Shown: positions 1-64,000 of the stretch, in pieces
Layout of the letters: each line of letters begins with the position of its first letter
How positions within the stretch are numbered: the first letter of the stretch is position 1
DNA from: an uncultured Bacteroidales bacterium
GTDB taxonomy: Bacteria; Bacteroidota; Bacteroidia; Bacteroidales; Paludibacteraceae
DNA: 64,000 bases
Reading direction: 5' to 3'
Assembly: GCA_902799705.1 (NCBI GenBank)
Contig: CADCBP010000010.1
Span: 384 to 64,383, forward strand
Made by a program: the position numbers and the translations under genes
The notes under the pieces: model-generated
Database searches by the model: none
Seen by the model: only the letters and a program-made list of their open reading frames with translations
What the model was told of the DNA's origin: nothing

Positions 1-140
1 CCGCTGCCGGATTTCCCGTCCCGCGAGCTATAGCCCTCCCCACCTCACGGTGTCCTGTGTCCGGCACCTCCGCTGCCGGATCTCCCGTCCCGCGGTGTCC
101 TGTGTCCGCGAGTTCCGCGAGCGAGTTCCTATCCGCCACC
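1..140. repeat. Intergenic hairpin repeat cluster, cut by window start
   Basis: The phrase GTCCTGTG occurs at about 52 and 98 and precedes hairpin-forming text. At 60-80 the arms TCCGGCA and TGCCGGA flank the 7-base loop CCTCCGC; a second copy of the right half starts at base 1. The text around 98-135 closely resembles 40425-40465. No gene is seen here. The loop is shared with a hairpin at 40486-40506 whose arms differ but still pair. Confidence 0.7.
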
Positions 141-163
141 GATGTTTTAACCCTTAAAAGAAA

Positions 164-406
164 ATGGTCTCTATGAAAAAAGACGCAGTAACATTCGCGC
201 AACTTACCGCACGGCTCGAAAAAGCCATCCATGCGGACGTAGGCTTGCAAGGGCTAAACATCCTGCTCTACGGATGGATGCAAAGAGGTGGCGTAAGCAG
301 AACCACATTATTCATGCGTAAGAAGAGTGCGGGAGAAGAATATCTGACACCCGAAGAAGTGCGACTTTTCTCCTTGTATGCCGGCTATGACCTCTCTAAA
401 GGTTGA
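164..406 (+). CDS. Hypothetical small protein at edge of phage-like remnant
   Basis: An 80-residue protein, or 77 if the second ATG at 173 is used; the sequence does not decide between them. It is mostly alpha-helical in appearance, with charged residues and a possible helix-turn-helix-like segment around GGVSRTTLFMRKK (about residues 42-54), but no family can be named. It ends just before a strong hairpin terminator (429-460), which separates it from the holin-like gene. It lies with small phage-type genes, so a role in that element is possible. Function unknown. Confidence 0.5.
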   Translation: MVSMKKDAVTFAQLTARLEKAIHADVGLQGLNILLYGWMQRGGVSRTTLFMRKKSAGEEYLTPEEVRLFSLYAGYDLSKG

Positions 407-428
407 TTTTGTTCAACTTTGAACCAAA

Positions 429-460
429 GCGAACTCACTTTTTTGGTGGGTTCGTTTTTT
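429..460 (+). terminator. Rho-independent terminator overlapping the next promoter
   Basis: CGAACTCAC and GGTGGGTTCG pair (one G-T pair) around a T6 loop and are followed by seven Ts. It ends the transcript of the small gene at 164-406. Its right half contains the -33 TTG (443-445) of the next promoter. Confidence 0.75.
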
Positions 461-473
461 TGTACTACTTTTG
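443..473 (+). promoter_or_regulatory. Bacteroidota-type promoter for the holin-like gene
   Basis: TTG at 443-445, a 20-bp spacer, then TACTTTTG at 466-473 followed by CA. This matches the Bacteroides -33/-7 pattern (TTTG and TAnnTTTG). Transcription would start near 480, about 70 bases before the ATG at 550. Confidence 0.7.
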
Positions 474-549
474 CACCCGGAACGTCCTTCCAACGGAATG
501 GAAGGAGTGGCCTCCGCCGAGAAAGGTTCCTACAAATAAAAACAAATTT

Positions 550-762
550 ATGAAAGAAAAACAGACAAATATCATCCAACTCATCATCGCCGCTTTGGTC
601 GTCCTTGGGGGCATGGCGCTGCTCTTTGTAGGCGTCAAAACTGACCCGGCCGGACAAATTCACGAAACAGTCCTTGTCGCTTTCGGAGAAGCCGCCACCT
701 TTGCAGGCTCTTTGCTTGGAGTAGATTACTACTACAAGCATCGGGGTCCCCGGAAATTTTAA
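550..762 (+). CDS. Small holin-like membrane protein
   Basis: A 70-residue protein beginning MKEKQTNIIQ. It has one hydrophobic segment at about residues 8-28 and a second weaker one around residues 40-58. Size, N-terminal membrane segment and position directly before a DUF5675 protein fit a phage holin or holin-like protein. The longer frame from 403 would start upstream of the predicted promoter at 466-473, so the ATG at 550 is chosen. No sequence family can be named with certainty. It could equally be an uncharacterised small membrane protein of a prophage remnant. Confidence 0.5.
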   Translation: MKEKQTNIIQLIIAALVVLGGMALLFVGVKTDPAGQIHETVLVAFGEAATFAGSLLGVDYYYKHRGPRKF

Positions 763-873
763 TTTCTGGGGAGAGGAGGAAGCGCGACAATTATACGAGT
801 TACAGAGTAACGAAGTCATTGATCGCCGCTTCCGACGAGGGTATTGATTACCACTATAAATCCAAAATCACCA

Positions 874-1245
874 ATGAGAGTAGCAACACTGACAAGAAAG
901 TCTAAAGACGGGAAAGCGGTCATCGGCACCTTGGCTATCCCTTATAACGGCTCAATCTACGAGGCGAAAACAATCGAAAATGCGGACTTCCTCATTCCCG
1001 AAGGGGAATACGAACTCGACATTACTTGGTCGCCTAAGTTCAAAAAACCCATGCCGCAGATCATGGACGTCCCCGAACGAGAGGGCATACGCATTCATAT
1101 GGGCACTAAACCCGAGCACTCAACAGGGTGCGTACTCGTGGACTTCGTGGCGATGCAAATTGTTAACTCGTTTATTAAAGTAACCCAATACCTGGAAGAA
1201 GATGAAAAAGCACAAATCAAAATCATTGATGATTATTCTGCTTAG
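874..1245 (+). CDS. DUF5675 family protein
   Basis: A 123-residue protein starting MRVATLTRKS. The segment RIHMGTKPEHSTGCVLV (about residues 74-90) matches the conserved core of DUF5675, a family found in phages and integrative elements of Bacteroidota beside lysis genes; its His and Cys recall peptidase-like active sites, but no activity is established. The ATG at 874 is preferred over 844 because family members start close to this conserved beta-strand. Its 3' end overlaps the next gene by 44 bases. With its neighbours it looks like part of a phage lysis module. Confidence 0.65.
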   Translation: MRVATLTRKSKDGKAVIGTLAIPYNGSIYEAKTIENADFLIPEGEYELDITWSPKFKKPMPQIMDVPEREGIRIHMGTKPEHSTGCVLVDFVAMQIVNSFIKVTQYLEEDEKAQIKIIDDYSA

Positions 1246-1408
1246 TGCAGTAATCATGTTCGCCATCGTTTGCGGCGTCTGTAGTTGCAAAGCTTGGAGA
1301 ACCATCACCACTACCTCCTCTTACGTTCAGCAGAATGACTCTGCGAAAGTCACGACGACTATCTCAACCAAAACGGTGGAGGAATACCAGGGGGTGAAGA
1401 AAAGGTAA
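1202..1408 (+). CDS. Small lipoprotein of phage-like module
   Basis: A 68-residue protein with a lysine-rich N-terminus, a hydrophobic stretch (about residues 9-26) and a lipobox-like VCSC ending near residue 29, so it is probably a lipoprotein. The rest is Thr/Ser-rich. Placement after a DUF5675 gene recalls the small one-helix proteins found with amidases in Bacteroidales elements, and phage Rz1-type lipoproteins. It overlaps the end of DUF5675, which suggests translational coupling. The function is inferred from context only. Confidence 0.5.
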   Translation: MKKHKSKSLMIILLSAVIMFAIVCGVCSCKAWRTITTTSSYVQQNDSAKVTTTISTKTVEEYQGVKKR

Positions 1409-1434
1409 GTCGTAAAGGACACGCGACTATAAAG

Positions 1435-1498
1435 AAAGTTTTGTCTATTGTGTCGGATATTATCCGAAAGTTTTGTCTATTGTGTCGGATATTATCCG
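1435..1498. repeat. Two tandem copies of a 32-bp unit with internal palindrome
   Basis: Two exact 32-bp copies start at 1435 and 1467. Each contains the palindrome TCGGATA-T-TATCCGA. The same centre (ATATTAT) with longer arms occurs at 40057-40073. The array lies in the leader of the gene starting at 1531. Confidence 0.85.
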
Positions 1499-1530
1499 AC
1501 GATTGTCTAATCCATGAAAAACACACGACT

Positions 1531-1920
1531 ATGGCAAAAGTTAAATGGGGTATGGGTGTTGACTATGTATCCGGCCTTCTGGGTGCTCGTCCTAAGAAAG
1601 GTGAGCCTCACAGCTCACACTCTAATGTCTTGCTCGCTACCCACCGCGTAGCGGCTACCACCAACCCGAATTGTACGCGCGTCTACATGGTAGGTGAGTA
1701 CAACCGCTCGACAGACCCGTCAGCCAAGGAGCTGCGGATCCGTTCCCGCTTCACCGAGGTAGGAGCAGCAGTGCGCCTGCGTGCCAAAGACCTCATGCAG
1801 ATCAATGCCGACCAGGCTGCGTTCCTCGCGCAGCGCGACCTGCCCGACGGCAAAAAGACCATGAAGGCCTATCTGTGGAAAGTATGCGGTGACGCGTACG
1901 ACGAGCAGCACGGCAACTAA
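1531..1920 (+). CDS. Conserved-looking hypothetical protein of Bacteroidales elements
   Basis: A 129-residue protein starting MAKVKWGMGV. It is basic in the middle and rich in short motifs (ATTNPNCTRVYM around residue 50, KKTMKAYLWKV near the C-terminus). I recall similar proteins in Bacteroidales genomes with no assigned function, and cannot name a domain. The ATG at 1531 is chosen because the frame upstream runs through the 32-bp tandem repeat. It is followed by a chain of hairpins ending in a terminator (2102-2126). Confidence 0.55.
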   Translation: MAKVKWGMGVDYVSGLLGARPKKGEPHSSHSNVLLATHRVAATTNPNCTRVYMVGEYNRSTDPSAKELRIRSRFTEVGAAVRLRAKDLMQINADQAAFLAQRDLPDGKKTMKAYLWKVCGDAYDEQHGN

Positions 1921-2101
1921 GCGAGCAAGGCTCGCGTGTAGCACAAGCGGAGTCCGCAATAGCGGGCTCCGCTCTGTTTATTGGCTGACGCCGTGTAGTG
2001 CGACCAAAGGTCGCGTTTAAACGCCGAAGGGCAATAATCCCTATAAACGCCCGTAGGGCAATAAACTGCCGCAGGCTATACACGGAGCGAAGCTCCACTA
2101 C
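1921..2101. repeat. Chain of seven small hairpins between genes
   Basis: Successive hairpins with 3-4 base loops: GCGAGC/GCTCGC (1921-1935), AGCGGAGTCCGC with near-complement (1946-1973), GCGACC/GGTCGC (2000-2014), GCC-GAA-GGGC (2023-2032), GCCC-GTA-GGGC (2049-2059), GCC-GCA-GGC (2068-2076), GGAGC-GAA-GCTCC (2084-2096). Linkers are AT-rich and carry TAAAC or TACAC. No gene is visible from 1921 to 2175. Related chains occur at 21923-21970, 27093-27122 and inside the aroG/aroQ gene. Confidence 0.75.
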
Positions 2102-2126
2102 ACACCCTTCGGGGTGTTCTTTTTTT
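2102..2126 (+). terminator. Rho-independent terminator
   Basis: ACACCC and GGGTGT pair around a TTCG tetraloop, followed by TTC and seven Ts. It ends the rightward phage-like module and is the last hairpin of the chain. Confidence 0.8.
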
Positions 2127-2175
2127 GTAAATTGATCTGTCCTTGCTTTTTTACGCTGTCAAGGCCAGCGGTATG

Positions 2176-2328
2176 TTAAATCGCAACCGTAAACGGATCG
2201 ACTTGCTTAACTACACCGTTCTCACTAAAGATGAGCGGCTGGTTGTCACGACGATGTTGCTCGACGATTTTACGATGAGTAATCTTTAAACCTTGGCTAA
2301 TCTTAGCCTCCAATTCCATTTCACTCAT
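2176..2328 (-). CDS. 50-residue partner of the zeta-type toxin (putative antitoxin)
   Basis: Reading the minus strand from the ATG at 2328 gives 50 codons to TAA at 2176: starts MSEMELEAKISQGL, ends VDPFTVAI. The ATG overlaps the TGA of the toxin-like gene (ATGA), so the two are translationally coupled. Small proteins with an N-terminal helix and a C-terminal short strand are common beside zeta-toxin-like kinases in Bacteroidetes. The antitoxin role is inferred from this position and size only. It lies downstream of the toxin, the reverse of the classical epsilon-zeta order. Confidence 0.6.
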   Translation of the reverse strand: MSEMELEAKISQGLKITHRKIVEQHRRDNQPLIFSENGVVKQVDPFTVAI

Positions 2329-2903
2329 ATTTTTAGCAATAATTGATTCCACATTTCTGGTTCTATCACCTCAACTTCATCGACTTGATTTTGTTTTCTT
2401 GCCACTAAGCACGTAGGTGTTAGAACATTATTATACACTAATACGCTGTCGCAAATCGGCATATACAGGTTTATCAAGTTATAGATGCCGCGTGTGAAAC
2501 GTTGGCGTATATCTTCTTCCGGAATGCCGTGCCCACCGTTCATTACGCGCTGTGCAACACGGGCTATCGCTTGCTCTTCGTTCTCCAAATAGAAGAAAAT
2601 CAAATGCACCTTATACCCCAATGTTTGTGCGCGGCGTACGAGCTGCACGTACGAACGCGTCGAGAGCGTTGTCTCTATCGCAAAATCCACCTTTTGTGGC
2701 AATAACTCGTCTATGCGTTGGAGCATTATTCGTCCTGCCTGAAAGGATACGGTCTCCGGCGCAAAGGGCGACAAACCACGCGCTATCTCATCCGCATTTA
2801 CAAAGTTCGTGCAATGCAACACTTCCGGTAATAAGTTATAAGCAGCTGTGGTCTTTCCTGCACCGTTTGGGCCTGCTATAATATACAAATTAGGATGTTG
2901 CAT
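2325..2903 (-). CDS. Zeta toxin family P-loop kinase
   Basis: A 192-residue protein starting MQHPNLYIIA. The Walker A motif GPNGAGKTT lies at about residues 11-19, followed by NADEIARGL and FAIETTLSTRSY, the pattern of the zeta toxin family. These kinases phosphorylate UDP-N-acetylglucosamine or other small substrates, and chromosomal copies may have other roles. An in-frame ATG at 2930 lies inside the predicted -7 box, so 2903 is the better start. Length is close to that of the short bacterial zeta-like proteins. It is cotranscribed with a 50-residue protein by ATGA overlap. Confidence 0.8.
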   Translation of the reverse strand: MQHPNLYIIAGPNGAGKTTAAYNLLPEVLHCTNFVNADEIARGLSPFAPETVSFQAGRIMLQRIDELLPQKVDFAIETTLSTRSYVQLVRRAQTLGYKVHLIFFYLENEEQAIARVAQRVMNGGHGIPEEDIRQRFTRGIYNLINLYMPICDSVLVYNNVLTPTCLVARKQNQVDEVEVIEPEMWNQLLLKI

Positions 2904-2927
2904 TCGTGCCGTTTTGATTTTGCGCTG

Positions 2928-2959
2928 CAAAATTACAAAAAATAATTCATATATGCAAA
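2928..2959 (-). promoter_or_regulatory. Promoter of the toxin-like pair
   Basis: On the minus strand TTTG (2956-2959), 20 bp, TAATTTTG (2928-2935). The -33 side continues GCATATAT, the same spacer text as in the promoters at 41033 and 41901. The transcription start would be near 2920. Confidence 0.7.
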
Positions 2960-2968
2960 CATATATGT

Positions 2969-2996
2969 AAAAAGGAGCGCTTTCACACTCCTTTTT
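2969..2996 (-). terminator. Bidirectional-type terminator of the long leftward operon
   Basis: AAAAAGGAG (2969-2977) pairs with CTCCTTTTT (2988-2996). On the minus strand it follows the last fragment of the U32 gene and is tailed by Ts. Confidence 0.65.
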
Positions 2997-3037
2997 CTTC
3001 TATTCCGTCAATTTTTCCACATGGACTTGACGCTATG

Positions 3038-3244
3038 TCACACTTTATCTACCAGCATCTCGCATCGCTTGCAGTCAAAACGCAATGCCAGTTTCTGACC
3101 ATTACGAAGACGCAAATAGCGAGGTTCCTTGTCTTTCGGATAAGGATTGGTCTTGCGGCAGTGCCCGAGTTCAAACAACAGGCAGTATTTGCAAGTCATC
3201 AAACCATGTACCATTGGATCATTTACCATGTACCACTTGATCAT
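3038..3244 (-). pseudogene. Detached C-terminal cysteine domain of the U32 protein
   Basis: Residues from LMTCKYCLLFELGHC to DCKRCEMLVDKV match the usual C-terminal end of Bacteroidota U32 proteins: a Cys-rich segment with C-x2-C, a further Cys, and DCKxC. It is in the same reading frame as the upstream part (3329-4828) but separated from it by stops in a 22-bp tandem array. It might be translated on its own from the ATG at 3244, which lies inside the array, with the array coding for the first residues. It could be a decayed 3' end or a split gene; the intact motif argues against old decay. Confidence 0.65.
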
Positions 3245-3349
3245 TTACCATGTACCACTTGATCATTTACCATGTACCACTTGATCATTTACCATGTACC
3301 ATTTGATCATTTACCATGTACCATTTGATCATTTACCATGTACCACTTG
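3204..3349. repeat. 22-bp tandem array, six and a half copies, splitting the U32 gene
   Basis: Units start at 3204, 3226, 3248, 3270, 3292, 3314 and 3336. On the coding strand each unit reads ATGATCAAGTGGTAC plus ATGGTAA, with few variants. Since 22 is not a multiple of 3 the frame rotates through the copies, and one of the three rotations carries TGA and TAA. Related CCATTTGATCATTTA text lies within the same gene at 3980-4037 and in 38835-38957. Confidence 0.9.
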
Positions 3350-4828
3350 TCGCCTCCATTCGTTCAAAACGCTGATAGGTATAAACCAAGGTTTGCTCTC
3401 CACGCGCACGTCGCGCGCTATATAAGGTGTATCGCCTAATTTAGCCAACTGCGTGCGAATAGTAGCGAGTGCCTTTCCCGCATCGCGGGCGGGCTCGAAA
3501 GATAGTCCTTTCCCAACTATCCCCGTGAGAGGAGTGAGCCTGCCGTCTATAGGTGTATAGCTCAGTTCAAAACCATCGCTATTTTCTTTTAAAACGATAT
3601 TCACCGGAATCTTCCGCTCGCAATGCAGGGATTTGATAAACTCCGTGTCGAGATTTCGGTATATCGGTATATCAGTATATCGGGATCCCGAGAGCGCCTT
3701 ATTCACTTTTACCAAACTCCCATCCACGCCGTTCACGTTGCATCCTTCGCTGCCTATTGTCAATCCGTCGCCGTTATGAAGAACAATGCCCGGCTTCAGG
3801 CGTACACGCAAAGTGTTACCGCGCACTTCAAGCACTTCGCCGATATACTCGCCCGTGGACTTGGGAGTGTCCCAATTGGCCATAGGACGCGTGCGGCCGT
3901 GCAGAAAATAATCCGTCGCGCCGCGGTGGAAAGTCTTGGTCGGGTCTGGTACAAAAGAGCTTTTGTACACAGCCCCTCTATTTACCATTTGATCATTTAC
4001 TATTTGGTCATTTATTTGACCATTTTGCCATTTATCCAACTTCTCCCTGTAATATGCCGTCACGTTCGTCACATAGTCCGCGTCTTTCAGTCGCCCTTCG
4101 ATCTTAAAAGTCGTCACGCCGGCATCTATCAGTTCCGCCAAATAAGCACTTCTGTCCAAGTCCTGCAAGGAGAGTAAATGCCGCTGGTGGATGGGTTCGC
4201 CTTGGTCGTCCGGCACTTCGTTTCCTTCGGCATCGAGCAAGTCGTACGCCATGCGGCAGAACTGCGCACAAGCACCTCTGTTGGCAGAACGGCCGGCTAA
4301 CACTTCGGATATATAACAGCGCCCCGAGTAACTTACACATAGCGCGCCGTGCACAAAAACTTCCAACTCGATATCCGGAACGGCAGCATGAATGGCGCGT
4401 ATCTCTTCGATACTCAGTTCACGCGCTAAGACCACTCGTTTGAAACCCATGTCCCGCAGTCGGGCCACTTGTTCCGGAGTGCGGTTATCGCATTGAGTGG
4501 AAGCGTGCAGGCGAATAGGGGGAAGATTGAAATCCAACAGATGCAGGTCCTGAATGATGAGTGCGTCCACGCCGATATGGTACAGTTCCCCAATCATCTT
4601 CACCGCTTGCGGGTATTCATCGTCGTGCAGCAGGGTGTTTACCGTCACGAGCACTTGTACGCCGTAAGTGTGGGCATAGCGTACTACTTCCGCGAGGTCC
4701 TCTATGCTGTTTCCTGCTTTCTCCCGCGCGCCGAAAGCGGGCGCACCGATATAGATGGCGTCCGCGCCCGCCTGGATGGCAGCGAACGCAACGTTTTTAT
4801 CTCTGGCAGGACTTAGTAAAGAAAGCAT
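3329..4828 (-). CDS. U32 family peptidase-like protein (RlhA/TrhP-type), C-terminus cut off
   Basis: 499 residues. The N-terminal TIM-barrel-like part starts LLSPARDKNVAFAAI and GADAIYIGAP. The U32 signature is EVFVHGALCVSYSGRCYIS followed by NRGACAQFCR (about residues 157-190), whose cysteines bind an iron-sulfur cluster in the relatives RlhA and TrhP that hydroxylate rRNA or tRNA. It is probably an RNA-hydroxylation protein rather than a protease. The frame stops inside the 22-bp array at 3331. The missing C-terminal Cys domain is found intact downstream. An AT-rich repeat at residues about 265-284 and an octamer repeat at 3658-3681 lie inside the gene. Last main gene of the operon. Confidence 0.8.
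   Translation of the reverse strand: MLSLLSPARDKNVAFAAIQAGADAIYIGAPAFGAREKAGNSIEDLAEVVRYAHTYGVQVLVTVNTLLHDDEYPQAVKMIGELYHIGVDALIIQDLHLLDFNLPPIRLHASTQCDNRTPEQVARLRDMGFKRVVLARELSIEEIRAIHAAVPDIELEVFVHGALCVSYSGRCYISEVLAGRSANRGACAQFCRMAYDLLDAEGNEVPDDQGEPIHQRHLLSLQDLDRSAYLAELIDAGVTTFKIEGRLKDADYVTNVTAYYREKLDKWQNGQINDQIVNDQMVNRGAVYKSSFVPDPTKTFHRGATDYFLHGRTRPMANWDTPKSTGEYIGEVLEVRGNTLRVRLKPGIVLHNGDGLTIGSEGCNVNGVDGSLVKVNKALSGSRYTDIPIYRNLDTEFIKSLHCERKIPVNIVLKENSDGFELSYTPIDGRLTPLTGIVGKGLSFEPARDAGKALATIRTQLAKLGDTPYIARDVRVESKPWFIPISVLNEWRRQVVHGK
3658..3681. repeat. Octamer repeat inside the U32 gene
   Basis: Three copies of GGTATATC (one variant) in the coding region, giving the peptide RYTDIPIYR. In frame as a 24-base block. 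Confidence 0.7.
3980..4037. repeat. In-frame 7/8-bp repeat inside the U32 gene
   Basis: Units of the type TTTACCA and TTTGATCA alternate. The encoded segment DKWQNGQINDQIVNDQMVN is unlike the rest of the protein and probably an insertion in a surface loop. Confidence 0.7.
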
Positions 4829-4835
4829 AACTCTT

Positions 4836-5393
4836 TCACTTTTTCACAGCACGCAGTGCCTCTGAAATCCTGTACATCACAATGCCTGCCGTCACCGACA
4901 CGTTCATCGAGTGTTTGGTCCCGTATTGAGGGATTTCAATGCACCCGTCACAGATATCTATCACTTCCTGTTGTACACCGAACACCTCATGTCCGAGCAC
5001 CACCGCAATTCCTTTCTCCTTTAACCTTTCATTTTTCACCTTTCCCGCCACCTCTTCCAGTGTGCTTGAGTCGTAGGCTTGTTCAACGGCATAGACGGTA
5101 TATCCCTCAGCCTGCAGTGCGCGCACTGCCTCCAGCGTGTCCTTAAAATAGCGCCATTCGACCGTCTCTTCGGCTCCAAGAGCTGTCTTGTGCAGTTCCT
5201 GGTTCGGCGGGCAACAACAGATGCCGCAGAGGTCGATGCGTTCGATGCGCATGGCGTCAGCGGTGCGGAAGACGGCGCCCACATTATACTGGCTGCGCAC
5301 GTTGTCAAGCACCACCACCAGCGGCAGTTTGTCAGCAGCGCGGTAATCAGCCACGCTGAGACGTCCCATCTCCTGTGTCGTACGTTTTCTCAT
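4836..5393 (-). CDS. TrmH/SpoU family RNA 2'-O-methyltransferase
   Basis: 185 residues with the three SPOUT motifs: motif 1 DNVRSQYNVGAVFRTADA (about residues 30-47), motif 2 VVLGHEVFGV and motif 3 IPQYGTKHSMNVSVTAG near the C-terminus. These form the trefoil-knot S-adenosylmethionine site, and the Asn/Arg of motif 1 are the catalytic pair in the family. It probably methylates a ribose in tRNA or rRNA; the target cannot be read from sequence. It overlaps rimM by 4 bases. A heptad repeat (5011-5045) encodes the loop GKVKNERLKEKG between motifs 1 and 2. Confidence 0.85.
   Translation of the reverse strand: MRKRTTQEMGRLSVADYRAADKLPLVVVLDNVRSQYNVGAVFRTADAMRIERIDLCGICCCPPNQELHKTALGAEETVEWRYFKDTLEAVRALQAEGYTVYAVEQAYDSSTLEEVAGKVKNERLKEKGIAVVLGHEVFGVQQEVIDICDGCIEIPQYGTKHSMNVSVTAGIVMYRISEALRAVKK
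5011..5045. repeat. In-frame heptad repeat in the TrmH-type gene
   Basis: Five 7-bp units of the form CCTTTCT/CCTTTAA and close variants, phase kept throughout. Encodes a Lys/Glu-rich loop at about residues 117-128. Confidence 0.75.
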
Positions 5394-5794
5394 AAGGCAA
5401 AAGGCAGTTGTACGCGAAGCACGTGTGCATCTTCGTCTATTTCTGTGATAAAATCTTCATGCAAGGGAATCATCCGTTCGTCTTCCAGGATAGCCAAGGT
5501 ATTGATGGTGGACTCATCGACTTGGGCGATCTTGCCCACTTCCTTTGTCTCGCCATTCGCCCCTTCATCCATAATGGTATAACCCACGAGGTCCTGCCAT
5601 GTGATATCTCCGTCTCCTTCGTCTTGCACATCGCTCCGTAATACGAAGACTTCTTCACCCACCAGTTCGGTTATCTGTTCCGCGCGGAAGGGCACAAAGA
5701 GCCCGTCGCGTTTGATGAACACGAAGAGCGGCAGGTCTTTGTACCGCGTGCGGCGGACAAGACCGATGGAGAGAAGCTCTTTTTCTGTAATCAT
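5390..5794 (-). CDS. rimM: Ribosome maturation factor RimM
   Basis: 134 residues, shorter than the usual 165-180. The C-terminal half has PRC-barrel features: LVGYTIMDE, GKIAQVDESTINTLAI, and the end RMIPLHEDFITEIDEDAHVLRVQLP, which is close to the conserved RimM C-terminus. The N-terminal RimM beta-barrel is compact, with the substitution ELLSIGLVRRT where most carry GxIxKTHGLxGE. RimM binds S19 and helps mature the 30S head. It overlaps both neighbours by 4 bases, so the three are cotranslated; pairing with an RNA methylase fits an RNA/ribosome maturation group. Confidence 0.75.
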   Translation of the reverse strand: MITEKELLSIGLVRRTRYKDLPLFVFIKRDGLFVPFRAEQITELVGEEVFVLRSDVQDEGDGDITWQDLVGYTIMDEGANGETKEVGKIAQVDESTINTLAILEDERMIPLHEDFITEIDEDAHVLRVQLPFAL

Positions 5795-6282
5795 TGGCGC
5801 ACTTGAATGATGTCTCCGCTCGGGGAGACGTAAGTGTTCAACCGGCGCATGGCCTCTTTGCTGATTCCTTTGCGCGGAAAACCGTATCCGGACGCTACCT
5901 CATATTCTTCGCCGCAATGCGGGCATACAGCGTATATCCCTTCCATCTCACAGGGACTTCTGCGCCCCTGAGCCGCACACAGCGGACATGCCAGGTCGAA
6001 GGCCACGTATCCGACCATGCTGACATATAGCACGACACCGCCGTAACCCCAGGCGTCCATCGCCGTCGCAGGCAGTTTCCATACACCGTTCTCTTTGTAG
6101 CCGTCTCGGTCAAGGGTGATGTACGCATTGACGTTTTGCGGCGTGAAGTCGATGAAGACGGTCTTGGTGTTCACCTCAAAGCGTACCGGGTACATCGGCA
6201 CGCTGCTTCTGGTCGGACCGTCACAACTGCTGAACAGCAGCAAGCCTGCCATTCCTATGATCAATTGCCGGAAACGCCGCAT
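5791..6282 (-). CDS. Lipoprotein with Rieske-like four-cysteine fold
   Basis: 163 residues. Signal sequence and lipobox LLFSSC put the lipid-modified Cys at about residue 20. The C-terminal half has CPLC and CPHCGEEYEVASGYGFPRKG, a layout like a Rieske domain (ligand pair, spacer, ligand pair, then G-x-G with following Pro) but with Cys in place of the usual His ligands, so it more likely binds zinc or is a rubredoxin-like variant. Such lipoproteins are seen in Bacteroidales without assigned function. It overlaps rimM by 4 and the FKBP gene by 22 bases. Confidence 0.6.
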   Translation of the reverse strand: MRRFRQLIIGMAGLLLFSSCDGPTRSSVPMYPVRFEVNTKTVFIDFTPQNVNAYITLDRDGYKENGVWKLPATAMDAWGYGGVVLYVSMVGYVAFDLACPLCAAQGRRSPCEMEGIYAVCPHCGEEYEVASGYGFPRKGISKEAMRRLNTYVSPSGDIIQVRQ

Positions 6283-6791
6283 ATATGAATATCAAAGATG
6301 AGTGTAGAGTAGGGGGGGATGAAGCGTGTGCCGCCTTCGGTACCGTTGCCTTCGGCATCGCCGTAGGACCCTGATTTGTATTTCTCGGAGTCGTAGCCCA
6401 GGTAAGCGGGGATATAGAGTTCGATGTCGCCGTTGTTATGAATCTGCCGGCAGCCCTCGACAAAGCCGGGTATCATATTCGGCAGGTACAACGAGGCCTG
6501 ATTAGCCGTCTCAATCACGCAGCCGTTGATGAGTTTGAGGGTATAATCGCAGACAATGGTACTGGTGCTGTTCGGGCGCGCGTCCTGGGGAGTCGGATCT
6601 TCAATCACCTTGTATTGTAAACCGCTCTCCGTAGTTCTCACTCCGGATTGGGATTTGTTGGCTTGTAACCATAACTCGTTCTGTGTCTTCCAGTCTATCC
6701 AGTTGTGCTGTTTGCAACCGGCGAGGGAGAGGAGGACTATGACGAGGAAAATAAGCGGGTGTCGAGCCGCTCGACTTATTTTGCGATCCAT
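6261..6791 (-). CDS. FKBP-type peptidyl-prolyl cis-trans isomerase lipoprotein
   Basis: 176 residues. Signal peptide with lipobox LSLAGC near residue 26. The C-terminal FKBP domain shows SGLQYKVIEDP, VCDYTLKLINGCVIETA, MIPGFVEGCRQIHNNGDIELYIPAYLGYD and a final FDIHICGV, i.e. the FKBP hydrophobic pocket and the YxP-GYG-like loop. It would act in the periplasm on folding of exported proteins. Several active-site aromatic residues differ from human FKBP12, common in this lipoprotein group. Overlaps with both neighbours. Confidence 0.8.
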   Translation of the reverse strand: MDRKISRAARHPLIFLVIVLLSLAGCKQHNWIDWKTQNELWLQANKSQSGVRTTESGLQYKVIEDPTPQDARPNSTSTIVCDYTLKLINGCVIETANQASLYLPNMIPGFVEGCRQIHNNGDIELYIPAYLGYDSEKYKSGSYGDAEGNGTEGGTRFIPPYSTLIFDIHICGVSGN

Positions 6792-8008
6792 AATTCGGGA
6801 TTTAAAATGTTTCTGTCTTTGTATATCTGAAAATAGAGTTCCGTTTTCTGGTCTTGTTCGGGGTCGGTGAAGATGGTGCCGATAGTCTGTTTGGTCTCCA
6901 CCATGTCTCCTTGCTTGACATTCAGTTTGCTGAGGTTGGAATAGACGGTTCGGTAGTTACCGTGTTGTATGATGACGGCGTAAGTACCTCCTACCATGAA
7001 GCAGCTGGTCACCTCTCCTTTGTATGCGGCACGGGCTTTCATGCTGGCAGTTGTCTGGATGTAGATACCTTTGTTGTCTATCGTGACTTGCGAATAGACG
7101 GGGTGTTGCTGTTTGCCGTAGTGTCCGCTGATCATGCCTCGTTCCACGGGCCAGGGAAGGCGTCCTTTGTTTGCCTCAAATCCGCCGGCTATCAGTTTCT
7201 GCTCTTTGGTCAGTGAGGTCTTGGAGTCTTTCGCCGTCTGCTTACGGATCATGTCATCGATTTTCTTGTTCAGCTCCGCCACTTTCTTCTGTTTCTGGTT
7301 CAACTGCTTGGTCAGATCTTTCTCTTTGGACTTCAGCTGGTTGAGCATGTTTTGCTGCTTGCGTTCGTCACGTCTGAGGTGCTCCTGTTCGCGTTTGCGC
7401 GAGGAGAGGGCATTCTGTTTGTCGTTACGATTGGTTTGTAGCAGGTCGTTTTGCACGTCTATCTCCGCCTGGGTATTCTCAATGCGCTCTACCTGTCTCT
7501 GACGGAAATGTGCGAACTCCTGAAGGTAGCGTGCGCGGCGGGCTAACTGCTGGAAACTGTCGCTGCTGATGAGAAAGAGCAGGGGGGATTGTTGCAGCCG
7601 GGCGTAGTGGGTCTGACGTGTCATGCGGGCATAGTCCTCTTTGTAGCCTTCCAGCACCTGTTGCAGCGAGTCGCGGGTGTTACCCAAGGCTTTCATCTCA
7701 CGGTCGAGGGCGGTGATTTCGTTGTCCAGAGTACGGATGAGTTTCTTCTGGTTTTTGATGTTCTGCTGGGTGAGTTGCAGTTTGTTCAGGGTTGCCGTCT
7801 CATCTTTTTTCGTTTGTTTGAGCATGTTATTCGTCTGCTCAATCTCCTGTTGCAACTTACGTTGTTTCTTCTGCAGGTCTTTCACGCTGTCCGCTGCGTA
7901 AATTGAAAATTGAAAACTGAAAATTGAAAGGACCAAAAGCCCTAACAATCTTCTTACTATTTTCCTTTCAGCTTTCAACTTTAAACTTTCAAAGTATCTT
8001 TGACACAT
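6776..8008 (-). CDS. EnvC-like murein hydrolase activator (coiled coil plus degenerate LytM)
   Basis: 410 residues: signal peptide (to about residue 39, ...SIYAAD), long coiled coil of Lys/Gln/Leu (about 42-255) and a C-terminal M23/LytM domain (about 290-405). The LytM zinc ligands are missing: the normal HxxxD region reads QVTIDNKG and the HxH position reads QHGN, so it is probably an activator of amidases at the septum, as E. coli EnvC, rather than an enzyme. The N-terminus is encoded by two heptad arrays (7900-7927, 7965-7992). It overlaps DUF4292 by 20 bases. Confidence 0.75.
   Translation of the reverse strand: MCQRYFESLKLKAERKIVRRLLGLLVLSIFSFQFSIYAADSVKDLQKKQRKLQQEIEQTNNMLKQTKKDETATLNKLQLTQQNIKNQKKLIRTLDNEITALDREMKALGNTRDSLQQVLEGYKEDYARMTRQTHYARLQQSPLLFLISSDSFQQLARRARYLQEFAHFRQRQVERIENTQAEIDVQNDLLQTNRNDKQNALSSRKREQEHLRRDERKQQNMLNQLKSKEKDLTKQLNQKQKKVAELNKKIDDMIRKQTAKDSKTSLTKEQKLIAGGFEANKGRLPWPVERGMISGHYGKQQHPVYSQVTIDNKGIYIQTTASMKARAAYKGEVTSCFMVGGTYAVIIQHGNYRTVYSNLSKLNVKQGDMVETKQTIGTIFTDPEQDQKTELYFQIYKDRNILNPELWIAK
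7900..7992. repeat. Two heptad arrays encoding the EnvC-like signal peptide
   Basis: Array 7900-7927: AAATTGA and AAACTGA units, four copies. Array 7965-7992: CTTTCAA-type units, four copies. The block between them (GGACCAAAAGCCCTAAC and TCTTCTTACTAT) is nearly repeated at 9461-9490 before another exported protein. Confidence 0.8.
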
Positions 8009-8543
8009 CTACTTGCGTATATTTGTTCAGCCGTATATTGTTCACTCTCACGGGTACGTCGAGTTGGCGTGCGGGATATTCGATTACCAGTTCGATCATC
8101 TCTTCGCCGAACGAGTACACGAGTCGCGCTCTCTCGCTGCCTGTAGGCAAGTCAGCGGTGCAAATCTGCTGGAGTTCGTCCCAGTTGAGGGATGGGGTCA
8201 GCCGCCGGTTGATGTCCGCGTAGGTGACTTTGGCGTAGCGGCCGTGGAGCTTGTCGATCGCGGTGACTTCGATAGGTGTCGCTTCGACGCGTAGTATCTC
8301 CATGCCTAAAAGAGGCATCACGCTGATGACGAGCATCGAGTCGTGTACCGTCTGCATCGTCACGTTTGCCGACAGACGTTCTTCGTTGGTCGTCACGGTC
8401 GCCCGTGCTCCTTGTATGAGGCAGGTGTGCCATGCCGGTACACTGATCTCTGACGGCTGATTGCTGATAGCTCCTCTCTTGGCGCCGCAAGCCGCGAGCA
8501 GCAAGGCGGCACACACCAATACTATGTATTTATTTAATCGCAT
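7989..8543 (-). CDS. DUF4292 family lipoprotein
   Basis: 184 residues with lipobox LLAAC (Cys about 19). The fold is that of the LolA/LolB-like DUF4292 family, which in Bacteroidota lies between a TPR protein and a M23/EnvC-like gene exactly as here. A role in envelope lipoprotein or lipid handling is suspected but not shown. A heptad repeat (8442-8476) encodes AISNQPSEIS right after the lipobox, the flexible tether region. It overlaps the TPR gene by 14 bases. Confidence 0.75.
   Translation of the reverse strand: MRLNKYIVLVCAALLLAACGAKRGAISNQPSEISVPAWHTCLIQGARATVTTNEERLSANVTMQTVHDSMLVISVMPLLGMEILRVEATPIEVTAIDKLHGRYAKVTYADINRRLTPSLNWDELQQICTADLPTGSERARLVYSFGEEMIELVIEYPARQLDVPVRVNNIRLNKYTQVDVSKIL
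8442..8476. repeat. In-frame heptad repeat in the DUF4292 gene
   Basis: Units ACTGATC, TCTGACG and near variants, five in phase. The unit type nnCTGAn is shared with the arrays in ftsW, murE and batD. Confidence 0.75.
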
Positions 8544-9510
8544 TCAGATGTTTTTTCACTTCTTTGACTGTTTCCTCGTTTTGGGCATGCAAGAGGGCGC
8601 GATTCAGGTAGAACTTCGCCAGGTCGTTCTGTCCTTTGAGGTGCAAAATCCATCCGTAGGTATCGAGATAGATAGCATTGTTCGGGTCCTCGCGAATGGT
8701 TATTTCGCTCATCCGTTCCGCTTTCTGCAGGTCGCCTTTATGGGTGGCGAGCATGTAGGCGTAGTTGTTCAAGACGCTTATGTTGCCGGGTTGGATGGCT
8801 AATATCTTGTCGAAGGTAGCGTATATCTCTGCGGGCTTGGCTTTCAGACGCTCCAGTGTCTCTGCGCGGAAGAGGAGGAACTGGATGTCTGTGGGGTCGA
8901 GTTCGAGGTATCTGTCCACTACGACCAATGCCTTTTTAGGCTTGTTGATCGTCGCATAGATGCCATAACGCGTCGCTGCACTATAGACCGTAAATCCTTT
9001 CACGCCGTCAATACGGTCCTGTATTTTGAGAGCTTTCTTCCATTCGCGAAGTCCGATATAGACGCGTTGCAGTTGCTCCATGAGCTCGGCGTTCTCAGGA
9101 TTCTCTTTCAACGCCCGCTCCATGACATACATGGCTTGGATGACATCCTCTTCCGTCTTATGTTCCAAGAGCGCGGACGTATAGCGATACCATGAGTCGC
9201 GAGGGTTCGCTTGGAAAGCACGTTTGAGTGCGTCCATTGCCCGTTCTTCCTGTCCCATCATATGATAGAGTACGCCGAGATATTCGAGTGTCTTCCCGTC
9301 GTCGGGACGGATAGCGTCGCAGAACTCCAATAGCACCAACGCTTGTGGGAGATCATTGTGGTCCAATGCCTCTCTCGCCGCGTACCAGTAGTAGGAGAAT
9401 TGCTGTTCCTGCTCCACCGTCTGAGGAGCAGAAAGTGAAAATTGAAAAGTGAAAAGTGAAAGGACCATAAGCCCTAACCCTCTTCTGACTATGTTTCTTT
9501 CACCTTTCAT
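8530..9510 (-). CDS. TPR-repeat exported protein
   Basis: 326 residues: signal peptide (to about residue 27, ...FSLSAPQ) and then tandem tetratricopeptide repeats, for example ALVLLEFCDAIRPDDGKTLE, AMDALKRAFQANPRDSWYRY, AERMSEITIREDPNNAIYLD and LAKFYLNRALLHAQNEE. Such TPR proteins are protein-protein scaffolds of the periplasm or outer-membrane inner face. Gene order TPR, DUF4292, EnvC-like is typical for Bacteroidota. The signal peptide is encoded by repeat DNA closely related to that of the EnvC-like gene. Confidence 0.8.
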   Translation of the reverse strand: MKGERNIVRRGLGLMVLSLFTFQFSLSAPQTVEQEQQFSYYWYAAREALDHNDLPQALVLLEFCDAIRPDDGKTLEYLGVLYHMMGQEERAMDALKRAFQANPRDSWYRYTSALLEHKTEEDVIQAMYVMERALKENPENAELMEQLQRVYIGLREWKKALKIQDRIDGVKGFTVYSAATRYGIYATINKPKKALVVVDRYLELDPTDIQFLLFRAETLERLKAKPAEIYATFDKILAIQPGNISVLNNYAYMLATHKGDLQKAERMSEITIREDPNNAIYLDTYGWILHLKGQNDLAKFYLNRALLHAQNEETVKEVKKHLNAIK

Positions 9511-9541
9511 TCTTTCACTCTTTCAACTTTCAACTTTCAAA
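9432..9541. repeat. Heptad arrays at the start of the TPR gene and dut-TPR gap
   Basis: AAAGTGA/AAATTGA units (9432-9459) encode the hydrophobic core of the signal peptide. TTTCAAC-type units (9497-9541) fill the entire 26-bp gap to dut and the first codons of the TPR gene. Closely similar to 7900-7992. Confidence 0.8.
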
Positions 9542-9971
9542 GTTCCCCGCTATGTCCGAAGCCTCCTGCGCCTCGTTCGGTGTCGCTCAGTTCCGTCACC
9601 TCGACGATGTCGGGTGTCTCGTGGCGTGCGATGACCATCTGACAGATACGCTCTCCGGGTTCGATAGTCTGCGGTTCACCACTCAGGTTGATGAGTATGA
9701 CTCCCACTTCTCCGCGGTAGTCGGCGTCGATGGTTCCCGGGGTGTTGAGCACGGTCAGTCCGCGTTTGAGAGCCAGCCCGCTACGCGGACGAATCTGTGC
9801 CTCGTAGCCTGCCGGCAGTTCGATGAACAGTCCCGTGGGAATCAACTTGCGTTCCATCGGTGCTAATGTAACAGGTGCGTCGATGTTACAGCGTATATCC
9901 AAGCCTGCCGCCTGCGCACTCTCGTACTTAGGCAGGGCGTTCTTGCTCTTATTGATAATCTTCAAAACCAT
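9537..9971 (-). CDS. dut: dUTP diphosphatase
   Basis: 144 residues with all five trimeric dUTPase motifs: [50 protein letters not shown] and the C-terminal [10 protein letters not shown], whose glycine-rich arm closes over the active site. It hydrolyses dUTP to dUMP and diphosphate, keeping uracil out of DNA and feeding dTMP synthesis. Length is normal. It starts 29 bases after the lipid kinase gene in the same operon, and the repeat array of the next gene begins at its stop codon. Confidence 0.95.
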
Positions 9972-10000
9972 ACTCTTTCACTCTTTAATTCTTTCAACGC

Positions 10001-10894
10001 CTAAAACCTCTTTTCCGCCAGCACTCTTAGTCCGTCAGGAACGATTTTGATATGTATATCTTTGTCCATCTCCACGGGGTCTCCGTCGATATGGAACGGT
10101 CCTGCCTCTTCTCGTTCGAGAGTGATTTCTTCAGCCCGGATGGTATCCATGAAATGGCTGTCGTCAATACTTCCCGCGAACAGGCGCAGAGCCAGCGATG
10201 CGCTTCCGAGGATGGCGTGGCTCGACATGAGCATGATATCCATCTTGCCGTCCTGGATACTGGCTTTGGGTGCGATGAGGGCTTCGTAACCCCATTGGTT
10301 AGCGTTGGCGAAGGTGATGAGGAAGGCGCGGTGCGTCACGTCGATGCCGTCACCTATGAGGTGGTATGTTTGTGGTTGGTATGCGACCGCTTCCTTGAGC
10401 ACATTCTGCAGGTAAGTCATAAATCCGCGTTTGTTGCTGCCGGCGAAATTATCCGCTACCAACGCATCAAAACCCGTGCCACAAGTACTGACGAACAGTT
10501 TGCCATTAGCCAAACCGTAGTCCACGGAGATAGGTTCGCTATGGTTGATGAGTTCGATAGCTTTCTGCGGACGCAGAGGGATGTTCAGATGGCGAGCGAA
10601 ACCATTACCGCTCCCGAGGGGGATGATGCCGAGAGCTGTTTTTGAGTCGCGCAGTCCCTGCGCCACTTCGTTGACCGTTCCGTCCCCTCCGACGGCAACA
10701 ACGGCGTCAAAGCCCATACGGGCGTATTGGCGTGACAGTTCCGCGGCATGGCCGGCATACTCGGTGAAGGTGATATTCGGCAGCCATTGTTTTTCGTCCA
10801 GTGTCTGCATGATCACTTTCGGCAACTTGCGTTTCTCTTTCTGCGTTTCTTTGGCTCCGGAAATGGGGTTGATGATAAAAGCTATATTTTTCAT
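10001..10894 (-). CDS. Diacylglycerol kinase family lipid kinase
   Basis: 297 residues starting MKNIAFIINPISG. The DAGK catalytic motif GGDGTVNEVAQGL lies at about residues 63-75, with IPLGSGNGFARHL after it and a C-terminal FHIDGDPVEM; this is the YegS/DgkB family that phosphorylates diacylglycerol or related lipids at the inner membrane. The frame is open up to 10978 but the promoter -7 box lies at 10948-10955, so the ATG at 10894 is right. It is the first gene of the leftward operon. Confidence 0.85.
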   Translation of the reverse strand: MKNIAFIINPISGAKETQKEKRKLPKVIMQTLDEKQWLPNITFTEYAGHAAELSRQYARMGFDAVVAVGGDGTVNEVAQGLRDSKTALGIIPLGSGNGFARHLNIPLRPQKAIELINHSEPISVDYGLANGKLFVSTCGTGFDALVADNFAGSNKRGFMTYLQNVLKEAVAYQPQTYHLIGDGIDVTHRAFLITFANANQWGYEALIAPKASIQDGKMDIMLMSSHAILGSASLALRLFAGSIDDSHFMDTIRAEEITLEREEAGPFHIDGDPVEMDKDIHIKIVPDGLRVLAEKRF

Positions 10895-10947
10895 ATTTCG
10901 ACAGTAGTCATGCGCGCATGCCCATATAGCGCGAATAAATTTGGCTG

Positions 10948-10979
10948 CAAAGGTACAAAAAAAGAATGATATGTGCAAA
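10948..10979 (-). promoter_or_regulatory. Promoter of the lipid kinase to U32 operon
   Basis: Minus strand TTTG (10976-10979), 20 bp, TACCTTTG (10948-10955), then CAGCC. The spacer begins CACATATC, as in other promoters here. Confidence 0.75.
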
Positions 10980-10994
10980 TATTTTTGTATTTTA

Positions 10995-11019
10995 CAAAAA
11001 AAATAGCACCTTTCGGTGC
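10995..11019 (-). terminator. Terminator 2 of the tonB-like/regulator unit
   Basis: GCACC/GGTGC stem with a four-base loop followed on the minus strand by TATTTTTTTG. Confidence 0.65.
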
Positions 11020-11081
11020 CCTTGGGGCATGATAACTGACCAGTTGACGAGCGCTTTTAAAAACTTTGTAGTAATAAATAC

Positions 11082-11105
11082 AAAAACAAGCCCGTTTTCG
11101 CGGGC
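11082..11105 (-). terminator. Terminator 1 of the tonB-like/regulator unit
   Basis: GCCCG/CGGGC stem with a six-base loop, followed on the minus strand by TTGTTTTTG. First of two consecutive terminators. Confidence 0.7.
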
Positions 11106-11195
11106 CTGCATAAACCATTTCACATTTGTGGTTGTATTAACAAACAGGATGGAGAGTTACCTTACTTTCTTGATGCGAAATGGTGTTCGAGACGA

Positions 11196-11846
11196 TTATT
11201 TCAGTTTGAAGACCACAGGAATAGTATAGTGAACATTTACCGGTTCGCCGTTTTCTTTACCCGGTTTCCAGTCCGGCATGTTATTCACAACGCGCAAGGC
11301 TTCGTTATCCAGACTTTCCGTGCCGCTGGACTTGACCACATGCGCATCCGTCACCTTCCCTTCTTTCGTGATCACAAACGAGCAAGCAACCCGTCCTTCT
11401 TTCTTATCCTTTTTTGCGTCTGCCGGATACTTTACATTATCCATCAGATACGTCATCATTGCAGACATACCGCCTGGGAATTCCGGCATGCTGTCCGGCG
11501 CCAGAACCGGCAGTTCGGGTTTCACTTCGGCTTCAATAGAAGTAGCGATAGTCGTTTTGCTGTCACTCTTTACGTCACTCTTTACCACGTACACATTGTT
11601 TCTTTTTTCATTACCGTTCCTGGTAACAGTCACCGAAGAGGAGCATTTTTTGCCAGATTCGGTGGTGTTAACAACAACTACATTGCCATCTTCGACTTTG
11701 ACCACTTTGGTTTGTATCGTGGAACTGTCGCTTTTTGCGTTTTTTTTGCTTCCTGCGCACACGCTTATTGAAACGAGCAGGCAAAGTGCGCTAAATAATA
11801 CTTTCGTTTTCTTAGCCGCAAGGGCACGATTAATTGCATTCTTCAT
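11196..11846 (-). CDS. TonB family energy transducer-like protein
   Basis: 216 residues. N-terminal hydrophobic segment at about residues 15-33 (signal or membrane anchor), a Ser/Lys-rich linker, and a C-terminal TonB domain: PEFPGGMSAMMTYLMDNV, then VACSFVITKEGKVTDAHVVK and a final NVHYTIPVVFKLK. TonB proteins pass proton-motive energy from ExbBD to outer-membrane receptors; soluble look-alikes with this domain are very common in Bacteroidota and may bind other partners. It overlaps the upstream HTH regulator gene by 4 bases. Confidence 0.8.
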   Translation of the reverse strand: MKNAINRALAAKKTKVLFSALCLLVSISVCAGSKKNAKSDSSTIQTKVVKVEDGNVVVVNTTESGKKCSSSVTVTRNGNEKRNNVYVVKSDVKSDSKTTIATSIEAEVKPELPVLAPDSMPEFPGGMSAMMTYLMDNVKYPADAKKDKKEGRVACSFVITKEGKVTDAHVVKSSGTESLDNEALRVVNNMPDWKPGKENGEPVNVHYTIPVVFKLK

Positions 11847-12742
11847 TTTTCTTTTGTTTTGAGGGTTATACTTATTAATTTTTCACGCAAGTCCGCAGCA
11901 ATGGTACCAAGTTTCTGCGCTGTGCGTGTTTTTTTATTGCTTATACTGTTTTGCGACAACATCATAATATCTGCTATTTCCTTAGCCGACAAATCCAATA
12001 GAACCAGCACGCAAAAGCGAATGTCTTGTTCCGAGAGTTCCGGCTGTGCAGCCTGCAGTTTGTCCACTGCATCATACAGATACGCGTTAACTGTCGTGCA
12101 GAATTGTTTGTAATCGTCCCAATGGAGTGCCACCTGGATTTTTCCCTGTGACAACACCAAGGCGATATTACGCTCCAAATCCTCGCGTTTGACGGACTGG
12201 GAGGAACTTTTCCTGTTGCGATAAACGGCATATACTGCTATTCCTGCCCCGACCAACACTATGGTCAGTAATAGAATCAGGACATTATGCTTGCGCGTGT
12301 TCGCGGTCTTCGTTTGTATCACTTCACGATGGATGGTGCGGGTGGCCTGTAACATGGTGGCGTCGCCTTCCTCGCGATATCGGCGCTCGGCTATCAGGCT
12401 CAGTTCAATCACGGAAAGCGGGTAGTAAACGGAATCGCTCAGATAGAGGAACTCGTTTGCCGCCTGACTGAAACAATCGAAAGCCAGCGAATCCTGTTGC
12501 CCGGCCAGATACGCCTTGCCGAGATGATAAATTACTTTTGCCTCTTTGGCTGTCTGTCCTTTGGTGCGGAATGTTTCAGCCGCATCCTGTAATGCAGGTA
12601 TATTCGCGTACGTCTGTAGCGCGTTTTCCAAGGAGTCAGCAGTCCGAAGAGTGGCATCGGCTACCTGTTCGCTCTTCCTATCGTGCGTCGCACACGCAGA
12701 CAGCGCACAGAGGATAATAATGTATGAGACAATTTTTCGCAT
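11843..12742 (-). CDS. Membrane-anchored TPR/HTH transcription regulator
   Basis: 299 residues starting MRKIVSYIII. Lipobox-like LSAC near residue 17, TPR-like helices (about 25-140), one transmembrane helix (VLILLLTIVLVGAGIAVYAV, about 155-175), then a cytoplasmic part ending in a LuxR-like helix-turn-helix (DLSAKEIADIMMLSQNSISNKKTRTAQKLG). This architecture is common for Bacteroidota regulators that sense the envelope. The ATG at 12742 lies just after the promoter -7 box (12799-12806). It is coupled to a TonB-like gene, its likely target or partner. Confidence 0.7.
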   Translation of the reverse strand: MRKIVSYIIILCALSACATHDRKSEQVADATLRTADSLENALQTYANIPALQDAAETFRTKGQTAKEAKVIYHLGKAYLAGQQDSLAFDCFSQAANEFLYLSDSVYYPLSVIELSLIAERRYREEGDATMLQATRTIHREVIQTKTANTRKHNVLILLLTIVLVGAGIAVYAVYRNRKSSSQSVKREDLERNIALVLSQGKIQVALHWDDYKQFCTTVNAYLYDAVDKLQAAQPELSEQDIRFCVLVLLDLSAKEIADIMMLSQNSISNKKTRTAQKLGTIAADLREKLISITLKTKEK

Positions 12743-12798
12743 AATACGTGTTGTTTTAGTCACTTTTCGGACTACAAATTTTGTTCCAAAATCCACTG

Positions 12799-12830
12799 CA
12801 AAGGTACTACAATTTTCAAAGCCATCCAAA
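12799..12830 (-). promoter_or_regulatory. Promoter of the HTH regulator and TonB-like gene
   Basis: Minus strand TTTG (12827-12830), 20 bp, TACCTTTG (12799-12806), then CAGTGG. The leader before the ATG at 12742 is about 50 bases. Confidence 0.75.
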
Positions 12831-12913
12831 TTTTTTTATGCGACAAATGATTTTGTAACGTGCTGATTTACAGTGCTGTTGCAAAAATAATTAGCGACAT
12901 GCTATTCTGTAAC

Positions 12914-12949
12914 TACGACAAAAGCGGGCCGAAACCCGCTTTTGTCGTA
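12914..12949 (-). terminator. Perfect 15-bp stem terminator hairpin
   Basis: TACGACAAAAGCGGG pairs exactly with CCCGCTTTTGTCGTA around a six-base loop. It follows the DUF6249-like gene. The T-run lies inside the stem. Confidence 0.7.
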
Positions 12950-12977
12950 TAACAACCAAAGTATGAAGCTTTGGGCG

Positions 12978-13403
12978 TTAGTCTTCTTTCCTGCTATCCT
13001 CGGTCGGTTTTTGTTTCTTAGCCAGCCGCAGTTCAACAAGGAATGAACATAACATTCCTATACCGACACCAAAGGCGATGATGAGCCAGAAATAGATGTT
13101 AGTACAAAAAACATCAGCCAGCCAGTTAATCAAAGTTCCGAGACCTACGCCGAGCAGGATACATGCCGTACGCAATGTGCTGAGATCAATCGTGCCGGGC
13201 TTCTTGGCTTTCTTCGGTTCGTCAATGAGCAGTTTGGCGGTCTCCGGATCGGTGTGGTTCTCAATGATGAGTTGACGGATTTCTTTGTCCTTCGTCTTTT
13301 TGTGCATAGAGGACCAAAAGGCCATTACTACAGCTATGATAGGCAGACCAAAAATACAAATAATGGCTACGATACCAACAAAATTATCAGCTATATATTC
13401 CAT
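12978..13403 (-). CDS. DUF6249-like small membrane protein
   Basis: 141 residues with an N-terminal membrane helix (about 10-30), a charged cytoplasmic segment (KKTKDKEIRQLIIENH, then KKAKKPG), and two more helices (about 80-125). The layout matches the DUF6249 group found next to ECF sigma factors in Bacteroidota. A role in the sigma factor circuit is inferred from position only. It lies 91 bases after the anti-sigma-like gene and ends before the 12914-12949 hairpin. Confidence 0.6.
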   Translation of the reverse strand: MEYIADNFVGIVAIICIFGLPIIAVVMAFWSSMHKKTKDKEIRQLIIENHTDPETAKLLIDEPKKAKKPGTIDLSTLRTACILLGVGLGTLINWLADVFCTNIYFWLIIAFGVGIGMLCSFLVELRLAKKQKPTEDSRKED

Positions 13404-13494
13404 AATACTAAAAATTTTAATTGTTTAACAATGTTTGTTTGGGGAGTTGACTAGTATGCTCCTCTATTTGTATGATACGCGGAGTGCGAAAAGG

Positions 13495-13803
13495 TTACAC
13501 CTCCGGCGAGAAATAATGTAAACGTTGCGCAGCCAGAATAAGGATGGTGGCAATCGGCAGGGCGATACTCAGAACCCGTAATGGTTCCGGCATCTCCGGC
13601 ATAAAGACGAACAATGCGTAGATATACACCACTACCGCTACTGGCAGGCCGAAACAAATGCCTAAAAGCTTCGCCCATTTGCGCAAGGTCTTGAGGCGCA
13701 AGTCGCGACGAACAGTGCGCATGACGGTAGCGTTAATCTGCGCTATTTCCGGTTGCCGCTTGGCGCTCTCGCGCAGTAAGATGTCTAATTCTTGATCGGT
13801 CAT
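13495..13803 (-). CDS. Short membrane protein, probable sigma-factor partner
   Basis: 102 residues: cytoplasmic N-terminus starting MTDQELDILLRESAKRQ, two membrane helices (about 45-67 and 75-92). The first 45 residues are helical and charged, like the sigma-binding part of small anti-sigma factors, but no zinc motif is present. It overlaps the sigma factor gene by 4 bases, so translational coupling supports a direct partnership. The anti-sigma role is inferred from position. Confidence 0.55.
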   Translation of the reverse strand: MTDQELDILLRESAKRQPEIAQINATVMRTVRRDLRLKTLRKWAKLLGICFGLPVAVVVYIYALFVFMPEMPEPLRVLSIALPIATILILAAQRLHYFSPEV

Positions 13804-14324
13804 GATTGCATTTTCCTTTTTATTCGTTCGCGTATGCGGTACATGCGTACCTTGATATTATTTTCCGTTTGCCCGAGTCGTTGGGCGATGGTTTGCAACG
13901 GGAGGTTTTCGTAATAATGCCATTGGATGATTTGCCGGTCGGCTACGGGCAGTTGAGCGATAGCGGCTTCCATGGCTTGGAGTTGTAACTCTTTCTGCTC
14001 GTCATAGCTTTCGTCCGGCGGGTCGGTGTTCTCGTCCAACGGCTCCATGTTTTTCTCTTTCTCCAACATGCGCAGCGCTATATGGTTGGCGATGATGGTG
14101 ACCCATGCTCCGAAGTTCTCTCCGCGCCAACTGTCCAACTGACGATATGCCTGAATGAACGCCATTTGCGTCACTTCCTGTGCGTTGTCTTCGTCCTTCA
14201 TCAGACGCAAGGCTGCACCATAGACACGGGAGGTATATCGCTTCATCAGCGTCTCGAACGCACGTGCGTTGCCCTCTTGCAACACCTCGCGTATCAGTTC
14301 TATATCCGAAGGCTGAAACAGCAT
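13800..14324 (-). CDS. ECF-type RNA polymerase sigma factor
   Basis: 174 residues with sigma region 2 (FETLMKRYTSRVYGAALRLMKDEDNAQEVTQMAFIQAYRQL, residues about 23-63, including the -10 binding segment) and region 4 (AIAQLPVADRQIIQWHYYENLPLQTIAQRLGQTENNIKVRMYRIRERIK) with a helix-turn-helix. The regions are joined by an acidic linker. ECF factors of Bacteroidota govern surface and stress genes. Coupled to a small membrane protein that likely holds it inactive. Confidence 0.85.
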   Translation of the reverse strand: MLFQPSDIELIREVLQEGNARAFETLMKRYTSRVYGAALRLMKDEDNAQEVTQMAFIQAYRQLDSWRGENFGAWVTIIANHIALRMLEKEKNMEPLDENTDPPDESYDEQKELQLQAMEAAIAQLPVADRQIIQWHYYENLPLQTIAQRLGQTENNIKVRMYRIRERIKRKMQS

Positions 14325-14379
14325 ACTCTATCTATACGATACGCCTGTCCGCCAAAGGTTACACCCTGTGTGCTTTTTT

Positions 14380-15633
14380 TTATTCCAGAGTGACGATAGG
14401 GGCGTCTTCGGCGGATTCTTCGCGGGTGACGTTGACGCGAGCGCGCAGTTCTTTCTGCTCCCGGCTCACGCCCATCAGGATGCCGAAATAGACAGAAGTG
14501 ATGAGCACGGACGTTCCTCCCCTCGAGATGAGGGGTAAGGGTTGGCCCGTAACCGGACCTAATCCTACGGCGACGAGCATAGATATCAACGCCTGGCAGG
14601 TGATCATCAGGGCTAAGCCCATCGTCATCAGCATCGCCGGCATGTCGCTGTAGCGGCTGGAAATATTACAAGCTCTAAAGAGAATAGCCAAGTACAAGAA
14701 GATGACAAAACCCGCCCCCAAGACACCCGACTCCTCCACGATGATAGCGAAGATATAATCAGCGAACGCCAGCGGCAGGTAGTCGCGCTCCTTACTGTTA
14801 CCCGGCAAGACACCCAGCGGTGAAGCACCGCCGCGTGCGATAGCCACCGACGCATACACCTCTTGAATATTCTCATCGGTGAGCACGTATTTCTGATCTC
14901 TGACTTCTGACGTCTGATCTCCGATATCCAGATGCCGGTCGATACGGCTGACCCAGGTGGTAGCGCGTTTGAACGGTCCGTGCATCGGTCGGTTAGGTCG
15001 TACAAAACCGAACTCAACGATGGCGTATCCGAGGCACAAGGCGACAACGGCGATGCCTACCACCGACAGCGTATATTTCCACGGAATGCGCGCGAGAACC
15101 CAGAGGCAGAAGATGATGAGTCCGATCAGCACCGCCGTGGAGAGGTTGGACGCCATGACCGGCAGCATGACCACCGCCGAGAGAATCAGTGTACGGAAGA
15201 AATACTTGCTCTTGTCCTCCTCCGTTTTGATGCGTGCGAGCTGATCAGCCACGACGATGATGAGGCTGAGCTTGGCGAGTTCGGAGGGTTGGAAGGTGAT
15301 GCCCGCTATACGCACCCACCGCGCCGCACCGTTGATTGTCACCACCAGCGGATTGCCCGGTATCATCGTCGAATAGACGAGCAGCGTGCTGATACCTAAG
15401 AGCACATACCCGCCGAAACGCACCCAGTACGACGGTATATACTGTATGCCGAACGCCGCCACCACGCCGAGCACGATGAAGAACATCTGCTGTCCGATGG
15501 GTCCGAGAGCGGAATGGTGCGAATAGACGAGCGTGCTCGAAGCGGAGAAGAGGGCTATAATCGCCACCGCTATCAGCAGCGCGAACAGCCACCAGTACGT
15601 GCGGTCGATATTTTGTAAATTCGGCTTTTTCAT
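14380..15633 (-). CDS. ftsW: Peptidoglycan glycosyltransferase FtsW
   Basis: 417 residues, SEDS family, about ten membrane helices. Conserved parts: NGAARWVRIAGITFQPSELAKLSLI (about 100-125) and the C-terminal GPVTGQPLPLISRGGTSVLIT. FtsW polymerises lipid II at the septum with FtsI. The large loop between helices holds a heptad insertion (14892-14926, residues about 236-248, DIGDQTSEVRDQKY). It overlaps murD by 4 bases and is the last gene of the cluster here; murG, murC, ftsQ, ftsA and ftsZ do not follow. Confidence 0.9.
   Translation of the reverse strand: MKKPNLQNIDRTYWWLFALLIAVAIIALFSASSTLVYSHHSALGPIGQQMFFIVLGVVAAFGIQYIPSYWVRFGGYVLLGISTLLVYSTMIPGNPLVVTINGAARWVRIAGITFQPSELAKLSLIIVVADQLARIKTEEDKSKYFFRTLILSAVVMLPVMASNLSTAVLIGLIIFCLWVLARIPWKYTLSVVGIAVVALCLGYAIVEFGFVRPNRPMHGPFKRATTWVSRIDRHLDIGDQTSEVRDQKYVLTDENIQEVYASVAIARGGASPLGVLPGNSKERDYLPLAFADYIFAIIVEESGVLGAGFVIFLYLAILFRACNISSRYSDMPAMLMTMGLALMITCQALISMLVAVGLGPVTGQPLPLISRGGTSVLITSVYFGILMGVSREQKELRARVNVTREESAEDAPIVTLE
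14892..14926. repeat. In-frame heptad repeat in ftsW
   Basis: Five 7-bp units TCTGATC, TCTGACT and close variants. A slip of one unit would shift the frame of an essential gene. Confidence 0.8.
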
Positions 15634-16913
15634 AATGCTCTAACCGCTGCCATGAATTGTTCTCCTCTGTCTTCGTACGATTTGAATAAATCAAAGCTTG
15701 CACAACATGGACTTAATAAAACTGTATCTCCTTCTTTGGCGGCGTTATAGGCTCCGTTAATGGCGTCTCGCAAATTATTCGTATCGATGATATTGAGACC
15801 GAACCGGTCGAAGTGCTCGTGGAGTTTTTCGTTATGGAGGCCCATGAAGACGAGGGTGTGGCACTTGGTGCGGACGAGTTCGTCGATCTCAGAGTAGTCA
15901 TTGCCTTTGTCCTTGCCGCCGAGGATGAGGACCGTAGGGGTCGTCATGGACTCGAGGGCATACCAGCAGGAGTTGACATTGGTAGCCTTCGAGTCGTTGA
16001 TGAAGCGTACACCCCTCACCGTAGCTACGTACTGGAGGCGATGCTCCACCCCTTGGAAGGTCTTCAGGCTCTCGCGTATGATCTCTTTCTTGATACCCAC
16101 TACGTTCGCCGCTATCGTCGCCGCCATGGAGTTGAGGACATTATGCCGGCCCTTGAGCGCCAACTCGTCTTCGCCCACCGGCAGCGGGTTAGGACAAGAG
16201 AAACCGTAGGGATAGAGGGTGGCGCCGAGGTGGAGTTTGCCCAGTTCGCGGTCGATGACCGGGTCCTCCGCCCAATAGATGAAAGCGTCGTCCGATGTCT
16301 GGTTACGCGTGATGCGGAACTTGGCATCGACATAGTTCTGGAACTTAAAATCATAGCGGTCGAGATGATCGGGGGTGATGTTCAGCAAGATGGCGATGTC
16401 CGCCTTGAAGTCATACATGTTATCAAGCTGGAACGAACTCAGTTCGATGACATAGTAGTCATGGTCCTCCCGCGCCACCTGCAAGGCAAGCGAGTTGCCG
16501 ATGTTCCCCGCGAGCCCGACATTGAGGCCGGCATTGCGCAGGATATAATAGATGAGCGAGGTGGTGGTCGTCTTACCGTTGGATCCGGTGATACAGATCA
16601 TCTTCGCGTTCGTATAACGCGCGGCGAACTCGATCTCGGAGATGATTGGTGTCCCTTGCGCTTGCAGTTTTTGAATCAGCGGCGCGGTCAACGGGATACC
16701 CGGGGACTTGACGACTTCGTCGGCATTGAGTATCAACTCCTCGCTATGCTTTCCGTCCTCCCATTGCACACCGTTCTGATCCAACAGCGCGCGATACGGT
16801 TCACTGATCGTCCCGCAATCACTCACGAACACGTCAAAACCTTTCTCCTTCGCCAGAATAGCAGCTCCGCTACCACTCTCGCCGGCTCCTAAAACAACTA
16901 TTCGCTTATTCAT
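15630..16913 (-). CDS. murD: UDP-N-acetylmuramoyl-L-alanine--D-glutamate ligase
   Basis: 427 residues. N-terminal Rossmann start IVVLGAGESGSGAAILA, ATP loop ITGSNGKTTTTSLI (about residues 110-123), the Mur-ligase LNITPDHLDRY, and NDSKATNVNS and ILGGKDKG in the C-terminal domain. It adds D-glutamate to UDP-MurNAc-L-Ala in the cytoplasm. Overlaps ftsW by 4 bases, and the 63-base gap to mraY holds a hairpin and a short heptad repeat. Confidence 0.95.
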   Translation of the reverse strand: MNKRIVVLGAGESGSGAAILAKEKGFDVFVSDCGTISEPYRALLDQNGVQWEDGKHSEELILNADEVVKSPGIPLTAPLIQKLQAQGTPIISEIEFAARYTNAKMICITGSNGKTTTTSLIYYILRNAGLNVGLAGNIGNSLALQVAREDHDYYVIELSSFQLDNMYDFKADIAILLNITPDHLDRYDFKFQNYVDAKFRITRNQTSDDAFIYWAEDPVIDRELGKLHLGATLYPYGFSCPNPLPVGEDELALKGRHNVLNSMAATIAANVVGIKKEIIRESLKTFQGVEHRLQYVATVRGVRFINDSKATNVNSCWYALESMTTPTVLILGGKDKGNDYSEIDELVRTKCHTLVFMGLHNEKLHEHFDRFGLNIIDTNNLRDAINGAYNAAKEGDTVLLSPCCASFDLFKSYEDRGEQFMAAVRAL

Positions 16914-16916
16914 TTT

Positions 16917-16970
16917 TGTCTTTTGTCTTTTAGTGAAACGGTCTTTATTCTTTTAGCAGGCTTAGCCTGC
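16917..16970. repeat. Heptad repeat and hairpin in the mraY-murD gap
   Basis: GTCTTTT twice near 16918-16932, and a hairpin GCAGGC-TTA-GCCTGC at 16956-16970 followed by GTCGTTTATC, resembling the linkers of the hairpin chains. Confidence 0.6.
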
Positions 16971-16976
16971 GGTCGT

Positions 16977-18248
16977 TTATCTTATCTTCAGTGTTAGGAT
17001 GGTGATGGCGGCTAAGATGAGGGTGACGATGCAGAAACGCAGGACGATCTTCTGCTCGTGATGGAGGTTCTTATACCCCTTGAAGAGGATCGTACAAGTC
17101 GGGTCGTTCTTCAGCACCTGCTCCACCGACGTGCGGTAATGGTCATGTAGCGGCGTCCTCTTCCACACACGTACGTGCTTGCCGCGTGATTTGTAGAATT
17201 TATACACCCGCGTCTGGATGATGACGGACAGGCTCTCCATGAGGAAGATGCCGCAGAGCAGCGGCACCAGCAGCTCCTTGTGAATAATCATCGCCGTGAC
17301 ACCGATGATACCGCCTACGGTGAGGCTACCCGTGTCACCGAGGAAGACCTGCGCCGGAAAACCGTTGAACCACAAATAACCGACGAGCGCACCGACGAAC
17401 GAAGCCAGGAAAACCACCAGTTCTTCACTGCCCGGAATATACATCACATCGAAATACTCCGCCCACACGACACTGCCGGAAGTGTAGGCGAGGATGAGCA
17501 AGGCGATGCCGATGATCGCCGAGTTACCGGCACACATACCGTCCATGCCGTCGTTGAGGTTAGCGCCGTTGCTGACCGCCGCCACCACGAAGACCGTGAG
17601 GAACACAAAGAAGATCCAACCGAAGCGGTATTTGTTGTTCTCTCCCGTCCAGGAGAAGAGATCGGCGTAGTTGAAGTTATGATGCTTGACGAAGGGAATC
17701 GTCGTCTGGGTCGATTTGATCTCCGGCGTCTTCTCTACCACCACGACATTGTTCTCTATATGACTGCTGACCACCTCGTTCATGCTCACGGCGGGACAGA
17801 AACGCAGGGTGAGTCCGACGATGAGTCCGAGCGTCACCTGTCCGGCAATCTTCACCCATCCGTTGAGACCGTCTTTGTTTTTGCGGAAGGTTTTGATATA
17901 GTCATCGGCGAATCCTAACGCGCCCATGAGCGAGGTGGTGACAAGCATGAGAATCATATAGACATTCGTCAGTTTGCCGAGCAGCAGACACGGCAACAGA
18001 ATAGCCGTGATGACGATGAGACCTCCCATGGTAGGCACGCCTTTCTTGGCGACATTGAACGGGTCCGTTTTCTCGTCACGCTGCGTCTCGGAGATATGAT
18101 GGCGCTTCATGAAATCGATGAAGCGGTTGCCGAACCATATACTGACGCACAGCGCGATGATGCCGGCGGTGATGGCGCGGAAGGAAATGTAGGTGAACAA
18201 CCTCGCGCCTAAGAGATCGCTGAAATGATTAAAAAAAGAATATAGCAT
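16977..18248 (-). CDS. mraY: Phospho-N-acetylmuramoyl-pentapeptide-transferase
   Basis: 423 residues, ten membrane helices expected. Family motifs: KKGVPTMGGL, ADDYIKTFRKNKDGL (Asp pair that binds Mg), SNGANLNDGMDGMCAGNSAI and FLGDTGSLTVGG, and a C-terminal HDHYR-like HHxH region (WKRTPLHDHY). It moves phospho-MurNAc-pentapeptide onto undecaprenyl phosphate to make lipid I. The Bacteroidota-type long cytoplasmic loop near residues 150-200 is present. Confidence 0.95.
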   Translation of the reverse strand: MLYSFFNHFSDLLGARLFTYISFRAITAGIIALCVSIWFGNRFIDFMKRHHISETQRDEKTDPFNVAKKGVPTMGGLIVITAILLPCLLLGKLTNVYMILMLVTTSLMGALGFADDYIKTFRKNKDGLNGWVKIAGQVTLGLIVGLTLRFCPAVSMNEVVSSHIENNVVVVEKTPEIKSTQTTIPFVKHHNFNYADLFSWTGENNKYRFGWIFFVFLTVFVVAAVSNGANLNDGMDGMCAGNSAIIGIALLILAYTSGSVVWAEYFDVMYIPGSEELVVFLASFVGALVGYLWFNGFPAQVFLGDTGSLTVGGIIGVTAMIIHKELLVPLLCGIFLMESLSVIIQTRVYKFYKSRGKHVRVWKRTPLHDHYRTSVEQVLKNDPTCTILFKGYKNLHHEQKIVLRFCIVTLILAAITILTLKIR

Positions 18249-18284
18249 ATAGGGGTTGTTTTAAAGATAAAACAAAAATGCACA

Positions 18285-19766
18285 TTAAATATACTTCTTT
18301 ACTTCCTCGTGGTCGTCGAAATGGTGCTTGACGCCTTGGATGATCTGATAGTCCTCATGTCCTTTTCCGGCAACAAGGATGACGTCTCCCGGTTGAGCGA
18401 GGGTGCAGGCCGTCTGAATGGCTGCCGCGCGGTCCTCGATGACGAGGGTGGAGCGCAGTTCGCTCTCCGTCAGTCCGTCCGTCATATCTTTGAGAATCGC
18501 CTTGGGCTCTTCGTCACGCGGGTTGTCGCTCGTCAGGATCAACTGCTCGCTGCCTTTCTTCGCAATCTGCGCCATCATCGGTCGTTTACCTTTGTCCCTG
18601 TTACCGCCGCAACCGATGACGGTGATGAGCTTAGGCTGATGACTGACATCTGATGACTGATGGTTCCCTAAGATCTCGCGGATGGTTTGTATGACATTAT
18701 CCACGGCATCGGGTGTATGCGCATAATCCACGATGGCGGTCCAGCCTTTGGGACTGTGGATGGTCTCGAAACGTCCGTTGACGGGTTTCAGGGTGCTGAG
18801 AACCCGCAGTACGTCCAGTTCATCAAAACCCAGACACAGCGCGGCACCGTAGATACAGAGGAGGTTGGAGACATTGAACCGTCCGACGAGCGGCACAAAG
18901 ACCTCCTTGCCGTTGATACTCAGCATCATGCCGTCAAAACCCTCTTCGAGGATCTGTGCGCGGTAGTCTGCGAGGGCGCGGGTGGAGTAGGTGTGCACGG
19001 CCGCCTTGCAGTTCTGCGTCATGACGAGTCCGTTCCTGTCGTCTTTGTTAGTGACCGCAAACGCCTCTTTCTTCAGTCCATCGAAGAGACGTTTCTTCGT
19101 GTCGCGGTAGTTGTCGAACGTCTTGTGATAGTCGATATGATCGCGCGTGAGGTTGGTAAAGAGCGCTCCGTCGAAGTCCAGTCCCGCGATGCGCTCCTGG
19201 GCGATGGCATGTGAGCTCACCTCCATGAAAGCGTACGTACATCCGGCATCGACCATCCTTTTCAGGAGCCCGTTGAGCTCGATGGCATCGGGCGTGGTGT
19301 GCGTCGCAGGAATGGCTTCCTCTTCGATATAATTAACTACCGTGGACAGCAGCCCCGCCTTGTGTCCCAGCGCGCGCACGAGTTTATATAACAGGGTGGC
19401 GATGGTGGTTTTGCCGTTGGTGCCCGTCACTCCAACGAGCGTCAACTGCTTGCTCGGCTCACCGAACCACCGACTCGCCAACAGTCCCAAGGCGCGGTCG
19501 GTGTTGTCCACAAGGATATAGGTTACGGGTGAGGACGTACCGGATACGGGGAGGTAATCCTTATTGGAAAGGACGATTGCTGCGGTGCCCTTGGCGACAC
19601 AACCATCGATGAACGTGTGTCCGTCTACTGCTGTGCCGACCTGGGCAACGAAGAGGTCGCCTTGTCCAATCTTACGGCTGTCAAAATGCAAACCGTGGAT
19701 CTCCTTGTTCACGTCGCCGATGACTTCAATCGGCTCAATCGCTGTCAATAATTCGCTTAGAAGCAT
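18285..19766 (-). CDS. murE: UDP-MurNAc-tripeptide synthetase, diaminopimelate-adding
   Basis: 493 residues. ATP loop VTGTNGKTTIATLL (about 112-125), the Mur ligase EVSSHAIAQERI, and the DNPRDE motif that marks meso-diaminopimelate-specific MurE. It adds meso-A2pm to UDP-MurNAc-L-Ala-D-Glu. A heptad repeat (18634-18661) encodes NHQSSDVSHQPKL just before ITVIGCGGNRD, at the edge of the C-terminal domain. Spacing to ftsI is 28 bases filled with TTAATTT heptads. Confidence 0.95.
   Translation of the reverse strand: MLLSELLTAIEPIEVIGDVNKEIHGLHFDSRKIGQGDLFVAQVGTAVDGHTFIDGCVAKGTAAIVLSNKDYLPVSGTSSPVTYILVDNTDRALGLLASRWFGEPSKQLTLVGVTGTNGKTTIATLLYKLVRALGHKAGLLSTVVNYIEEEAIPATHTTPDAIELNGLLKRMVDAGCTYAFMEVSSHAIAQERIAGLDFDGALFTNLTRDHIDYHKTFDNYRDTKKRLFDGLKKEAFAVTNKDDRNGLVMTQNCKAAVHTYSTRALADYRAQILEEGFDGMMLSINGKEVFVPLVGRFNVSNLLCIYGAALCLGFDELDVLRVLSTLKPVNGRFETIHSPKGWTAIVDYAHTPDAVDNVIQTIREILGNHQSSDVSHQPKLITVIGCGGNRDKGKRPMMAQIAKKGSEQLILTSDNPRDEEPKAILKDMTDGLTESELRSTLVIEDRAAAIQTACTLAQPGDVILVAGKGHEDYQIIQGVKHHFDDHEEVKKYI
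18634..18661. repeat. In-frame heptad repeat in murE
   Basis: Four 7-bp units, GGCTGAT, GACTGAC and variants. Encodes a polar loop at about residues 367-379. Confidence 0.8.
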
Positions 19767-19773
19767 ATTATTT

Positions 19774-19801
19774 TTAATTCTTAATTTTTAATTTTTAATT
19801 C
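19774..19801. repeat. Heptad array filling the ftsI-murE gap
   Basis: TTAATTC and TTAATTT, four copies in phase. The ftsI stop codon (19795-19797) lies inside the array. Confidence 0.75.
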
Positions 19802-21594
19802 CGTTTTTCAAGATGGCGAGCGCCGTCTCGAAAAACATAACACCCTGTGTATGCCATGGTCTTCTCGGCGATGACGCGCACGGCTGTGCCGCAGTCCATG
19901 CCTGCGTCATAGGGGAACTGCGGGTCCTCGATCATGCAGATACAGGTGTATTGCGGGTTCTCTTCGGGGAAATAGCCGACGAAGGTCATGCGGTGGTGTT
20001 TGCCTGAGTAGCCGTGCCCGGGGATGAAAAGCTGCGCCGTGCCCGTCTTGCCGGCAATAGACACCCATCGTGACTGCGCCTTGCGGCTCCACGGCTTGGC
20101 GGCCGCTGTGCCTAAATGGTCATCCCAAACGACATCATGGAGCGCACCCTGTATGTCCCGCAGCGTACGGGACGAGCAGATAGACGACTTGACCACTTCC
20201 GGGCGGAACGTACGGACATTCCCGCCGTTCTGGCGGATAGCCGTGACGAGCATCGGACGCATCATCCGTCCGTCGTTGGCGATGGCGTTATAGAACATGA
20301 GAATCTGCATGGGACTCAGTTCGACGGAGTAACCGTACGACATCTTGCTGAGCGTGACTGTGTCTCGCGGGACATCAATACGTACCTTGTCCGCTCCCGG
20401 TATCTCGCAATAGACGCTGTCGGTGAGTCCCATACGCTCGATCTTGCGGACGAACTTCTTCGCGGACCCTTCGTAACTGCGAGTGATGAGCTTGGCGAGG
20501 GCTATGTTTGACGACACGGCGAGTGCCGAGCGGACGGTGAGAAGCGTGTCCATAGGGTGCGCATCGGTGTGCTTGACGGAGAAATACTGCCATGGATGGC
20601 GGGTGACGGAGACGGTGTCGTCGATGTTTATCTTGTCGTCATCAAGTGCGGCGACGAGTGCGATGGTCTTGAAGGTCGAACCCGGCTCGACACGCTGCAC
20701 GGCATGGTTCTGCGCCTCGAAATACTGGTCGGATTCGCTGTCCCGGTCGAGGTTGGCGATAGCGCGTATATAACCGGTCTTGGTCTCCATGAGAATGGCG
20801 CATCCCCATTTAGCATGCCGCTCGGCGGTCTTGGCGAGGAGCGCGTTCTCGACGATGTCCTGCAGGTTGGCGTCGATGGTGGTGACGACATCCAGTCCGT
20901 CCTGTGCCTCCTCCTCGGTGACGGACTCGTTGCGTCCTCCGATACGCTGTATGGAACTCATGCCGTCCACGCCCCGCAACTCTTTGTCGAAGCGTTTCTC
21001 AAGACCCGAGTTGCCCCCTCCGCCGTCTCCGTAGATGCCTCCGATAGTGCGGCTGGCAAGGTTGCCGAAGGGCTTGATACGACGGTATTGGTCCTCAAAG
21101 AAAATACCGGATTTATATTTGCCTTTCTTGATGAGCGGGTTGAGTTCGAGTTCGCGTCTCTGCAGGTAGTTGATGCGATGGTCACACACCCGCAGCCGTT
21201 TCTCACCGCGGTGGTACGCCCGCGTGATACGCGCCTTGTAGTCTGCCTGTGTGTGCTCGCCTACGATGCGCGACAAGTCGCGCGCAAGGGTGTCGATATG
21301 CGCGGTGAAAAGTGCTCCGTTCTTCTCATGGAGTGCGGGCACGCGCGTATCCATATACATATAATATTGCGGCATGCTGGATGCCAGGAGTTGACCGTTG
21401 CAGTCGAGGATGTTTCCCCGCGTGGCAGGGATAGGCTTGTGGGTAGGAACCTGTTTCTCCGCCACCTTCAGCCATTCGTCGCGTTCCACTGTTTGGACAT
21501 AGATGATCTTGCCCATCACGGCGAGGAAGCCGCATAGGATGCAGGCGAAGATGATCGCAAAACGCCAAACCGTATTTCGTTGTTCGTCACTCAT
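19795..21594 (-). CDS. ftsI: Penicillin-binding protein 3 / FtsI-type transpeptidase, no PASTA
   Basis: 599 residues. One N-terminal membrane helix (about 12-32), dimerisation domain, then the transpeptidase: S306-T-F-K, SSN and K516-TG. It crosslinks septal peptidoglycan as partner of FtsW. Bacteroidota FtsI proteins commonly carry a C-terminal PASTA domain and exceed 650 residues; here the protein stops at EKRN right at a heptad array, so a PASTA tail is lacking. Overlaps ftsL by 8 bases. Confidence 0.9.
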   Translation of the reverse strand: MSDEQRNTVWRFAIIFACILCGFLAVMGKIIYVQTVERDEWLKVAEKQVPTHKPIPATRGNILDCNGQLLASSMPQYYMYMDTRVPALHEKNGALFTAHIDTLARDLSRIVGEHTQADYKARITRAYHRGEKRLRVCDHRINYLQRRELELNPLIKKGKYKSGIFFEDQYRRIKPFGNLASRTIGGIYGDGGGGNSGLEKRFDKELRGVDGMSSIQRIGGRNESVTEEEAQDGLDVVTTIDANLQDIVENALLAKTAERHAKWGCAILMETKTGYIRAIANLDRDSESDQYFEAQNHAVQRVEPGSTFKTIALVAALDDDKINIDDTVSVTRHPWQYFSVKHTDAHPMDTLLTVRSALAVSSNIALAKLITRSYEGSAKKFVRKIERMGLTDSVYCEIPGADKVRIDVPRDTVTLSKMSYGYSVELSPMQILMFYNAIANDGRMMRPMLVTAIRQNGGNVRTFRPEVVKSSICSSRTLRDIQGALHDVVWDDHLGTAAAKPWSRKAQSRWVSIAGKTGTAQLFIPGHGYSGKHHRMTFVGYFPEENPQYTCICMIEDPQFPYDAGMDCGTAVRVIAEKTMAYTGCYVFRDGARHLEKRN

Positions 21595-21904
21595 GGGTTA
21601 TCTTTGTTGGCGGTACCCGGTTCTCCTGAAGCGTGCTGCCTTGTTCTCTCAGTGTGACCGCCACCTGCGATTGACGCGTAGTGTTGGTCAGCTGGGCGCT
21701 GATGGTCATATATCGAAACTTGGCGTCAAGCATCTCCTTCTTGGTGTCAGTGAGACGGTGTTGCTGCCGTCCCGCCTGGTAGCCCATGAGGATATACACG
21801 AAGACCAGCGCCACGATGAGGGCGATAAGCGGATATTGCTCGCGGATTGCCTTGCTGCGGAGGATATCGCCGTTGAGCCAGGATTGGACGTCGTGATTAG
21901 CCAT
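21587..21904 (-). CDS. FtsL-like division protein
   Basis: 105 residues: short cytoplasmic start, one membrane helix (YPLIALIVALVFVYILMGY, about 24-42) and a periplasmic coiled-coil-like segment (QQHRLTDTKKEMLDAKFRYMTIS). Position between rsmH and ftsI and the layout are those of FtsL. FtsL bridges FtsB/Q to FtsW/I. Sequence identity in this family is low, so the call rests on context and topology. Confidence 0.75.
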   Translation of the reverse strand: MANHDVQSWLNGDILRSKAIREQYPLIALIVALVFVYILMGYQAGRQQHRLTDTKKEMLDAKFRYMTISAQLTNTTRQSQVAVTLREQGSTLQENRVPPTKITHE

Positions 21905-21973
21905 GTTTCTAAAGGGTTTATTGCCCTGCGGGCGTTTAGTGGAGCTACGCTCCGTGTATCGCCTGACGGCAGT
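21905..21973. repeat. Three-hairpin chain in the rsmH-ftsL gap
   Basis: GCCC-TGC-GGGC (21923-21933), GGAGC-TAC-GCTCC (21941-21953), GCC-TGAC-GGC (21961-21970), with linkers GTTTAG and GTGTATC. Modules match those at 2049-2096 but in a different order and, relative to that copy, on the opposite strand. Confidence 0.75.
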
Positions 21974-22909
21974 TTATAGGTCGGTTCTCTTTTCCGCCAC
22001 GCGGAGTTTGGCACTGCGGGCACGGGGGTTGACGGCAACCTCTTCGGGGGTGGCTTCGCGTCCTTTCTCGATAAGGGTGAAAGGGGTAAGAATGTTGCCG
22101 TAGAAATCTTTCTCGATGGTGCCATCGAGATTGCCGCTCCGCAGGAAATTCTTCACGAGGCGGTCCTCGAGCGAGTGGTAGGTGAGGATGGCGATGCGTC
22201 CTCCGGGTGCGAGCAGGTCACGCGCGGCAACGAGCATCTCGCGCAGTGCACCGAGTTCGTCATTGACCTCAATGCGTAGCGCCTGAAAGAGCCGTGCCAG
22301 TTCCTTGCTGCGCTCCGCAGGGATATGCGATGCAGAGACAAGGTCTTCCGTGCGAAGAATAGCCTTCTGTCCACGGGCCCGACAGATATTCTTTGCAATG
22401 GCGCGTCCGTTGTTCAGTTCGCCGTAAAGATAGAAGATACGCGCAAGGTCTTCTTCACTATAGGAGTTGACGATGTCTGCCGCCGTGCGCTTGGCCGTCT
22501 GGTTCATGCGCATGTCAAGAGGTGCGGAGAAACGGAAACTGAAGCCCCGTTCAGGACAGTCGAAATGATGAAAACTGACACCGAGATCGGCGAGCAGTCC
22601 GTCAATGGCGGTCACACCGTAATAATCCATCCAGTTGCGGAGGTAGCGGAAATTGCTATGCACGAAGGTCCAGGAAGCATTTCCCGTCGGCCATTTCCCG
22701 TCGGCCATCTGAAGCTGGGCATTCTGAAAAGCCTCTATATCCTGATCGAACGAGAAGAGTCGGCCGCCATCTTGTGTTAGTCCGTTCATTATAGCGCGGC
22801 TGTGCCCTCCTCCTCCGAAAGTGACATCCACGTACGTCCCCGCAGGCTTGACAGCCAAGCCGGCGATCGTCTCATGGAGCATTGCGGGGATGTGATAGAC
22901 TTCGTCCAT
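21974..22909 (-). CDS. rsmH: 16S rRNA (cytosine-N4) methyltransferase RsmH
   Basis: 311 residues with the SAM-binding motif VDVTFGGGGHSRAIM (about 28-42), the conserved LADLGVSFHHFD, MRMNQTAKRTA, FQALRIEVNDELGAL and ILTYHSLEDRLVK. It methylates N4 of C1402 in 16S rRNA. Start MDEVYHIPAMLHETIAGL matches the family. It follows mraZ by 32 bases, the usual first pair of the cluster. Confidence 0.95.
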   Translation of the reverse strand: MDEVYHIPAMLHETIAGLAVKPAGTYVDVTFGGGGHSRAIMNGLTQDGGRLFSFDQDIEAFQNAQLQMADGKWPTGNASWTFVHSNFRYLRNWMDYYGVTAIDGLLADLGVSFHHFDCPERGFSFRFSAPLDMRMNQTAKRTAADIVNSYSEEDLARIFYLYGELNNGRAIAKNICRARGQKAILRTEDLVSASHIPAERSKELARLFQALRIEVNDELGALREMLVAARDLLAPGGRIAILTYHSLEDRLVKNFLRSGNLDGTIEKDFYGNILTPFTLIEKGREATPEEVAVNPRARSAKLRVAEKRTDL

Positions 22910-22941
22910 TCGTGTGGGGTTTTTTAATGCCTTGCGGCGGT

Positions 22942-23391
22942 TTATTTTTTTGACATCTTGGCACGGAGACGGGCAGCGAGTTCGGTCGGCGAGAGTCGTT
23001 TAGCAGCGAAGTTCTCCGGCGTCCAGAGTGCGAAACGGTTGAGCATGCCCACAAAAAGCACGTCGTTCTGCGCCCCGATCGTCTCGAGGTTCTTTTTTTG
23101 CAGTAGGATACGTCCTTGCCCGTCCATCTCGAGGTACTCGGCATCCGCCATGAACTGCATGAGGATAAGCTGGTCCTCGGGGTTCCACTCGTCGAGGGCG
23201 GCGCGGAGCGTCTCTACTTTCTCATTCCAAATTTGCTCGGGATAGAACATGAGGCACTCGTTGTCGGTGTCACGACGCATGACGATGCGCTTGGAGTCCA
23301 CCTCGGCCAGGATGCGCCGGTAGGCGGCAGGGATGAATATACGTCCCTTCTCGTCCAATCGTCCTTCGATATTTCCTACAAATGTCTGCAT
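22942..23391 (-). CDS. mraZ: Transcriptional regulator MraZ
   Basis: 149 residues starting MQTFVGNIEGRLDEKGRIFIPAAYR. It has two SpoVT/AbrB-like halves, the second with LEMDGQGRILLQKKNLE. MraZ forms a ring and represses the division/cell wall operon it heads. The ATG at 23391 is chosen because the -7 box is at 23444-23451; upstream in-frame codons lie before it. A MraZ-binding repeat set was not obvious by eye. Confidence 0.92.
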   Translation of the reverse strand: MQTFVGNIEGRLDEKGRIFIPAAYRRILAEVDSKRIVMRRDTDNECLMFYPEQIWNEKVETLRAALDEWNPEDQLILMQFMADAEYLEMDGQGRILLQKKNLETIGAQNDVLFVGMLNRFALWTPENFAAKRLSPTELAARLRAKMSKK

Positions 23392-23443
23392 AGTTTTCGT
23401 TTTTCTTGGCCCCTTAGGCACGATTAACTTTGTTTTTCGGCTG

Positions 23444-23451
23444 CAAAGGTA
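23444..23451 (-). promoter_or_regulatory. -7 box of the mraZ-ftsW operon
   Basis: Minus strand TACCTTTG followed by CAGCC. A -33 TTG at exactly 20 bp is not clear; the upstream region is T-rich. Start of transcription near 23437. Confidence 0.6.
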
Positions 23452-23612
23452 CAAAAAATATTTTAAATTCACCACAATTCCCCACAAAAAAATTTATCAA
23501 TTGTTTTATTAACAGTGTTTCGACACGGTATAAGCAAAATAAAACGGCTGAGTATCAACAACTTAGCCGTGTTATTAACAATTTAATAAAAAGTGGGGTA
23601 AAATGGGGGTAC

Positions 23613-24860
23613 TTATTTGTAGATAAGCAAATAGGTATTATCTAGGGCGAAAATGTCCTGCGCCACTTGTTGAAGCTGGGTGGTAGTGGTGCGTGCCACT
23701 TTGCGGAAAGTCTCTTCCCAGGTCGGTGCCGCTCCGAAATAGAGCATTGCTTTCGCAATAGCGAGCGCGCTGTTCTCTTGGTTTTGCGCCGAGATGGCGA
23801 GTTGTCCGCGGAGTTGCTCGAGAGCATGGCGTAGCCCGCTTTCGGTGAGAGGCGTGGTGCGCAGTTTGTCCAACTCGTGTTGAACAAGTTCCAGGGTACG
23901 CGGATAGTCCTCGGGATCGCATGCCCAGTAAGTACACCAATAACCGGTGTCGGAAAGTGGGGTGTAGGTGGACTCTACTGTATATACGAGCCCTTTTGCC
24001 TCGCGCAGGGAGAGGTTGAGACGGCTGTTCAGACTGCCACCTCCGAGGATGTTATTGAGCAGGAACATCGCCAGTTGATTGGGGTGTCCTAAGGGGTAAG
24101 CCCGTCCGCCGAGCATGGCGTGTATCTGATGAGTATGCTTTTTGAGGGTTATATGCTTATTAAGTGCAGGTTTTATGCAGGTTTTATGCTGTACACTTTT
24201 TTTCTGAAGGGTACCGTTCAGTCCTCCGAACTCGTGTTCGGCAAGGCGGAAAATACGTTCTGGTTGGATGTCTCCCTGGCAGAAGACGACCATTCGCTCG
24301 GGCGTGTAGTGTTGTTTCATCCATTTGAGTGGATACTCGGGCTTGGAAGAAATATGCCGGAGTGTCTTCTTGGTGCCGAGAATAGGCAGGGCCAGGCTGC
24401 TCCCGTCGAAGACGAGGCTTTCGAAGTCGTCGTAGATGAGTTCGCTGGGACTGTCGTTGTAACTCTCTATCTCGTCGAGGATGACCATCCGTTCGCGATC
24501 CGTCTCTTCTTTCTTGAAGGCGGGCTGGGTGATCATCTCCGCGATGAGATGAAGGGTGAGTTGGACATGTTCGCACAGGATGGCGGCATAGAAGGTGGTC
24601 TCTTCTTTAGTGGTGTACGCATTGATCTCGCCGCCAATACCTTCGATGGACCGGATAATCTGCCGTCCCGAATGGCGGGTGGTGCCTTTGAAGACGCAAT
24701 GCTCGATATAATGCGCCATGCCGTTTTCATCAGGCTGTTCGTCGCGTGTCCCGGCACCGACCATCACGCCGATATAAGCAATCGGAGAAGGCGTCCGTCG
24801 ATGCACAATTTTGAGGCCGTTAGGCAAAATATGATAAAAAGTTTGCGTATTTTCTTGCAT
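23613..24860 (-). CDS. M16 family zinc peptidase
   Basis: 415 residues. The inverted zinc motif H50-Y-I-E53-H54 (in MAHYIEHCVFKG) with the downstream Glu in a DEIESYND-like region marks a pitrilysin/processing-peptidase type enzyme; the C-terminal half is the inactive partner domain. It probably degrades peptides in the envelope or cytoplasm; no signal peptide is seen. An 11-bp repeat (24155-24187) encodes KTCIKPALNKHITL, a basic insertion between the two halves. Confidence 0.85.
   Translation of the reverse strand: MQENTQTFYHILPNGLKIVHRRTPSPIAYIGVMVGAGTRDEQPDENGMAHYIEHCVFKGTTRHSGRQIIRSIEGIGGEINAYTTKEETTFYAAILCEHVQLTLHLIAEMITQPAFKKEETDRERMVILDEIESYNDSPSELIYDDFESLVFDGSSLALPILGTKKTLRHISSKPEYPLKWMKQHYTPERMVVFCQGDIQPERIFRLAEHEFGGLNGTLQKKSVQHKTCIKPALNKHITLKKHTHQIHAMLGGRAYPLGHPNQLAMFLLNNILGGGSLNSRLNLSLREAKGLVYTVESTYTPLSDTGYWCTYWACDPEDYPRTLELVQHELDKLRTTPLTESGLRHALEQLRGQLAISAQNQENSALAIAKAMLYFGAAPTWEETFRKVARTTTTQLQQVAQDIFALDNTYLLIYK
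24155..24190. repeat. In-frame 11-bp repeat in the M16 peptidase gene
   Basis: Units GCTTATTAAGT, then GCAGGTTTTAT twice, then GCTG. The same family stands free at 61729-61776. Period 11 with the end GCTG is common to both. Confidence 0.8.
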
Positions 24861-24885
24861 AATTCATTTTTTTGTCGTACCTTTG
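24855..24885 (+). promoter_or_regulatory. Promoter of tRNA-Leu and the lipoprotein
   Basis: TTG (24855-24857), 20 bp, TACCTTTG (24878-24885), then CAGCC. Expected transcription start near 24892, about 30 bases before the tRNA. Confidence 0.7.
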
Positions 24886-24920
24886 CAGCCGCTTTGAGTT
24901 GGAGCGCTCGCTACGCTCGC

Positions 24921-25002
24921 GCGGCATTGGCGGAATTGGTAGACGCGCCAGACTTAGGATCTGGTTCCGAAAGGAGTGAAAGTTCGAGTCTTTTATGCCG
25001 CA
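24921..25002 (+). tRNA. tRNA-Leu (anticodon UAG)
   Basis: Acceptor arms GCGGCAT (24921-24927) and ATGCCGC (24995-25001) pair, with A as discriminator base; CCA is not encoded. Anticodon stem CCAGA/TCTGG with loop CTTAGGA gives anticodon TAG. The long variable arm TTCCGAAAGGAG and TTCGAGT loop fit class II tRNA-Leu. The following coding gene begins 4 bases after the discriminator base. Confidence 0.92.
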
Positions 25003-25006
25003 CGTT

Positions 25007-25489
25007 ATGAAAACGATTTATAAGTTTTTTCTATTGGTCCTTGCGGCCGTAGGTGTATGCTCATGCAATGATGAGTATCAGTCAACACCGGTAATTTCGG
25101 TCAGCCGGGTTGTGTATGTGTCTCATTCGGATGGTAGTCGTGACACAACATATTTCGGTGATACCTTGTTGGTGGGCGACACGGCTCGCATAGAGATGAG
25201 TGTCATGGGTGTATCTCATCCGTTGAAGACCGCCCAAGTGAGTTCCGAAGAAACGGCGTTGGGTTGTGCTTTTGAATGCGACCCGCAAGTTGTGGAGCAA
25301 GCTTTGGAGAAGGACTCGCGCCCCGAGGAGGGTTATCTGCATTTCCAGCCCTACGTGATGGCTGTGCGGGTAACATACCGTTGCGTGGCGAAGAGCACGG
25401 GCGATTACAAGGTGACCTACGCAGCGGAGTCGATGGCTAAAGAGCCGTATTCGCACAACTCCGTAGAGACCACGCAACTTATTCGTTAG
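25007..25489 (+). CDS. Lipoprotein directly downstream of tRNA-Leu
   Basis: 160 residues starting MKTIYKFFLLVLAAVGVCSC; lipobox GVCSC places the lipid-bound Cys at about residue 20. The rest is beta-rich with no recognised domain. The ATG at 25007 stands 4 bases after the tRNA end, so both share one transcript and RNA processing would leave an mRNA with almost no leader. An ATG at 24995 lies inside the tRNA and is rejected. It ends tail to tail with mazG, overlapping by 11 bases. Function unknown. Confidence 0.6.
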   Translation: MKTIYKFFLLVLAAVGVCSCNDEYQSTPVISVSRVVYVSHSDGSRDTTYFGDTLLVGDTARIEMSVMGVSHPLKTAQVSSEETALGCAFECDPQVVEQALEKDSRPEEGYLHFQPYVMAVRVTYRCVAKSTGDYKVTYAAESMAKEPYSHNSVETTQLIR

Positions 25490-26300
25490 TCTTGGCTTCC
25501 TGCCACAAGGTTTCCATCTCGTCTAAGGTCATGTCTTTTAAGTCATGGCCTTTTTCTTTGGCCCGTTGCTCGAGGTAGTTGAACCGTCGCATGAACTTGA
25601 GGTTGGTCTGTTCGAGGGCGTTGTCGGGGCGTATCTTATAGAGTCGCGCAGCATTGATCATCGCGAAGAGGAGGTCGCCGAACTCGGCTTCTTTGTTCCC
25701 TCCGTCGCTCTTCATCAACTCCGCTTTCAGCTCGTCCAACTCCTCTTGGACTTTTTCCCATACATCCTCGCGTTTCTCCCAGTCGAAGCCTACGTTCGCT
25801 ACCTTGTCCTGGATGCGGTATGCTTTGACGAGAGACGGCAGACTGTCCGGGATGCCACCGAGAACGGTTTTGTTGCCGCCTTTCTCTTTGAGCTTGACCT
25901 GCTCCCATAGATGGCTGACTTCTTCTGCGTTCTTCGCGGCCTCGTCACCATAGACATGAGGGTGGCGGAAGATGAGTTTGTCGCATAGCCGGTTGCATAC
26001 GTCGGCGATGTCGAAAGACTCGCGTGGCTCATCAACCGACGAACCGGAGAAATTCCATTTTTCTTCCGAACCCATCTTGGCGTAGAAGACGACATGGAGG
26101 AGGACGTCTCCGAGTTCCTTGCATATCTCGTTCATGTCATGCTTCGAGATAGCCGTCGCCAGTTCGTAGGTCTCTTCTATCGTGTTTTGACGCAGACTGT
26201 CGAAGGTCTGTTTGCGGTCCCACGGGCATTTCTCGCGGAGGTCGTCCATGATGTCCAACAGGCGTTCGAAAGCCCGGAGTTGTTCTTTTCTACTGCTCAT
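25479..26300 (-). CDS. mazG: Nucleoside triphosphate pyrophosphohydrolase MazG
   Basis: 273 residues with two MazG halves. Half 1 has CPWDRKQTFDSLRQNTIEETYEL and KELGDVLLHVVF (ExxE plus ExxD metal motif); half 2 has EELDELKAEL and AEFGDLLFAMINAARL. It splits non-canonical NTPs to monophosphates and can tune (p)ppGpp level. Length is normal. It overlaps lpxH-like by 11 bases. Confidence 0.92.
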   Translation of the reverse strand: MSSRKEQLRAFERLLDIMDDLREKCPWDRKQTFDSLRQNTIEETYELATAISKHDMNEICKELGDVLLHVVFYAKMGSEEKWNFSGSSVDEPRESFDIADVCNRLCDKLIFRHPHVYGDEAAKNAEEVSHLWEQVKLKEKGGNKTVLGGIPDSLPSLVKAYRIQDKVANVGFDWEKREDVWEKVQEELDELKAELMKSDGGNKEAEFGDLLFAMINAARLYKIRPDNALEQTNLKFMRRFNYLEQRAKEKGHDLKDMTLDEMETLWQEAKTNE

Positions 26301-27078
26301 AGTTGCAAAGTGTCAGGTTGCCCTTGTTATCCAGTTTGGCGTAAGTCCATTGTTCGATACAGTCGCCGAGTATGATCACGCGGCTGCCGGAGGCTATCTG
26401 CAAGTCGAGTTCGATATGTCGGTGACCAAAGATATAATAGTCACGATGGTTCTGCTGTTTCTCCTGTTCTTTGGCGAAGAGAACAAGTTCTTCTTTGTTT
26501 TCACCCTTGTACAGACAGGGGTTGGCGATGTCCTTCAGGCGGCTCTTTTTAGCCCAGCCGTAACCGAGCTTGTTTCCCCATGATGGCGGTAAGCAGCGGA
26601 AGAGAAACTCCGCTACTGGAGAGCGGAACAGTTTGCGCAGACGGATGAAAGAACGAATCTTTTTTCGTACTCTTTTGGGATATATTGTCTCCCAGTCGGA
26701 TGGCAGCAGTCCGTCGCCATGACTGAGGTAGAGAGTCTTGCCGTAACGGCTGATGGTACATGGCTCATAATGTACCTCCATGCCGGTCATCTTCGCCAGT
26801 CCTCCGAAGGTCCACATATCATGGTTGCCTATAAAGAAATGTACATGAATACCGCGTCTTATGAGGCTGCGGATTTCTTTCATCAGCGGAGAATACTGGC
26901 GTTTCGCATGGTCGTGTTGGAAATATTCGAACCAGAAATCGAACATGTCACCGAGCATGTATATCGATGCCGCGTCTTTGCTCATCATCTCAAGCATGTC
27001 GATGAGTTTTTTCTGTTGCGCCCATCCGCGCTTGATAGCCAGGCTGCCTAAATGTGCGTCGCTTAAAAAATAGATCAT
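26290..27078 (-). CDS. UDP-2,3-diacylglucosamine diphosphatase (LpxH-like)
   Basis: 262 residues of the calcineurin-like phosphoesterase type: LSDAHLGS (metal Asp/His), GDMFDFWFE, IGNHDMWTFGG, LSHGDGL and FGHRHIELDL. This five-motif pattern is that of LpxH, which makes lipid X in lipid A biosynthesis; Bacteroidota versions lie in this family. Substrate is inferred from similarity. Gene order with mazG is conserved in several relatives as far as I recall. Confidence 0.8.
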   Translation of the reverse strand: MIYFLSDAHLGSLAIKRGWAQQKKLIDMLEMMSKDAASIYMLGDMFDFWFEYFQHDHAKRQYSPLMKEIRSLIRRGIHVHFFIGNHDMWTFGGLAKMTGMEVHYEPCTISRYGKTLYLSHGDGLLPSDWETIYPKRVRKKIRSFIRLRKLFRSPVAEFLFRCLPPSWGNKLGYGWAKKSRLKDIANPCLYKGENKEELVLFAKEQEKQQNHRDYYIFGHRHIELDLQIASGSRVIILGDCIEQWTYAKLDNKGNLTLCNYEQ

Positions 27079-27082
27079 GTTT

Positions 27083-27122
27083 AAAAGTTTATGCCCTTCG
27101 GGCGTTTATATCGCTTTGCGAT
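27083..27122. repeat. Two-hairpin chain upstream of lpxH-like
   Basis: GCCC-TTC-GGGC (27093-27103) and ATCGC-TTT-GCGAT (27110-27122) linked by GTTTAT, the same module style as 2000-2096. Confidence 0.65.
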
Positions 27123-27131
27123 GTCTGTCGT

Positions 27132-27446
27132 TTAGAGGAAGCCGAGTTCGAGTTTGGCTTCTTCGGACATCATGTCTTTGCTCCATTCGGGTTCAAAGAC
27201 GATGGTGACGTTCACGTCCTTTATGCCTTCTACCGATCCCACTTTTTGGCGGATGTCTTCGACAATGAAGTCTCCGGCAGGGCATGACGGCGCGGTGAGC
27301 GTCATCGTGATGTCACATACTCCGTCGTCTTTGAGTTCGATACCGTAGATGAGCCCGAGGTCATAGACGTTCACAGGAATCTCCGGATCGAAGACGGTTT
27401 TGAGCATACGAAGTATCTCTTCTTCTTTTTCTAAAAACTCATTCAT
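27132..27446 (-). CDS. SufT/MIP18-type iron-sulfur assembly factor (DUF59)
   Basis: 104 residues starting MNEFLEKEEEILRML. The DUF59 pattern is clear: KTVFDPEIPVNVYDLGLIYGI, MTLTAPSCPAGDFI (with the conserved Cys) and VTIVFEPEWSKDMMS. These small proteins help load iron-sulfur clusters. An upstream ATG (27482) lies too near the -7 box at 27492, so 27446 is used. The lpxH-like gene follows after a short hairpin-containing gap. Confidence 0.85.
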   Translation of the reverse strand: MNEFLEKEEEILRMLKTVFDPEIPVNVYDLGLIYGIELKDDGVCDITMTLTAPSCPAGDFIVEDIRQKVGSVEGIKDVNVTIVFEPEWSKDMMSEEAKLELGFL

Positions 27447-27491
27447 ATATGAATCGGGGTGCTCGGAAGCACTTCGCCGCAAAAACGGCTA

Positions 27492-27522
27492 CAAAATTAC
27501 TACAAAAAAATGACATACACAA
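27492..27522 (-). promoter_or_regulatory. Promoter of the assembly factor gene, nested in a terminator
   Basis: Minus strand TTG (27520-27522), 20 bp, TAATTTTG (27492-27499). The -33 box is inside the loop of the 27505-27540 hairpin. Confidence 0.7.
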
Positions 27523-27540
27523 GCATGCATGTCATTTTTT
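27505..27540 (-). terminator. Terminator of htpG
   Basis: AAAAAATGACAT and ATGTCATTTTTT form a 12-bp stem with a twelve-base loop, 16 bases after the htpG stop. It overlaps the next promoter. Confidence 0.7.
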
Positions 27541-27556
27541 CGTCTTTTCGCGGTAA

Positions 27557-29491
27557 TTAAAGTAACTCCACGGACCTGTTGACGAACTTTGCGAGAGCTT
27601 CGCCCTTCAGTTGTCCGCCGGCGAGGAGGGCGATATCAATGAGTTGTTTGAGACGCTCGTCTTCGTCTGTTAACTTATAGACAGTCTTTTCAACCGTTTC
27701 TTTCTTGCCGTCTTTCTCCACCTCTTCCTGTACTTGCTCGCTGGTCTCTTTGTTTACCAGATCCTGGATGAGCGGATGGGCGGTGTTGATGACGAGGTTG
27801 TAACTGTCGGGCATCTGACCGTAGAAGGACATTCCCTGCTGGTGAGCTGCCATCTCTTTCATTCGCCTCATGAACTCGTTTTGCGTCAGGAAGACAGGCA
27901 GGGCGTCGGACGCCGCCGCTTCGCAGGTGACGTTATACTTGAGTTTGTCGGCATCGGAAGGAAGGATGGCCTCGAACGCCTTGCGCAGGCCCTCTTTCTG
28001 CTCGTCAGAGTAGGTGTCTTTGGCGGTGTCTTCTTTCTTGATGAGGTTCTCGATCGTGTCCGAATCAATACGCACGAAGCGCAGTTTCTCATGTTTCTGC
28101 TCGGCCTGCGACATGCAGTGTACGTCGAGTTCGCCATCCATAAGCAGCACGTCATAACCTTTTGCTTTCGCACGTTCGATATACGTATAATGTGCGTCCG
28201 GATCGTTGGTGTAGAGCAGTACGAGGTTGCCGTCCTTGTCGGTCTGAGCATCTTTTACCTGAGCCTTGTATTCATCGAGCGTCGCGTACTTGCCGTCGAG
28301 GTTCTTGAGGAGCGCAAAATCTTTCGCCTTCTCGTAGAACTTCTCATCGGTGAGCATGCCGAATTGGATAAACATCTTGATGTCGTCCCATTTCTTGGCG
28401 AAATCGTCCTTGTCGGCCTTGTAGAGTTCTGTCAGTTTGTCAGCCACTTTCTTGGTGATGTATCCGGAGATCTTCTTGACGTTGTTGTCCGACTGCAGGT
28501 AACTACGGCTCACATTCAGCGGGATATCCGGGCTGTCGATCACACCGTGCAAAAGGGTGAGATACTCCGGAACGATGTTCTCCACTTCATCGGTGACATA
28601 GACCTGGTTGCAATAGAGTTGGATCTTGTTGCGGTGTACGTCGAGGTTCGACTTGATCTTCGGGAAATAGAGAATACCTGTGAGGTTGAACGGGTAGTCA
28701 ACGTTCAGATGAATATGAAACAGCGGTTGTTCGAACTGCATAGGGTAGAGTTCGTGGTAGAACTTGTCATAGTCCTCATCGGTCAACTCGGCCGGCTTGC
28801 GGGTCCAGGCAGGGTTGATATCATTGATGATGTTCTCTTCATCAAGCTCTACTTCCTTGCCGTCTTTCCACTCTTTCTTTTTGCCGAAAGCGATCTCAAC
28901 GGGCAGGAACTTGCAGTATTTCTTGAGCAGCCCTTCGATAGTAGCATCCTCGAGGTACTGGCTGAACTCGTCGTCGATGTGTAGCACGATGTCGGTGCCC
29001 CGTTCGGCTTTGATGGTTTTCTCCATCGTGTATTCGGGGTTGCCCTCGCACGACCAATGTACGGCTTCTGAATCCTCTTTGTACGACTGGCTGAAGATCT
29101 CTACTTTCTTCGACACCATGAAGGCGGAGTAGAAACCGAGACCGAAATGGCCGATGATGGCTTCCGTCTTGTCTTTGTATTTGTTCACGAACTCTTCGGC
29201 ACCGGAGAATGCGATCTGGTTGATGAATTTGTCCACTTCTTCGGCAGTCATGCCGATACCGTGGTCCGAGACGGTGAGGGTCTTTTTCGCTTTGTCAATA
29301 GTGACGCGTACACGCAGATCACCGAGGTCGCCTTTCACTTCGCCAACGGAACTCAGCGTCTTCAACTTGGTCGTCGCATCAACGGCATTGGAGATCAACT
29401 CACGAAGGAAGATCTCATGGTCCGAATACAGAAATTTCTTAATGACGGGGAAGATGTTATCACTTGTTACCCCAATTGTTCCTTTGTTCAT
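27557..29491 (-). CDS. htpG: Molecular chaperone HtpG (Hsp90)
   Basis: 644 residues. GHKL ATPase N-domain: ELISNAVDATTKL, VSDHGIGMTAEEV and IGHFGLGFYSAFMVS; middle domain with DIPLNVSRSYLQSD; C-terminal dimerisation part. It is an ATP-driven cytoplasmic chaperone. Length is close to family norm. No CIRCE-type operator is seen in the 29492-29630 gap; an imperfect GAGTA/TACTC inverted repeat near 29524 is the only symmetry. Confidence 0.95.
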   Translation of the reverse strand: MNKGTIGVTSDNIFPVIKKFLYSDHEIFLRELISNAVDATTKLKTLSSVGEVKGDLGDLRVRVTIDKAKKTLTVSDHGIGMTAEEVDKFINQIAFSGAEEFVNKYKDKTEAIIGHFGLGFYSAFMVSKKVEIFSQSYKEDSEAVHWSCEGNPEYTMEKTIKAERGTDIVLHIDDEFSQYLEDATIEGLLKKYCKFLPVEIAFGKKKEWKDGKEVELDEENIINDINPAWTRKPAELTDEDYDKFYHELYPMQFEQPLFHIHLNVDYPFNLTGILYFPKIKSNLDVHRNKIQLYCNQVYVTDEVENIVPEYLTLLHGVIDSPDIPLNVSRSYLQSDNNVKKISGYITKKVADKLTELYKADKDDFAKKWDDIKMFIQFGMLTDEKFYEKAKDFALLKNLDGKYATLDEYKAQVKDAQTDKDGNLVLLYTNDPDAHYTYIERAKAKGYDVLLMDGELDVHCMSQAEQKHEKLRFVRIDSDTIENLIKKEDTAKDTYSDEQKEGLRKAFEAILPSDADKLKYNVTCEAAASDALPVFLTQNEFMRRMKEMAAHQQGMSFYGQMPDSYNLVINTAHPLIQDLVNKETSEQVQEEVEKDGKKETVEKTVYKLTDEDERLKQLIDIALLAGGQLKGEALAKFVNRSVELL

Positions 29492-29603
29492 ATCGTTTGT
29501 ATTTTAGTTTATCGGATTAATTTGAGTAGTCTGAATACTCCGACTTTTTATGGTCAAATTTCGTGCCACACCCATGCGACTGCCATTTTGGCAGACATGC
29601 AAC

Positions 29604-29625
29604 AAAAAAGCACCCCGGAGGGTGC
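29604..29625 (-). terminator. Terminator of the M24 peptidase gene
   Basis: GCACCC/GGGTGC stem with CGGA loop and, on the minus strand, six Ts. It lies 6 bases after the stop at 29631. Confidence 0.75.
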
Positions 29626-29630
29626 TCTGA

Positions 29631-31406
29631 TTAGTCGAGTGCCGCACATTTGCGGGCGAGGAATTTCGCTTCTTCTGCATGGAGTAATGGTGACACCTCT
29701 TTATATACGCGCACGTGATACGCGTTGAGCCAGTCGATCTCGTCCTCCGTCATGAGGGACAACTCGATGAGAGACGTGTCGTAGAAGCAGAGGGTGAGGG
29801 TCTCGAAGGCGAGCCATTCATCTTCGGTCGTCGTCTGTTTCGTGCGCTTGGCAGGAATGACGGTGATGAGATTCTCCGTGCGGATTCCCCATTTGTCGGT
29901 GCGGTAGATACCTGGCTCGTCAGAGATGATATGTCCCACTTCGAGCGCCGTGGGGTTGTTGTCCGTACGTACGTTCTGCGGGCCTTCGTGGCAGCCTAAG
30001 AAATGCCCTACGCCATGACCTGTGCCGTGACCGAACGTGATGCCGGCTTCCCACATGTATTGCTTGGCGAGAGCATCCAGTTGGTTGCCTCTCGTGCCTC
30101 GCGGAAAACGTGCGCGGGCGAGGGCGATATGTCCTTTCAAAACGTAAGTATAGTCTAATTTTGCCTGTTCGGGGATACGTCCTCCGAGCCATACGGTGCG
30201 GGTGATGTCGGTCGTGCCATCCAGATACTGACCGCCGCTGTCGAGCAGTAACATGCCTTCGGGTTTGACCTCCGCGCATTTGTCCGGCGTCGCCGCGTAA
30301 TGGACGATGGCGCCGTTACCCTTATAGCCGGCGATGGTGCCGAAAGACTCCTCCACGAAGTTCTCTCCCATCATGCGGAACTCGTGCAGTTTCTCCATGA
30401 GCGTCCACTCTGTCTGTGTCTGTCCGTCCCGGAAAGCCTCTTTCTCCAACCAGAGGAAGAAACGCGTGAGAGCCACCGCGTCCTGACGCATGGCGATGCG
30501 TTCGCCCTCCAACTCGACGGCGTTTTTGCGGGCCTTGTCGATGAGGATAGGAGACTTGGCGTTTACCTTCTTGCAACCCTCCGGAATGGCTTCGTAAAGA
30601 GCTTCGTTGACACGCGCTCCGTCGAAGAGTACCGTTCCTCGGAGACCGCGGATAGATTCAAATACAGCCTCGTATGGTTGCACGTCTATGTGATTGAAAT
30701 CCAAGTAGTTCTGCGCAGGAGAGTCAATCTTTTGTGCATCCACGAAGAGGGTGCATTTATCGGCCTCCAGCACCACATAAGAGATCACTACAGGATTGTA
30801 TTCTACATCATTGCCGCGGATATTCAGCAACCAAGCGATTTCGTCTAATGCGCTGATAATCAGTGCGTCGCCTTTCTTGGCGGCGAGTTGCTCGCGCATG
30901 CGGGCCAGTTTGGACTCTACGGTCTCTCCGGCGAAGTCGGAGGAGTAGGGGTAGAGTTTGTCGGCCGGGATAGCGGGGCGTCCTTCGACCCAGAGCGGAC
31001 GGATGAGGTCGATGGATTTCAACTGTATTTTCTCTTTCCATTCCGCGAAGTCGTTGACACTGAACATCTCCGGGTTGACGCCGATGAGTCCTTGGACATG
31101 CTCGCTCAACCAGTTGACCACACTCGGGCAGTCGATATCTGACTCGCGCATCAGTTCGATAGTGGAGTCCTTGAGTTCGATGCCGGCCTGCAGGTAATAG
31201 CGGCTGTCTGTCCAGAGGAGTGCGCGGTCGAGGGTGACGACCATCGTGCCGGACTCGCCGTTGAAACCGGAGAGCCACTGCATCTCGCACCAATGAGCGG
31301 CCATGTATTCACTCGCGTGCGGATCGTTGCCGGGGACTACGTACGCCGAGACACCCGCCTCACGCATGGCTTGCCGCAGAGCGGCTAATTTGTCTATTGT
31401 CTTCAT
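29631..31406 (-). CDS. M24 family Xaa-Pro aminopeptidase
   Basis: 591 residues: two N-terminal creatinase-like domains and a C-terminal pita-bread domain. Metal ligands are visible in SGGQYLDGTTDITRTVW (Asp pair), HGTGHGVGHFLGCHEGP (His) and DEPGIYRTDKWGIRTEN (Glu pair). This is the long three-domain aminopeptidase P type. It removes N-terminal residues before proline in cytosolic peptides. It lies 10 bases after batE, so it may share its transcript. Confidence 0.9.
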   Translation of the reverse strand: MKTIDKLAALRQAMREAGVSAYVVPGNDPHASEYMAAHWCEMQWLSGFNGESGTMVVTLDRALLWTDSRYYLQAGIELKDSTIELMRESDIDCPSVVNWLSEHVQGLIGVNPEMFSVNDFAEWKEKIQLKSIDLIRPLWVEGRPAIPADKLYPYSSDFAGETVESKLARMREQLAAKKGDALIISALDEIAWLLNIRGNDVEYNPVVISYVVLEADKCTLFVDAQKIDSPAQNYLDFNHIDVQPYEAVFESIRGLRGTVLFDGARVNEALYEAIPEGCKKVNAKSPILIDKARKNAVELEGERIAMRQDAVALTRFFLWLEKEAFRDGQTQTEWTLMEKLHEFRMMGENFVEESFGTIAGYKGNGAIVHYAATPDKCAEVKPEGMLLLDSGGQYLDGTTDITRTVWLGGRIPEQAKLDYTYVLKGHIALARARFPRGTRGNQLDALAKQYMWEAGITFGHGTGHGVGHFLGCHEGPQNVRTDNNPTALEVGHIISDEPGIYRTDKWGIRTENLITVIPAKRTKQTTTEDEWLAFETLTLCFYDTSLIELSLMTEDEIDWLNAYHVRVYKEVSPLLHAEEAKFLARKCAALD

Positions 31407-31416
31407 AAGATGGATT

Positions 31417-32184
31417 TTATATACGTTCTAATGTCTGTAAGCGTACCCAACCTTCGTAGTTTCCTACGCGGATGTTACACCACTCGCCTAATGTCTCGCG
31501 GATGGTCACTTTGGTGCCCTCATGGACGGTGAAGAGGTCCGTTCCGGAGCGGTCGGGAGAGGACTTGCCGTTCACAACGCCCTGCGTGATGATGGCTTCG
31601 TTCCGCAGGGTGTCGCGTTTATGCAGCGAGGCGGCGTTCAAGCCCGCGATGAGAGAGAAAAGCAAGGCGAGCCAGGCTATGTGAAAAGCCGTTTTGCGCA
31701 ACCAGGCTTCACGGCCCAGCAGGAAAAGCAACAGACCTGCCAACGCAATGATAAACAGGCTGATAGAACCGATAAGCCAGGTGGGCTCTTTGAGACTGTT
31801 CCGCACGGTGCGTGCCCAGGTTGAGAGGAAGAAATCCTGCTCCACGATATTATCCGTGATCTTACTCTGCGCAAACGCAAGGTTGTACTGCGCGTCTTTG
31901 TGATTCGGCTGTAAACGCAAGGCACGTTCGTATTGAAGAATAGCTTGCGCCAGTTCGCCCTGTTTGAAGCGGGCATTGCCGAGGTTGTAATACAACGTGG
32001 CATTGGGCTGCTCGTCAAGCAAGGCCTGATAGATGGTGGCAGCCTCTTCGTAGCGCCCTTCGGCGTAAGCCGTGTTCGCCGCATCAAAATCACTCTGCGC
32101 GAAAGTAAATGTACTGACGAGAAGTACTGCTGCAAGGCAGAACCCTCTAAACGTTAAACGCTCAACTCTAAACTTTATCTTCAT
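31417..32184 (-). CDS. batE: BatE: TPR and SH3-like protein
   Basis: 255 residues. Signal sequence, TPR repeats (about 33-110: AANTAYAEGRYEEAATIYQAL, LAQAILQYERALRLQPNHKD), two membrane helices (about 135-155 and 165-185) and a C-terminal SH3-like domain (TVHEGTKVTIRETLGEWCNIRVGNYEGWV). It is the last gene of the Bat operon, overlapping batD by 4 bases. A heptad repeat makes its positively charged N-terminus (MKIKFRVERLTFRGF). Confidence 0.85.
   Translation of the reverse strand: MKIKFRVERLTFRGFCLAAVLLVSTFTFAQSDFDAANTAYAEGRYEEAATIYQALLDEQPNATLYYNLGNARFKQGELAQAILQYERALRLQPNHKDAQYNLAFAQSKITDNIVEQDFFLSTWARTVRNSLKEPTWLIGSISLFIIALAGLLLFLLGREAWLRKTAFHIAWLALLFSLIAGLNAASLHKRDTLRNEAIITQGVVNGKSSPDRSGTDLFTVHEGTKVTIRETLGEWCNIRVGNYEGWVRLQTLERI
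32145..32179. repeat. Heptad array at the batE start
   Basis: Units CTCTAAA, CGTTAAA and variants, five in phase, encoding the n-region of the signal peptide. The end CTCTAAACTTTATC is echoed around 34863-34897. Confidence 0.75.
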
Positions 32185-34025
32185 ATCTTCTGGTCTTCAA
32201 GGTTGTTAATCAAATTCGTGGTGGCCTTGTAGAGGTCGTCCATAGCGTGGTCGGTGGAGGGCGCGTAGCGGGCGAACTCAGCTGTAGAGAGAACATTCTT
32301 CACTTCGGCGATGAGAGTATCGCTTACTCCCTTTTGTGCCAGCAGCGAAGCGATATTTTCTTTGTTCAAATCTGCCATCGGGATGGACAGTCGATCGCTG
32401 AGATACGTCCATGCGGCCTGTTCGATGGCTGCATAGAAAGCGTTGGAGTCATTGGCTTTTAATGCTTTCTCTGCCGCCTTCAGGCGTTTCTTGGCAACCT
32501 TGTTGGCGCGCTTGTAACGTACCCGGGTGATATCTGCATTCTCCTTGATTTGCTTGCGCAGAACAATCAAAAGCACGATGGCAATCAGCAGCGGGATGAC
32601 GTACCATAACCAGACATGTTGAATACTGAAAGTGGATGGCTGACGACTGATAGCGGATGGCTTTACATCGATATACCGGATGTCGGTGCCGAGTTGCTTG
32701 ATGTCTTCCTTATGGGTATAGCTGACTACTGAAGGCTGATCACTGATGGCTGAGACCTCACCATTGCCTCTCTTCACATGTATCGTATATTCAGGGGTGG
32801 AGAGGGTGCGGTAGGTCTTGTCTTCGATGTCGAAATAACTGAAGGTGACAGCCGGGATCGTATAGTCTCCTGCACTCCGTGGGATCGCCAGGTATTCGAT
32901 GGACTTGGTGCCGCTCACGCCGGCTGTCGTGGTGTTGAAGTTATTGGTCACTTTCGGGTCGTAGGGCTCGAACCCTTCCGGCCAGTCGATGGCAGGAGTC
33001 TTGATGAGTTTCATGTTGCCTGCACCGCTGATGTCGATCTTGATGGTTACGGCATCGTTCGTCTGCAGTTCCGTCTGCGAAATCGACGGAGTCATGGTGA
33101 ACTTACCCACGCCTCCCGAGAATCCGGCGGGTTTACCACTTGGCAGCGCCGCTACATGAATGGTCACGCCCGGGGCGGTGAGCATCTTCGTGACGGTGGT
33201 GTACGAACCGAAGAAATCATCGAAGATGGAACGCACGCGTTGTTGGGTCTGTACGCGCAGCACCGCTTCGAAGTTAGCAGGGTCAATCTTGATATCTCCG
33301 GAGTGTTGCGGATAAAGAATGGTGCGGTACAGCACAGCCGTTTGATAGTTACGACCGTTGTAGTGCTCCAACTGTGTCTGTATCTCGCCCTGCTCCAGGT
33401 CCTGCTTGAGGAAACCCGTGAACTCCGGTAACTTCGTGTTATTGGTCAACTGGGCAACGTCCACGTTCGCGAAATAGAGCTTGTACGTGATCATCAGGGC
33501 TTCCTGTTCATGCACGCGTGTCTTGGAGGCAATGGTGCGCACGAACAGATTCTCGGAGGTGACAGCACCCGAAGAACTGCTTTGGCTGCTCTGGGTAGTC
33601 GGGCTACTCTGCCTGCTGCCGGCTGACTGCTGATTGCTTTCCTCCTGATCTGCCGGCAGAACTTGTATCCGCACACCGTTGGACTGCACGTTCTCGCCAT
33701 CTACTTTCACGGTCGCGGGACCGATGGTGAACGTTCCGGCTTTCTGTGCCATCAGGGTGTAGGTGTATGTCTGCTCGAAAGAAGACGTACGATGCCCGTT
33801 GACGAAAGAAGTACTGCTACTCGTCGAAGTGTACGGGCCGGCTAAATAGTCGAAGTCCGTGAACTCCGGCGCACGCAAATCACGGCTGCGCTGGTTCACC
33901 GTGTAGGTCAACTGGAACGGACGGCCCACAATAACCTGACCCGGAGCCTGCGCCTTGAATACCACATCATCGGCAAAAACCGACAAAGTGATTAAAGATA
34001 ATAATATTGTTAGTATTTTCTTCAT
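32181..34025 (-). CDS. batD: BatD aerotolerance protein
   Basis: 614 residues. Signal peptide (cleavage near residue 18), tandem beta-sandwich domains typical for BatD, one membrane helix (about 475-495, WLWYVIPLLIAIVLLIVL) and a cytoplasmic helical tail. It belongs to the Bat set (BatABCDE) linked to aerotolerance in Bacteroides; the exact role is open. Three heptad insertions lie at 33611-33638, 32719-32753 and 32620-32661, all in Ser/Gln-rich linkers, the last two just before the membrane helix. Confidence 0.85.
   Translation of the reverse strand: MKKILTILLSLITLSVFADDVVFKAQAPGQVIVGRPFQLTYTVNQRSRDLRAPEFTDFDYLAGPYTSTSSSTSFVNGHRTSSFEQTYTYTLMAQKAGTFTIGPATVKVDGENVQSNGVRIQVLPADQEESNQQSAGSRQSSPTTQSSQSSSSGAVTSENLFVRTIASKTRVHEQEALMITYKLYFANVDVAQLTNNTKLPEFTGFLKQDLEQGEIQTQLEHYNGRNYQTAVLYRTILYPQHSGDIKIDPANFEAVLRVQTQQRVRSIFDDFFGSYTTVTKMLTAPGVTIHVAALPSGKPAGFSGGVGKFTMTPSISQTELQTNDAVTIKIDISGAGNMKLIKTPAIDWPEGFEPYDPKVTNNFNTTTAGVSGTKSIEYLAIPRSAGDYTIPAVTFSYFDIEDKTYRTLSTPEYTIHVKRGNGEVSAISDQPSVVSYTHKEDIKQLGTDIRYIDVKPSAISRQPSTFSIQHVWLWYVIPLLIAIVLLIVLRKQIKENADITRVRYKRANKVAKKRLKAAEKALKANDSNAFYAAIEQAAWTYLSDRLSIPMADLNKENIASLLAQKGVSDTLIAEVKNVLSTAEFARYAPSTDHAMDDLYKATTNLINNLEDQKI
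32620..32661. repeat. In-frame heptad repeat in batD (near membrane helix)
   Basis: Six units of TGAATAC, TGACGAC, TGATAGC and GGATGGC type. Encodes PSAISRQPSTFSIQH. Confidence 0.75.
32719..32753. repeat. In-frame heptad repeat in batD (linker)
   Basis: Five units ending in CTGA (TAGCTGA, CTACTGA and so on). Encodes EVSAISDQPSVVSYT, similar in tone to the next array. Confidence 0.8.
33611..33638. repeat. In-frame heptad repeat in batD (N-terminal linker)
   Basis: GCCTGCT, GACTGCT and two variants. Encodes SNQQSAGSRQ in a Ser/Gln linker. Confidence 0.75.
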
Positions 34026-34143
34026 AATCTATTATTCCAAAATTTGAATTTTTCGTAGAGGATTTGGTTTTTCCGGTGAGGGAGTTATGGGGTCCATAAT
34101 GACCGAACCGAAAAGCCGAAGACTTCGCGAAAAAACAAATTTA

Positions 34144-34857
34144 CTACCATTCTTTCTCTACACGGCGCTTTTTCCCTTGCTGCCGTTGCATCTTTTCCTG
34201 TGTATCCTGTTCATCTTGCTCCAGAGCCTGCAAGATCTGCTCAGCCGTCTCTTTGTCCATCTGATCCTCGTTCTGCTGCGGTTGTTCCTGTTGCTCTTGT
34301 TCTTGCTGCTCCTGATTCTGGTCTTGTTGCTGCTGTTGCTGTTGCTGCTGTTGGTCTTGTTGCTGCTGATCTTGCTTCTGGTCCTGGTTCTGTTGTTGCT
34401 GCTGTTGCTGTTGTTGCTGTAACAACTCCATGGCTTTCACCAGGTTGTACCGTGTGTCATTATCTTTCGGGTTAGACCGCAGAGACTCCTGATACGCGCC
34501 CACAGCCTTGTCGTATTGTTGTTGCGCAAAATGACAGTTACCGATGTTATGCATCGCTTTCGCATATCGCTCCTTGTCTTTTTTGCGGTCCAGCATCTTG
34601 GCTGCAGTGGAAAACTCAGACAGCGCGTCTTCGTACTTGTCCTGACGATAGAGGGCGTCACCTAAGTTATAGTGCGCCTCGTAGCCGTTCTTGTTCTTCT
34701 CTATTCCACGGCGGTAGTCCACTTCCGCCTTCGTGAAGTTCTGCTTCTTGTACTCGCGGTTGCCTTTACGTACATCGCCCGCTTCTTGCTGGGCAAAAAC
34801 CGAAGAACTGAAGGCGAACAGGAATACGACTAATATACTTTTAACTATCCACTTCAT
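34144..34857 (-). CDS. batC: BatC: TPR protein with glutamine-rich tail
   Basis: 237 residues. Signal peptide (to about 22), three TPR repeats (about 30-135: AEVDYRRGIEKNKNGYEAH, ALSEFSTAAKMLDRKKDK, AVGAYQESLRSNPKDNDTRY) and then a Gln/Asp/Glu tract of about 65 residues with ten-residue pure-Gln runs. Its place between batD and batB and the TPR layout fit BatC. The CAG/CAA-type tract is prone to length change. Confidence 0.8.
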   Translation of the reverse strand: MKWIVKSILVVFLFAFSSSVFAQQEAGDVRKGNREYKKQNFTKAEVDYRRGIEKNKNGYEAHYNLGDALYRQDKYEDALSEFSTAAKMLDRKKDKERYAKAMHNIGNCHFAQQQYDKAVGAYQESLRSNPKDNDTRYNLVKAMELLQQQQQQQQQQNQDQKQDQQQQDQQQQQQQQQQDQNQEQQEQEQQEQPQQNEDQMDKETAEQILQALEQDEQDTQEKMQRQQGKKRRVEKEW

Positions 34858-34862
34858 AACTT

Positions 34863-34897
34863 CTCTAAACTTTCAACTTTCAACTTTCAACTTTATC
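34863..34897. repeat. Heptad array in the batB-batC gap
   Basis: CTTTCAA three times, flanked by CTCTAAA and CTTTATC. The last codons of batB (KVES, stop) lie in it. Confidence 0.8.
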
Positions 34898-35944
34898 CTT
34901 TTCCCCGAAAATATCCAGACGGGTGATGGCTTTGTTCTTGCGGTTGAAGATAAAGAAGTCAATCACAAGCAGTAACAGGGCAATCAAAGCAAAGCTTTGG
35001 AACTGCTCGTTATAGTCGGTATAGACTTGCGTCTCTATCTCCTGGGTCGCCAGTTTGTCAAGCTCTTTCTGGATGGCTTTGGTGGCGGTGTTGGTGTTGT
35101 CGCACCGCACGTAGATACCTCCTCCGGCCTGCGCAATCTCGCGGCACATGTCTTCGTTCAACCGGCTGACGACTACATTGCCTTCACGGTCTTTGCGGAA
35201 GTTATTTGTGCCGGGCATGGGAATAGGACTGCCTTCCGGCTTTCCGATACCTGCTACCAGCACGCGAATACCCGCTTCTTTGGCACGTTGGGCTACTGCT
35301 ACCGCATCGTCTTCGTGGTTCTCACCATCGGTGATCAGGATGATCGCGCGGTTAACGTCCGCCACTGGTTGTCCGTCTCGGTCACTGACCGCTCCGAAAC
35401 AACGGATACTCGTGCTCAACGCCTGACCGATAGCCGTTCCCTGCGTCTTGATCAACTCAGGTTTGATGGAGTTCAAAAACATCTTCGCGGAGATATAATC
35501 ACAAGTGATCGGTAACTGTACGAAGGCATCGCCGGCGAAGACGACGAGTCCCACTTTGTCATTGACCATGTTGTCCATCAGCTTGGACAGCATCTGTTTG
35601 GCGCGGTCAAGACGGTTAGGTGCCACATCTTCCGCGAGCATCGAGTTGGATATATCCAGTGCCACGATGGCCTCTATGCCCTGCCTTTTCTCCGTGCGCT
35701 CGCTCTGACCGAACTGAGGACGCGCGGCGGAGAGGATGAGCAACGTCAACGCCACGAGCACGATAGTGAACTTAACCGTCGGACGAACACGACTCGCGTT
35801 CGGCATCAAGGCTTCCATCAACTCAGGGTCACCAAACTCCTGCAACTGACGACGCTTGCGAATGGTGTATAACCAGTAGGCTACCGCAAAAACCGGCACA
35901 CTCACCAGCAACCATAATATCTCTATATTTGCAAATCTAAACAT
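34880..35944 (-). CDS. batB: BatB: membrane VWA-domain protein
   Basis: 354 residues: helices at the N-terminus (about 8-26 and 58-75), a von Willebrand A domain with metal site DISNSMLAEDVAPNRLD (MIDAS DxSxS) and further TQGTAIGQAL and ILITDGENHEDDA, and a C-terminal helix. VWA domains bind partner proteins through the metal. The final residues KVES are encoded by the heptad array. Confidence 0.88.
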   Translation of the reverse strand: MFRFANIEILWLLVSVPVFAVAYWLYTIRKRRQLQEFGDPELMEALMPNASRVRPTVKFTIVLVALTLLILSAARPQFGQSERTEKRQGIEAIVALDISNSMLAEDVAPNRLDRAKQMLSKLMDNMVNDKVGLVVFAGDAFVQLPITCDYISAKMFLNSIKPELIKTQGTAIGQALSTSIRCFGAVSDRDGQPVADVNRAIILITDGENHEDDAVAVAQRAKEAGIRVLVAGIGKPEGSPIPMPGTNNFRKDREGNVVVSRLNEDMCREIAQAGGGIYVRCDNTNTATKAIQKELDKLATQEIETQVYTDYNEQFQSFALIALLLLVIDFFIFNRKNKAITRLDIFGEKDKVES

Positions 35945-35982
35945 AGTCTTTTGTTTTGAATTGCCCTTTCTCCCTCCCTTGA

Positions 35983-36000
35983 GGGGAGGGCGGGGAGGGG
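35983..36000 (+). other. G-quadruplex-type motif between batA and batB
   Basis: Four G-runs (GGGG, GGG, GGGG, GGGG) with single-base spacers on the + strand, preceded by a CCCTCCC arm that could compete by pairing. A shorter G-rich stretch of the same style lies at 40801-40814. Confidence 0.6.
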
Positions 36001-36002
36001 CT

Positions 36003-36989
36003 TTAATTACTTATTGTCCTCAGCACAAAATATCTCAAGATAATCTCAAGCAGCAGGCAGGCAAGGGCGGCATACAGGAACGGAGCGAAGTTCTCCGTGT
36101 GTTTGCTGTACTCGCGTACGCGCATCTTCGTCTTCTCCAACTGGTCGATCTGCTCGTAGATACTCTTCAGACTGCCGTTGTCCGTCGCGCGGAAATACTG
36201 TCCGCCCGTGGTCTCGGCAATACGGCGCAGTGTGCTTTCATCAAACTCCGAATCCATCGTCACATACTGACGACCCATCGGGGTGTTTACCGGCACGCGC
36301 GTCTGACCATAACTGCCCACGCCCACAGTATAGACGCGGATACCGAACGTCTTCGCGATCTCGGCGGCCGTCTGCGGGTCGATGTCACCGCGGTTATTGC
36401 TACCATCGGTCAACAAAATCACTACTTTGCTCTTGGTCTTGCTGTCTTTCATTCGGTTCACAGCGTTCGCCAGACCCAGACCGATAGCCGTACCGTCTTC
36501 GATCATGCCGTATTCAACGGACTTGAAGAGGTTAACCAACACCGCGTGGTCGGTCGTCAACGGACATTGCGTGAAGCTCTCTCCGGCGAACACAACCAGT
36601 CCTATTTGGTCGTTCGGACGGGCAATCACGAAGTCAGACGCCACTTGTTTGGCGGCCTCTAAACGATTCGGACGCAGGTCTTCCGCCAGCATCGTGCCGG
36701 AGATATCAAGCGCCATCATGATGTCAATACCTTCCGTGCTCTCCGACGACCAGCGGTTGGTCAACTGTGGACGCGCGAGCGCGAGAGATAATAAGGTGAT
36801 GACGGCTACGCGCAGCGCAAACGGCACGTGTAACAGCCAGATACGCCAACTCTTCGGCTGCGCCGCTAAAGTCGAGGTGTCCGAGATCTGCACACTCGCG
36901 TCACTCTTCCATAACTCGTATGCATACCAGCCGATGATGGGAATCAGTAACAGTAACAGAAATAAATATCCCGGATTAGCAAATGTCAT
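36003..36989 (-). CDS. batA: BatA: membrane VWA-domain protein
   Basis: 328 residues. N-terminal helices (about 8-24 and 55-72), a VWA domain with MIDAS motif DISGTMLAEDLRPNR, TAIGLGLANAVNRM and LTDGSNNRGDID, and a C-terminal helix (about 305-322). Paralogous to BatB. Overlaps the previous gene by 4 bases. Confidence 0.88.
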   Translation of the reverse strand: MTFANPGYLFLLLLLIPIIGWYAYELWKSDASVQISDTSTLAAQPKSWRIWLLHVPFALRVAVITLLSLALARPQLTNRWSSESTEGIDIMMALDISGTMLAEDLRPNRLEAAKQVASDFVIARPNDQIGLVVFAGESFTQCPLTTDHAVLVNLFKSVEYGMIEDGTAIGLGLANAVNRMKDSKTKSKVVILLTDGSNNRGDIDPQTAAEIAKTFGIRVYTVGVGSYGQTRVPVNTPMGRQYVTMDSEFDESTLRRIAETTGGQYFRATDNGSLKSIYEQIDQLEKTKMRVREYSKHTENFAPFLYAALACLLLEIILRYFVLRTISN

Positions 36990-37903
36990 ACTTCTTCCTC
37001 CTCTTCTGGTTTATCCGGAGTCTCAAGATTTTCCGGTTCAACAATTTTTGTGCTGTTGACAAACTCATATGCCGTAGTAAGAGCTTGCTCGTTCTCGTCT
37101 GGCGTCGTGTGCCATTTGGCAAACTTCACTAAATCAGCGAGTTGCAGCATCTTGCTAAGTTTGCTAAAGAGCTCTTTCTCGATGAGCGGTTTCATGGCGC
37201 GCAGCGTCTCATCCGAGGTCTTCTCCGTACTCTGCACGTCGAAACGGCGACCGATATACTCACGAACGACATCCGTCAGTTCTGTTTGGTATTCTTTCAC
37301 CTTGCCGTCCTTCCAAATCTTCGCGGCCTTGATCTCGTCGAGTTTCTCCAACGCTACCTCGTCTGCCGGACGCAGCAAGTCCGGATTGATGGTCTCTTCT
37401 TCAGGCTTGCGTTTGCTCTCCAGCCAGCGCCAGAGATAGTATCCGCCGACGCATAGACCTGCTATCAGCAGGCCTAAAAGGATCCAGCGGATGATGCCCC
37501 ACCACCAGATAGGTGCTTTCTCGATATCTTTGATATCGGTGATGGCAAGTGTCGTATCTACCTCGAACGGCTGAACGACATTCAGCGCCATGGATTCGGT
37601 CCAGAACGTGTCCGCGCCGCTTGCTACCGCGATAGGGTTGATGACGAACAAACTGTCCTTGAAACTCGTCAGCGTCAGGTATTGGTTCAACTGAACGCGG
37701 CCGTCCGCTAAACTCAGCGTATCGACGATCGTCTTGTCAATAATCTCGATGCCGTCCTGCAGCGACTCGCCGAAAACAGGCATTTCCACCTGCTCCGAGG
37801 CTTCGTGCGTCACCTGCAGATGCAGGCCCGTCTGATCGCCTAACATCAGCGTCGTCGAGTCGATACTCGCGCTAACTATTATTGCTAATAATAAATTCAT
37901 CAT
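36986..37903 (-). CDS. Bat-operon membrane protein (DUF4381-like position)
   Basis: 305 residues: signal sequence, periplasmic beta domain, one membrane helix (about 133-158, WGIIRWILLGLLIAGLCVGG) and a cytoplasmic tail with helices (EEVALEKLDEIKAAKIWKDGKVKEYQTELTD). The gene stands between DUF58 and batA, the usual place for a BatD-related or DUF4381-like protein that joins the complex. No catalytic motif is seen. Confidence 0.65.
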   Translation of the reverse strand: MMNLLLAIIVSASIDSTTLMLGDQTGLHLQVTHEASEQVEMPVFGESLQDGIEIIDKTIVDTLSLADGRVQLNQYLTLTSFKDSLFVINPIAVASGADTFWTESMALNVVQPFEVDTTLAITDIKDIEKAPIWWWGIIRWILLGLLIAGLCVGGYYLWRWLESKRKPEEETINPDLLRPADEVALEKLDEIKAAKIWKDGKVKEYQTELTDVVREYIGRRFDVQSTEKTSDETLRAMKPLIEKELFSKLSKMLQLADLVKFAKWHTTPDENEQALTTAYEFVNSTKIVEPENLETPDKPEEEEEV

Positions 37904-37907
37904 ATAT

Positions 37908-37939
37908 TTCGTTATTACGTAATTACGTCATTACGAAAT
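37908..37939. repeat. Octamer array in a Bat operon gap
   Basis: CGTTATTA, CGTAATTA and two variants in phase (period 8) between the DUF58 gene and the 305-residue gene. Confidence 0.75.
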
Positions 37940-37949
37940 TAATTTTTAA

Positions 37950-38834
37950 TTATTTAAAAAGCATCATCAGCTTTTTCACATAGTCCTCATCCGTCCGCAT
38001 ACTCACATGGTTCATTCCGGTCTTCGTATAGACAGTCTCTAAGGCCGCTTGCTGGTCACGCCATGCCTGCCCGTACGCGTTGCGTACACTCGCCAGGCTG
38101 GTATCCGCCCAGACACGCGCACCCGTCTCCGGGTCACGTACCTTCAACAGTCCCACATTCGGCATCTCTGCATCGCGACGGTCGTAGATCTGTATCGCAC
38201 TCAGGTCATGCTTCCTGCTCGCAATCACAATCGGCGGAACCGTATTCTTCCATTGTCCATTGTCCATTGTCCATTGTCCGATGAAGTCCGAAATCAGGAA
38301 CGCTGTACAACGCCGTTTCTGGGCATTGATCAGGAACTGAAGGGCGGCATTGATATCCGTGCCGTGGTGTTCGGGCTCGAAACTCAATAACTCGCGGATG
38401 ATATGCAGGACATGGCTCTTACCTTTCTTCGGCGGAATGAATTTCTCTACGCGGTCGGAGAAGAAGATCACACCCACTTTGTCGTTGTTCTCGATCGTTG
38501 AGAAGGCGAGGGTAGCGGCTACTTCAGCCATCGTGTCGCGTTTCATCTGACTCGCCGTACCGAAGTTACGGCTGCCACTGACATCGACGAGTAACATCAC
38601 CGTCAGCTCTCGCTCTTCTTCATAGACCTTGATGTAAGGACGGTTCATGCGAGCCGTCACGTTCCAGTCGATGGAACGTACATCATCACCCGGCTGGTAT
38701 TCGCGCACCTCGCTGAAAGCCATACCACGGCCTTTGAACTGGCTGTGGTACTCGCCTGCGAAGATATTGCGACTCAACCCGTGGGTCTTGATCTCTATCT
38801 TCCTAACTTTTTGTAATAACTCTTCACTTGTCAT
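37950..38834 (-). CDS. DUF58 domain protein of the MoxR/Bat operon
   Basis: 294 residues. The DUF58 core FAGEYHSQFKGRGMAFSEVREYQPGDDVRSIDWNVTARM (about residues 25-63) is followed by a VWA-like fold (VMLLVDVSGSRNFGT). Partner of MoxR ATPases. A pure heptad array TCCATTG (38249-38276) encodes GQWTMDNGQWK (about residues 185-195) between two beta strands. Confidence 0.85.
   Translation of the reverse strand: MTSEELLQKVRKIEIKTHGLSRNIFAGEYHSQFKGRGMAFSEVREYQPGDDVRSIDWNVTARMNRPYIKVYEEERELTVMLLVDVSGSRNFGTASQMKRDTMAEVAATLAFSTIENNDKVGVIFFSDRVEKFIPPKKGKSHVLHIIRELLSFEPEHHGTDINAALQFLINAQKRRCTAFLISDFIGQWTMDNGQWKNTVPPIVIASRKHDLSAIQIYDRRDAEMPNVGLLKVRDPETGARVWADTSLASVRNAYGQAWRDQQAALETVYTKTGMNHVSMRTDEDYVKKLMMLFK
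38249..38283. repeat. In-frame heptad repeat in the DUF58 gene
   Basis: Four exact TCCATTG units and a fifth TCCGATG. The purest heptad array in the window, so likely the youngest. Confidence 0.85.
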
Positions 38835-38957
38835 AAATCCATTTACGATTTGGACATTTACGATTTGGTCATTTATCGGGTCATTGAATCATTGAGTCAA
38901 ATGGCTAAATAGCCCAATGGTACATAAATGGTACATGGTACATGACCAAATGGTACT
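38835..38957. repeat. Degenerate 7/8-bp repeat filling the moxR-DUF58 gap
   Basis: Mixture of CATTTAC, GATTTGG, TCATTGA and AAATGGTACAT units across the whole 123-base gap. Same vocabulary as the 22-bp array in the U32 gene. Confidence 0.7.
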
Positions 38958-39953
38958 TTATGGAACTTGAACGGCGTTCAGTACTTCCGTGATCACATCC
39001 TCCGTCGTGACGTTGTTTGCCTCGGCTTCGTAGGTCAGACCGATACGGTGACGCAGCACGTCGTAGCATACGGCACGTACATCCTCCGGCGTCACGTAGC
39101 CTCTCCTATGAATAAACGCGTACGCGCGAGCGGCTTTGGCGAGGTTGATACTTGCACGCGGCGAACCACCGAAAGCGATCATCTGTTTCAAATCCTTCAA
39201 TCCGTACTCTTCCGGATTACGCGTAGCAAACACGATATCCACGATATATTTCTCGATCTTCTCGTCCAGATAAACCTCCTCGACGATCTTACGTGCCTTG
39301 ATGATGTCGGCGGTGCTCAAGATCGGCAGAACCGTCTTCTTCTCGCTGGCGATGTTCTGACGGATGATGGCCTGCTCCTCTTCTTTCTTCGGATAACCGA
39401 TCACCACCTTCAGCATGAAACGGTCAGTCTGTGCCTCAGGCAGAGGATACGTACCTTCCTGCTCAATCGGGTTCTGGGTAGCCAGAACCAGGAACGGATC
39501 GTCCAACTTGAACGTCTGCTCGCCGATCGTCACTTGACGCTCCTGCATAGCCTCAAGCAACGCGCTCTGCACTTTCGCCGGAGCACGGTTGATCTCATCG
39601 GCCAACACAAAATTAGCGAAGATCGGACCACGTTTGATCTTGAACTCTTCGCTCTTCTGACTGTAAATCTGCGTACCGATCACATCCGCCGGCAGCAAAT
39701 CCGGAGTAAACTGAATACGGCTGAAATTTGCCTTAATAAGGTCGCTTAAGGTCTTGATAGCGAGGGTTTTTGCCAAACCCGGCACGCCTTCCAACAATAT
39801 GTGCCCATCGCTCAACAGACCAATAAGCAAACTCTCTACCAAATGCTTCTGACCTACGATCACTTGGTTCATTCCTAAGGTCAACGCATCTACAAACGAA
39901 CTCTCGCGCTCCACGCGCTCTTGCAGTTCACGAATATCCACTGGATTTTGCAT
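38958..39953 (-). CDS. MoxR family AAA+ ATPase
   Basis: 331 residues. Walker A GVPGLAKTL (about 56-64), Walker B FVLADEINRA, sensor region LATQNPIEQEGTYPLPEAQTDRF. It begins the Bat operon and probably remodels or matures the Bat complex. The MoxR-DUF58-BatA-BatB-BatC-BatD-BatE order is typical for Bacteroides. Confidence 0.92.
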   Translation of the reverse strand: MQNPVDIRELQERVERESSFVDALTLGMNQVIVGQKHLVESLLIGLLSDGHILLEGVPGLAKTLAIKTLSDLIKANFSRIQFTPDLLPADVIGTQIYSQKSEEFKIKRGPIFANFVLADEINRAPAKVQSALLEAMQERQVTIGEQTFKLDDPFLVLATQNPIEQEGTYPLPEAQTDRFMLKVVIGYPKKEEEQAIIRQNIASEKKTVLPILSTADIIKARKIVEEVYLDEKIEKYIVDIVFATRNPEEYGLKDLKQMIAFGGSPRASINLAKAARAYAFIHRRGYVTPEDVRAVCYDVLRHRIGLTYEAEANNVTTEDVITEVLNAVQVP

Positions 39954-40485
39954 AATTTTGTATAGTGTTTTTATTATTGACTTCGTCTCTTATCCGGGAT
40001 TTTATCCCGCGTTTTTTAGCACAAAAACCGTGCCAGAATGGGGCTTTGTTCGTTGAGCCGGATATTATCCGGCATATATTTCTCATTTTTTGCCTCATGC
40101 TCGCGTTTTATTTTGTTTTTTACCTCCTGCGTTTTATTTTGTTTTTTGCCTCCTGTCTGCGTTTTATTTTGTTTTTTGCCTCCTGTCTGCGTTTTATTTT
40201 GTTCATTTATGTCGCATGTCATGCGACTTTTGATACTCGCGGTGTATGTGTCCTCCCGTCTTTCCCTTCCTTTCTTTCCCTTTCTCCTCCGCATCTGTCC
40301 ACTTTTCGGGGCTGTTTCCCCGAACAATCCTCTCCGTCCATTTGCCCCGCATTTTATGCGGGTTCTCTTTCTTGGTAGTTCTGCCGGATGTCATCCGGCT
40401 TACATCTGTTCCTGCTCCACATTGTCCTGTGCCCGCGAGTTCCGCGAGCGGGTTGCTATCGCTTTTTTCCCCTCCTTGTCCTGTG

Positions 40486-40506
40486 CGCGCCACCTCCGCT
40501 GGCGCG
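40486..40506. repeat. Hairpin with CCTCCGC loop
   Basis: Arms CGCGCCA and TGGCGCG around loop CCTCCGC. Same loop and size as 60-80, where the arms are TCCGGCA and TGCCGGA. Confidence 0.8.
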
Positions 40507-40726
40507 TTTAGTATTGCTACCTGCGGTGCTATTTCCTTATTTTGTTTTTTACCTCCTGCTCACGTTTTATTTCATTTTTTACCTCCTGTCTGCGTTTCTT
40601 TTGTTGTTTGCCTCCTGTCTGCGTTTTTATTTTGTTCATTTATGTCGCATGTCATGCGACTTTTGATACTCGCGGTGTATGTGTCCTCCCGTCTTTCCCT
40701 TTCCCCTCTATAATCTCTGTGCACTT

Positions 40727-40746
40727 CTCGCGCATCATTGCGCGAG
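40727..40746. repeat. Hairpin copy A with TCAT loop
   Basis: CTCGCGCA and TGCGCGAG around TCAT. Copy B at 41831-41850 differs by a paired change. Confidence 0.85.
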
Positions 40747-41032
40747 CTCTTTCACTCTTTCACTCTTTCACTCTTTCACTCTTTCCTCTCTCCCCCTTCA
40801 GGGGGCTGGGGGGGCTTCCTTCTCCCTCTTGCCGACTTTCGGACTCGCGGTGTAGGCGGAGCCCACTTGGCGCGCTTCGTCGGCGCTCCCTCCTCCTTTC
40901 CTTCCGCTGCGCCATATTCGCCCTCGCGTCCGCCGATAAATCGTCGCCCCGCCCGCTTCGGGCTCAACTTTGTTTATTGATTCGGGATTCAATCCCGAGC
41001 AGGTTTATTTTTTAAAAAAAAATCTTCAAAAA

Positions 41033-41064
41033 TTTGTATATATCAAAAAATAATTGTAATTTTG
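41033..41064 (+). promoter_or_regulatory. Promoter of the DUF4160/DUF2442 pair
   Basis: TTTG (41033-41036), 20 bp, TAATTTTG (41057-41064), then CACC. Spacer begins TATATATC. Confidence 0.75.
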
Positions 41065-41092
41065 CACCGCAAAATCATTAACACAAACTATT

Positions 41093-41329
41093 ATGCCAAC
41101 ATTATTTACCGTTTTTGGTTTTCGTTTTCTGTTTTATTCTAATGATCATGAACCTATCCATGTTCACGTAATCAAAGGAAACTCAGAAGCCCGCTTTCAA
41201 GTACAACCGGACGTAAAGCTCTTGGACAACAAAGGGCTCAAACCGGCAGAATTAAAGTTGGCGGAGTCGTTGGTAGAGGAAAATAAGGAGATGATTGTTG
41301 AGCGTTGGAACGTGTTTTTTGCAAAATGA
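41093..41329 (+). CDS. DUF4160 domain protein
   Basis: 78 residues with the DUF4160 pattern: FRFLFYSNDHEPIHVHVIKG and a final EENKEMIVERWNVFF. DUF4160 and DUF2442 genes form widespread two-gene units that are suspected toxin-antitoxin pairs; no activity is established. The overlap with the next gene (ATGA) and placement in a repeat island suggest a mobile, self-contained unit. Confidence 0.85.
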   Translation: MPTLFTVFGFRFLFYSNDHEPIHVHVIKGNSEARFQVQPDVKLLDNKGLKPAELKLAESLVEENKEMIVERWNVFFAK

Positions 41330-41535
41330 TAGATATTAAGAAAATATGGTTAACTGACACGGCCATTTGGATCCAGACAGCCGATGGTAAGCAAGCTTGT
41401 GAGAAATTCGCAGACTACGCCTCTTTGCGCAATGCGTCCAAGGCGGAACGCTCTGACTATTCGTGTTCTCCTTACGGCGTGCATTGGCCGCATTTGGATG
41501 AGGATCTGTCTTACGAAGGTTTCTTCGCTCATTAA
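41326..41535 (+). CDS. DUF2442 domain protein
   Basis: 69 residues starting MIDIKKIWLTDTAIWIQTADGK and ending PYGVHWPHLDEDLSYEGFF, the usual DUF2442 terminus. The ATG at 41326 overlaps the DUF4160 stop. DUF2442 proteins are partners of DUF4160 and possibly bind nucleic acid as the antidote, which is inference. Confidence 0.85.
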   Translation: MIDIKKIWLTDTAIWIQTADGKQACEKFADYASLRNASKAERSDYSCSPYGVHWPHLDEDLSYEGFFAH

Positions 41536-41850
41536 CCTCTCGTCGCTATTCGGTCTTTCCCTTCTCGTCTCTCTCTATCGTCTTTCCTTCTCGTCTCTCT
41601 CTATCGTCTTTCCTTCCCGTCTTTCTCTTCCCGTCTTTCTCTTCCCATCTTTCTCTTCCCATCTTCCCTATCGTCTTTCTCTTCCCGTCTTTCTCTTCCC
41701 GTCTTTCTCTTCCCATCTTCCCTATCGTCTTTCTCTTCCCGTCTTTCTCTTCCCATCTTCCCTATCGTCTTTCCCTTCCCCTCTTTCCCTTCCCCTCTTT
41801 CCCTTTCCCCTCTATAATCTCTGTGCACTTCTCGCACATCATTGTGCGAG
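41536..41850. repeat. CT-rich heptad/14-mer array
   Basis: From about 41560 to 41815 units GTCTTTC and TCTTCCC alternate (period 14), with ATCTTCC and CTATCGT variants; then the text TCTGTGCACTTCTC and the copy B hairpin at 41831-41850 (CTCGCACA, TCAT, TGTGCGAG). No gene on either strand is supported. Confidence 0.8.
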
Positions 41851-41900
41851 CTCTTTCTCTCTTTCATTCTTTCATTCTTTCCAAAAATCCTTCCCCAAAA

Positions 41901-41932
41901 TTTGCATATATCAAAACTTTTTCGTACCTTTG
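41901..41932 (+). promoter_or_regulatory. Promoter of the 238-residue hypothetical gene
   Basis: TTTG (41901-41904), 20 bp, TACCTTTG (41925-41932), then CACCC. Spacer begins CATATATC. Confidence 0.75.
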
Positions 41933-42089
41933 CACCCGAAAACGAGAAATAACTTGCTCCGGTTCTAAACCGGCCTGTACTCAAAATCAGAGCAATCCCA
42001 AGTCTGGAAGAGACGCATCTCAGAGTAATCCTAGACCATGCTCATCACAACAACGATGTAACTAACATATATACAGATACTTACAAACA

Positions 42090-42806
42090 ATGGCACGACA
42101 CCTGAAATCTACCGTAAAAAACCGTTTGAAATGCGCAGTTGCGTACTACGCCCCTCATTCGGACATCTCCGCTTCTCACAGACGTGGAGTATGTTATCTC
42201 GTGCCTGTTGCCGGCATTGAAATGCTCTGGGGCGCCATGAATACCCATAAGGAAGGCCGCCACTACCATAAACACATCATCGTCCGTCGTATCCCGCGTA
42301 CAGGAGGACAACTCTTGCAACTCTATACTTACCGTTTCCCCAAGACGTGGTCTGCCGCCTGCGTGGCGAACCGCGAATTGATCAAAGAGGCCCAGCGGCA
42401 AGCCCATGCCCTCGAACATGCTCATACCCGCGAAGCCCTCGAATGGCGCACGCGCTTCCTCCACCATTATTACACGGTTTTCAAGGGCGGCGCCAAACCC
42501 GAACCCGGCATGAAACCCTATTCGCGGTTCTACCAATATACCTACGTCGCTATCTACCGCGAACTCAAGGAAGCAGCCCGCAAAGCCCGCGAGGAAGCTT
42601 CGTGCACACTCGCCCCTTCCGTGGAAAAACACTCCTTTGAGGAAGACATCTCTTTCGAACCTGTCATAGACAGGAGACCTCTTCTCGCCCGCCGTTCGTA
42701 CCCCTTGCAGCATCTTAGTGAGTATAGTCCTCTCTTCGGAACCATCTCGAGCAACCCTCCTGACCCGATACCTTTAAATCTGCACTTCACAACCGCAGAA
42801 GTTTAA
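42090..42806 (+). CDS. Hypothetical basic protein
   Basis: 238 residues, basic and rich in Tyr/His/Arg (HKEGRHYHKHIIVRRIP, FLHHYYTVFKGGAKPEPG). It has no signal peptide and no membrane segment. No family is recognised. The leader between the promoter and ATG is about 150 bases and contains the hairpin CCGGTT/AACCGG near 41960 and two similar phrases CAGAGCAATCC and CAGAGTAATCC. A regulatory leader is possible. Not coupled to neighbours. Confidence 0.55.
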   Translation: MARHLKSTVKNRLKCAVAYYAPHSDISASHRRGVCYLVPVAGIEMLWGAMNTHKEGRHYHKHIIVRRIPRTGGQLLQLYTYRFPKTWSAACVANRELIKEAQRQAHALEHAHTREALEWRTRFLHHYYTVFKGGAKPEPGMKPYSRFYQYTYVAIYRELKEAARKAREEASCTLAPSVEKHSFEEDISFEPVIDRRPLLARRSYPLQHLSEYSPLFGTISSNPPDPIPLNLHFTTAEV

Positions 42807-42902
42807 AGTAATTCTTAAAAATAGTATATTTTGCAAACTCTATTTTGCAACACTCTTTGGAGTGCTGCTTAATAATCGTGTACTTTTTCATAATAAATGA
42901 CA

Positions 42903-42933
42903 TTGTGAGGTTGACAAAAAAGCTGTAATTTTG
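42903..42933 (+). promoter_or_regulatory. Promoter of the giant repeat protein
   Basis: TTG (42903-42905), 20 bp, TAATTTTG (42926-42933), then CACCC. The leader to the ATG at 42999 is about 55 bases. Confidence 0.75.
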
Positions 42934-42998
42934 CACCCGATAAAAAATGGGCCTTTTTGAACCCTAAAAAACGCAAAAATATTAATTAAAACAGTAAT

Positions 42999-45900
42999 AT
43001 GAGTAAATTTTTACAACGAATCTTTGTCTGCGCAGCCCTGATGGCACTGCCGTTTGTGGCAAAAGCAGACGATTTTCAGGTGTCCAACTCGAATTTCGAG
43101 GACTGGAGCGCTGCGCAGTTCGATGGCCAGCCGCAGGCGAAGGGTTGGAACGCCTCGAACGTGGAGCAGGTGGGTATAAAGTTTAACTTTGCCCACAAGG
43201 AAACCGGCCATAACGGCGGGTATTGTTTGATGGTGCAAGACCAGGAGGTCGGCGCGATGGGTATCACCGCTACTTCGCCGGGTTATTTTGCCTTGGGTCG
43301 ACCTTGGGCTTACCTTCCGGGTATCACCTCTATCAACCAGGCTACAGCCGGTACCTCCGGTGGTATCACCTGGACTCACCGCCCGGACTCGATGGCCGTA
43401 TGGATCAAGCGCACGGGTTCAGACTGGACGAAAGAGGACTTTTATCTCTTGTACTACTCCTGGAGTGGTACCGCCAAGGGAACGAGTTACAAGAACAAGC
43501 AGAAAGGTTGTACGGATCACACCGAGACCAACGAGGAGTCGGATATCCGTCAGGCGCTGAACGGTAACGAGTGTGGTACGGCCCAGAAAGCTACGCAGGT
43601 AGCCGAAGGTATGTGGCGTGAGCGCGCTCAGTACTCCAACTGGACGAAGATCACCCTGCCGATCTACTATTTCAACAACACTGCGCCGACGATGATGAAC
43701 ATCATCTTCTCGGCTTCCAACTACCCGAACTTCCGCGCCAACGACGGTCTGTACGCCGGTAACTCGCTATATGTGGACGATGTGCAACTGATCTACGCTT
43801 CGACGATTCAGAAGTTATATGTCGGCGGCCGCGAGTGGAAGGCGTTTGACCCGAAATCGACGGATGTACAGATCTACGAACTGGCCGAAGACGCAACCTC
43901 TATCCCTGCTATCGAGGCATTCCGCGGTGCGGGGTCGTTGACCAACGCCAGAGGAACGACCGTCACCTTTAGCGGCCGTAAACTCGAAGGCTCGGAGATC
44001 TCGATCACCAACGGCGACTTGACCTCCACGCCGACCGTCATCACCGTGAAGTCGGAGGACGGCAAATCGACTACGACCTATAAGATTCAGTTCCAGAAAG
44101 CTGCCGGCAGCAACGCCAAGTTGGCATCCATCGCTATCGACGGCTTCGCGCTGAGCGGATTCAACCCCGCGAAATACAACTACACCTACGACCTGCCGTA
44201 CGGTACCACCCAAGTGCCGGTTGTCACCGCACAGAAGCAGGAGGACGAGCAGAAGGTGGAGATCAAACAGGCTACTTCCGTCAACGGAACGGCTACCATT
44301 ACCGTCACTGCAGCCAACGGAACGACGAAAGCAACCTATTCGATCGCCTTCAAAGTCGGCCAATTGGCGGATAACACGCTGAAGGACATCCTCGTCAACG
44401 GCAAGTCTATCCCGGGCTTCACGCCTACGCAGACGGTCTATAAGGTGTCGCTGCCTGTCGGTACAACCACTATGCCGACCGTCAAAGCCGTCTCCGCTTA
44501 CGCGGACGGCGAGCAGACGATCGTCTATACCGCCCCCTCAACTATCGATGGCGGCCAGTACCAGATCAGCGTTACCACCCCGGGCAACACCGTAGCGAAA
44601 GTGTACAAACTGAACTTCAAGATAGAAGCAGCATCCTATTCGCTCCTTGGAGACTTGAAAGTGGAAGGTAATCAGATACAGAGTGTCAGCCCGGCGAAGA
44701 GCGGCGAGCCCACCGTCATTGATTTCCGCCCGGAACTTTTGACCTATAACATCAACCTCAAGATGGGCTCCACTACTTTGCCGAAGATTACGGCCGTGAA
44801 GGGCGATGAGTACCAGAAAAAGCCGGAAATCAGCAGCCTGGGCGAAGGGGTGGTCGAAGGAACCGTACGTATTACCGTGACGGCCGGAAATGGTGACCAA
44901 ACGGTATATAAACTGATTTTTGCAACGGAGAAATCCACCGTTTCCACGCTGAAAGGCATCAAGATAGACGGTAAGAATCTGGAGGGCTTCCAACCCGACG
45001 TAACGACCTATTCTTACACGCTGCCGGCTGGTACGACCCAACTGCCCTCGATAGAGCCGATAGCCGGAGATGAGTACCAGACCATTACCGTCACCGAAGG
45101 TGGCGTGAACGGAAAGACACGTATTTCCGTTGTGGCGCAGGACGGTAGCACGACCATTTATCAGATTTCGTTCTCTGTGGCGACCTACAGCAATAATACG
45201 CTCGCAGGCCTCTATCTCGACGGCAAACTGATAGACGGATTCAGCCCGACGACGGACGAGTACTACGTGAGCCTCAAACAGGGAAGTACCGAAGCCGACC
45301 TGCCCACTGTAACCTACCAACTGCAGGACGAGAACTTCCAGCGTGCTAGTGACCCCAAGTGGACTACCTCTAACGATGAGTTCACCTATCGTATCACTAT
45401 CCGCCCGCTGAACGGAGAGAGCCGCACGTACACTATTCACTTCGCGGTGACCAAATCGGCCAATACCGCTCTGGCGATGATCTATGTGGACGGCCAGGCG
45501 TTGGAAGGCTTTAACCCCGACGTACTCGACTACGAATATGCCCTGCCGAAAGGTGTGAGCACGATTCCGACCGTCACCTTCCTGAAAGGTGAGGACAGCC
45601 AGCGTGTACTCAACGTGCTTGACAAGAAAGTGCAGCGCATTACCGTCACCGCTGAGAGTGGTGCCAAACGTGTGTACACGATTTCGTTCATCGTCACCGC
45701 TTCCGATAACTCGCAATTGGAGATGATTTACCTCAACGGCGAGAAACTCGCGGGCTTCCAGAAAAATGTACTGGAGTATGAAGTACAGCTCCCGACCGAG
45801 AATTGTCCGGCTATCACGGTGGACAAAGCGCCGGGACAGCAGGTGACCATTACCGCGCCGTACGGTTATGGCGAAGCACACATCGTGGTGAAACCCGAAG

Positions 45901-48900
45901 CAGGCACCGCCAATACATATATCATCAAGTTCGTGCCGATGGAAGCAACCAGCGCACAACTGAAGGCGATTCTCATCAACGGCGTGGTGATAACTAACTT
46001 CAACCCCGCCAAGACCGATTATCAAGCGGAGTACGAGCGCACACGGCCGACTATTGGCTATGTCAAGGACTACGAGGAGCAACACGTTGATTCGCTTTGG
46101 AAGGACAATGTGGCATGGCTCTACGTCCGTGACTCGCTCAATAACACCAACGGCTATAACATCACGTTCACCAAGAAACAGGTGACGAACAACACGCTCT
46201 CCGCTATCCTTATTGATGGCGTGAAGATACCTGAGTTCAACCCTGAGACAGAGACCTACAGCCGTAATCTGCCTGCCGGAAGTAGCTATCCGACAGTAAC
46301 TTACGAGAAGGGAGACGAGACACAGACTGTCTTCCTTGGTCAAGTAGCCGAAGGTAAATGGCAAATCATTGTCACCGCTGAGAGCGGAGCAAAGAGGACC
46401 TACAAGGTGAATATCTCCGTAGCTCCGTACGCCGATGCTACGTTGGCGGACTTGAAGGTGGAAGGCTATACCATCGACTTTAACCCGTCGACGACCACAT
46501 ACGATCTCGAACTGGAATCGGGACTTCCTTTACCGGCTGTCAGCTACGAGGCGCGCGAAGGACAAGTCGTACTCGAGCACAACGCAGAGAATGCTACGCT
46601 GATACACGTCTCCGCGCAAGATGGTAAGCACACGACCTATAGTATTAATTACAAACGCACGGGCAGCACGAACGCGTACCTCGCAGACTTGCTCATTGAT
46701 AGCATAACAATACCCGGTTTTGCGCCGAACAAGTTCTCCTATACCTACGAACTGGGTGAGGGAACAGAAGTCATCCCGGATGTCTTCCCTGTAGCAGCGC
46801 TCAGCAACCAGACCATTACGACCGAGTTGAGCCGCCCGAGAAGCAAGACCAGGATTACCGTGGAGGCCGAAGGCGGAGCAAAGAATGTATATACCATCTC
46901 CTTCCCCGTATTAGAGGCGAAGAGTACCCGACTTGGCACACTTACCATCAACGGTGTGGAGTGCGACGTGGAGAAATTCGACTACGAATTCGATGTGCCC
47001 TACGGTACTTCCGAGACATACACTATCGAATATACAAAAGCGGAGAAAGCGCAACTCATCGAGTACATCGATGCGCCTATTACCGGCATAACGAAAATTA
47101 TCGTTACCAATAGTTCCGGTGAGAAGGGTACCTATTCGATTCGCTATAATGTAGCTCAGGCAGAGGGCGCGAACATCCTCAAGAAGATTAAATATACCTA
47201 CACGACCTCGGACGATGAGTTGCACGAAGGTGAAATCGCAAATCCTCAGAAGGGCGACAACAAAGTCGACCTGCCGTTCGGTTCGAAGGCATTCGCAATT
47301 ACGGATGTGGAGAAGAACTATCCGGGCCAGACGGTTATCCGTTTCGATGGTTCTATCCGTCGTAGTGCCAAACTGATCGTGGTAGCCAACAGAGTAGGTG
47401 AGGAAGACATGACCTATACCGTTACGCCGAGTATGCCGGCCTTCCAAACAGCCGGCAAACTGCAGACGCTCAAGTTCCAGAATAATGAACTGCCCAATTG
47501 GAATCCGGACGTCTATAACTACCTCATTAACGTCACCGCAGAGCCTATAGCTGAGGACTTTGCCTACACAGCTTTTGACGGCAAGACAGTAGAGGTGTCG
47601 ACTATTGATCCTGTGAAGAAGCAGATTACCTTTACCGTAGAAGGCGGCGCAACCTATTCCGTTTGCTGGTTCTATCAATATGATAACACCTACGTGAAGG
47701 ATGGTCTACACTATGACTACTTCGACTTCTCGCAGTCTTGGGTACCTACGACAAATGCTCCGATGTACAAGGCAACTTGGACGTCTAATCCCAAAGAGAA
47801 CGGCAAGAAATCCACAGGCTTCAAGCCTTACGGATGGACAGTTCCGGCAGACTTGGCTGCGGGTCTCGAATATGAGATCAGTATTGGTTTTACCAATGTG
47901 GTCGATCTGTTCTGGTACACGGGTAAGGAAGTAATGGCTGCCGGTGTAAACGGTGCTATGCTTTCGACCATCAACGGAGCAAGTATCAACGGTTCTGTGC
48001 CCGGTATGATGACCATTGGCGGTACGATGGCGCTGTCTCCTGGTAAAGCCGGTAATTCCACCTCAAGCATCTCCTATACTACCTCGAAATTCATCCAGAT
48101 GCGTAATACGCCGGACTCTATAGGTGTTAATTACAAACCCTTGTCGGCATCCAATGTTCCATCTTGGTATATCGAGTATAAGAGTGTGGACGCCAACAAC
48201 ACTACACGTACGGATAAGTTCGATGGCTCGTATGGTAACTCGTCATGGCAATATGCTTCGTTGCCTCTGAAATCCGTTGTGGGCGGCGCATATCCTATGG
48301 CTAAGTACGCACTTACTATCAACTCGTGCCATAAAGCCAATGCTGGTGATATGACGGGCTCGAATACCATCTATACGTCCGACCTGCAGATTGAAAATCT
48401 CCATTTCGTCTATAACTCCAAATTGACGAATTTCTTCGTGGACGGCATTAAGATCACGAATCATGAAGCCGATACCTTCTACTATGAGTTGGCGAATGGC
48501 GTAGAACTCTTTGCTGCTCCTTCGCTGACCTTCGAACAGCAGGTGCACGATCAAATGCAAGTCATTGAATGGCTCAATAACGGCGAATGGCTCAACGGCG
48601 AACTCACTGCCAAAGTGACCAACTACGGAGAAAACTCGAAAGACAAGACCGAGTATTATGTTATCATCAAGCGTAAGAACACCTTTAACATCTTGGATTT
48701 CGCTATTAACAAGGACGGCAAACCTATGTCGTTAGCGGAAGATAATGACACTACGGAGATAGACATCCCGTTCGGAACGACCGTACTGCCTGACCTGGAG
48801 ATTGTGCCGAATAACGCTCACCAACGCTTCTCTATTGAGAAGAACGGAAACACCGTCAAGATAACAGTCAAGGCAGAAAACGATGCAGAGAAAACCAAGG

Positions 48901-51900
48901 TCATCGTCTATCGTGAAAAGAAGAGCACCGATGCCACCTTGGAAAACATCGAACTGAAGGACGACGAAAAGAAGGACGTAGAACTGATCCCTGCTTTCAA
49001 CCCGAACACTTTCGCTTATCAGATAGAGGCTACCGCCGTTCCGACAATAAAATGCGAAAAGACGCCAGGTCAGACGGTGGACATGAAATACGGATATAAC
49101 GGTGTTACCATTACGGTCACCGCCGAGAACGGAGCAAAGAAGACTTACACGATCACACTCGTTGAGCCGACAGCTCCCACCAGCGGTCAGATCAAGACCT
49201 TCAAGTTCGACGGAGAGGAAATATCGGAGTTCGGAGGCGACAACACCGAGTACACGCACGAACGACCGAACTACGTCTTCTTCAAGCGTGACTACGAGAA
49301 AGACTCCGTATGCTTCAAGCAAACGCCGGCGGGTATGACTTGGGATGTGTCCAACTCCAAGAATACCAAAACGACCTATACGTTGAATTACCCGACCAGC
49401 TCCTCCAACACGAAATTGGGCAACATCCTGCTGAATGGTAAAGATTTTGAAGAATTTGATTCCAATATTGAGGAATATGATATTCCGTCAGAAGGTACTG
49501 TTCGTTTGGAGGCTATCGCTGCCGAAGAAGGACAGAAGTTGGGCGCCGTACAGTCGAAATCGGTTACCGGCGATACCATTATCTATACGATAACTGTCAT
49601 TGCCCAGGATGGCCAGACAAGAGACTATCTATTGCGCGTATCTAAGCCTAAGAGCCTGAGCTCCGAACTTGCAGGTATTCTTGTTGATGGCGAACTAATT
49701 CCAGGCTTCCGTCCTGACAGCCTCGCATACACTATGGTACTGCCGTCGGTAGGCGCTAAACGTGAAGAACCGATGATGCCATCGTTGACCTATGTCCTTG
49801 GACAGCCGGGTCAGACAGTCACTATGACAGCCGGTGTGCTCAATGAGCAAGCAACGGTCTTCACCGTTCACGCTGCGGCAGGTTCGAACACCACTTCATA
49901 TGAAGTGACCATCAACTCCGAGAAGAGTCATTGTACCGAATTGTCGGGAATCATCCTTAACAAGGCCGCGTTGGAAGACTTCGAACCGGGACGTCACTAC
50001 TATTCCGTCTCGCTACATGATAGCGTGTTCACCTTCGATTATACGACGGACGATCGTTTCCAGACCGTAACCCCGTCGCTTGAGACAATCACGCCGGAAC
50101 GCGAATATACGAAGAAGTTCCACGTCGTAGCGCAAGACGGTTCGTACTCGGACTACCTCATCCAGATCTATGTGGAGAACCCGTCGTCGGATTGCCAATT
50201 GGCGAACATCAAGCTCAATAACCAGGAACTGTCCGACTTCGAGCGCGAACTGAACGCCAAATCGCCGCTCAAGTTCGATCCGTCTGTGACGGTCTATGAC
50301 ATCATCCGTCCGTCGAGCATGACGGTACTGCCGGAGGTAAGTGCACAACTTAAGATGGCCGGACAGCAAGTGTCTATCGAGCAAGTGACGGATACCATCT
50401 TCATCCATGTTCTTGCGCCAAACGGCACGTCTACAAACACCTACCGTCTCAACTTCCAGACGTATTACTCGCAGAATGCACAGCTCAAAGCGATATACAT
50501 GGGCGATAGCATCATACCTGGCTTCAAGAAAGATAAATACGTCTATGTAATCCAGTTGCCCGAGGGCGTTCACGAATACCCGGAGGTAAGTTGGCAGGAG
50601 GATGAGAGTGTGCAGACGATTGACTCGGTATGGGACGAGAAGAACGATCAGGTTCAGATTCGTGTACAGGCTGAGGACCCGAGTGTGTCGAACATCTACA
50701 ACCTCATTTTCTCCTTCACCCGTTCGGCAGCAGATACACTGCTTGCTATTCGTGCAGACGGTGATACTATCCGTGGTTTCGAGCCGCATAAGTTCCACTA
50801 TAACTACACGCTGCCTATAGGCACACGGACCTTCCCGTACCTCAGTTGGGACGAAGTAAACGAATGGCAGACCATCACGCTTGATACGGTAAGAAGTCTT
50901 AGTGTGGAAGGTACTCAACTGGTACGTTCGATAACTGTTACCGCTGAGAACGGAAGTAGCAATACCTACCTCGTGACATACGACATTCGTAAGTCGGATA
51001 TCAACACGCTCAAACAGCTCTACGTCGATAAGACGCAACTCAAAGACTTTGATCCGGCAATTACGGAGTATTACGATACCTTGACCGCGGAGCGCGCAGC
51101 GGAACTGGGCGATGACGTGCCGGAGGTAGAGTATATCGAGGGTGACGCATACCAGACCGTCTCCGTTTCGAAGGCTCCGGACGCTCTCGGCGGTAAGTGT
51201 CTTGGGCATAAGTCCGTCGTTACTGTTAAGGCAGAATCGGGCGCACCACGCGAATACACGATTCATTATCCGGTAGCGCTGTTAGATTCTGCATATCTGG
51301 AAATGATTTTCCTCAATGGTGATTCGCTGGCTGATTTTAAAAAGGAGACGTTTAACTATCCTAATATCGCGATTGGTATGACGGATCCTATTCCAGCAGT
51401 TACGGTTAAGAAACAATATGATGCACAGAATGTAGACACCCAATTAGATGTCTATCTGGATTCCATAACGAATGACCAAGAGGAAGTAATAAGAGTAGAC
51501 ACGCTGCCTATGATGCGCATAGTTGTGACAGCAGAGGATACAACGATAAAAAATACGTATAACCTTGTTTTTAGACGCGAAAAATCATCGGAGACCAAGC
51601 TGCGCGATATCATCCTCATCAGGGATAACAAGGTCATTCCGTCCAGCCTCTTCCCCTATCGCCCGGATTACTACGAGTACTCCGTCACCCTTGACTTCGA
51701 CGGAACGCGTACCGCAATGGCGCAGGTTCCTGAAGTAGAGTGGGTGAAGTATGACGAAGAGCAGACTGTGAAAGCGGACAAGCATGAGTTGCCTAACGGA
51801 GATATTCAAGTGGATGTCACCGTCATCGCCCCGAACGGAGAAGACCAGGCAATCTATGTGATCACCTTTGTTTTCCGCAAGCCAAGCGACGCTACCTTGC

Positions 51901-52724
51901 TCTCCATCACCCTGGGTAAAGAGACCATAGAGGTGGATCCGAGAAACACTGAGTATGAGTACGCTCATCCGTACGGCTCCACTACCGAGGACTACTTCAA
52001 ACCCGAACAGGTGTCGTATGTACTCAGCGACCCGCTCGCTAAAGCAACGCATACCATAGACGAAACGGGTAAGATTCTCATCACCGTGGTGGCACAGGAT
52101 GGTTCGGACCTCACCTATTTCGTGACGCAGTATATCGCCAAAGACGATGATAACTGGCTCAAATCCATTGAGTTGGACGGTGTCGAGATCCGTGACTTCG
52201 ATCCGGAGGTCACCTTCTATACCTATTATCTGCGTGATGGTTTGAACCCGCCGTCCATCCTGGCTATCCCGCGCTCGGAGAATGCGGAGATCATCTATGG
52301 TATTGCTGCTGCCGGTGATACCTGCGAAATCATCTGTAAGGCTCAGGACGAGTCGGAGCGTATTTATCGGATCTACTTCGCTAAGTCGGAGATCAATGAT
52401 GCACTCACACCGACAGCCAACGACGTAATCATCATCCGTGTTCCGGGGCAGAACAAACTGCTCATCGCTTCCATCCGGAAGAATGTGGCATTTGCACTCT
52501 ACGACCAGAACGGACGACTTGTACATTTCGAAGAAACAGTGCCTGCCGCTGATCCGAACGATGTAATCGTCTTCCAGGATGTGAATAACAAGGATGTCTT
52601 CTCCAAACTAATCAGTGATAAGACATGCAGGTTTATTGATATCATCCCGGGACAGGTGTACTTCTACGGATTCTATACCTCTGAAAAAGTATTCAAGTCC
52701 GGCAAGATTATGTGCAGGCCTTAA
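42999..52724 (+). CDS. Giant cell-surface protein with about 30 cadherin-like beta-sandwich repeats
   Basis: 3241 residues. Signal peptide 1-23 (cut after AKA). N-terminal domain (about 24-268) resembles the PCMD carbohydrate-metabolism beta domain of Bacteroidota, and a second such domain lies at about 1564-1806. Around and between them are about 30 repeats of 75-95 residues with the pattern L-x2-I-x-V-D/N-G-x2-L-x-G-F-x-P...Y-x-Y-x-L-P and ITVTAE-G-x4-Y-x-I-x-F, i.e. the cadherin-like beta-sandwich family. The last 110 residues (ALYDQNGRLVHFEE, ending EKVFKSGKIMCRP) look like a type IX secretion C-terminal sorting domain. Probably an adhesin exported to the surface. Long antisense frames are shadows. 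Confidence 0.85.
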   Translation: MSKFLQRIFVCAALMALPFVAKADDFQVSNSNFEDWSAAQFDGQPQAKGWNASNVEQVGIKFNFAHKETGHNGGYCLMVQDQEVGAMGITATSPGYFALGRPWAYLPGITSINQATAGTSGGITWTHRPDSMAVWIKRTGSDWTKEDFYLLYYSWSGTAKGTSYKNKQKGCTDHTETNEESDIRQALNGNECGTAQKATQVAEGMWRERAQYSNWTKITLPIYYFNNTAPTMMNIIFSASNYPNFRANDGLYAGNSLYVDDVQLIYASTIQKLYVGGREWKAFDPKSTDVQIYELAEDATSIPAIEAFRGAGSLTNARGTTVTFSGRKLEGSEISITNGDLTSTPTVITVKSEDGKSTTTYKIQFQKAAGSNAKLASIAIDGFALSGFNPAKYNYTYDLPYGTTQVPVVTAQKQEDEQKVEIKQATSVNGTATITVTAANGTTKATYSIAFKVGQLADNTLKDILVNGKSIPGFTPTQTVYKVSLPVGTTTMPTVKAVSAYADGEQTIVYTAPSTIDGGQYQISVTTPGNTVAKVYKLNFKIEAASYSLLGDLKVEGNQIQSVSPAKSGEPTVIDFRPELLTYNINLKMGSTTLPKITAVKGDEYQKKPEISSLGEGVVEGTVRITVTAGNGDQTVYKLIFATEKSTVSTLKGIKIDGKNLEGFQPDVTTYSYTLPAGTTQLPSIEPIAGDEYQTITVTEGGVNGKTRISVVAQDGSTTIYQISFSVATYSNNTLAGLYLDGKLIDGFSPTTDEYYVSLKQGSTEADLPTVTYQLQDENFQRASDPKWTTSNDEFTYRITIRPLNGESRTYTIHFAVTKSANTALAMIYVDGQALEGFNPDVLDYEYALPKGVSTIPTVTFLKGEDSQRVLNVLDKKVQRITVTAESGAKRVYTISFIVTASDNSQLEMIYLNGEKLAGFQKNVLEYEVQLPTENCPAITVDKAPGQQVTITAPYGYGEAHIVVKPEAGTANTYIIKFVPMEATSAQLKAILINGVVITNFNPAKTDYQAEYERTRPTIGYVKDYEEQHVDSLWKDNVAWLYVRDSLNNTNGYNITFTKKQVTNNTLSAILIDGVKIPEFNPETETYSRNLPAGSSYPTVTYEKGDETQTVFLGQVAEGKWQIIVTAESGAKRTYKVNISVAPYADATLADLKVEGYTIDFNPSTTTYDLELESGLPLPAVSYEAREGQVVLEHNAENATLIHVSAQDGKHTTYSINYKRTGSTNAYLADLLIDSITIPGFAPNKFSYTYELGEGTEVIPDVFPVAALSNQTITTELSRPRSKTRITVEAEGGAKNVYTISFPVLEAKSTRLGTLTINGVECDVEKFDYEFDVPYGTSETYTIEYTKAEKAQLIEYIDAPITGITKIIVTNSSGEKGTYSIRYNVAQAEGANILKKIKYTYTTSDDELHEGEIANPQKGDNKVDLPFGSKAFAITDVEKNYPGQTVIRFDGSIRRSAKLIVVANRVGEEDMTYTVTPSMPAFQTAGKLQTLKFQNNELPNWNPDVYNYLINVTAEPIAEDFAYTAFDGKTVEVSTIDPVKKQITFTVEGGATYSVCWFYQYDNTYVKDGLHYDYFDFSQSWVPTTNAPMYKATWTSNPKENGKKSTGFKPYGWTVPADLAAGLEYEISIGFTNVVDLFWYTGKEVMAAGVNGAMLSTINGASINGSVPGMMTIGGTMALSPGKAGNSTSSISYTTSKFIQMRNTPDSIGVNYKPLSASNVPSWYIEYKSVDANNTTRTDKFDGSYGNSSWQYASLPLKSVVGGAYPMAKYALTINSCHKANAGDMTGSNTIYTSDLQIENLHFVYNSKLTNFFVDGIKITNHEADTFYYELANGVELFAAPSLTFEQQVHDQMQVIEWLNNGEWLNGELTAKVTNYGENSKDKTEYYVIIKRKNTFNILDFAINKDGKPMSLAEDNDTTEIDIPFGTTVLPDLEIVPNNAHQRFSIEKNGNTVKITVKAENDAEKTKVIVYREKKSTDATLENIELKDDEKKDVELIPAFNPNTFAYQIEATAVPTIKCEKTPGQTVDMKYGYNGVTITVTAENGAKKTYTITLVEPTAPTSGQIKTFKFDGEEISEFGGDNTEYTHERPNYVFFKRDYEKDSVCFKQTPAGMTWDVSNSKNTKTTYTLNYPTSSSNTKLGNILLNGKDFEEFDSNIEEYDIPSEGTVRLEAIAAEEGQKLGAVQSKSVTGDTIIYTITVIAQDGQTRDYLLRVSKPKSLSSELAGILVDGELIPGFRPDSLAYTMVLPSVGAKREEPMMPSLTYVLGQPGQTVTMTAGVLNEQATVFTVHAAAGSNTTSYEVTINSEKSHCTELSGIILNKAALEDFEPGRHYYSVSLHDSVFTFDYTTDDRFQTVTPSLETITPEREYTKKFHVVAQDGSYSDYLIQIYVENPSSDCQLANIKLNNQELSDFERELNAKSPLKFDPSVTVYDIIRPSSMTVLPEVSAQLKMAGQQVSIEQVTDTIFIHVLAPNGTSTNTYRLNFQTYYSQNAQLKAIYMGDSIIPGFKKDKYVYVIQLPEGVHEYPEVSWQEDESVQTIDSVWDEKNDQVQIRVQAEDPSVSNIYNLIFSFTRSAADTLLAIRADGDTIRGFEPHKFHYNYTLPIGTRTFPYLSWDEVNEWQTITLDTVRSLSVEGTQLVRSITVTAENGSSNTYLVTYDIRKSDINTLKQLYVDKTQLKDFDPAITEYYDTLTAERAAELGDDVPEVEYIEGDAYQTVSVSKAPDALGGKCLGHKSVVTVKAESGAPREYTIHYPVALLDSAYLEMIFLNGDSLADFKKETFNYPNIAIGMTDPIPAVTVKKQYDAQNVDTQLDVYLDSITNDQEEVIRVDTLPMMRIVVTAEDTTIKNTYNLVFRREKSSETKLRDIILIRDNKVIPSSLFPYRPDYYEYSVTLDFDGTRTAMAQVPEVEWVKYDEEQTVKADKHELPNGDIQVDVTVIAPNGEDQAIYVITFVFRKPSDATLLSITLGKETIEVDPRNTEYEYAHPYGSTTEDYFKPEQVSYVLSDPLAKATHTIDETGKILITVVAQDGSDLTYFVTQYIAKDDDNWLKSIELDGVEIRDFDPEVTFYTYYLRDGLNPPSILAIPRSENAEIIYGIAAAGDTCEIICKAQDESERIYRIYFAKSEINDALTPTANDVIIIRVPGQNKLLIASIRKNVAFALYDQNGRLVHFEETVPAADPNDVIVFQDVNNKDVFSKLISDKTCRFIDIIPGQVYFYGFYTSEKVFKSGKIMCRP

Positions 52725-52754
52725 TGGAAACAGACACGGAATAAACGGAAAAAG

Positions 52755-52776
52755 GAGCCCTTCGGGGCTCTTTTTT
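52755..52776 (+). terminator. Terminator of the giant gene
   Basis: GAGCCC/GGGCTC with TTCG loop followed by six Ts, 30 bases after the stop. Confidence 0.85.
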
Positions 52777-52786
52777 GTGGTATCTA

Positions 52787-52817
52787 TTGCGTATGTCAAT
52801 TTTTTGTAGTACCTTTG
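52787..52817 (+). promoter_or_regulatory. Promoter of the glycolipid operon
   Basis: TTG (52787-52789), 20 bp, TACCTTTG (52810-52817), then CAGCGC. ATG follows at 52837. Confidence 0.75.
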
Positions 52818-52836
52818 CAGCGCAATTTGACAACCT

Positions 52837-53997
52837 ATGACTGAGAAACATACCAAGAAACGCATCTTAGTGACATACATGGAGGCCGGTTTTGGTCACA
52901 TCACTACCGCCAATTCTATCGCGGATGCCATTGAGGCATTGCATGACCCTGATATTGAACTTATCCGCAAATATACGTTCAAGGATGATCCTGTGCTGTT
53001 GAAGTTGGAGAAGAACTTTGTGAAGGAGGTCAAATGGGCGAACATATTCCCGTGGCACACCTATATTCAGATGGCGGCTACCCATATCTTCGGCATCCAT
53101 AACTCTTTGCCTTTTGTGGCGTCCACCGTTTATCGCCGCGCACGCAAACGCTATCTTAAGATGCTCGAACAGGTGCGCCCTGACATCATCATTGATACGC
53201 ATTTCCTGACATCTTTCTTTGCCACGCAGTACCGGGATAAGATAGACCCGCATGTCAGAGTCGTGACCTATAACCCGGATAACAATGTCCATAACTGGTG
53301 GAATATACGCGTGGACAAGTTTATCGTCAACTGCCGTCTGGCGTTCCACGATGCTCTGGAGCATGACTTTACGCGCAAGCAGTTGATGATCGTTCCTTTT
53401 GTGACGCGCAAGGAGATCATGGAGGTGACGGAGAGCCCCGCTTTCTACCGCGAGAAATACCACCTGCCGCAGGATCGCTTCACCGTCATGGTAGCTGCCG
53501 GCGGCTACGGACGATCGGGAATGGCGCGCGTGATAGCGGCGCTCATGAAGGTCAAACATCCGATTACCGTGATTGCTATTTGCGGAACAAATACAAGACT
53601 CTTCAAACGCCTGCAGAAACTCAAGGCGGAGGTCACGCCCCGTATCGACTTGCGGCCGTACGAATTTGTGCCGCATGTCTATGAATTGAACCGCGCGGCG
53701 GATGTCCTGCTCACCAAGGGAGGACCGAATGCTATGTTGGACAGCGTCCTGATGGGAGTACCGGTAGGCGTCTTCTACTGCGCTTCGCCTATCGAATATC
53801 AGTCTATGCACTTGTTTACATCCATACTCAACTGCGGACGGTTCTTCAAAACTTCCTTCAAGATCGTGCGTTGGATTAACGAATGTGTGACCAATCCCGC
53901 TATTCTGGATATCTACAAAGAGGCGGCGCAGGAGGTACGCAGAAAAGGAAACGGAGCAGAGTATATCGCTAAGTTTATACAATCCTACAACGAATAA
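52837..53997 (+). CDS. MGDG synthase/UgtP-type glycosyltransferase (GT28)
   Basis: 386 residues. N-domain ILVTYMEAGFGHITTANSIADAI is the diacylglycerol glycosyltransferase start (G-x-GH), and the C-domain has MVAAGGYGRSGM, FVPHVYELNRAADVLLTKGGPNAMLDSVLMGVP, the nucleotide-sugar site. It should transfer a sugar to diacylglycerol or a similar lipid at the inner membrane. It is followed after 2 bases by a flippase-like gene. Confidence 0.82.
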   Translation: MTEKHTKKRILVTYMEAGFGHITTANSIADAIEALHDPDIELIRKYTFKDDPVLLKLEKNFVKEVKWANIFPWHTYIQMAATHIFGIHNSLPFVASTVYRRARKRYLKMLEQVRPDIIIDTHFLTSFFATQYRDKIDPHVRVVTYNPDNNVHNWWNIRVDKFIVNCRLAFHDALEHDFTRKQLMIVPFVTRKEIMEVTESPAFYREKYHLPQDRFTVMVAAGGYGRSGMARVIAALMKVKHPITVIAICGTNTRLFKRLQKLKAEVTPRIDLRPYEFVPHVYELNRAADVLLTKGGPNAMLDSVLMGVPVGVFYCASPIEYQSMHLFTSILNCGRFFKTSFKIVRWINECVTNPAILDIYKEAAQEVRRKGNGAEYIAKFIQSYNE

Positions 53998-53999
53998 GC

Positions 54000-55082
54000 A
54001 TGAGCAAGCAACCCGACATAGCCTCCGAGAACCGCTCCGTAGCGTCCCGCTTCAAGCCGTCAATGGTCATTTGGCCTATTCTCTTCGGCTTGGTGGGAGT
54101 AGGGTATATGTTCTGGCGGGAGATGCGGAATGGTATCCCTGACGAGCCGCTTACGCTGGCGAATCATTGGTGGATCTTTGTCATTCTCGTTGTGCTCTTT
54201 ACTTTGTTCAAAGATTTCTCTGGCATGTATCGCCTGCGGGTGATGTCCGGCATGCCGCTGAAGTTCAGCCAGCTGTTCCGTATCCGCATGTTGTATGAGT
54301 TCACCTCGGCGGTCACGCCTTCTGCGGCTGGCGGTTCTTCACTCGAAGTGCTGTTCATTCACCGTGAAGGTGTAAAAGTCAGCAGGGCTACTTCCATGAC
54401 TGTCCTGGCGCTTTTCATGGACGAGATGCTGATGATCGTCCTTTTCCCCTTGCTGTTACTCATCATCCCCTATAGCGAACTATTTACCTCCGAAGGGTAT
54501 TTCCAATATGGATACCTCTGGGCGTTTATTGTCGGTTATGCGATGAAGTTCGTCTGGGTGACAATACTCTTCATCGGCTTGTTCTGCAAATCGACCATCA
54601 TCGTGAAGGTAATAGGTCTGATTTTTAAACTGAAGTTCCTTCGTAAATATAAGATACGCGGCCTGCGTACGGCCTTGGAGATTCGTAACTGTGCCCGCGA
54701 GATACAGCACGAGTCCTTCGGCTACTGGGTACGCATGACTTTATCTACTGCCGGCATATGGGTCTTCCGCTTCTTAATCGCGAACATGGCAATCATGATT
54801 TTCAACCCGCTTACCGGATCGGATAACCTGATGTGTTTCGCACGCCAGTATATCTTGGGCATCGTTACTATGATTGTTCCTACGCCCGGTGGTAGTGGTT
54901 TCGCGGAAGTGATGTTCGATAATTTCTTGACCGAATATATCTCGCAGAAAATGTCCACTATGGTCATCACGCCCATCTGGCGTTTCTGTACCTATTATTA
55001 TTATCTCATTGCCGGAGTCATCATCCTGCCTCGATGGCTGGGGAAAAGCAAGTTAATTCGTAAACGCCATGAAATCAAGTGA
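54000..55082 (+). CDS. LPG-synthase-TM/UPF0104 flippase-like membrane protein
   Basis: 360 residues with about eight membrane helices. Motifs SAVTPSAAGGSSLEVLFIHREG (about 100-122) and VPTPGGSGFAEVMF (about 298-311) mark the MprF-like transmembrane family. Such proteins move or host lipid intermediates. In this operon it may flip the glycolipid made by the upstream enzyme. Overlaps the next gene by 14 bases. Confidence 0.82.
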   Translation: MSKQPDIASENRSVASRFKPSMVIWPILFGLVGVGYMFWREMRNGIPDEPLTLANHWWIFVILVVLFTLFKDFSGMYRLRVMSGMPLKFSQLFRIRMLYEFTSAVTPSAAGGSSLEVLFIHREGVKVSRATSMTVLALFMDEMLMIVLFPLLLLIIPYSELFTSEGYFQYGYLWAFIVGYAMKFVWVTILFIGLFCKSTIIVKVIGLIFKLKFLRKYKIRGLRTALEIRNCAREIQHESFGYWVRMTLSTAGIWVFRFLIANMAIMIFNPLTGSDNLMCFARQYILGIVTMIVPTPGGSGFAEVMFDNFLTEYISQKMSTMVITPIWRFCTYYYYLIAGVIILPRWLGKSKLIRKRHEIK

Positions 55083-55845
55083 CATCTTTGTTTGCATCTT
55101 CAATTACCACGCTGCGGAAAACGCGGAGTTCCTTTATCGTGAACTCAAGCCTTCTTTTGAGTGCCATATTATTGATGCCGATAGTGGCGAACGCCCCGAT
55201 CCGTGCGGTGGGGACACGGTCTATCTGCCGAATGTCTTCTATAGTGGTATGATGCATCATGCCATCATGATGGCGAAGGAAGGCAATTACCCGTATATGT
55301 TCTTTATATGCTCGGATGTGCTCATTTCGCGCGAAGCCTTGGAGCAAATCAAGCATATCTTGCTCTCTGAGTCTTTTGACGGGGTGGGCGTCTATTGCCC
55401 TTCTCATGCCGACGACTCCTATACGTGGGCGGCATGGTCTTACTCAAGGCATAGCGGCAAACGGCGTGAAGTGGCGTTCGTGGAAGGTATGCTGGGATTG
55501 TATTCGCAACGCGTGTTCGAACAACTGGAGCCGCTTGACATCAACCCCCACGGATGGGGACTCGACCTCGTCGCCTGTTTCTATGCACGTCATTGGGGAT
55601 TGCGATGCGAGGTAGATGACCGCGTCTCAATCACACATCCCAAAGGCGATGTACGAAAAAATACCCTCGCTCGTAATGAAGCAAGGGCATATCTCATGCG
55701 TTATCCCGAAGGGTGGGCTATCAGACGGTATTGGATAATAAGTTCTATCCGCAATGCTGCCATCCAGCTCTTTATATTGCCTGCATCGTATCGGAAATGG
55801 TTGAAGTTCTTCCTGCCTGTCTATCGTTTCTTCCACAGACACTAA
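55069..55845 (+). CDS. Glycosyltransferase family 2-like protein
   Basis: 258 residues. GT-A features: FVCIFNYHAAENAEFLYREL, FFICSDVLISREALEQI (acidic metal motif region) and AFVEGMLGLYSQRVFEQL, then a hydrophobic C-terminus (about 225-250). Likely adds a further sugar to the glycolipid or a surface glycan. The classical DxD is not clear, so the activity is less certain. Tail to tail with the PorT-like gene. Confidence 0.65.
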   Translation: MKSSDIFVCIFNYHAAENAEFLYRELKPSFECHIIDADSGERPDPCGGDTVYLPNVFYSGMMHHAIMMAKEGNYPYMFFICSDVLISREALEQIKHILLSESFDGVGVYCPSHADDSYTWAAWSYSRHSGKRREVAFVEGMLGLYSQRVFEQLEPLDINPHGWGLDLVACFYARHWGLRCEVDDRVSITHPKGDVRKNTLARNEARAYLMRYPEGWAIRRYWIISSIRNAAIQLFILPASYRKWLKFFLPVYRFFHRH

Positions 55846-55877
55846 CCCTTCGCCCCTAACCCATAACCCTTCGCCTT
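55843..55877. repeat. Heptad array between convergent genes
   Basis: CTAACCC, TTCGCCC and variants, period 7, filling the 30-base gap between the glycosyltransferase and the PorT-like stops. Confidence 0.75.
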
Positions 55878-56664
55878 ACTTCCATCGGTACCCGACGCAG
55901 AGACTGATGCTCTGAGGATAGATCAGTGCGTTGGCTATCTCCTGTCCCTTCATCTCACTGTAGAAGCCTGCTATGTCCGAAAGGCTTACTTTGTATTGCA
56001 GGTTGATCTGCATCCCGAACGTGCATTCGTAACCTACCGTCACGCAGACACCGAAGTGATTGTTGTGAAGCGTATATAGACGGCTGTAGTCATAACCATC
56101 CGTCGGGGAAGGACTTGCTGCCGGATTGACGTCATAACTGCGGTATTTGTTGGCGATATTGGAAGCGAGGGTGAAGTGCGTGAAGATACCACCGCCGAAT
56201 TGTATATAACCCTGCTGCATGTTTCCGAAGCGGCCTAAGAAATACACGGGAATATCCATACCGAAGGACCAAAGATGGTTTGCCGTGTCGGTCGCAGCGA
56301 AATAATTCTCCTGGGCGGAGAGGATGACCTGCGGTTGGATGGAGAAATGCTTCGAGAGACGGAAATCAATGAAACCGCCCAACTCGGCGCCGATACGCAT
56401 ATACGAACTCATCGGCCGGTGGTTGCGGGTGATGATGAAATTACTCATGTTCGCACCCACAAAGAGACCGCCGGACACCAATCGAGGTAAGTTTTCCTGG
56501 TCCAGCGAGTCTAAGAGACGCTCTGTGTCGAACTCCACGAACTGCGCTTTCACGTCGTCTAACTTCTCTTGTAACTTAGTGTCCTTTACTTGAGCCGACA
56601 CGCGTACCAATGGCATGCTCAATAACGCAAGAACCATTATTCCTATGATCTTTATGTCTTTCAT
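55876..56664 (-). CDS. PorT-like outer-membrane beta-barrel protein
   Basis: 262 residues. Signal peptide (cut near 24, RVSAQ), a helical segment, then alternating beta strands with aromatic girdles (SGGLFVGANMSNFIITR, GAELGGFIDFRLSKHFSIQPQVIL, final ISLCVGYRWK). The end in an aromatic-positive residue pair fits BAM substrates. PorT-type proteins in Bacteroidota belong to or resemble the type IX secretion machine, and the giant protein nearby may be its client. Confidence 0.6.
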   Translation of the reverse strand: MKDIKIIGIMVLALLSMPLVRVSAQVKDTKLQEKLDDVKAQFVEFDTERLLDSLDQENLPRLVSGGLFVGANMSNFIITRNHRPMSSYMRIGAELGGFIDFRLSKHFSIQPQVILSAQENYFAATDTANHLWSFGMDIPVYFLGRFGNMQQGYIQFGGGIFTHFTLASNIANKYRSYDVNPAASPSPTDGYDYSRLYTLHNNHFGVCVTVGYECTFGMQINLQYKVSLSDIAGFYSEMKGQEIANALIYPQSISLCVGYRWK

Positions 56665-56667
56665 TTC

Positions 56668-56741
56668 GCTCCTCCTTTCACTCTTTCATTCTTTCACTCT
56701 TTCACTCTTTCACTCTTTCATTCTTTCATTCTTTCACTCTT
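56668..56741. repeat. Octamer array between PorT-like and DUF5686 genes
   Basis: ACTCTTTC and ATTCTTTC units repeated about nine times in the whole gap. Same array type as 60737-60795 and 40750-40785. Confidence 0.8.
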
Positions 56742-59566
56742 TACAGCGAGAACCTCACAGTCACTTTGACGCCGTTGCGTCCCCATCCGGGGATGCGCCG
56801 ACGGGCTTGAATCATGATAGGCTCTCCGGTCGCGGGATCAATCATCGGGTTACCGGCTCCGTCTAACTGCGGCACTTTGTACGGCAACTCATACTCATTA
56901 TACGTCAGACGGCGGATGTAGTCGATACGGATGAATTTGAAGATGTTCTCAAAGCCCGCGGTGATCTCCAGATACGGCAACTTGCCGATAGGCGATGAAG
57001 TCGTTCCGGATACATAGTAGCCGTCCTTGTCGAAAGTGGCTGTTTGCGGGAACTCATACAAACCGCTACCCGTCTCTAAGTACGGGTTGTTCTTTTTCGT
57101 CAGACCGCCGTAGATCCCCGCGAAACTGACTACGCCGCGCAACTTGAGTTTGTTGATACCCGGGATGCGGTTTAAGATCCAGCCCTTGAAATAATAGGTC
57201 ATGTAGAGCGACACATATTCGTCCATCATGAACTCCATCGGCTTCATCAGGTTGAACGCGCGCTGGCCCAGCAAGATACTCGTTGAGGTCGGAGGGATAT
57301 GTAACTTCGTGAACGGCACCTGTTGCCAGATGATACCCGTCTTGACGCGCAGATCGAGGTGACCGAACGCGGAGAACCAGAAGCGCTTGTCGAACATCAC
57401 CTCTGTCTTGTTGTAGAAGAAACCCTTGCCGCCGTTGTGACGGTCATCCAGAAAACCGATGGTATGTGTCAACTTGATGGTCGGGGCATCTTTCTCAATG
57501 GTCCAAGGACTCTTAACACCCGCACGGTCCATTCCAATCGTCGAACCAGGCGAGTACTCGAAATCAATCATCGCCTCGTAGTTGCGGTACGAGCCGATAG
57601 AAGTCGTGCTTCTCGTGTACGACGTGTCTTGCGTCACAGGGTCGATATGTTGTGTCCAATCCACACGGTCGTAGCGTAGCGAACCCGCAGCACGGTTGTT
57701 CGTGAAGTCGAAATGGGTGGAGAGAATCATGTTGTTGCGCCATTCCTTCATATATTCCAACTTCGCATGGAAGACGTACTGGGCGAACGGCATGGTCGGC
57801 GTGCCGAACGGGATAGACATGATGATATTATCACGTCGGACCACATCCGTCAACTGACCGGGTTCTTCGATGTCATATTGGCCGGTGAGCTGGATATGAT
57901 GCTTCAGACGACCGTCGTACGGATGATACTCGTGCTTTCCGAAGGTGTAGATGAACGTGCCGCTGTATTTGGGCAGCAGGTCTTTCGTTCCGAAGGCGAC
58001 GTAGCCGCGGAAGAAGATCTGGTCGTGTAAGCGGGCGGTCGAGATACCTCCGACACGCAGACGCACTCCCTCTAACATGTTCCAGCTGATGAAGTTGTAT
58101 ATCGGACCGAAATCAAACTTACTGAGGTACATATATTCCGCCTTGCGAGTCGGGACATATTCGGTCGTCACGGCATTGACGAACAATGCCAGGCTGTTGA
58201 ACTTGGGCGTGTTGGTGAACTCCCGCACTAAGTCCACTACCGAACTCTCGTACTTCGTCAATGGTTCGGGACGCATTTCATCCGTCCAATCGCCTTCCCA
58301 TACCAGTTCCGCGGTCGAGTCATTCTTCTCGACCTCACCGGTTGCGAAAGGAGAAAAAGTCTCTTTGGCAATGGGGGTGTCTAAATCCCAGTCGGTGTAG
58401 ATCTTCGTCTGACGGGCTAACATGCCTCGCTTGTTGTTGAAGATATAGAACTTCGCGTAGGTCGTCGTGCGGTCAGGTGCCCAGAGACCGTTGTCCAACT
58501 GCTTGTAACTGTGCTCAATAGAGAAGTTGCTCACGAAGTTGAGGTTGATATCAGGAGGCACGTTGATCGTGTATTTCTTCAAACGATACGTGCTGTCATT
58601 TACGATGTACAGGTGTCCTGTGAAACCGTAACTCTCCGAGTTGACAGGTACGAATGCAAGGTCGATACACGGGTAACCGTCCACCATAATGGTGTCCATG
58701 ATATAGTACTGGTAGAACGTCACGGCGAGGGTCGAACTCAACGGAGAGACGAAGCGGTTGAACAACAGGTTCATACTGTTGTCGTTGATATCTACGTCTT
58801 TGAAGATGGCATCGACATTCTTCTGGAACGACTCCGAGCCGATTACGCTCTCGATACCGAAGATACGTTTCTTGTCCAGCACTTTCTTCTCGCGGTGCGG
58901 CTTGCGCTGGTAGTATTCCGTATTGAGGTGCTCGCGGATACTCACTGTTACATTCGGATACACACCGGTTGTGTCGATATATTTCTTGACAAACTGGAAA
59001 TCTCTCCAGAACGGCTTGTTCCAGTTGACTTTGATGTTATCCAACGCAAAAGACATGCGGGCATAACTGTTGGCTGTGTACTGGTCGGCTGTCAGCACGC
59101 AGTGCTTGTCTTTGTTGGCTATGACGTTCTTGATCAGTTCAACCGCCGGATTACCTTTGCGCTTGTACTCGCGTTTGCGGTTCTTCGGGGTTACTACGAT
59201 GTCCTGCAAACCGTACACGTCCGGCGTCATCTTCACCTTCACGCCCTTACGGTTCTGACCCTTACGCAGCGTCAGCAACTCCGTCTTAAAACCAATCATC
59301 TGAAAATTCAGCGACGTATAACCTTGTGTGTTGCTGATACTGAAATTACCGTCTACGTCTGATGTCGTACCTACTTCCGAAGGCACCACGCCCTTGTTGG
59401 TCGTGGACTTGAGAAAATATATCTGTACGAAGGGCAGGGTCTCTCCGGTGTCGCCGTCAACAACCACACCCGATATACTGGTCCGTACAGGGTCTTCCTG
59501 TGCCATCACCATCCCGGCGAAGCACAAGAGTATAAATACTATATAATACCTAATTCTTTCCATCAT
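56741..59566 (-). CDS. DUF5686 outer-membrane protein with carboxypeptidase-regulatory domain
   Basis: 941 residues. Signal peptide (to about 22), CarboxypepD_reg-like domain (about 30-110: ISGVVVDGDTGETLPFVQIYF), the helical/beta middle part and a C-terminal beta-barrel ending in VKVTVRFSL. This is the DUF5686 family of Bacteroidota outer-membrane proteins, TonB-receptor-like in the N-domain, role unknown. The start codon lies inside an ATGATGGA octamer repeat. Confidence 0.85.
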   Translation of the reverse strand: MMERIRYYIVFILLCFAGMVMAQEDPVRTSISGVVVDGDTGETLPFVQIYFLKSTTNKGVVPSEVGTTSDVDGNFSISNTQGYTSLNFQMIGFKTELLTLRKGQNRKGVKVKMTPDVYGLQDIVVTPKNRKREYKRKGNPAVELIKNVIANKDKHCVLTADQYTANSYARMSFALDNIKVNWNKPFWRDFQFVKKYIDTTGVYPNVTVSIREHLNTEYYQRKPHREKKVLDKKRIFGIESVIGSESFQKNVDAIFKDVDINDNSMNLLFNRFVSPLSSTLAVTFYQYYIMDTIMVDGYPCIDLAFVPVNSESYGFTGHLYIVNDSTYRLKKYTINVPPDINLNFVSNFSIEHSYKQLDNGLWAPDRTTTYAKFYIFNNKRGMLARQTKIYTDWDLDTPIAKETFSPFATGEVEKNDSTAELVWEGDWTDEMRPEPLTKYESSVVDLVREFTNTPKFNSLALFVNAVTTEYVPTRKAEYMYLSKFDFGPIYNFISWNMLEGVRLRVGGISTARLHDQIFFRGYVAFGTKDLLPKYSGTFIYTFGKHEYHPYDGRLKHHIQLTGQYDIEEPGQLTDVVRRDNIIMSIPFGTPTMPFAQYVFHAKLEYMKEWRNNMILSTHFDFTNNRAAGSLRYDRVDWTQHIDPVTQDTSYTRSTTSIGSYRNYEAMIDFEYSPGSTIGMDRAGVKSPWTIEKDAPTIKLTHTIGFLDDRHNGGKGFFYNKTEVMFDKRFWFSAFGHLDLRVKTGIIWQQVPFTKLHIPPTSTSILLGQRAFNLMKPMEFMMDEYVSLYMTYYFKGWILNRIPGINKLKLRGVVSFAGIYGGLTKKNNPYLETGSGLYEFPQTATFDKDGYYVSGTTSSPIGKLPYLEITAGFENIFKFIRIDYIRRLTYNEYELPYKVPQLDGAGNPMIDPATGEPIMIQARRRIPGWGRNGVKVTVRFSL

Positions 59567-59574
59567 TCCATCAT

Positions 59575-59687
59575 TTCATATGACCGCTTCGCTAAAGGAC
59601 AAAAGACCGCTTCGCTAAAGGACAAAAGACTTGTCACTATCGGTCGGACGTTTACAACTCAGAGTCGGATCATTTTCCATCAATCCA
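59575..59687. repeat. 23-bp tandem pair and octamers in the aroG/aroQ-DUF5686 gap
   Basis: GACCGCTTCGCTAAAGG plus ACAAAA, two copies starting at 59582 and 59605, flanked by CCATCATT octamers on both sides. No gene or promoter recognised here. Confidence 0.75.
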
Positions 59688-60740
59688 TCATTGTTGTTTA
59701 AGGCTCTCTTCGTGTATCAGGTCCCAGATCTGCATTGCAAACGCTGGTGAGAGTCCTAACCTTTCAACTTTCAACTTTAAACTTTCAACAATAGTCTGAT
59801 ACCGCTCCGGCTGCAACGGTGCTACACCGTGCGCTTTTTTCCATTCGCCTATCCGTCTGCTTACATCCATTCGTGCCGCAATCGTATCCCATAACTGCTC
59901 GTCCAACTCGTCTATCTCCGCTCGCAGCCAGTTTAACTGCGGCTCTGCCGCAATACACTGCTGCGAAGCAGCGTTTACACTGCAGCCTCTGGCTGCGTTT
60001 AACTGCCGCAACGCGGCGTTTAACTCATCAGGGCTTATCTGCTGTTCAGAATCAGATAATGCGTGCTCCGGATCACAATGCACTTCCACCATCGCGCCGT
60101 CGAGCCCTAACTCCGCTATCTTCTCCAACAACTCCGGCACCCGCTGTGCATCGCCGCTTAAATGACTCGGGTCCAGCAACATCGGTATATCCGGCCGCGC
60201 CAACCTTACCTTATGCGCCATCGCCCAACATGGCTGATGGTTACATCCGCGATGAACAGCCATCACCGGCACTCCGGTCTTTTCTAACCGCTCTATGTTC
60301 CCCAACCACAACGCCGCGTCTGCATTGACGGGATTTTTGATAAGCAATCCTTTCAAATCGCCAATCTTCAATCTCAAATCACAAATGGAGTCAGCCAATG
60401 ATTGTACAACAATCGGTGTCGCTGACGACCTTGCTCCTATCCACAGATAGTCCACGCCGGTTTCCAGGGCTGCGGCTACATGTTCGGGTGTCGCTACCTC
60501 CGTGGCAATCGCCATCCCGTATGTCCGTTTTACGTCGGCGAGCCATTCCAACGCCTGCGCGCCAGCTCCTTGAAAAGTGCGCGGGTTCGTGCGCGGTTTC
60601 CATACGCCCGCGCGAAAAATAAATTTAAAATCTCCAGCCTCAAATCTCAAACTGGAAATCGCCTTCGCGGTCTCCATCACCTGTTCTCGACTCTCCGCCG
60701 CACACGGACCTACTATGTATATTGCCCTTCCCCCCTTCAC
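59688..60740 (-). CDS. Bifunctional DAHP synthase/chorismate mutase (type II), repeat-laden
   Basis: 350 residues. N-terminal KDSA/NeuB-type DAHP synthase (IVGPCAAESREQV, then FRAGVWKPRTNPRTFQGAGAQALEWL, and PMLLDPSHLSGD) and C-terminal AroQ chorismate mutase (LRAEIDELDEQLWDTIAARMDVSRRIGEWK). It makes DAHP and prephenate in the shikimate pathway. Start is a GTG at 60740, directly in an octamer array, because no in-frame ATG precedes. Three heptad arrays (60621-60662, 60354-60388, 59762-59789) and a three-hairpin chain (59960-60022) are inserted in frame. Confidence 0.82.
   Translation of the reverse strand: MKGGRAIYIVGPCAAESREQVMETAKAISSLRFEAGDFKFIFRAGVWKPRTNPRTFQGAGAQALEWLADVKRTYGMAIATEVATPEHVAAALETGVDYLWIGARSSATPIVVQSLADSICDLRLKIGDLKGLLIKNPVNADAALWLGNIERLEKTGVPVMAVHRGCNHQPCWAMAHKVRLARPDIPMLLDPSHLSGDAQRVPELLEKIAELGLDGAMVEVHCDPEHALSDSEQQISPDELNAALRQLNAARGCSVNAASQQCIAAEPQLNWLRAEIDELDEQLWDTIAARMDVSRRIGEWKKAHGVAPLQPERYQTIVESLKLKVERLGLSPAFAMQIWDLIHEESLKQQ
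59762..59789. repeat. In-frame heptad repeat in the chorismate mutase domain
   Basis: TTTCAAC, TTTAAAC units, four copies; encodes VESLKLKVERL in the helix before the C-terminus. Confidence 0.8.
59960..60022. repeat. Three-hairpin chain inserted in frame in the linker of aroG/aroQ
   Basis: Stems GCTGC/GCAGC, GCAGCC/GGCTGC and GCCGC/GCGGC with loops GAA, TCT and AAC; each is followed by GTTTAA or GTTTAC. Modules are 21, 24 and 21 bases, so frame is kept. Encodes repeated (L/V)NAA peptides. Confidence 0.85.
60354..60388. repeat. In-frame heptad repeat in the DAHP synthase domain
   Basis: CAAATCG, CCAATCT and variants, five units; encodes SICDLRLKIGDLKG. Confidence 0.75.
60621..60662. repeat. 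In-frame heptad repeat near the N-terminus of aroG/aroQ
   Basis: AAATCTC, CAGCCTC and variants, six units; encodes AISSLRFEAGDFKF. Confidence 0.75.
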
Positions 60741-60795
60741 TCTTTCATTCTTTCACTCTTTCACTCTTTCACTCTTTCACTCTTTCATTCTTTCA
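60737..60795. repeat. Octamer array supplying the 5' region of aroG/aroQ
   Basis: ACTCTTTC and ATTCTTTC, seven units. The GTG start of the aroG/aroQ gene is part of it. No promoter can be seen within. Confidence 0.8.
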
Positions 60796-60797
60796 CC

Positions 60798-61598
60798 TTA
60801 ATAGGTAAGCACCATTCGGAAGTAAATCGTCTCCGGCAAGACCGGTTTGCCGGTGCTGTCGTAGTAATAGTCGGAGTTCGTCAACTGGATATCCAGATAA
60901 CCCAAACCTACCACATAGTCAAGCGCCTGTGAGTAATAATACGGTGTGTTCACCGGAACAACCTCCGAGAGGAACGTACTCGTCGGCAGCGGCACTTGAT
61001 AAGCGCTCGTCTTGCCTTTCTCAAACTCGCGGCAAACGGTGAAATGACCGTTGTTGTAGATCTCTTCTGTGATATCCGGCACAGCGATGTGGCAGTAGTA
61101 CTGACCCGTCTGATCGTCGAAATTCCAATCCGCCTGATTCACGCGCAGGTCTATGATCACGTCGTTCGCCTGCAGACGGAAATCCATACCCTCCGGCTTC
61201 TCTTGACCGTATAGGTGGTCGGAGTTCGTCAACTGGATATCGACGTATCCCACGCTGATGCGGTAGTCGATGTACTGCGTGTAGTAGTTGATCATCTCCT
61301 CTCTGGCGGTGTCGGTATAGAAACGACTCACCGGCAGTACAGCTTGGAATTTCTCATCCTTGCTGCGCTCTACTTCGCAATAGACTGCCCACTGGCCGTA
61401 GTTATATACATACGACGTGATCTCCGGCATCTTGAAGCGGGCATAGAACTGCAACGCCGTGCTGTCGAACGACCATTCGTTGGAATTGACTTGAAGATCG
61501 ATGGTCTTCTTGTGGTAATAACACTCCGGTGTGTTGTCCTGACAACTCATCATCAGCATCCCGCACACCGCGATTAGTAATAGTAATTTGCTTTTCAT
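60798..61598 (-). CDS. Lipoprotein with internal duplication
   Basis: 266 residues with lipobox LMMSC (Cys about 19). Two related halves: about 30-135 (start IDLQVNSNEWSFD, end VGYVDIQLTNSDH) and about 147-266 (start IDLRVNQADWNFD, end LGYLDIQLTNSDY). Each half looks like one beta-rich domain. No family is recognised. Promoter found just upstream (61648-61678). It is the first gene of the unit followed by aroG/aroQ. Confidence 0.65.
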   Translation of the reverse strand: MKSKLLLLIAVCGMLMMSCQDNTPECYYHKKTIDLQVNSNEWSFDSTALQFYARFKMPEITSYVYNYGQWAVYCEVERSKDEKFQAVLPVSRFYTDTAREEMINYYTQYIDYRISVGYVDIQLTNSDHLYGQEKPEGMDFRLQANDVIIDLRVNQADWNFDDQTGQYYCHIAVPDITEEIYNNGHFTVCREFEKGKTSAYQVPLPTSTFLSEVVPVNTPYYYSQALDYVVGLGYLDIQLTNSDYYYDSTGKPVLPETIYFRMVLTY

Positions 61599-61647
61599 AA
61601 TCTCTTTTTTGAAAGGGGCTTTTTCTATCCCCGCACTTTTGCCGCTG

Positions 61648-61678
61648 CAAAAGTACTACAAATTTTTCAAATATGCAA
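61648..61678 (-). promoter_or_regulatory. Promoter of the duplicated lipoprotein
   Basis: Minus strand TTG (61676-61678), 20 bp, TACTTTTG (61648-61655), then CAGCGG. Confidence 0.75.
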
Positions 61679-61728
61679 GGTTTTAAGCAAAAAAAACAGT
61701 CTGTGCCCGCACAAGTAACTTGTTTTAT

Positions 61729-61776
61729 GCTTACTAAGTGCTTATTATATGCTTATTATATGCTTATTTTATGCTG
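61729..61776. repeat. Free-standing 11-bp tandem repeat
   Basis: GCTTACTAAGT, GCTTATTATAT twice, GCTTATTTTAT, then GCTG. The same series is seen in coding DNA at 24155-24190. Confidence 0.85.
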
Positions 61777-61831
61777 TTCCCAATTTTTTTTATCAGTCCC
61801 AAATTACCCCAAAAGGCCCCAAAAACCTCGG

Positions 61832-61886
61832 GTTGCCTCCGAGTTGCCTCCGAGATGCCTCCGAGTTGCCTCCGAGATGCCTCCGA
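61832..61886. repeat. 11-bp GC-rich tandem repeat
   Basis: GTTGCCTCCGA and GATGCCTCCGA alternate, five copies. Confidence 0.85.
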
Positions 61887-62394
61887 TATCTATTTTGTAA
61901 CCCGTTAAAAATGTGGGAGTTATGAAAACACAAAAAAACACACTTGCAAGCATGCAATCCTTGTCTTTCATTGTAGAAAATTGTTGCCCTGCGAAGCCCA
62001 TGTGAGCAAGCTCCCAGTGCTAAAAATCCGCTAACCATCTCGACCGACTTGGATAAGTCGTCCATCAGCCTTACAAAAATATCCCTGCGGGATTAAAAAA
62101 TACCGAAAATGAATCAGCAATCAGTATTCAGTAATCAGCAATCAGTAATCCCTATACACGCCGCATGGATTTTTGTTATTTTTGTAAGCGTTAGCGCATT
62201 TTTGTAAGGCGGTAGTACGGCATCAAGCCGGACGCCGGATAAGCGAACAAAGGCGGGCTTTGAGACTTGCTCAAAAGAACGACTTTGGGCGATTAGACAA
62301 AGGCGCATCAAGCGCCGCACCGCCGCATTTTTGATTTGCTAAAAACCAACAACAGGGAAAAATAAATACTAAAAAACCTTTTTTTTCTAGATTA
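61887..62394. other. Gene-free region before the BspA-like gene
   Basis: AT-rich start, a heptad array AATCAGC/AATCAGT (62110-62150), several small hairpins (ATCCC-TGC-GGGAT near 62084, GGCGC/GCGCC near 62303) and no convincing frame. Short open frames here have no family features. Confidence 0.6.
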
Positions 62395-62426
62395 TTTGCA
62401 TATATCAAAAAAAATGTATATCTTCT
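62395..62426 (+). promoter_or_regulatory. Probable promoter of the BspA-like gene
   Basis: TTTG (62395-62398) followed by CATATATC, then TATCTTCT at 62419-62426 with 20-bp spacing. The -7 box is weaker than in the other promoters. Confidence 0.5.
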
Positions 62427-62485
62427 CGGCGGATTTTGGAGTACTATGTACAATACTGAAACAAACAATCTTAAAATATACAATT

Positions 62486-64000
62486 ATGAAACATTTTATT
62501 CAAATCAGTCGTGTACTTGCGGCTAAGAAACTTTACCTTTTTGTGCTGGTGATGCTGATGAGCATTACGGGCGTACAAAAAGCCAATGCGGCGAAAGAGA
62601 TCTACGCGGCATTAAGCGGGTCCACGATGACCCTCTATTACGATGACCAGAAAGCCTCCTGTTCCGGTGTGCTGGATAAGTGGAGTCCCGGACAAGGTAC
62701 GAGTTACGTGCCGGAAGAAACTCGCAACTCGATTACAAAAGCAGTGATTAGTCCTTCTATGAAGGATGCCTTCCCGAAATATACTTCCAGATGGTTTTAT
62801 AATTTAACTAATCTGACTGCTATAGACGATTTGACCAACCTCAATACCGCCAACGTGACGAGTATGTACTCTATGTTCCAAGGCTGTTCTTCGCTGACCT
62901 CGCTGGACTTAAGTAATTTCAATACCGCCAACGTGGCGTATATGTTCGAGATGTTCAAAGGCTGTTCTTCGCTGACCTCGCTGGATCTCAGCAGTTTCAA
63001 TACCGCCAATGTGGAGAGTATGTACTCTATGTTCCAAGGCTGCGAGTCGCTGACATCGTTGGATGTAAGTTCGTTCAATACCGCCAACGTGACGAGTATG
63101 TACTCTATGTTCTACGGCTGTTCTTCGCTGACCTCGCTGGACGTAAGCAGTTTCAATACCGCCAACGTGACGAGTATGTTCTATATGTTCGAAGGCTGTT
63201 CTTCGCTGACCTCGCTGGACCTGAGCAATTTCAATACCGCCAATGTGGAGAATCTGCAGGGTATGTTCTACGGTTGTTCTTCGCTGACTTCGTTGGATCT
63301 CAATATTTTCAATATCGCTAAGGTGAAGTATATGGAAGATATGCTCTACGACTGTTCTTCGCTGAAGACCATCTATTGTGATGACGATTGGAGCAAGAGT
63401 TCGGCAACGTCCGCTGACATGTTCGGCGGCTGTACGGCTCTCGTCGGCAGTAAAGGAACAAAATATAATCCCGGTAAGGTTGACAAATCCTACGCCCGTC
63501 CGGATGGATTAGTCGGTCAACGGGGTTACTTCACGACGACGGTGGTGTTACCGAATGAGATTTATGCTACTTTGAACGGAGCCACTATGACCCTCTATTA
63601 CGATGACCAGAAAGCCTACCGTCCCGGTGTGCTGGAGAAATGGTCCACGGACGTGGGAACTTTTTCCGTTGACAAAACTGATAAAGAAAGTATCACTACT
63701 GCTGTCTTGGATGCTTCCATGAGATATGCAAGTCCGACAAGTACCTGTTCCTGGTTCGGTGAATTGAGCCATCTGGCTACTATAACCGGTTTGAACTATC
63801 TCAACACCGAGAACGTGACGCTTATGTGGGGAATGTTCGCCGGTTGTTCTGCTTTGACCGAGTTGAACGTGAGTTGTTTTAATATCGGAAAGGTTACTAC
63901 TATGGATGACATGTTCTCTGGCTGTTCTTCGCTGAAGACCATTTATTGCAATGACGTTTGGAGCACAAGTGCGGCACAGTCCGATAATATGTTTAAGAAC
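62486..64000 (+). CDS. BspA-like leucine-rich repeat surface protein (partial)
   Basis: 505 residues to the window end, open. Signal peptide 1-38 (cut after ANA). Two modules each starting EIYA-L-G-TMTLYYDDQKA (about 40 and 355). Between them, tandem 24-residue DUF285/BspA-type repeats, for example SMFQGCSSLTSLDLSNFNTANV. The 72-bp DNA repeat is highly uniform, so length change by recombination is likely. Such proteins bind host or microbial surfaces in oral and gut bacteria; that is family knowledge, not shown here. Confidence 0.85.
   Translation, partial: MKHFIQISRVLAAKKLYLFVLVMLMSITGVQKANAAKEIYAALSGSTMTLYYDDQKASCSGVLDKWSPGQGTSYVPEETRNSITKAVISPSMKDAFPKYTSRWFYNLTNLTAIDDLTNLNTANVTSMYSMFQGCSSLTSLDLSNFNTANVAYMFEMFKGCSSLTSLDLSSFNTANVESMYSMFQGCESLTSLDVSSFNTANVTSMYSMFYGCSSLTSLDVSSFNTANVTSMFYMFEGCSSLTSLDLSNFNTANVENLQGMFYGCSSLTSLDLNIFNIAKVKYMEDMLYDCSSLKTIYCDDDWSKSSATSADMFGGCTALVGSKGTKYNPGKVDKSYARPDGLVGQRGYFTTTVVLPNEIYATLNGATMTLYYDDQKAYRPGVLEKWSTDVGTFSVDKTDKESITTAVLDASMRYASPTSTCSWFGELSHLATITGLNYLNTENVTLMWGMFAGCSALTELNVSCFNIGKVTTMDDMFSGCSSLKTIYCNDVWSTSAAQSDNMFKN

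What the first reader, a model, noticed from the sequence alone, without database searches (positions are those of the whole stretch)
3980..60662. Heptanucleotide arrays inserted in frame in many conserved genes
Period-7 arrays of degenerate units lie within the TrmH-type gene (5011-5045), DUF4292 (8442-8476), ftsW (14892-14926), murE (18634-18661), batD (three sites), the DUF58 gene (38249-38283) and the aroG/aroQ gene (three sites), always in likely surface loops or linkers. The same units fill gaps between genes. Since 7 is not a multiple of 3, slipping by one unit would shift the frame of essential genes, so these are possible mutation hot spots. Heptameric short tandem repeats are known from cyanobacteria; I know of no description of such in-frame use in Bacteroidales.
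Basis: partly seen in the sequence, partly recalled or inferred. Interest (0 to 1): 0.87.

Follow-up and report, generated by a model that had tools for sequence, protein, structure and literature searches.

The report
Heptamer arrays rewrite conserved gene loops
In a group of uncultured Bacteroidales bacteria, short seven-letter DNA repeats take over tolerant stretches (loops, linkers, export signals) of ordinary housekeeping genes, and related species often carry different repeats at the same spot, so parts of essential proteins are being rewritten by repeat DNA.

Summary
The observation largely holds. In 464 kb of the genome, strict lag-7 arrays number 31 and lag-8 arrays 20, none at periods 2-6; Markov shuffles give 0. 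Clear arrays lie in TrmH, DUF4292, ftsW, DUF58, batD site 1 and two aroG/aroQ sites. murE, U32 and batD sites 2-3 are weak here and rest on relatives. Outside the window, arrays sit in SecA, EngB, NadA, MurG and others.

Same-genus alignments show lineage-specific repeat DNA: at ten sites, 53 of 194 loops of relatives hold an array, against 192 of 8444 random windows of the same genes. murE and ftsW are insertions; SecA, DUF58, batD and aroG site 2 are overwritten at nearly constant length; TrmH is mixed. Units differ between species, often in register (TrmH 0 of 1000 rotations; 6 of 20 tests below 0.01). A 95-bp heptamer-armed signal-peptide-like cassette is at eight places, seven at starts of exported-looking ORFs.

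Heptanucleotide repeats are known, some inside ORFs. Recurrent occupation of conserved protein sites, in-register unit change and cassette copying are the new part. Mechanism is inferred; slippage hot spots were not testable.

The parts
38249..38279 (-). CAATGGA x4.4 array in the DUF58/VWA gene (ORF 37950-38834); the same loop holds GTTACGG, GTCGAAA, other heptamers, C-rich palindromes or plain sequence in relatives
18630..18671 (-). murE insertion (42 nt where short relatives have 18, so +8 aa), ATCAGTC-type units, between TIREI and LITV
   Evidence: weak alone (10/14)
14890..14922 (-). ftsW insertion, ATCAGAC-type units; C-rich palindrome at the same site in G002
5010..5045 (-). TrmH/SpoU methylase array; 11 of 16 relatives carry arrays at this site, seven of them AATxxxA units in the same phase
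8439..8471 (-). DUF4292 gene, ATCAGCA-type array near the N-terminus
33606..33638 (-). batD site 1 array
32721..32756 (-). batD site 2 (weak here; arrays in 4 of 16 relatives)
32619..32657 (-). batD site 3 (weak here; arrays in 9 of 14 relatives)
59754..59789 (-). aroG/aroQ site 2, GTTGAAA units in the chorismate mutase domain, with a TGA->TTA unit variant keeping the frame open
60348..60383 (-). aroG/aroQ site 1, GATTTGA-type units in the DAHP synthase domain
3980..4024 (-). U32 peptidase site; weak here, different repeats in relatives
7896..7993 (-). signal-peptide-like cassette: GAAAG-type arm, core, TTTTCAA-type arm = N-terminus of the M23 peptidase ORF 6776-8008
9430..9547 (-). second copy of the cassette (84% identical over 95 nt) at the start of the TPR protein ORF 8530-9510
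32143..32178 (-). N-terminal segment of ORF 31417-32184 made of TTTAGAG units; other units in relatives
34861..34902 (.). CTTTCAA array between ORFs 34144-34857 and 34880-35944
56673..56745 (.). octamer CTTTCACT array between genes
60725..60799 (.). octamer CTTTCACT array between genes

Best explanation
Period-7 (and period-8) arrays are a dispersed, fast-changing repeat class that settles where sequence is tolerated: gene gaps, N-terminal signal segments, linkers and loops of conserved genes. Step 1, arrival (inferred): short pieces of repeat DNA are copied into a new place, adding to or overwriting some tens of bases, by short-patch illegitimate copying or template switching; slippage from a chance native seed may start some arrays. 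Step 2, turnover (supported by register at some sites, mechanism inferred): once in place, a variant unit spreads to the neighbouring units, so the array changes type in register. Step 3, filter (supported): only changes that keep frame and structure survive, so arrays stay near constant length. A tandem heptamer reads the same seven-residue cycle in all three frames of a strand, which makes it an easy filler. Composite modules can be copied whole, as the cassette shows.
For: Excess over shuffles. Arrays of the own genome share units far above a random 7-mer null: 55 of 1128 pairs, null mean 1.1, maximum 8 in 2000 draws. Sites: 53 of 194 loops of relatives against 192 of 8444 random windows of the same genes. 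Different units at one site in different species. Overwriting at near-constant length in SecA, where 25 of 30 species show no repeat by eye. Register: 6 of 20 tests (10 sites x 2 anchors) below 0.01, TrmH 5' anchor 0 of 1000. Sister pair G015/G030 differs in unit but not length at batD sites 2 and 3. Cassette: eight near full-length matches in the own genome, the query included, seven at starts of different ORFs; the non-repeat core is clearly shared by four. All five sense arrays of TGA-bearing GAAAG-type units carry a TTA variant. EngB, NadA and MurE arrays align at gaps of solved homologues; the MurG array aligns to a segment of nearly equal length.
Against: No arrival event was caught with its donor. 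A search for a junction scar gave a weak excess at murE (0 of 200 label shuffles) and none at ftsW (144 of 200). Register was absent at DUF58, SecA, aroG1 and U32, and related species are not independent. At TrmH the array-free G036 contains CAAATCACT, a possible native seed, which fits slippage. In-ORF units are not enriched for stop-free cycles (19 of 30 against 0.687 for all heptamers). murE register argues for common descent, while the tree asks for 8-9 changes; gene exchange between species could reconcile them. Two of 12 long murE loops (G044, G060) show no recognised repeat.
Confidence: 0.55

Rival explanations
1. Local slippage only: arrays grow from chance seeds in tolerant places, the polymerase favours steps of 7-8 bases and certain units, so the same units arise many times independently (the view of Mrazek et al. 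2007 as reported in PMC4679880 section 3).
For: Periods 7 and 8 dominate and 2-6 are absent at the strict threshold; possible seed CAAATCACT in an array-free TrmH; CAATGGA arrays occur in unrelated phyla.
Against: I saw no seed at murE or SecA (by eye); units differ between species at sites with conserved flanks; four cassette copies share non-repeat core sequence, which slippage cannot make; unit sharing is far above a random 7-mer null.
Confidence: 0.27
2. Insertion of short mobile elements of the kind of Rickettsia palindromic elements or MITEs, with arrays as remnants or passengers.
For: C-rich palindromes and GACCGCTTCGCT-type units use the same sites as heptamers; the cassette has heptamer arms in opposite orientation around a core.
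Against: I noticed no common element ends or target duplications in the alignments, but made no systematic search; heptamer arrays have no fixed length or ends; overwriting without length change is not insertion.
Confidence: 0.1
3. The arrays are selected for a function: phase variation of the genes that hold them, or translational control where they abut start codons.
For: Arrays lie at several gene starts; 7 is not a multiple of 3.
Against: Many genes hit are housekeeping (SecA, MurE, MurG, EngB, NadA), where switching off would not be useful; array-bearing TrmH loops do not differ in length by 7 or 21; units differ between species.
Confidence: 0.05
4. Assembly or gene-calling artefact in metagenome bins.
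For: The named records of related organisms are mostly metagenome bins and arrays are repeats.
Against: Arrays are in frame, lie between conserved residues and recur at the same sites in separately held species genomes.
Confidence: 0.02

Closest known systems
Heptanucleotide direct repeats (TAACTGA) of Beggiatoaceae, Cyanobacteria and five Bacteroidetes (MacGregor 2015, PMC4679880; I saw the outline with abstract and sections 3, 10 and 15)
   Same: Period 7, dispersed, scattered in phylogeny, overlapping stops and starts, a minority inside ORFs; the paper notes stops in all three frames on the forward strand and weighs mobility.
   Different: In its main genome one unit dominates, and ORF cases sit mostly at ends or in hypothetical proteins; here many units, deep inside conserved genes, with the same site filled with different units across species.
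Short tandemly repeated repetitive (STRR) heptamers of cyanobacteria, including those in rnpB and the tRNA-Leu intron (recalled; two searches gave listings only)
   Same: Heptamer arrays occupying tolerant parts of functional genes.
   Different: The cases I recall are RNA genes or gaps; here protein-coding loops and N-terminal segments.
Long simple sequence repeats of prokaryotes, heptamers most common (Mrazek et al. 2007, as told in PMC4679880 section 3)
   Same: Dominance of period 7.
   Different: As told there, slippage is the proposed cause and coding repeats are mostly multiples of three.
Rickettsia palindromic elements in ORFs (recalled; two searches gave listings only)
   Same: Repeats within conserved genes, in frame, in tolerated places.
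   Different: Palindromes of defined families; here tandem heptamers without fixed ends, although C-rich palindromes share the sites.
Short-patch double illegitimate recombination in Acinetobacter (recalled; searches did not find it in the library)
   Same: Short stretches replaced by foreign or ectopic DNA with small length change.
   Different: Not tested here; no donor or scar identified.

Membership tests
Heptanucleotide simple sequence repeats (STRR/LSSR/TAACTGA kind) | Tandem units of 7 nt in excess of chance | tested here: met
   31 strict arrays in 464 kb, 0 in five Markov shuffles
Heptanucleotide simple sequence repeats (STRR/LSSR/TAACTGA kind) | Dispersed: same unit at many places | tested here: met
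   CTTTCAACTTTCAA has 31 exact, partly overlapping matches at 18 places of the own genome; 55 of 1128 array pairs share a unit
Heptanucleotide simple sequence repeats (STRR/LSSR/TAACTGA kind) | Mainly intergenic | tested here: not met
   29 of 48 arrays inside predicted ORFs, 12 at edges, 7 outside; ORF coverage is 91%, so gaps are still relatively enriched
Heptanucleotide simple sequence repeats (STRR/LSSR/TAACTGA kind) | Copy number changes in 7-nt steps | not testable with these tools
   no reads or strain genomes; between species, array-bearing TrmH loops are 69, 60, 57 and 45 nt
Rickettsia palindromic elements | Inserted in frame in conserved genes | tested here: met
   murE and ftsW
Rickettsia palindromic elements | Palindrome able to form a hairpin, of defined family | tested here: not met
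   heptamer arrays are direct tandem repeats of many units; the C-rich palindromes at the same sites could qualify but were not studied
Phase-variable contingency loci | Length variation within a population switching a gene | not testable with these tools
   one genome per species, no reads
DNA uptake sequences | One conserved word in many copies | tested here: not met
   26 unit classes among 48 arrays

The most novel reading that the evidence does not exclude
A length-neutral rewriting process: tandem heptamer arrays inside essential genes change their unit in concert without leaving frame, and composite heptamer modules are copied as ready-made start regions and signal peptides. Because a heptamer array reads the same heptapeptide cycle in every frame of a strand, and 21 nt gives one seven-residue heptad, this would be a standing supply of new loops, helices and export signals in this lineage.
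Probability: 0.3. Interest if true: 0.86.

Novelty: new variant of a known kind. Interest (0 to 1): 0.73.

Why it matters
It shows short tandem repeats acting as a large source of change inside conserved bacterial proteins, at sites that several species have filled independently or re-typed. It gives natural maps of permissive sites in SecA, MurE, MurG, EngB and others, and a case where signal-peptide-like starts spread by copying of repeat modules. The cause of period 7 and of unit turnover becomes testable by comparing strains of array-rich and array-poor species of one genus.

Tried and rejected
Mutational scar at junctions: substitutions next to the murE insert were slightly raised, ftsW not; left as inconclusive. 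Loss of mismatch repair as the cause: MutS domain II found in 58 of 61 genomes; the three misses (G018, G031, G059) have stated completeness of 54, 84 and 71%. Selection for stop-free units in ORFs: 19 of 30 against 0.687 expected, no enrichment; one consensus unit (the SecA array) was misread by that script. The reversed-pattern control for CTTTCAA is useless because the reversed array is the same array; for CAATGGA it works: 18 of 395 genomes, this one included, against 4 of 395 with the reversed word. Density per genome from loci fetched around array genes is biased by the choice of loci. In one search the stretches of G407 and G213 had been chosen near known CAATGGA matches and are biased upward; those of the own genome are the first parts of three contigs, not a random draw. 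A first register script failed for TrmH because of a bad anchor and was repeated with a new anchor (where G002 was missed, where own G000 is not in the TrmH, U32 and batD sets). Literature: ten searches used; only PMC4679880 was opened; apart from it I saw no paper on in-frame heptamers in Bacteroidales genes in these listings, which is not proof of absence.
Full report
What was checked. The window is G000:C10:384-64383 of a 2.325 Mb genome in 45 contigs. A same-genus genome, G002, is the uncultured Bacteroidales bacterium RUG12423, shown by shared sequence with contig CACYZT010000001.1; that RUG bins come from rumen is recalled. The genus itself was not named by any tool.

Are the arrays there? 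Tandem Repeats Finder lists period-7 arrays at the named places in TrmH, ftsW, murE, batD site 1, DUF58 and two places in aroG/aroQ, but not in DUF4292. At 17 of 21 lag-7 matches the window has 11 places. In the window plus 20 stretches of 20 kb from contigs 1, 2 and 7 (464 kb), 48 places reach that level against 0 in two order-2 Markov shuffles; at the stricter 18 of 21 there are 31 at period 7, 20 at period 8, 13 at period 11 and none at periods 2-6, with 0 in five shuffles. Four sites are weak in this genome alone: murE, batD sites 2 and 3, and U32 have only 8-10 of 14 matches.

Where they lie. Of the 48 period-7 arrays, 29 lie inside predicted ORFs, 12 at ORF edges and 7 outside. ORFs were called by length, so some may be false. 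Outside the window 24 ORFs of 150 aa or more held a period-7 or -8 array; I gave 20 of the 24 to Pfam, and 19 matched a family, 17 above the curated cut-off: SecA, MurG (glycosyltransferase 28), NadA, a 50S-binding GTPase (EngB by solved homologues), phosphatidylserine decarboxylase, pseudouridine synthase, tyrosine recombinase, a TonB receptor and others. All ten window ORFs tested have Pfam matches above cut-off. In EngB, NadA and MurE the array lies at a gap of the alignment to solved structures; in MurG it aligns to a segment of nearly equal length. I did not inspect the structures themselves.

Insertion or replacement? Relatives come from 61 genomes of the genus, at most 30 loci per gene with this genome included. 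murE: 18 of 30 loci have a short loop (KKEG or close variants), 12 of 30 a long one, 8 residues longer here and 8-20 in others (18 nt against 42-78). The long loops are made of ATCAGTC, AATAGCC, ACAAAGG, GTCGAAA, ATCAGCC or CCTCAAA units, C-rich palindromes or GACCGCTGCGCT-type sequence; two (G044, G060) show no recognised repeat. On a tree of 27 species built from three proteins, the 10 carriers need 8 changes by Fitch and 9 under gain-only counting; shuffled labels average 8.3 changes. ftsW: an ATCAGAC array in this genome and a palindrome in G002, none in the other close relatives. SecA: 25 of 30 species show no repeat by eye (typically AELENxTGLSxEEKQQKKDD); G000 (CAATGGA), G034 (AATGACG), G055, G059 (ATCAGCC or GTCAGCC type) and G036 have about 30 bases overwritten, with 1-3 residues of length change; three of these five pass the 11-of-14 rule. 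DUF58: the loop holds CAATGGA, GTTACGG, GTCGAAA, GGCTAGA-type units, palindromes or plain sequence at similar lengths in close relatives. TrmH: two of five array-free relatives have shorter loops, three do not. aroG site 2 is replaced without length change against distant relatives.

Hot sites. Over ten sites 58 of 200 loops of 21 nt or longer hold an array by the 11-of-14 rule; without this genome it is 53 of 194. Random windows of the same genes give 192 of 8444 (2.3%), of which 144 are in the two aroG sets, where I think the other aroG site is being hit. The loops were chosen because this genome has arrays there, so the relatives-only figure is the fair one. One search lists 217 loops, including 17 too short to score.

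Units change together. At TrmH, 11 of 16 relatives have arrays; seven are AATxxxA units (AATCTCA, AATCACA, AATCTAA, AATCGCA, AATGGTA, AATGGAA twice) in the same phase from the conserved 5' anchor, and four are other units. Comparing only pairs with different units, similarity in register exceeds random rotation at TrmH (0 of 1000), batD3 (0.001), batD2 (0.004), murE (0.005) and aroG2 (0.006), weakly at DUF4292 (0.023), not at DUF58, SecA, aroG1 or U32; 6 of 20 tests are below 0.01, with no correction for relatedness. In the sister pair G015/G030, batD sites 2 and 3 have the same length but AATAGCC against ATCAGCC, and GTCGAAA against ATCACAA. I read this as turnover of the unit within an inherited array; replacement in place is the alternative.

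Copying. Units are shared among places far above a random 7-mer null (55 of 1128 pairs against a mean of 1.1). A BLAST of array flanks revealed a 95-bp module at 7896-7993 and 9430-9547: GAAAG-type arm, core, TTTTCAA-type arm. Of 34 matches in the own genome eight, the query included, are near full length; the rest are mostly array arms. Seven of the eight begin different ORFs with readings such as KVKGERNIYRRLLGLIVLSIFHFQFSI; the eighth (L385) does not look like a gene start. The non-repeat core is clearly shared by four of them, so at least these are copies. The segments read as signal peptides by composition; no predictor was run. At ORF 31417-32184 the N-terminus is made of heptamers or octamers, often different ones, in 13 of 13 close relatives by eye and of ordinary sequence in the five distant ones.

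Frame. A tandem heptamer reads the same seven-residue cycle in all three frames (shown for GTCGAAA); MacGregor 2015 noted for TAACTGA that the forward strand has stops in all three frames. Five of five sense arrays of TGA-bearing GAAAG-type units carry a TTA variant that keeps the frame open. Overall, in-ORF units are not enriched for stop-free cycles (19 of 30 against 0.687).

Breadth. Period-7 arrays per 100 kb: 9 in 400 kb of this genome, 30 in 40 kb of G015, 25 in 20 kb of G032, 2.5 in 40 kb of G036, 0 in 80 kb from four genomes of another family of the order; 12 in 60 kb of G407, whose stretches were chosen near known matches. CAATGGA repeats occur in 18 of 395 genomes of the phylum (reversed word 4 of 395). 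A scan of public genomes stopped at its limit with 119 stretches, of which the 80 listed include Bacteroidales, Chlorobi, Cyanobacteria, Firmicutes, Chloroflexi, Verrucomicrobia and Alphaproteobacteria, with many from one Peptococcaceae bin. Some of those lie in ORFs too, such as an arginyl-tRNA synthetase of a Patescibacteria bin.

Verdict. It belongs to the known kind of heptanucleotide repeats, but its recurrent occupation of conserved protein sites, re-typing in register and cassette copying make it a new variant. How arrays arrive and how units turn over is inferred.

Noticed in passing
L159:18229-18636 (own genome C1) and window 56673-56745, 60725-60799, 40743-40789, 41849-41883: Octamer CTTTCACT/CTTTCATT arrays, one over 400 bp long, as a second repeat class.
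   Followed up: partly
window 59582-59630; L161 near 17480; L175 near 193: Dispersed GACCGCTTCGCTAAAGGACAAAA-type repeat; related units sit inside murE, U32, DUF58 and aroG of relatives at the same sites as heptamers.
   Followed up: partly
window around 35960-36000 and 40786-40804; inside DUF58, murE, ftsW, aroG and U32 of relatives: C-rich palindromes (CCCTCCCCTCAAGGGAGGG type) use the same protein sites as heptamers, a third repeat class.
   Followed up: partly
L213:3748-3774: CAATGGA array inside an arginyl-tRNA synthetase gene of a Patescibacteria bin, so in-gene heptamers are not limited to Bacteroidales.
   Followed up: no
G000:C1:59996-60023 and 60907: A CTTTCAA array lies about 0.9 kb from the mutS domain match of this genome.
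   Followed up: no
window 42999-52724: An ORF of 3241 aa, not examined.
   Followed up: no
window 62841-63365: 78-bp tandem repeats, 6.7 copies.
   Followed up: no
window 34273-34420: Glutamine-rich repeat tract in ORF 34144-34857.
   Followed up: no
window 40086-40636 and 41553-41813: Long arrays with units of about 30 and 14 bp beside the octamer arrays.
   Followed up: no
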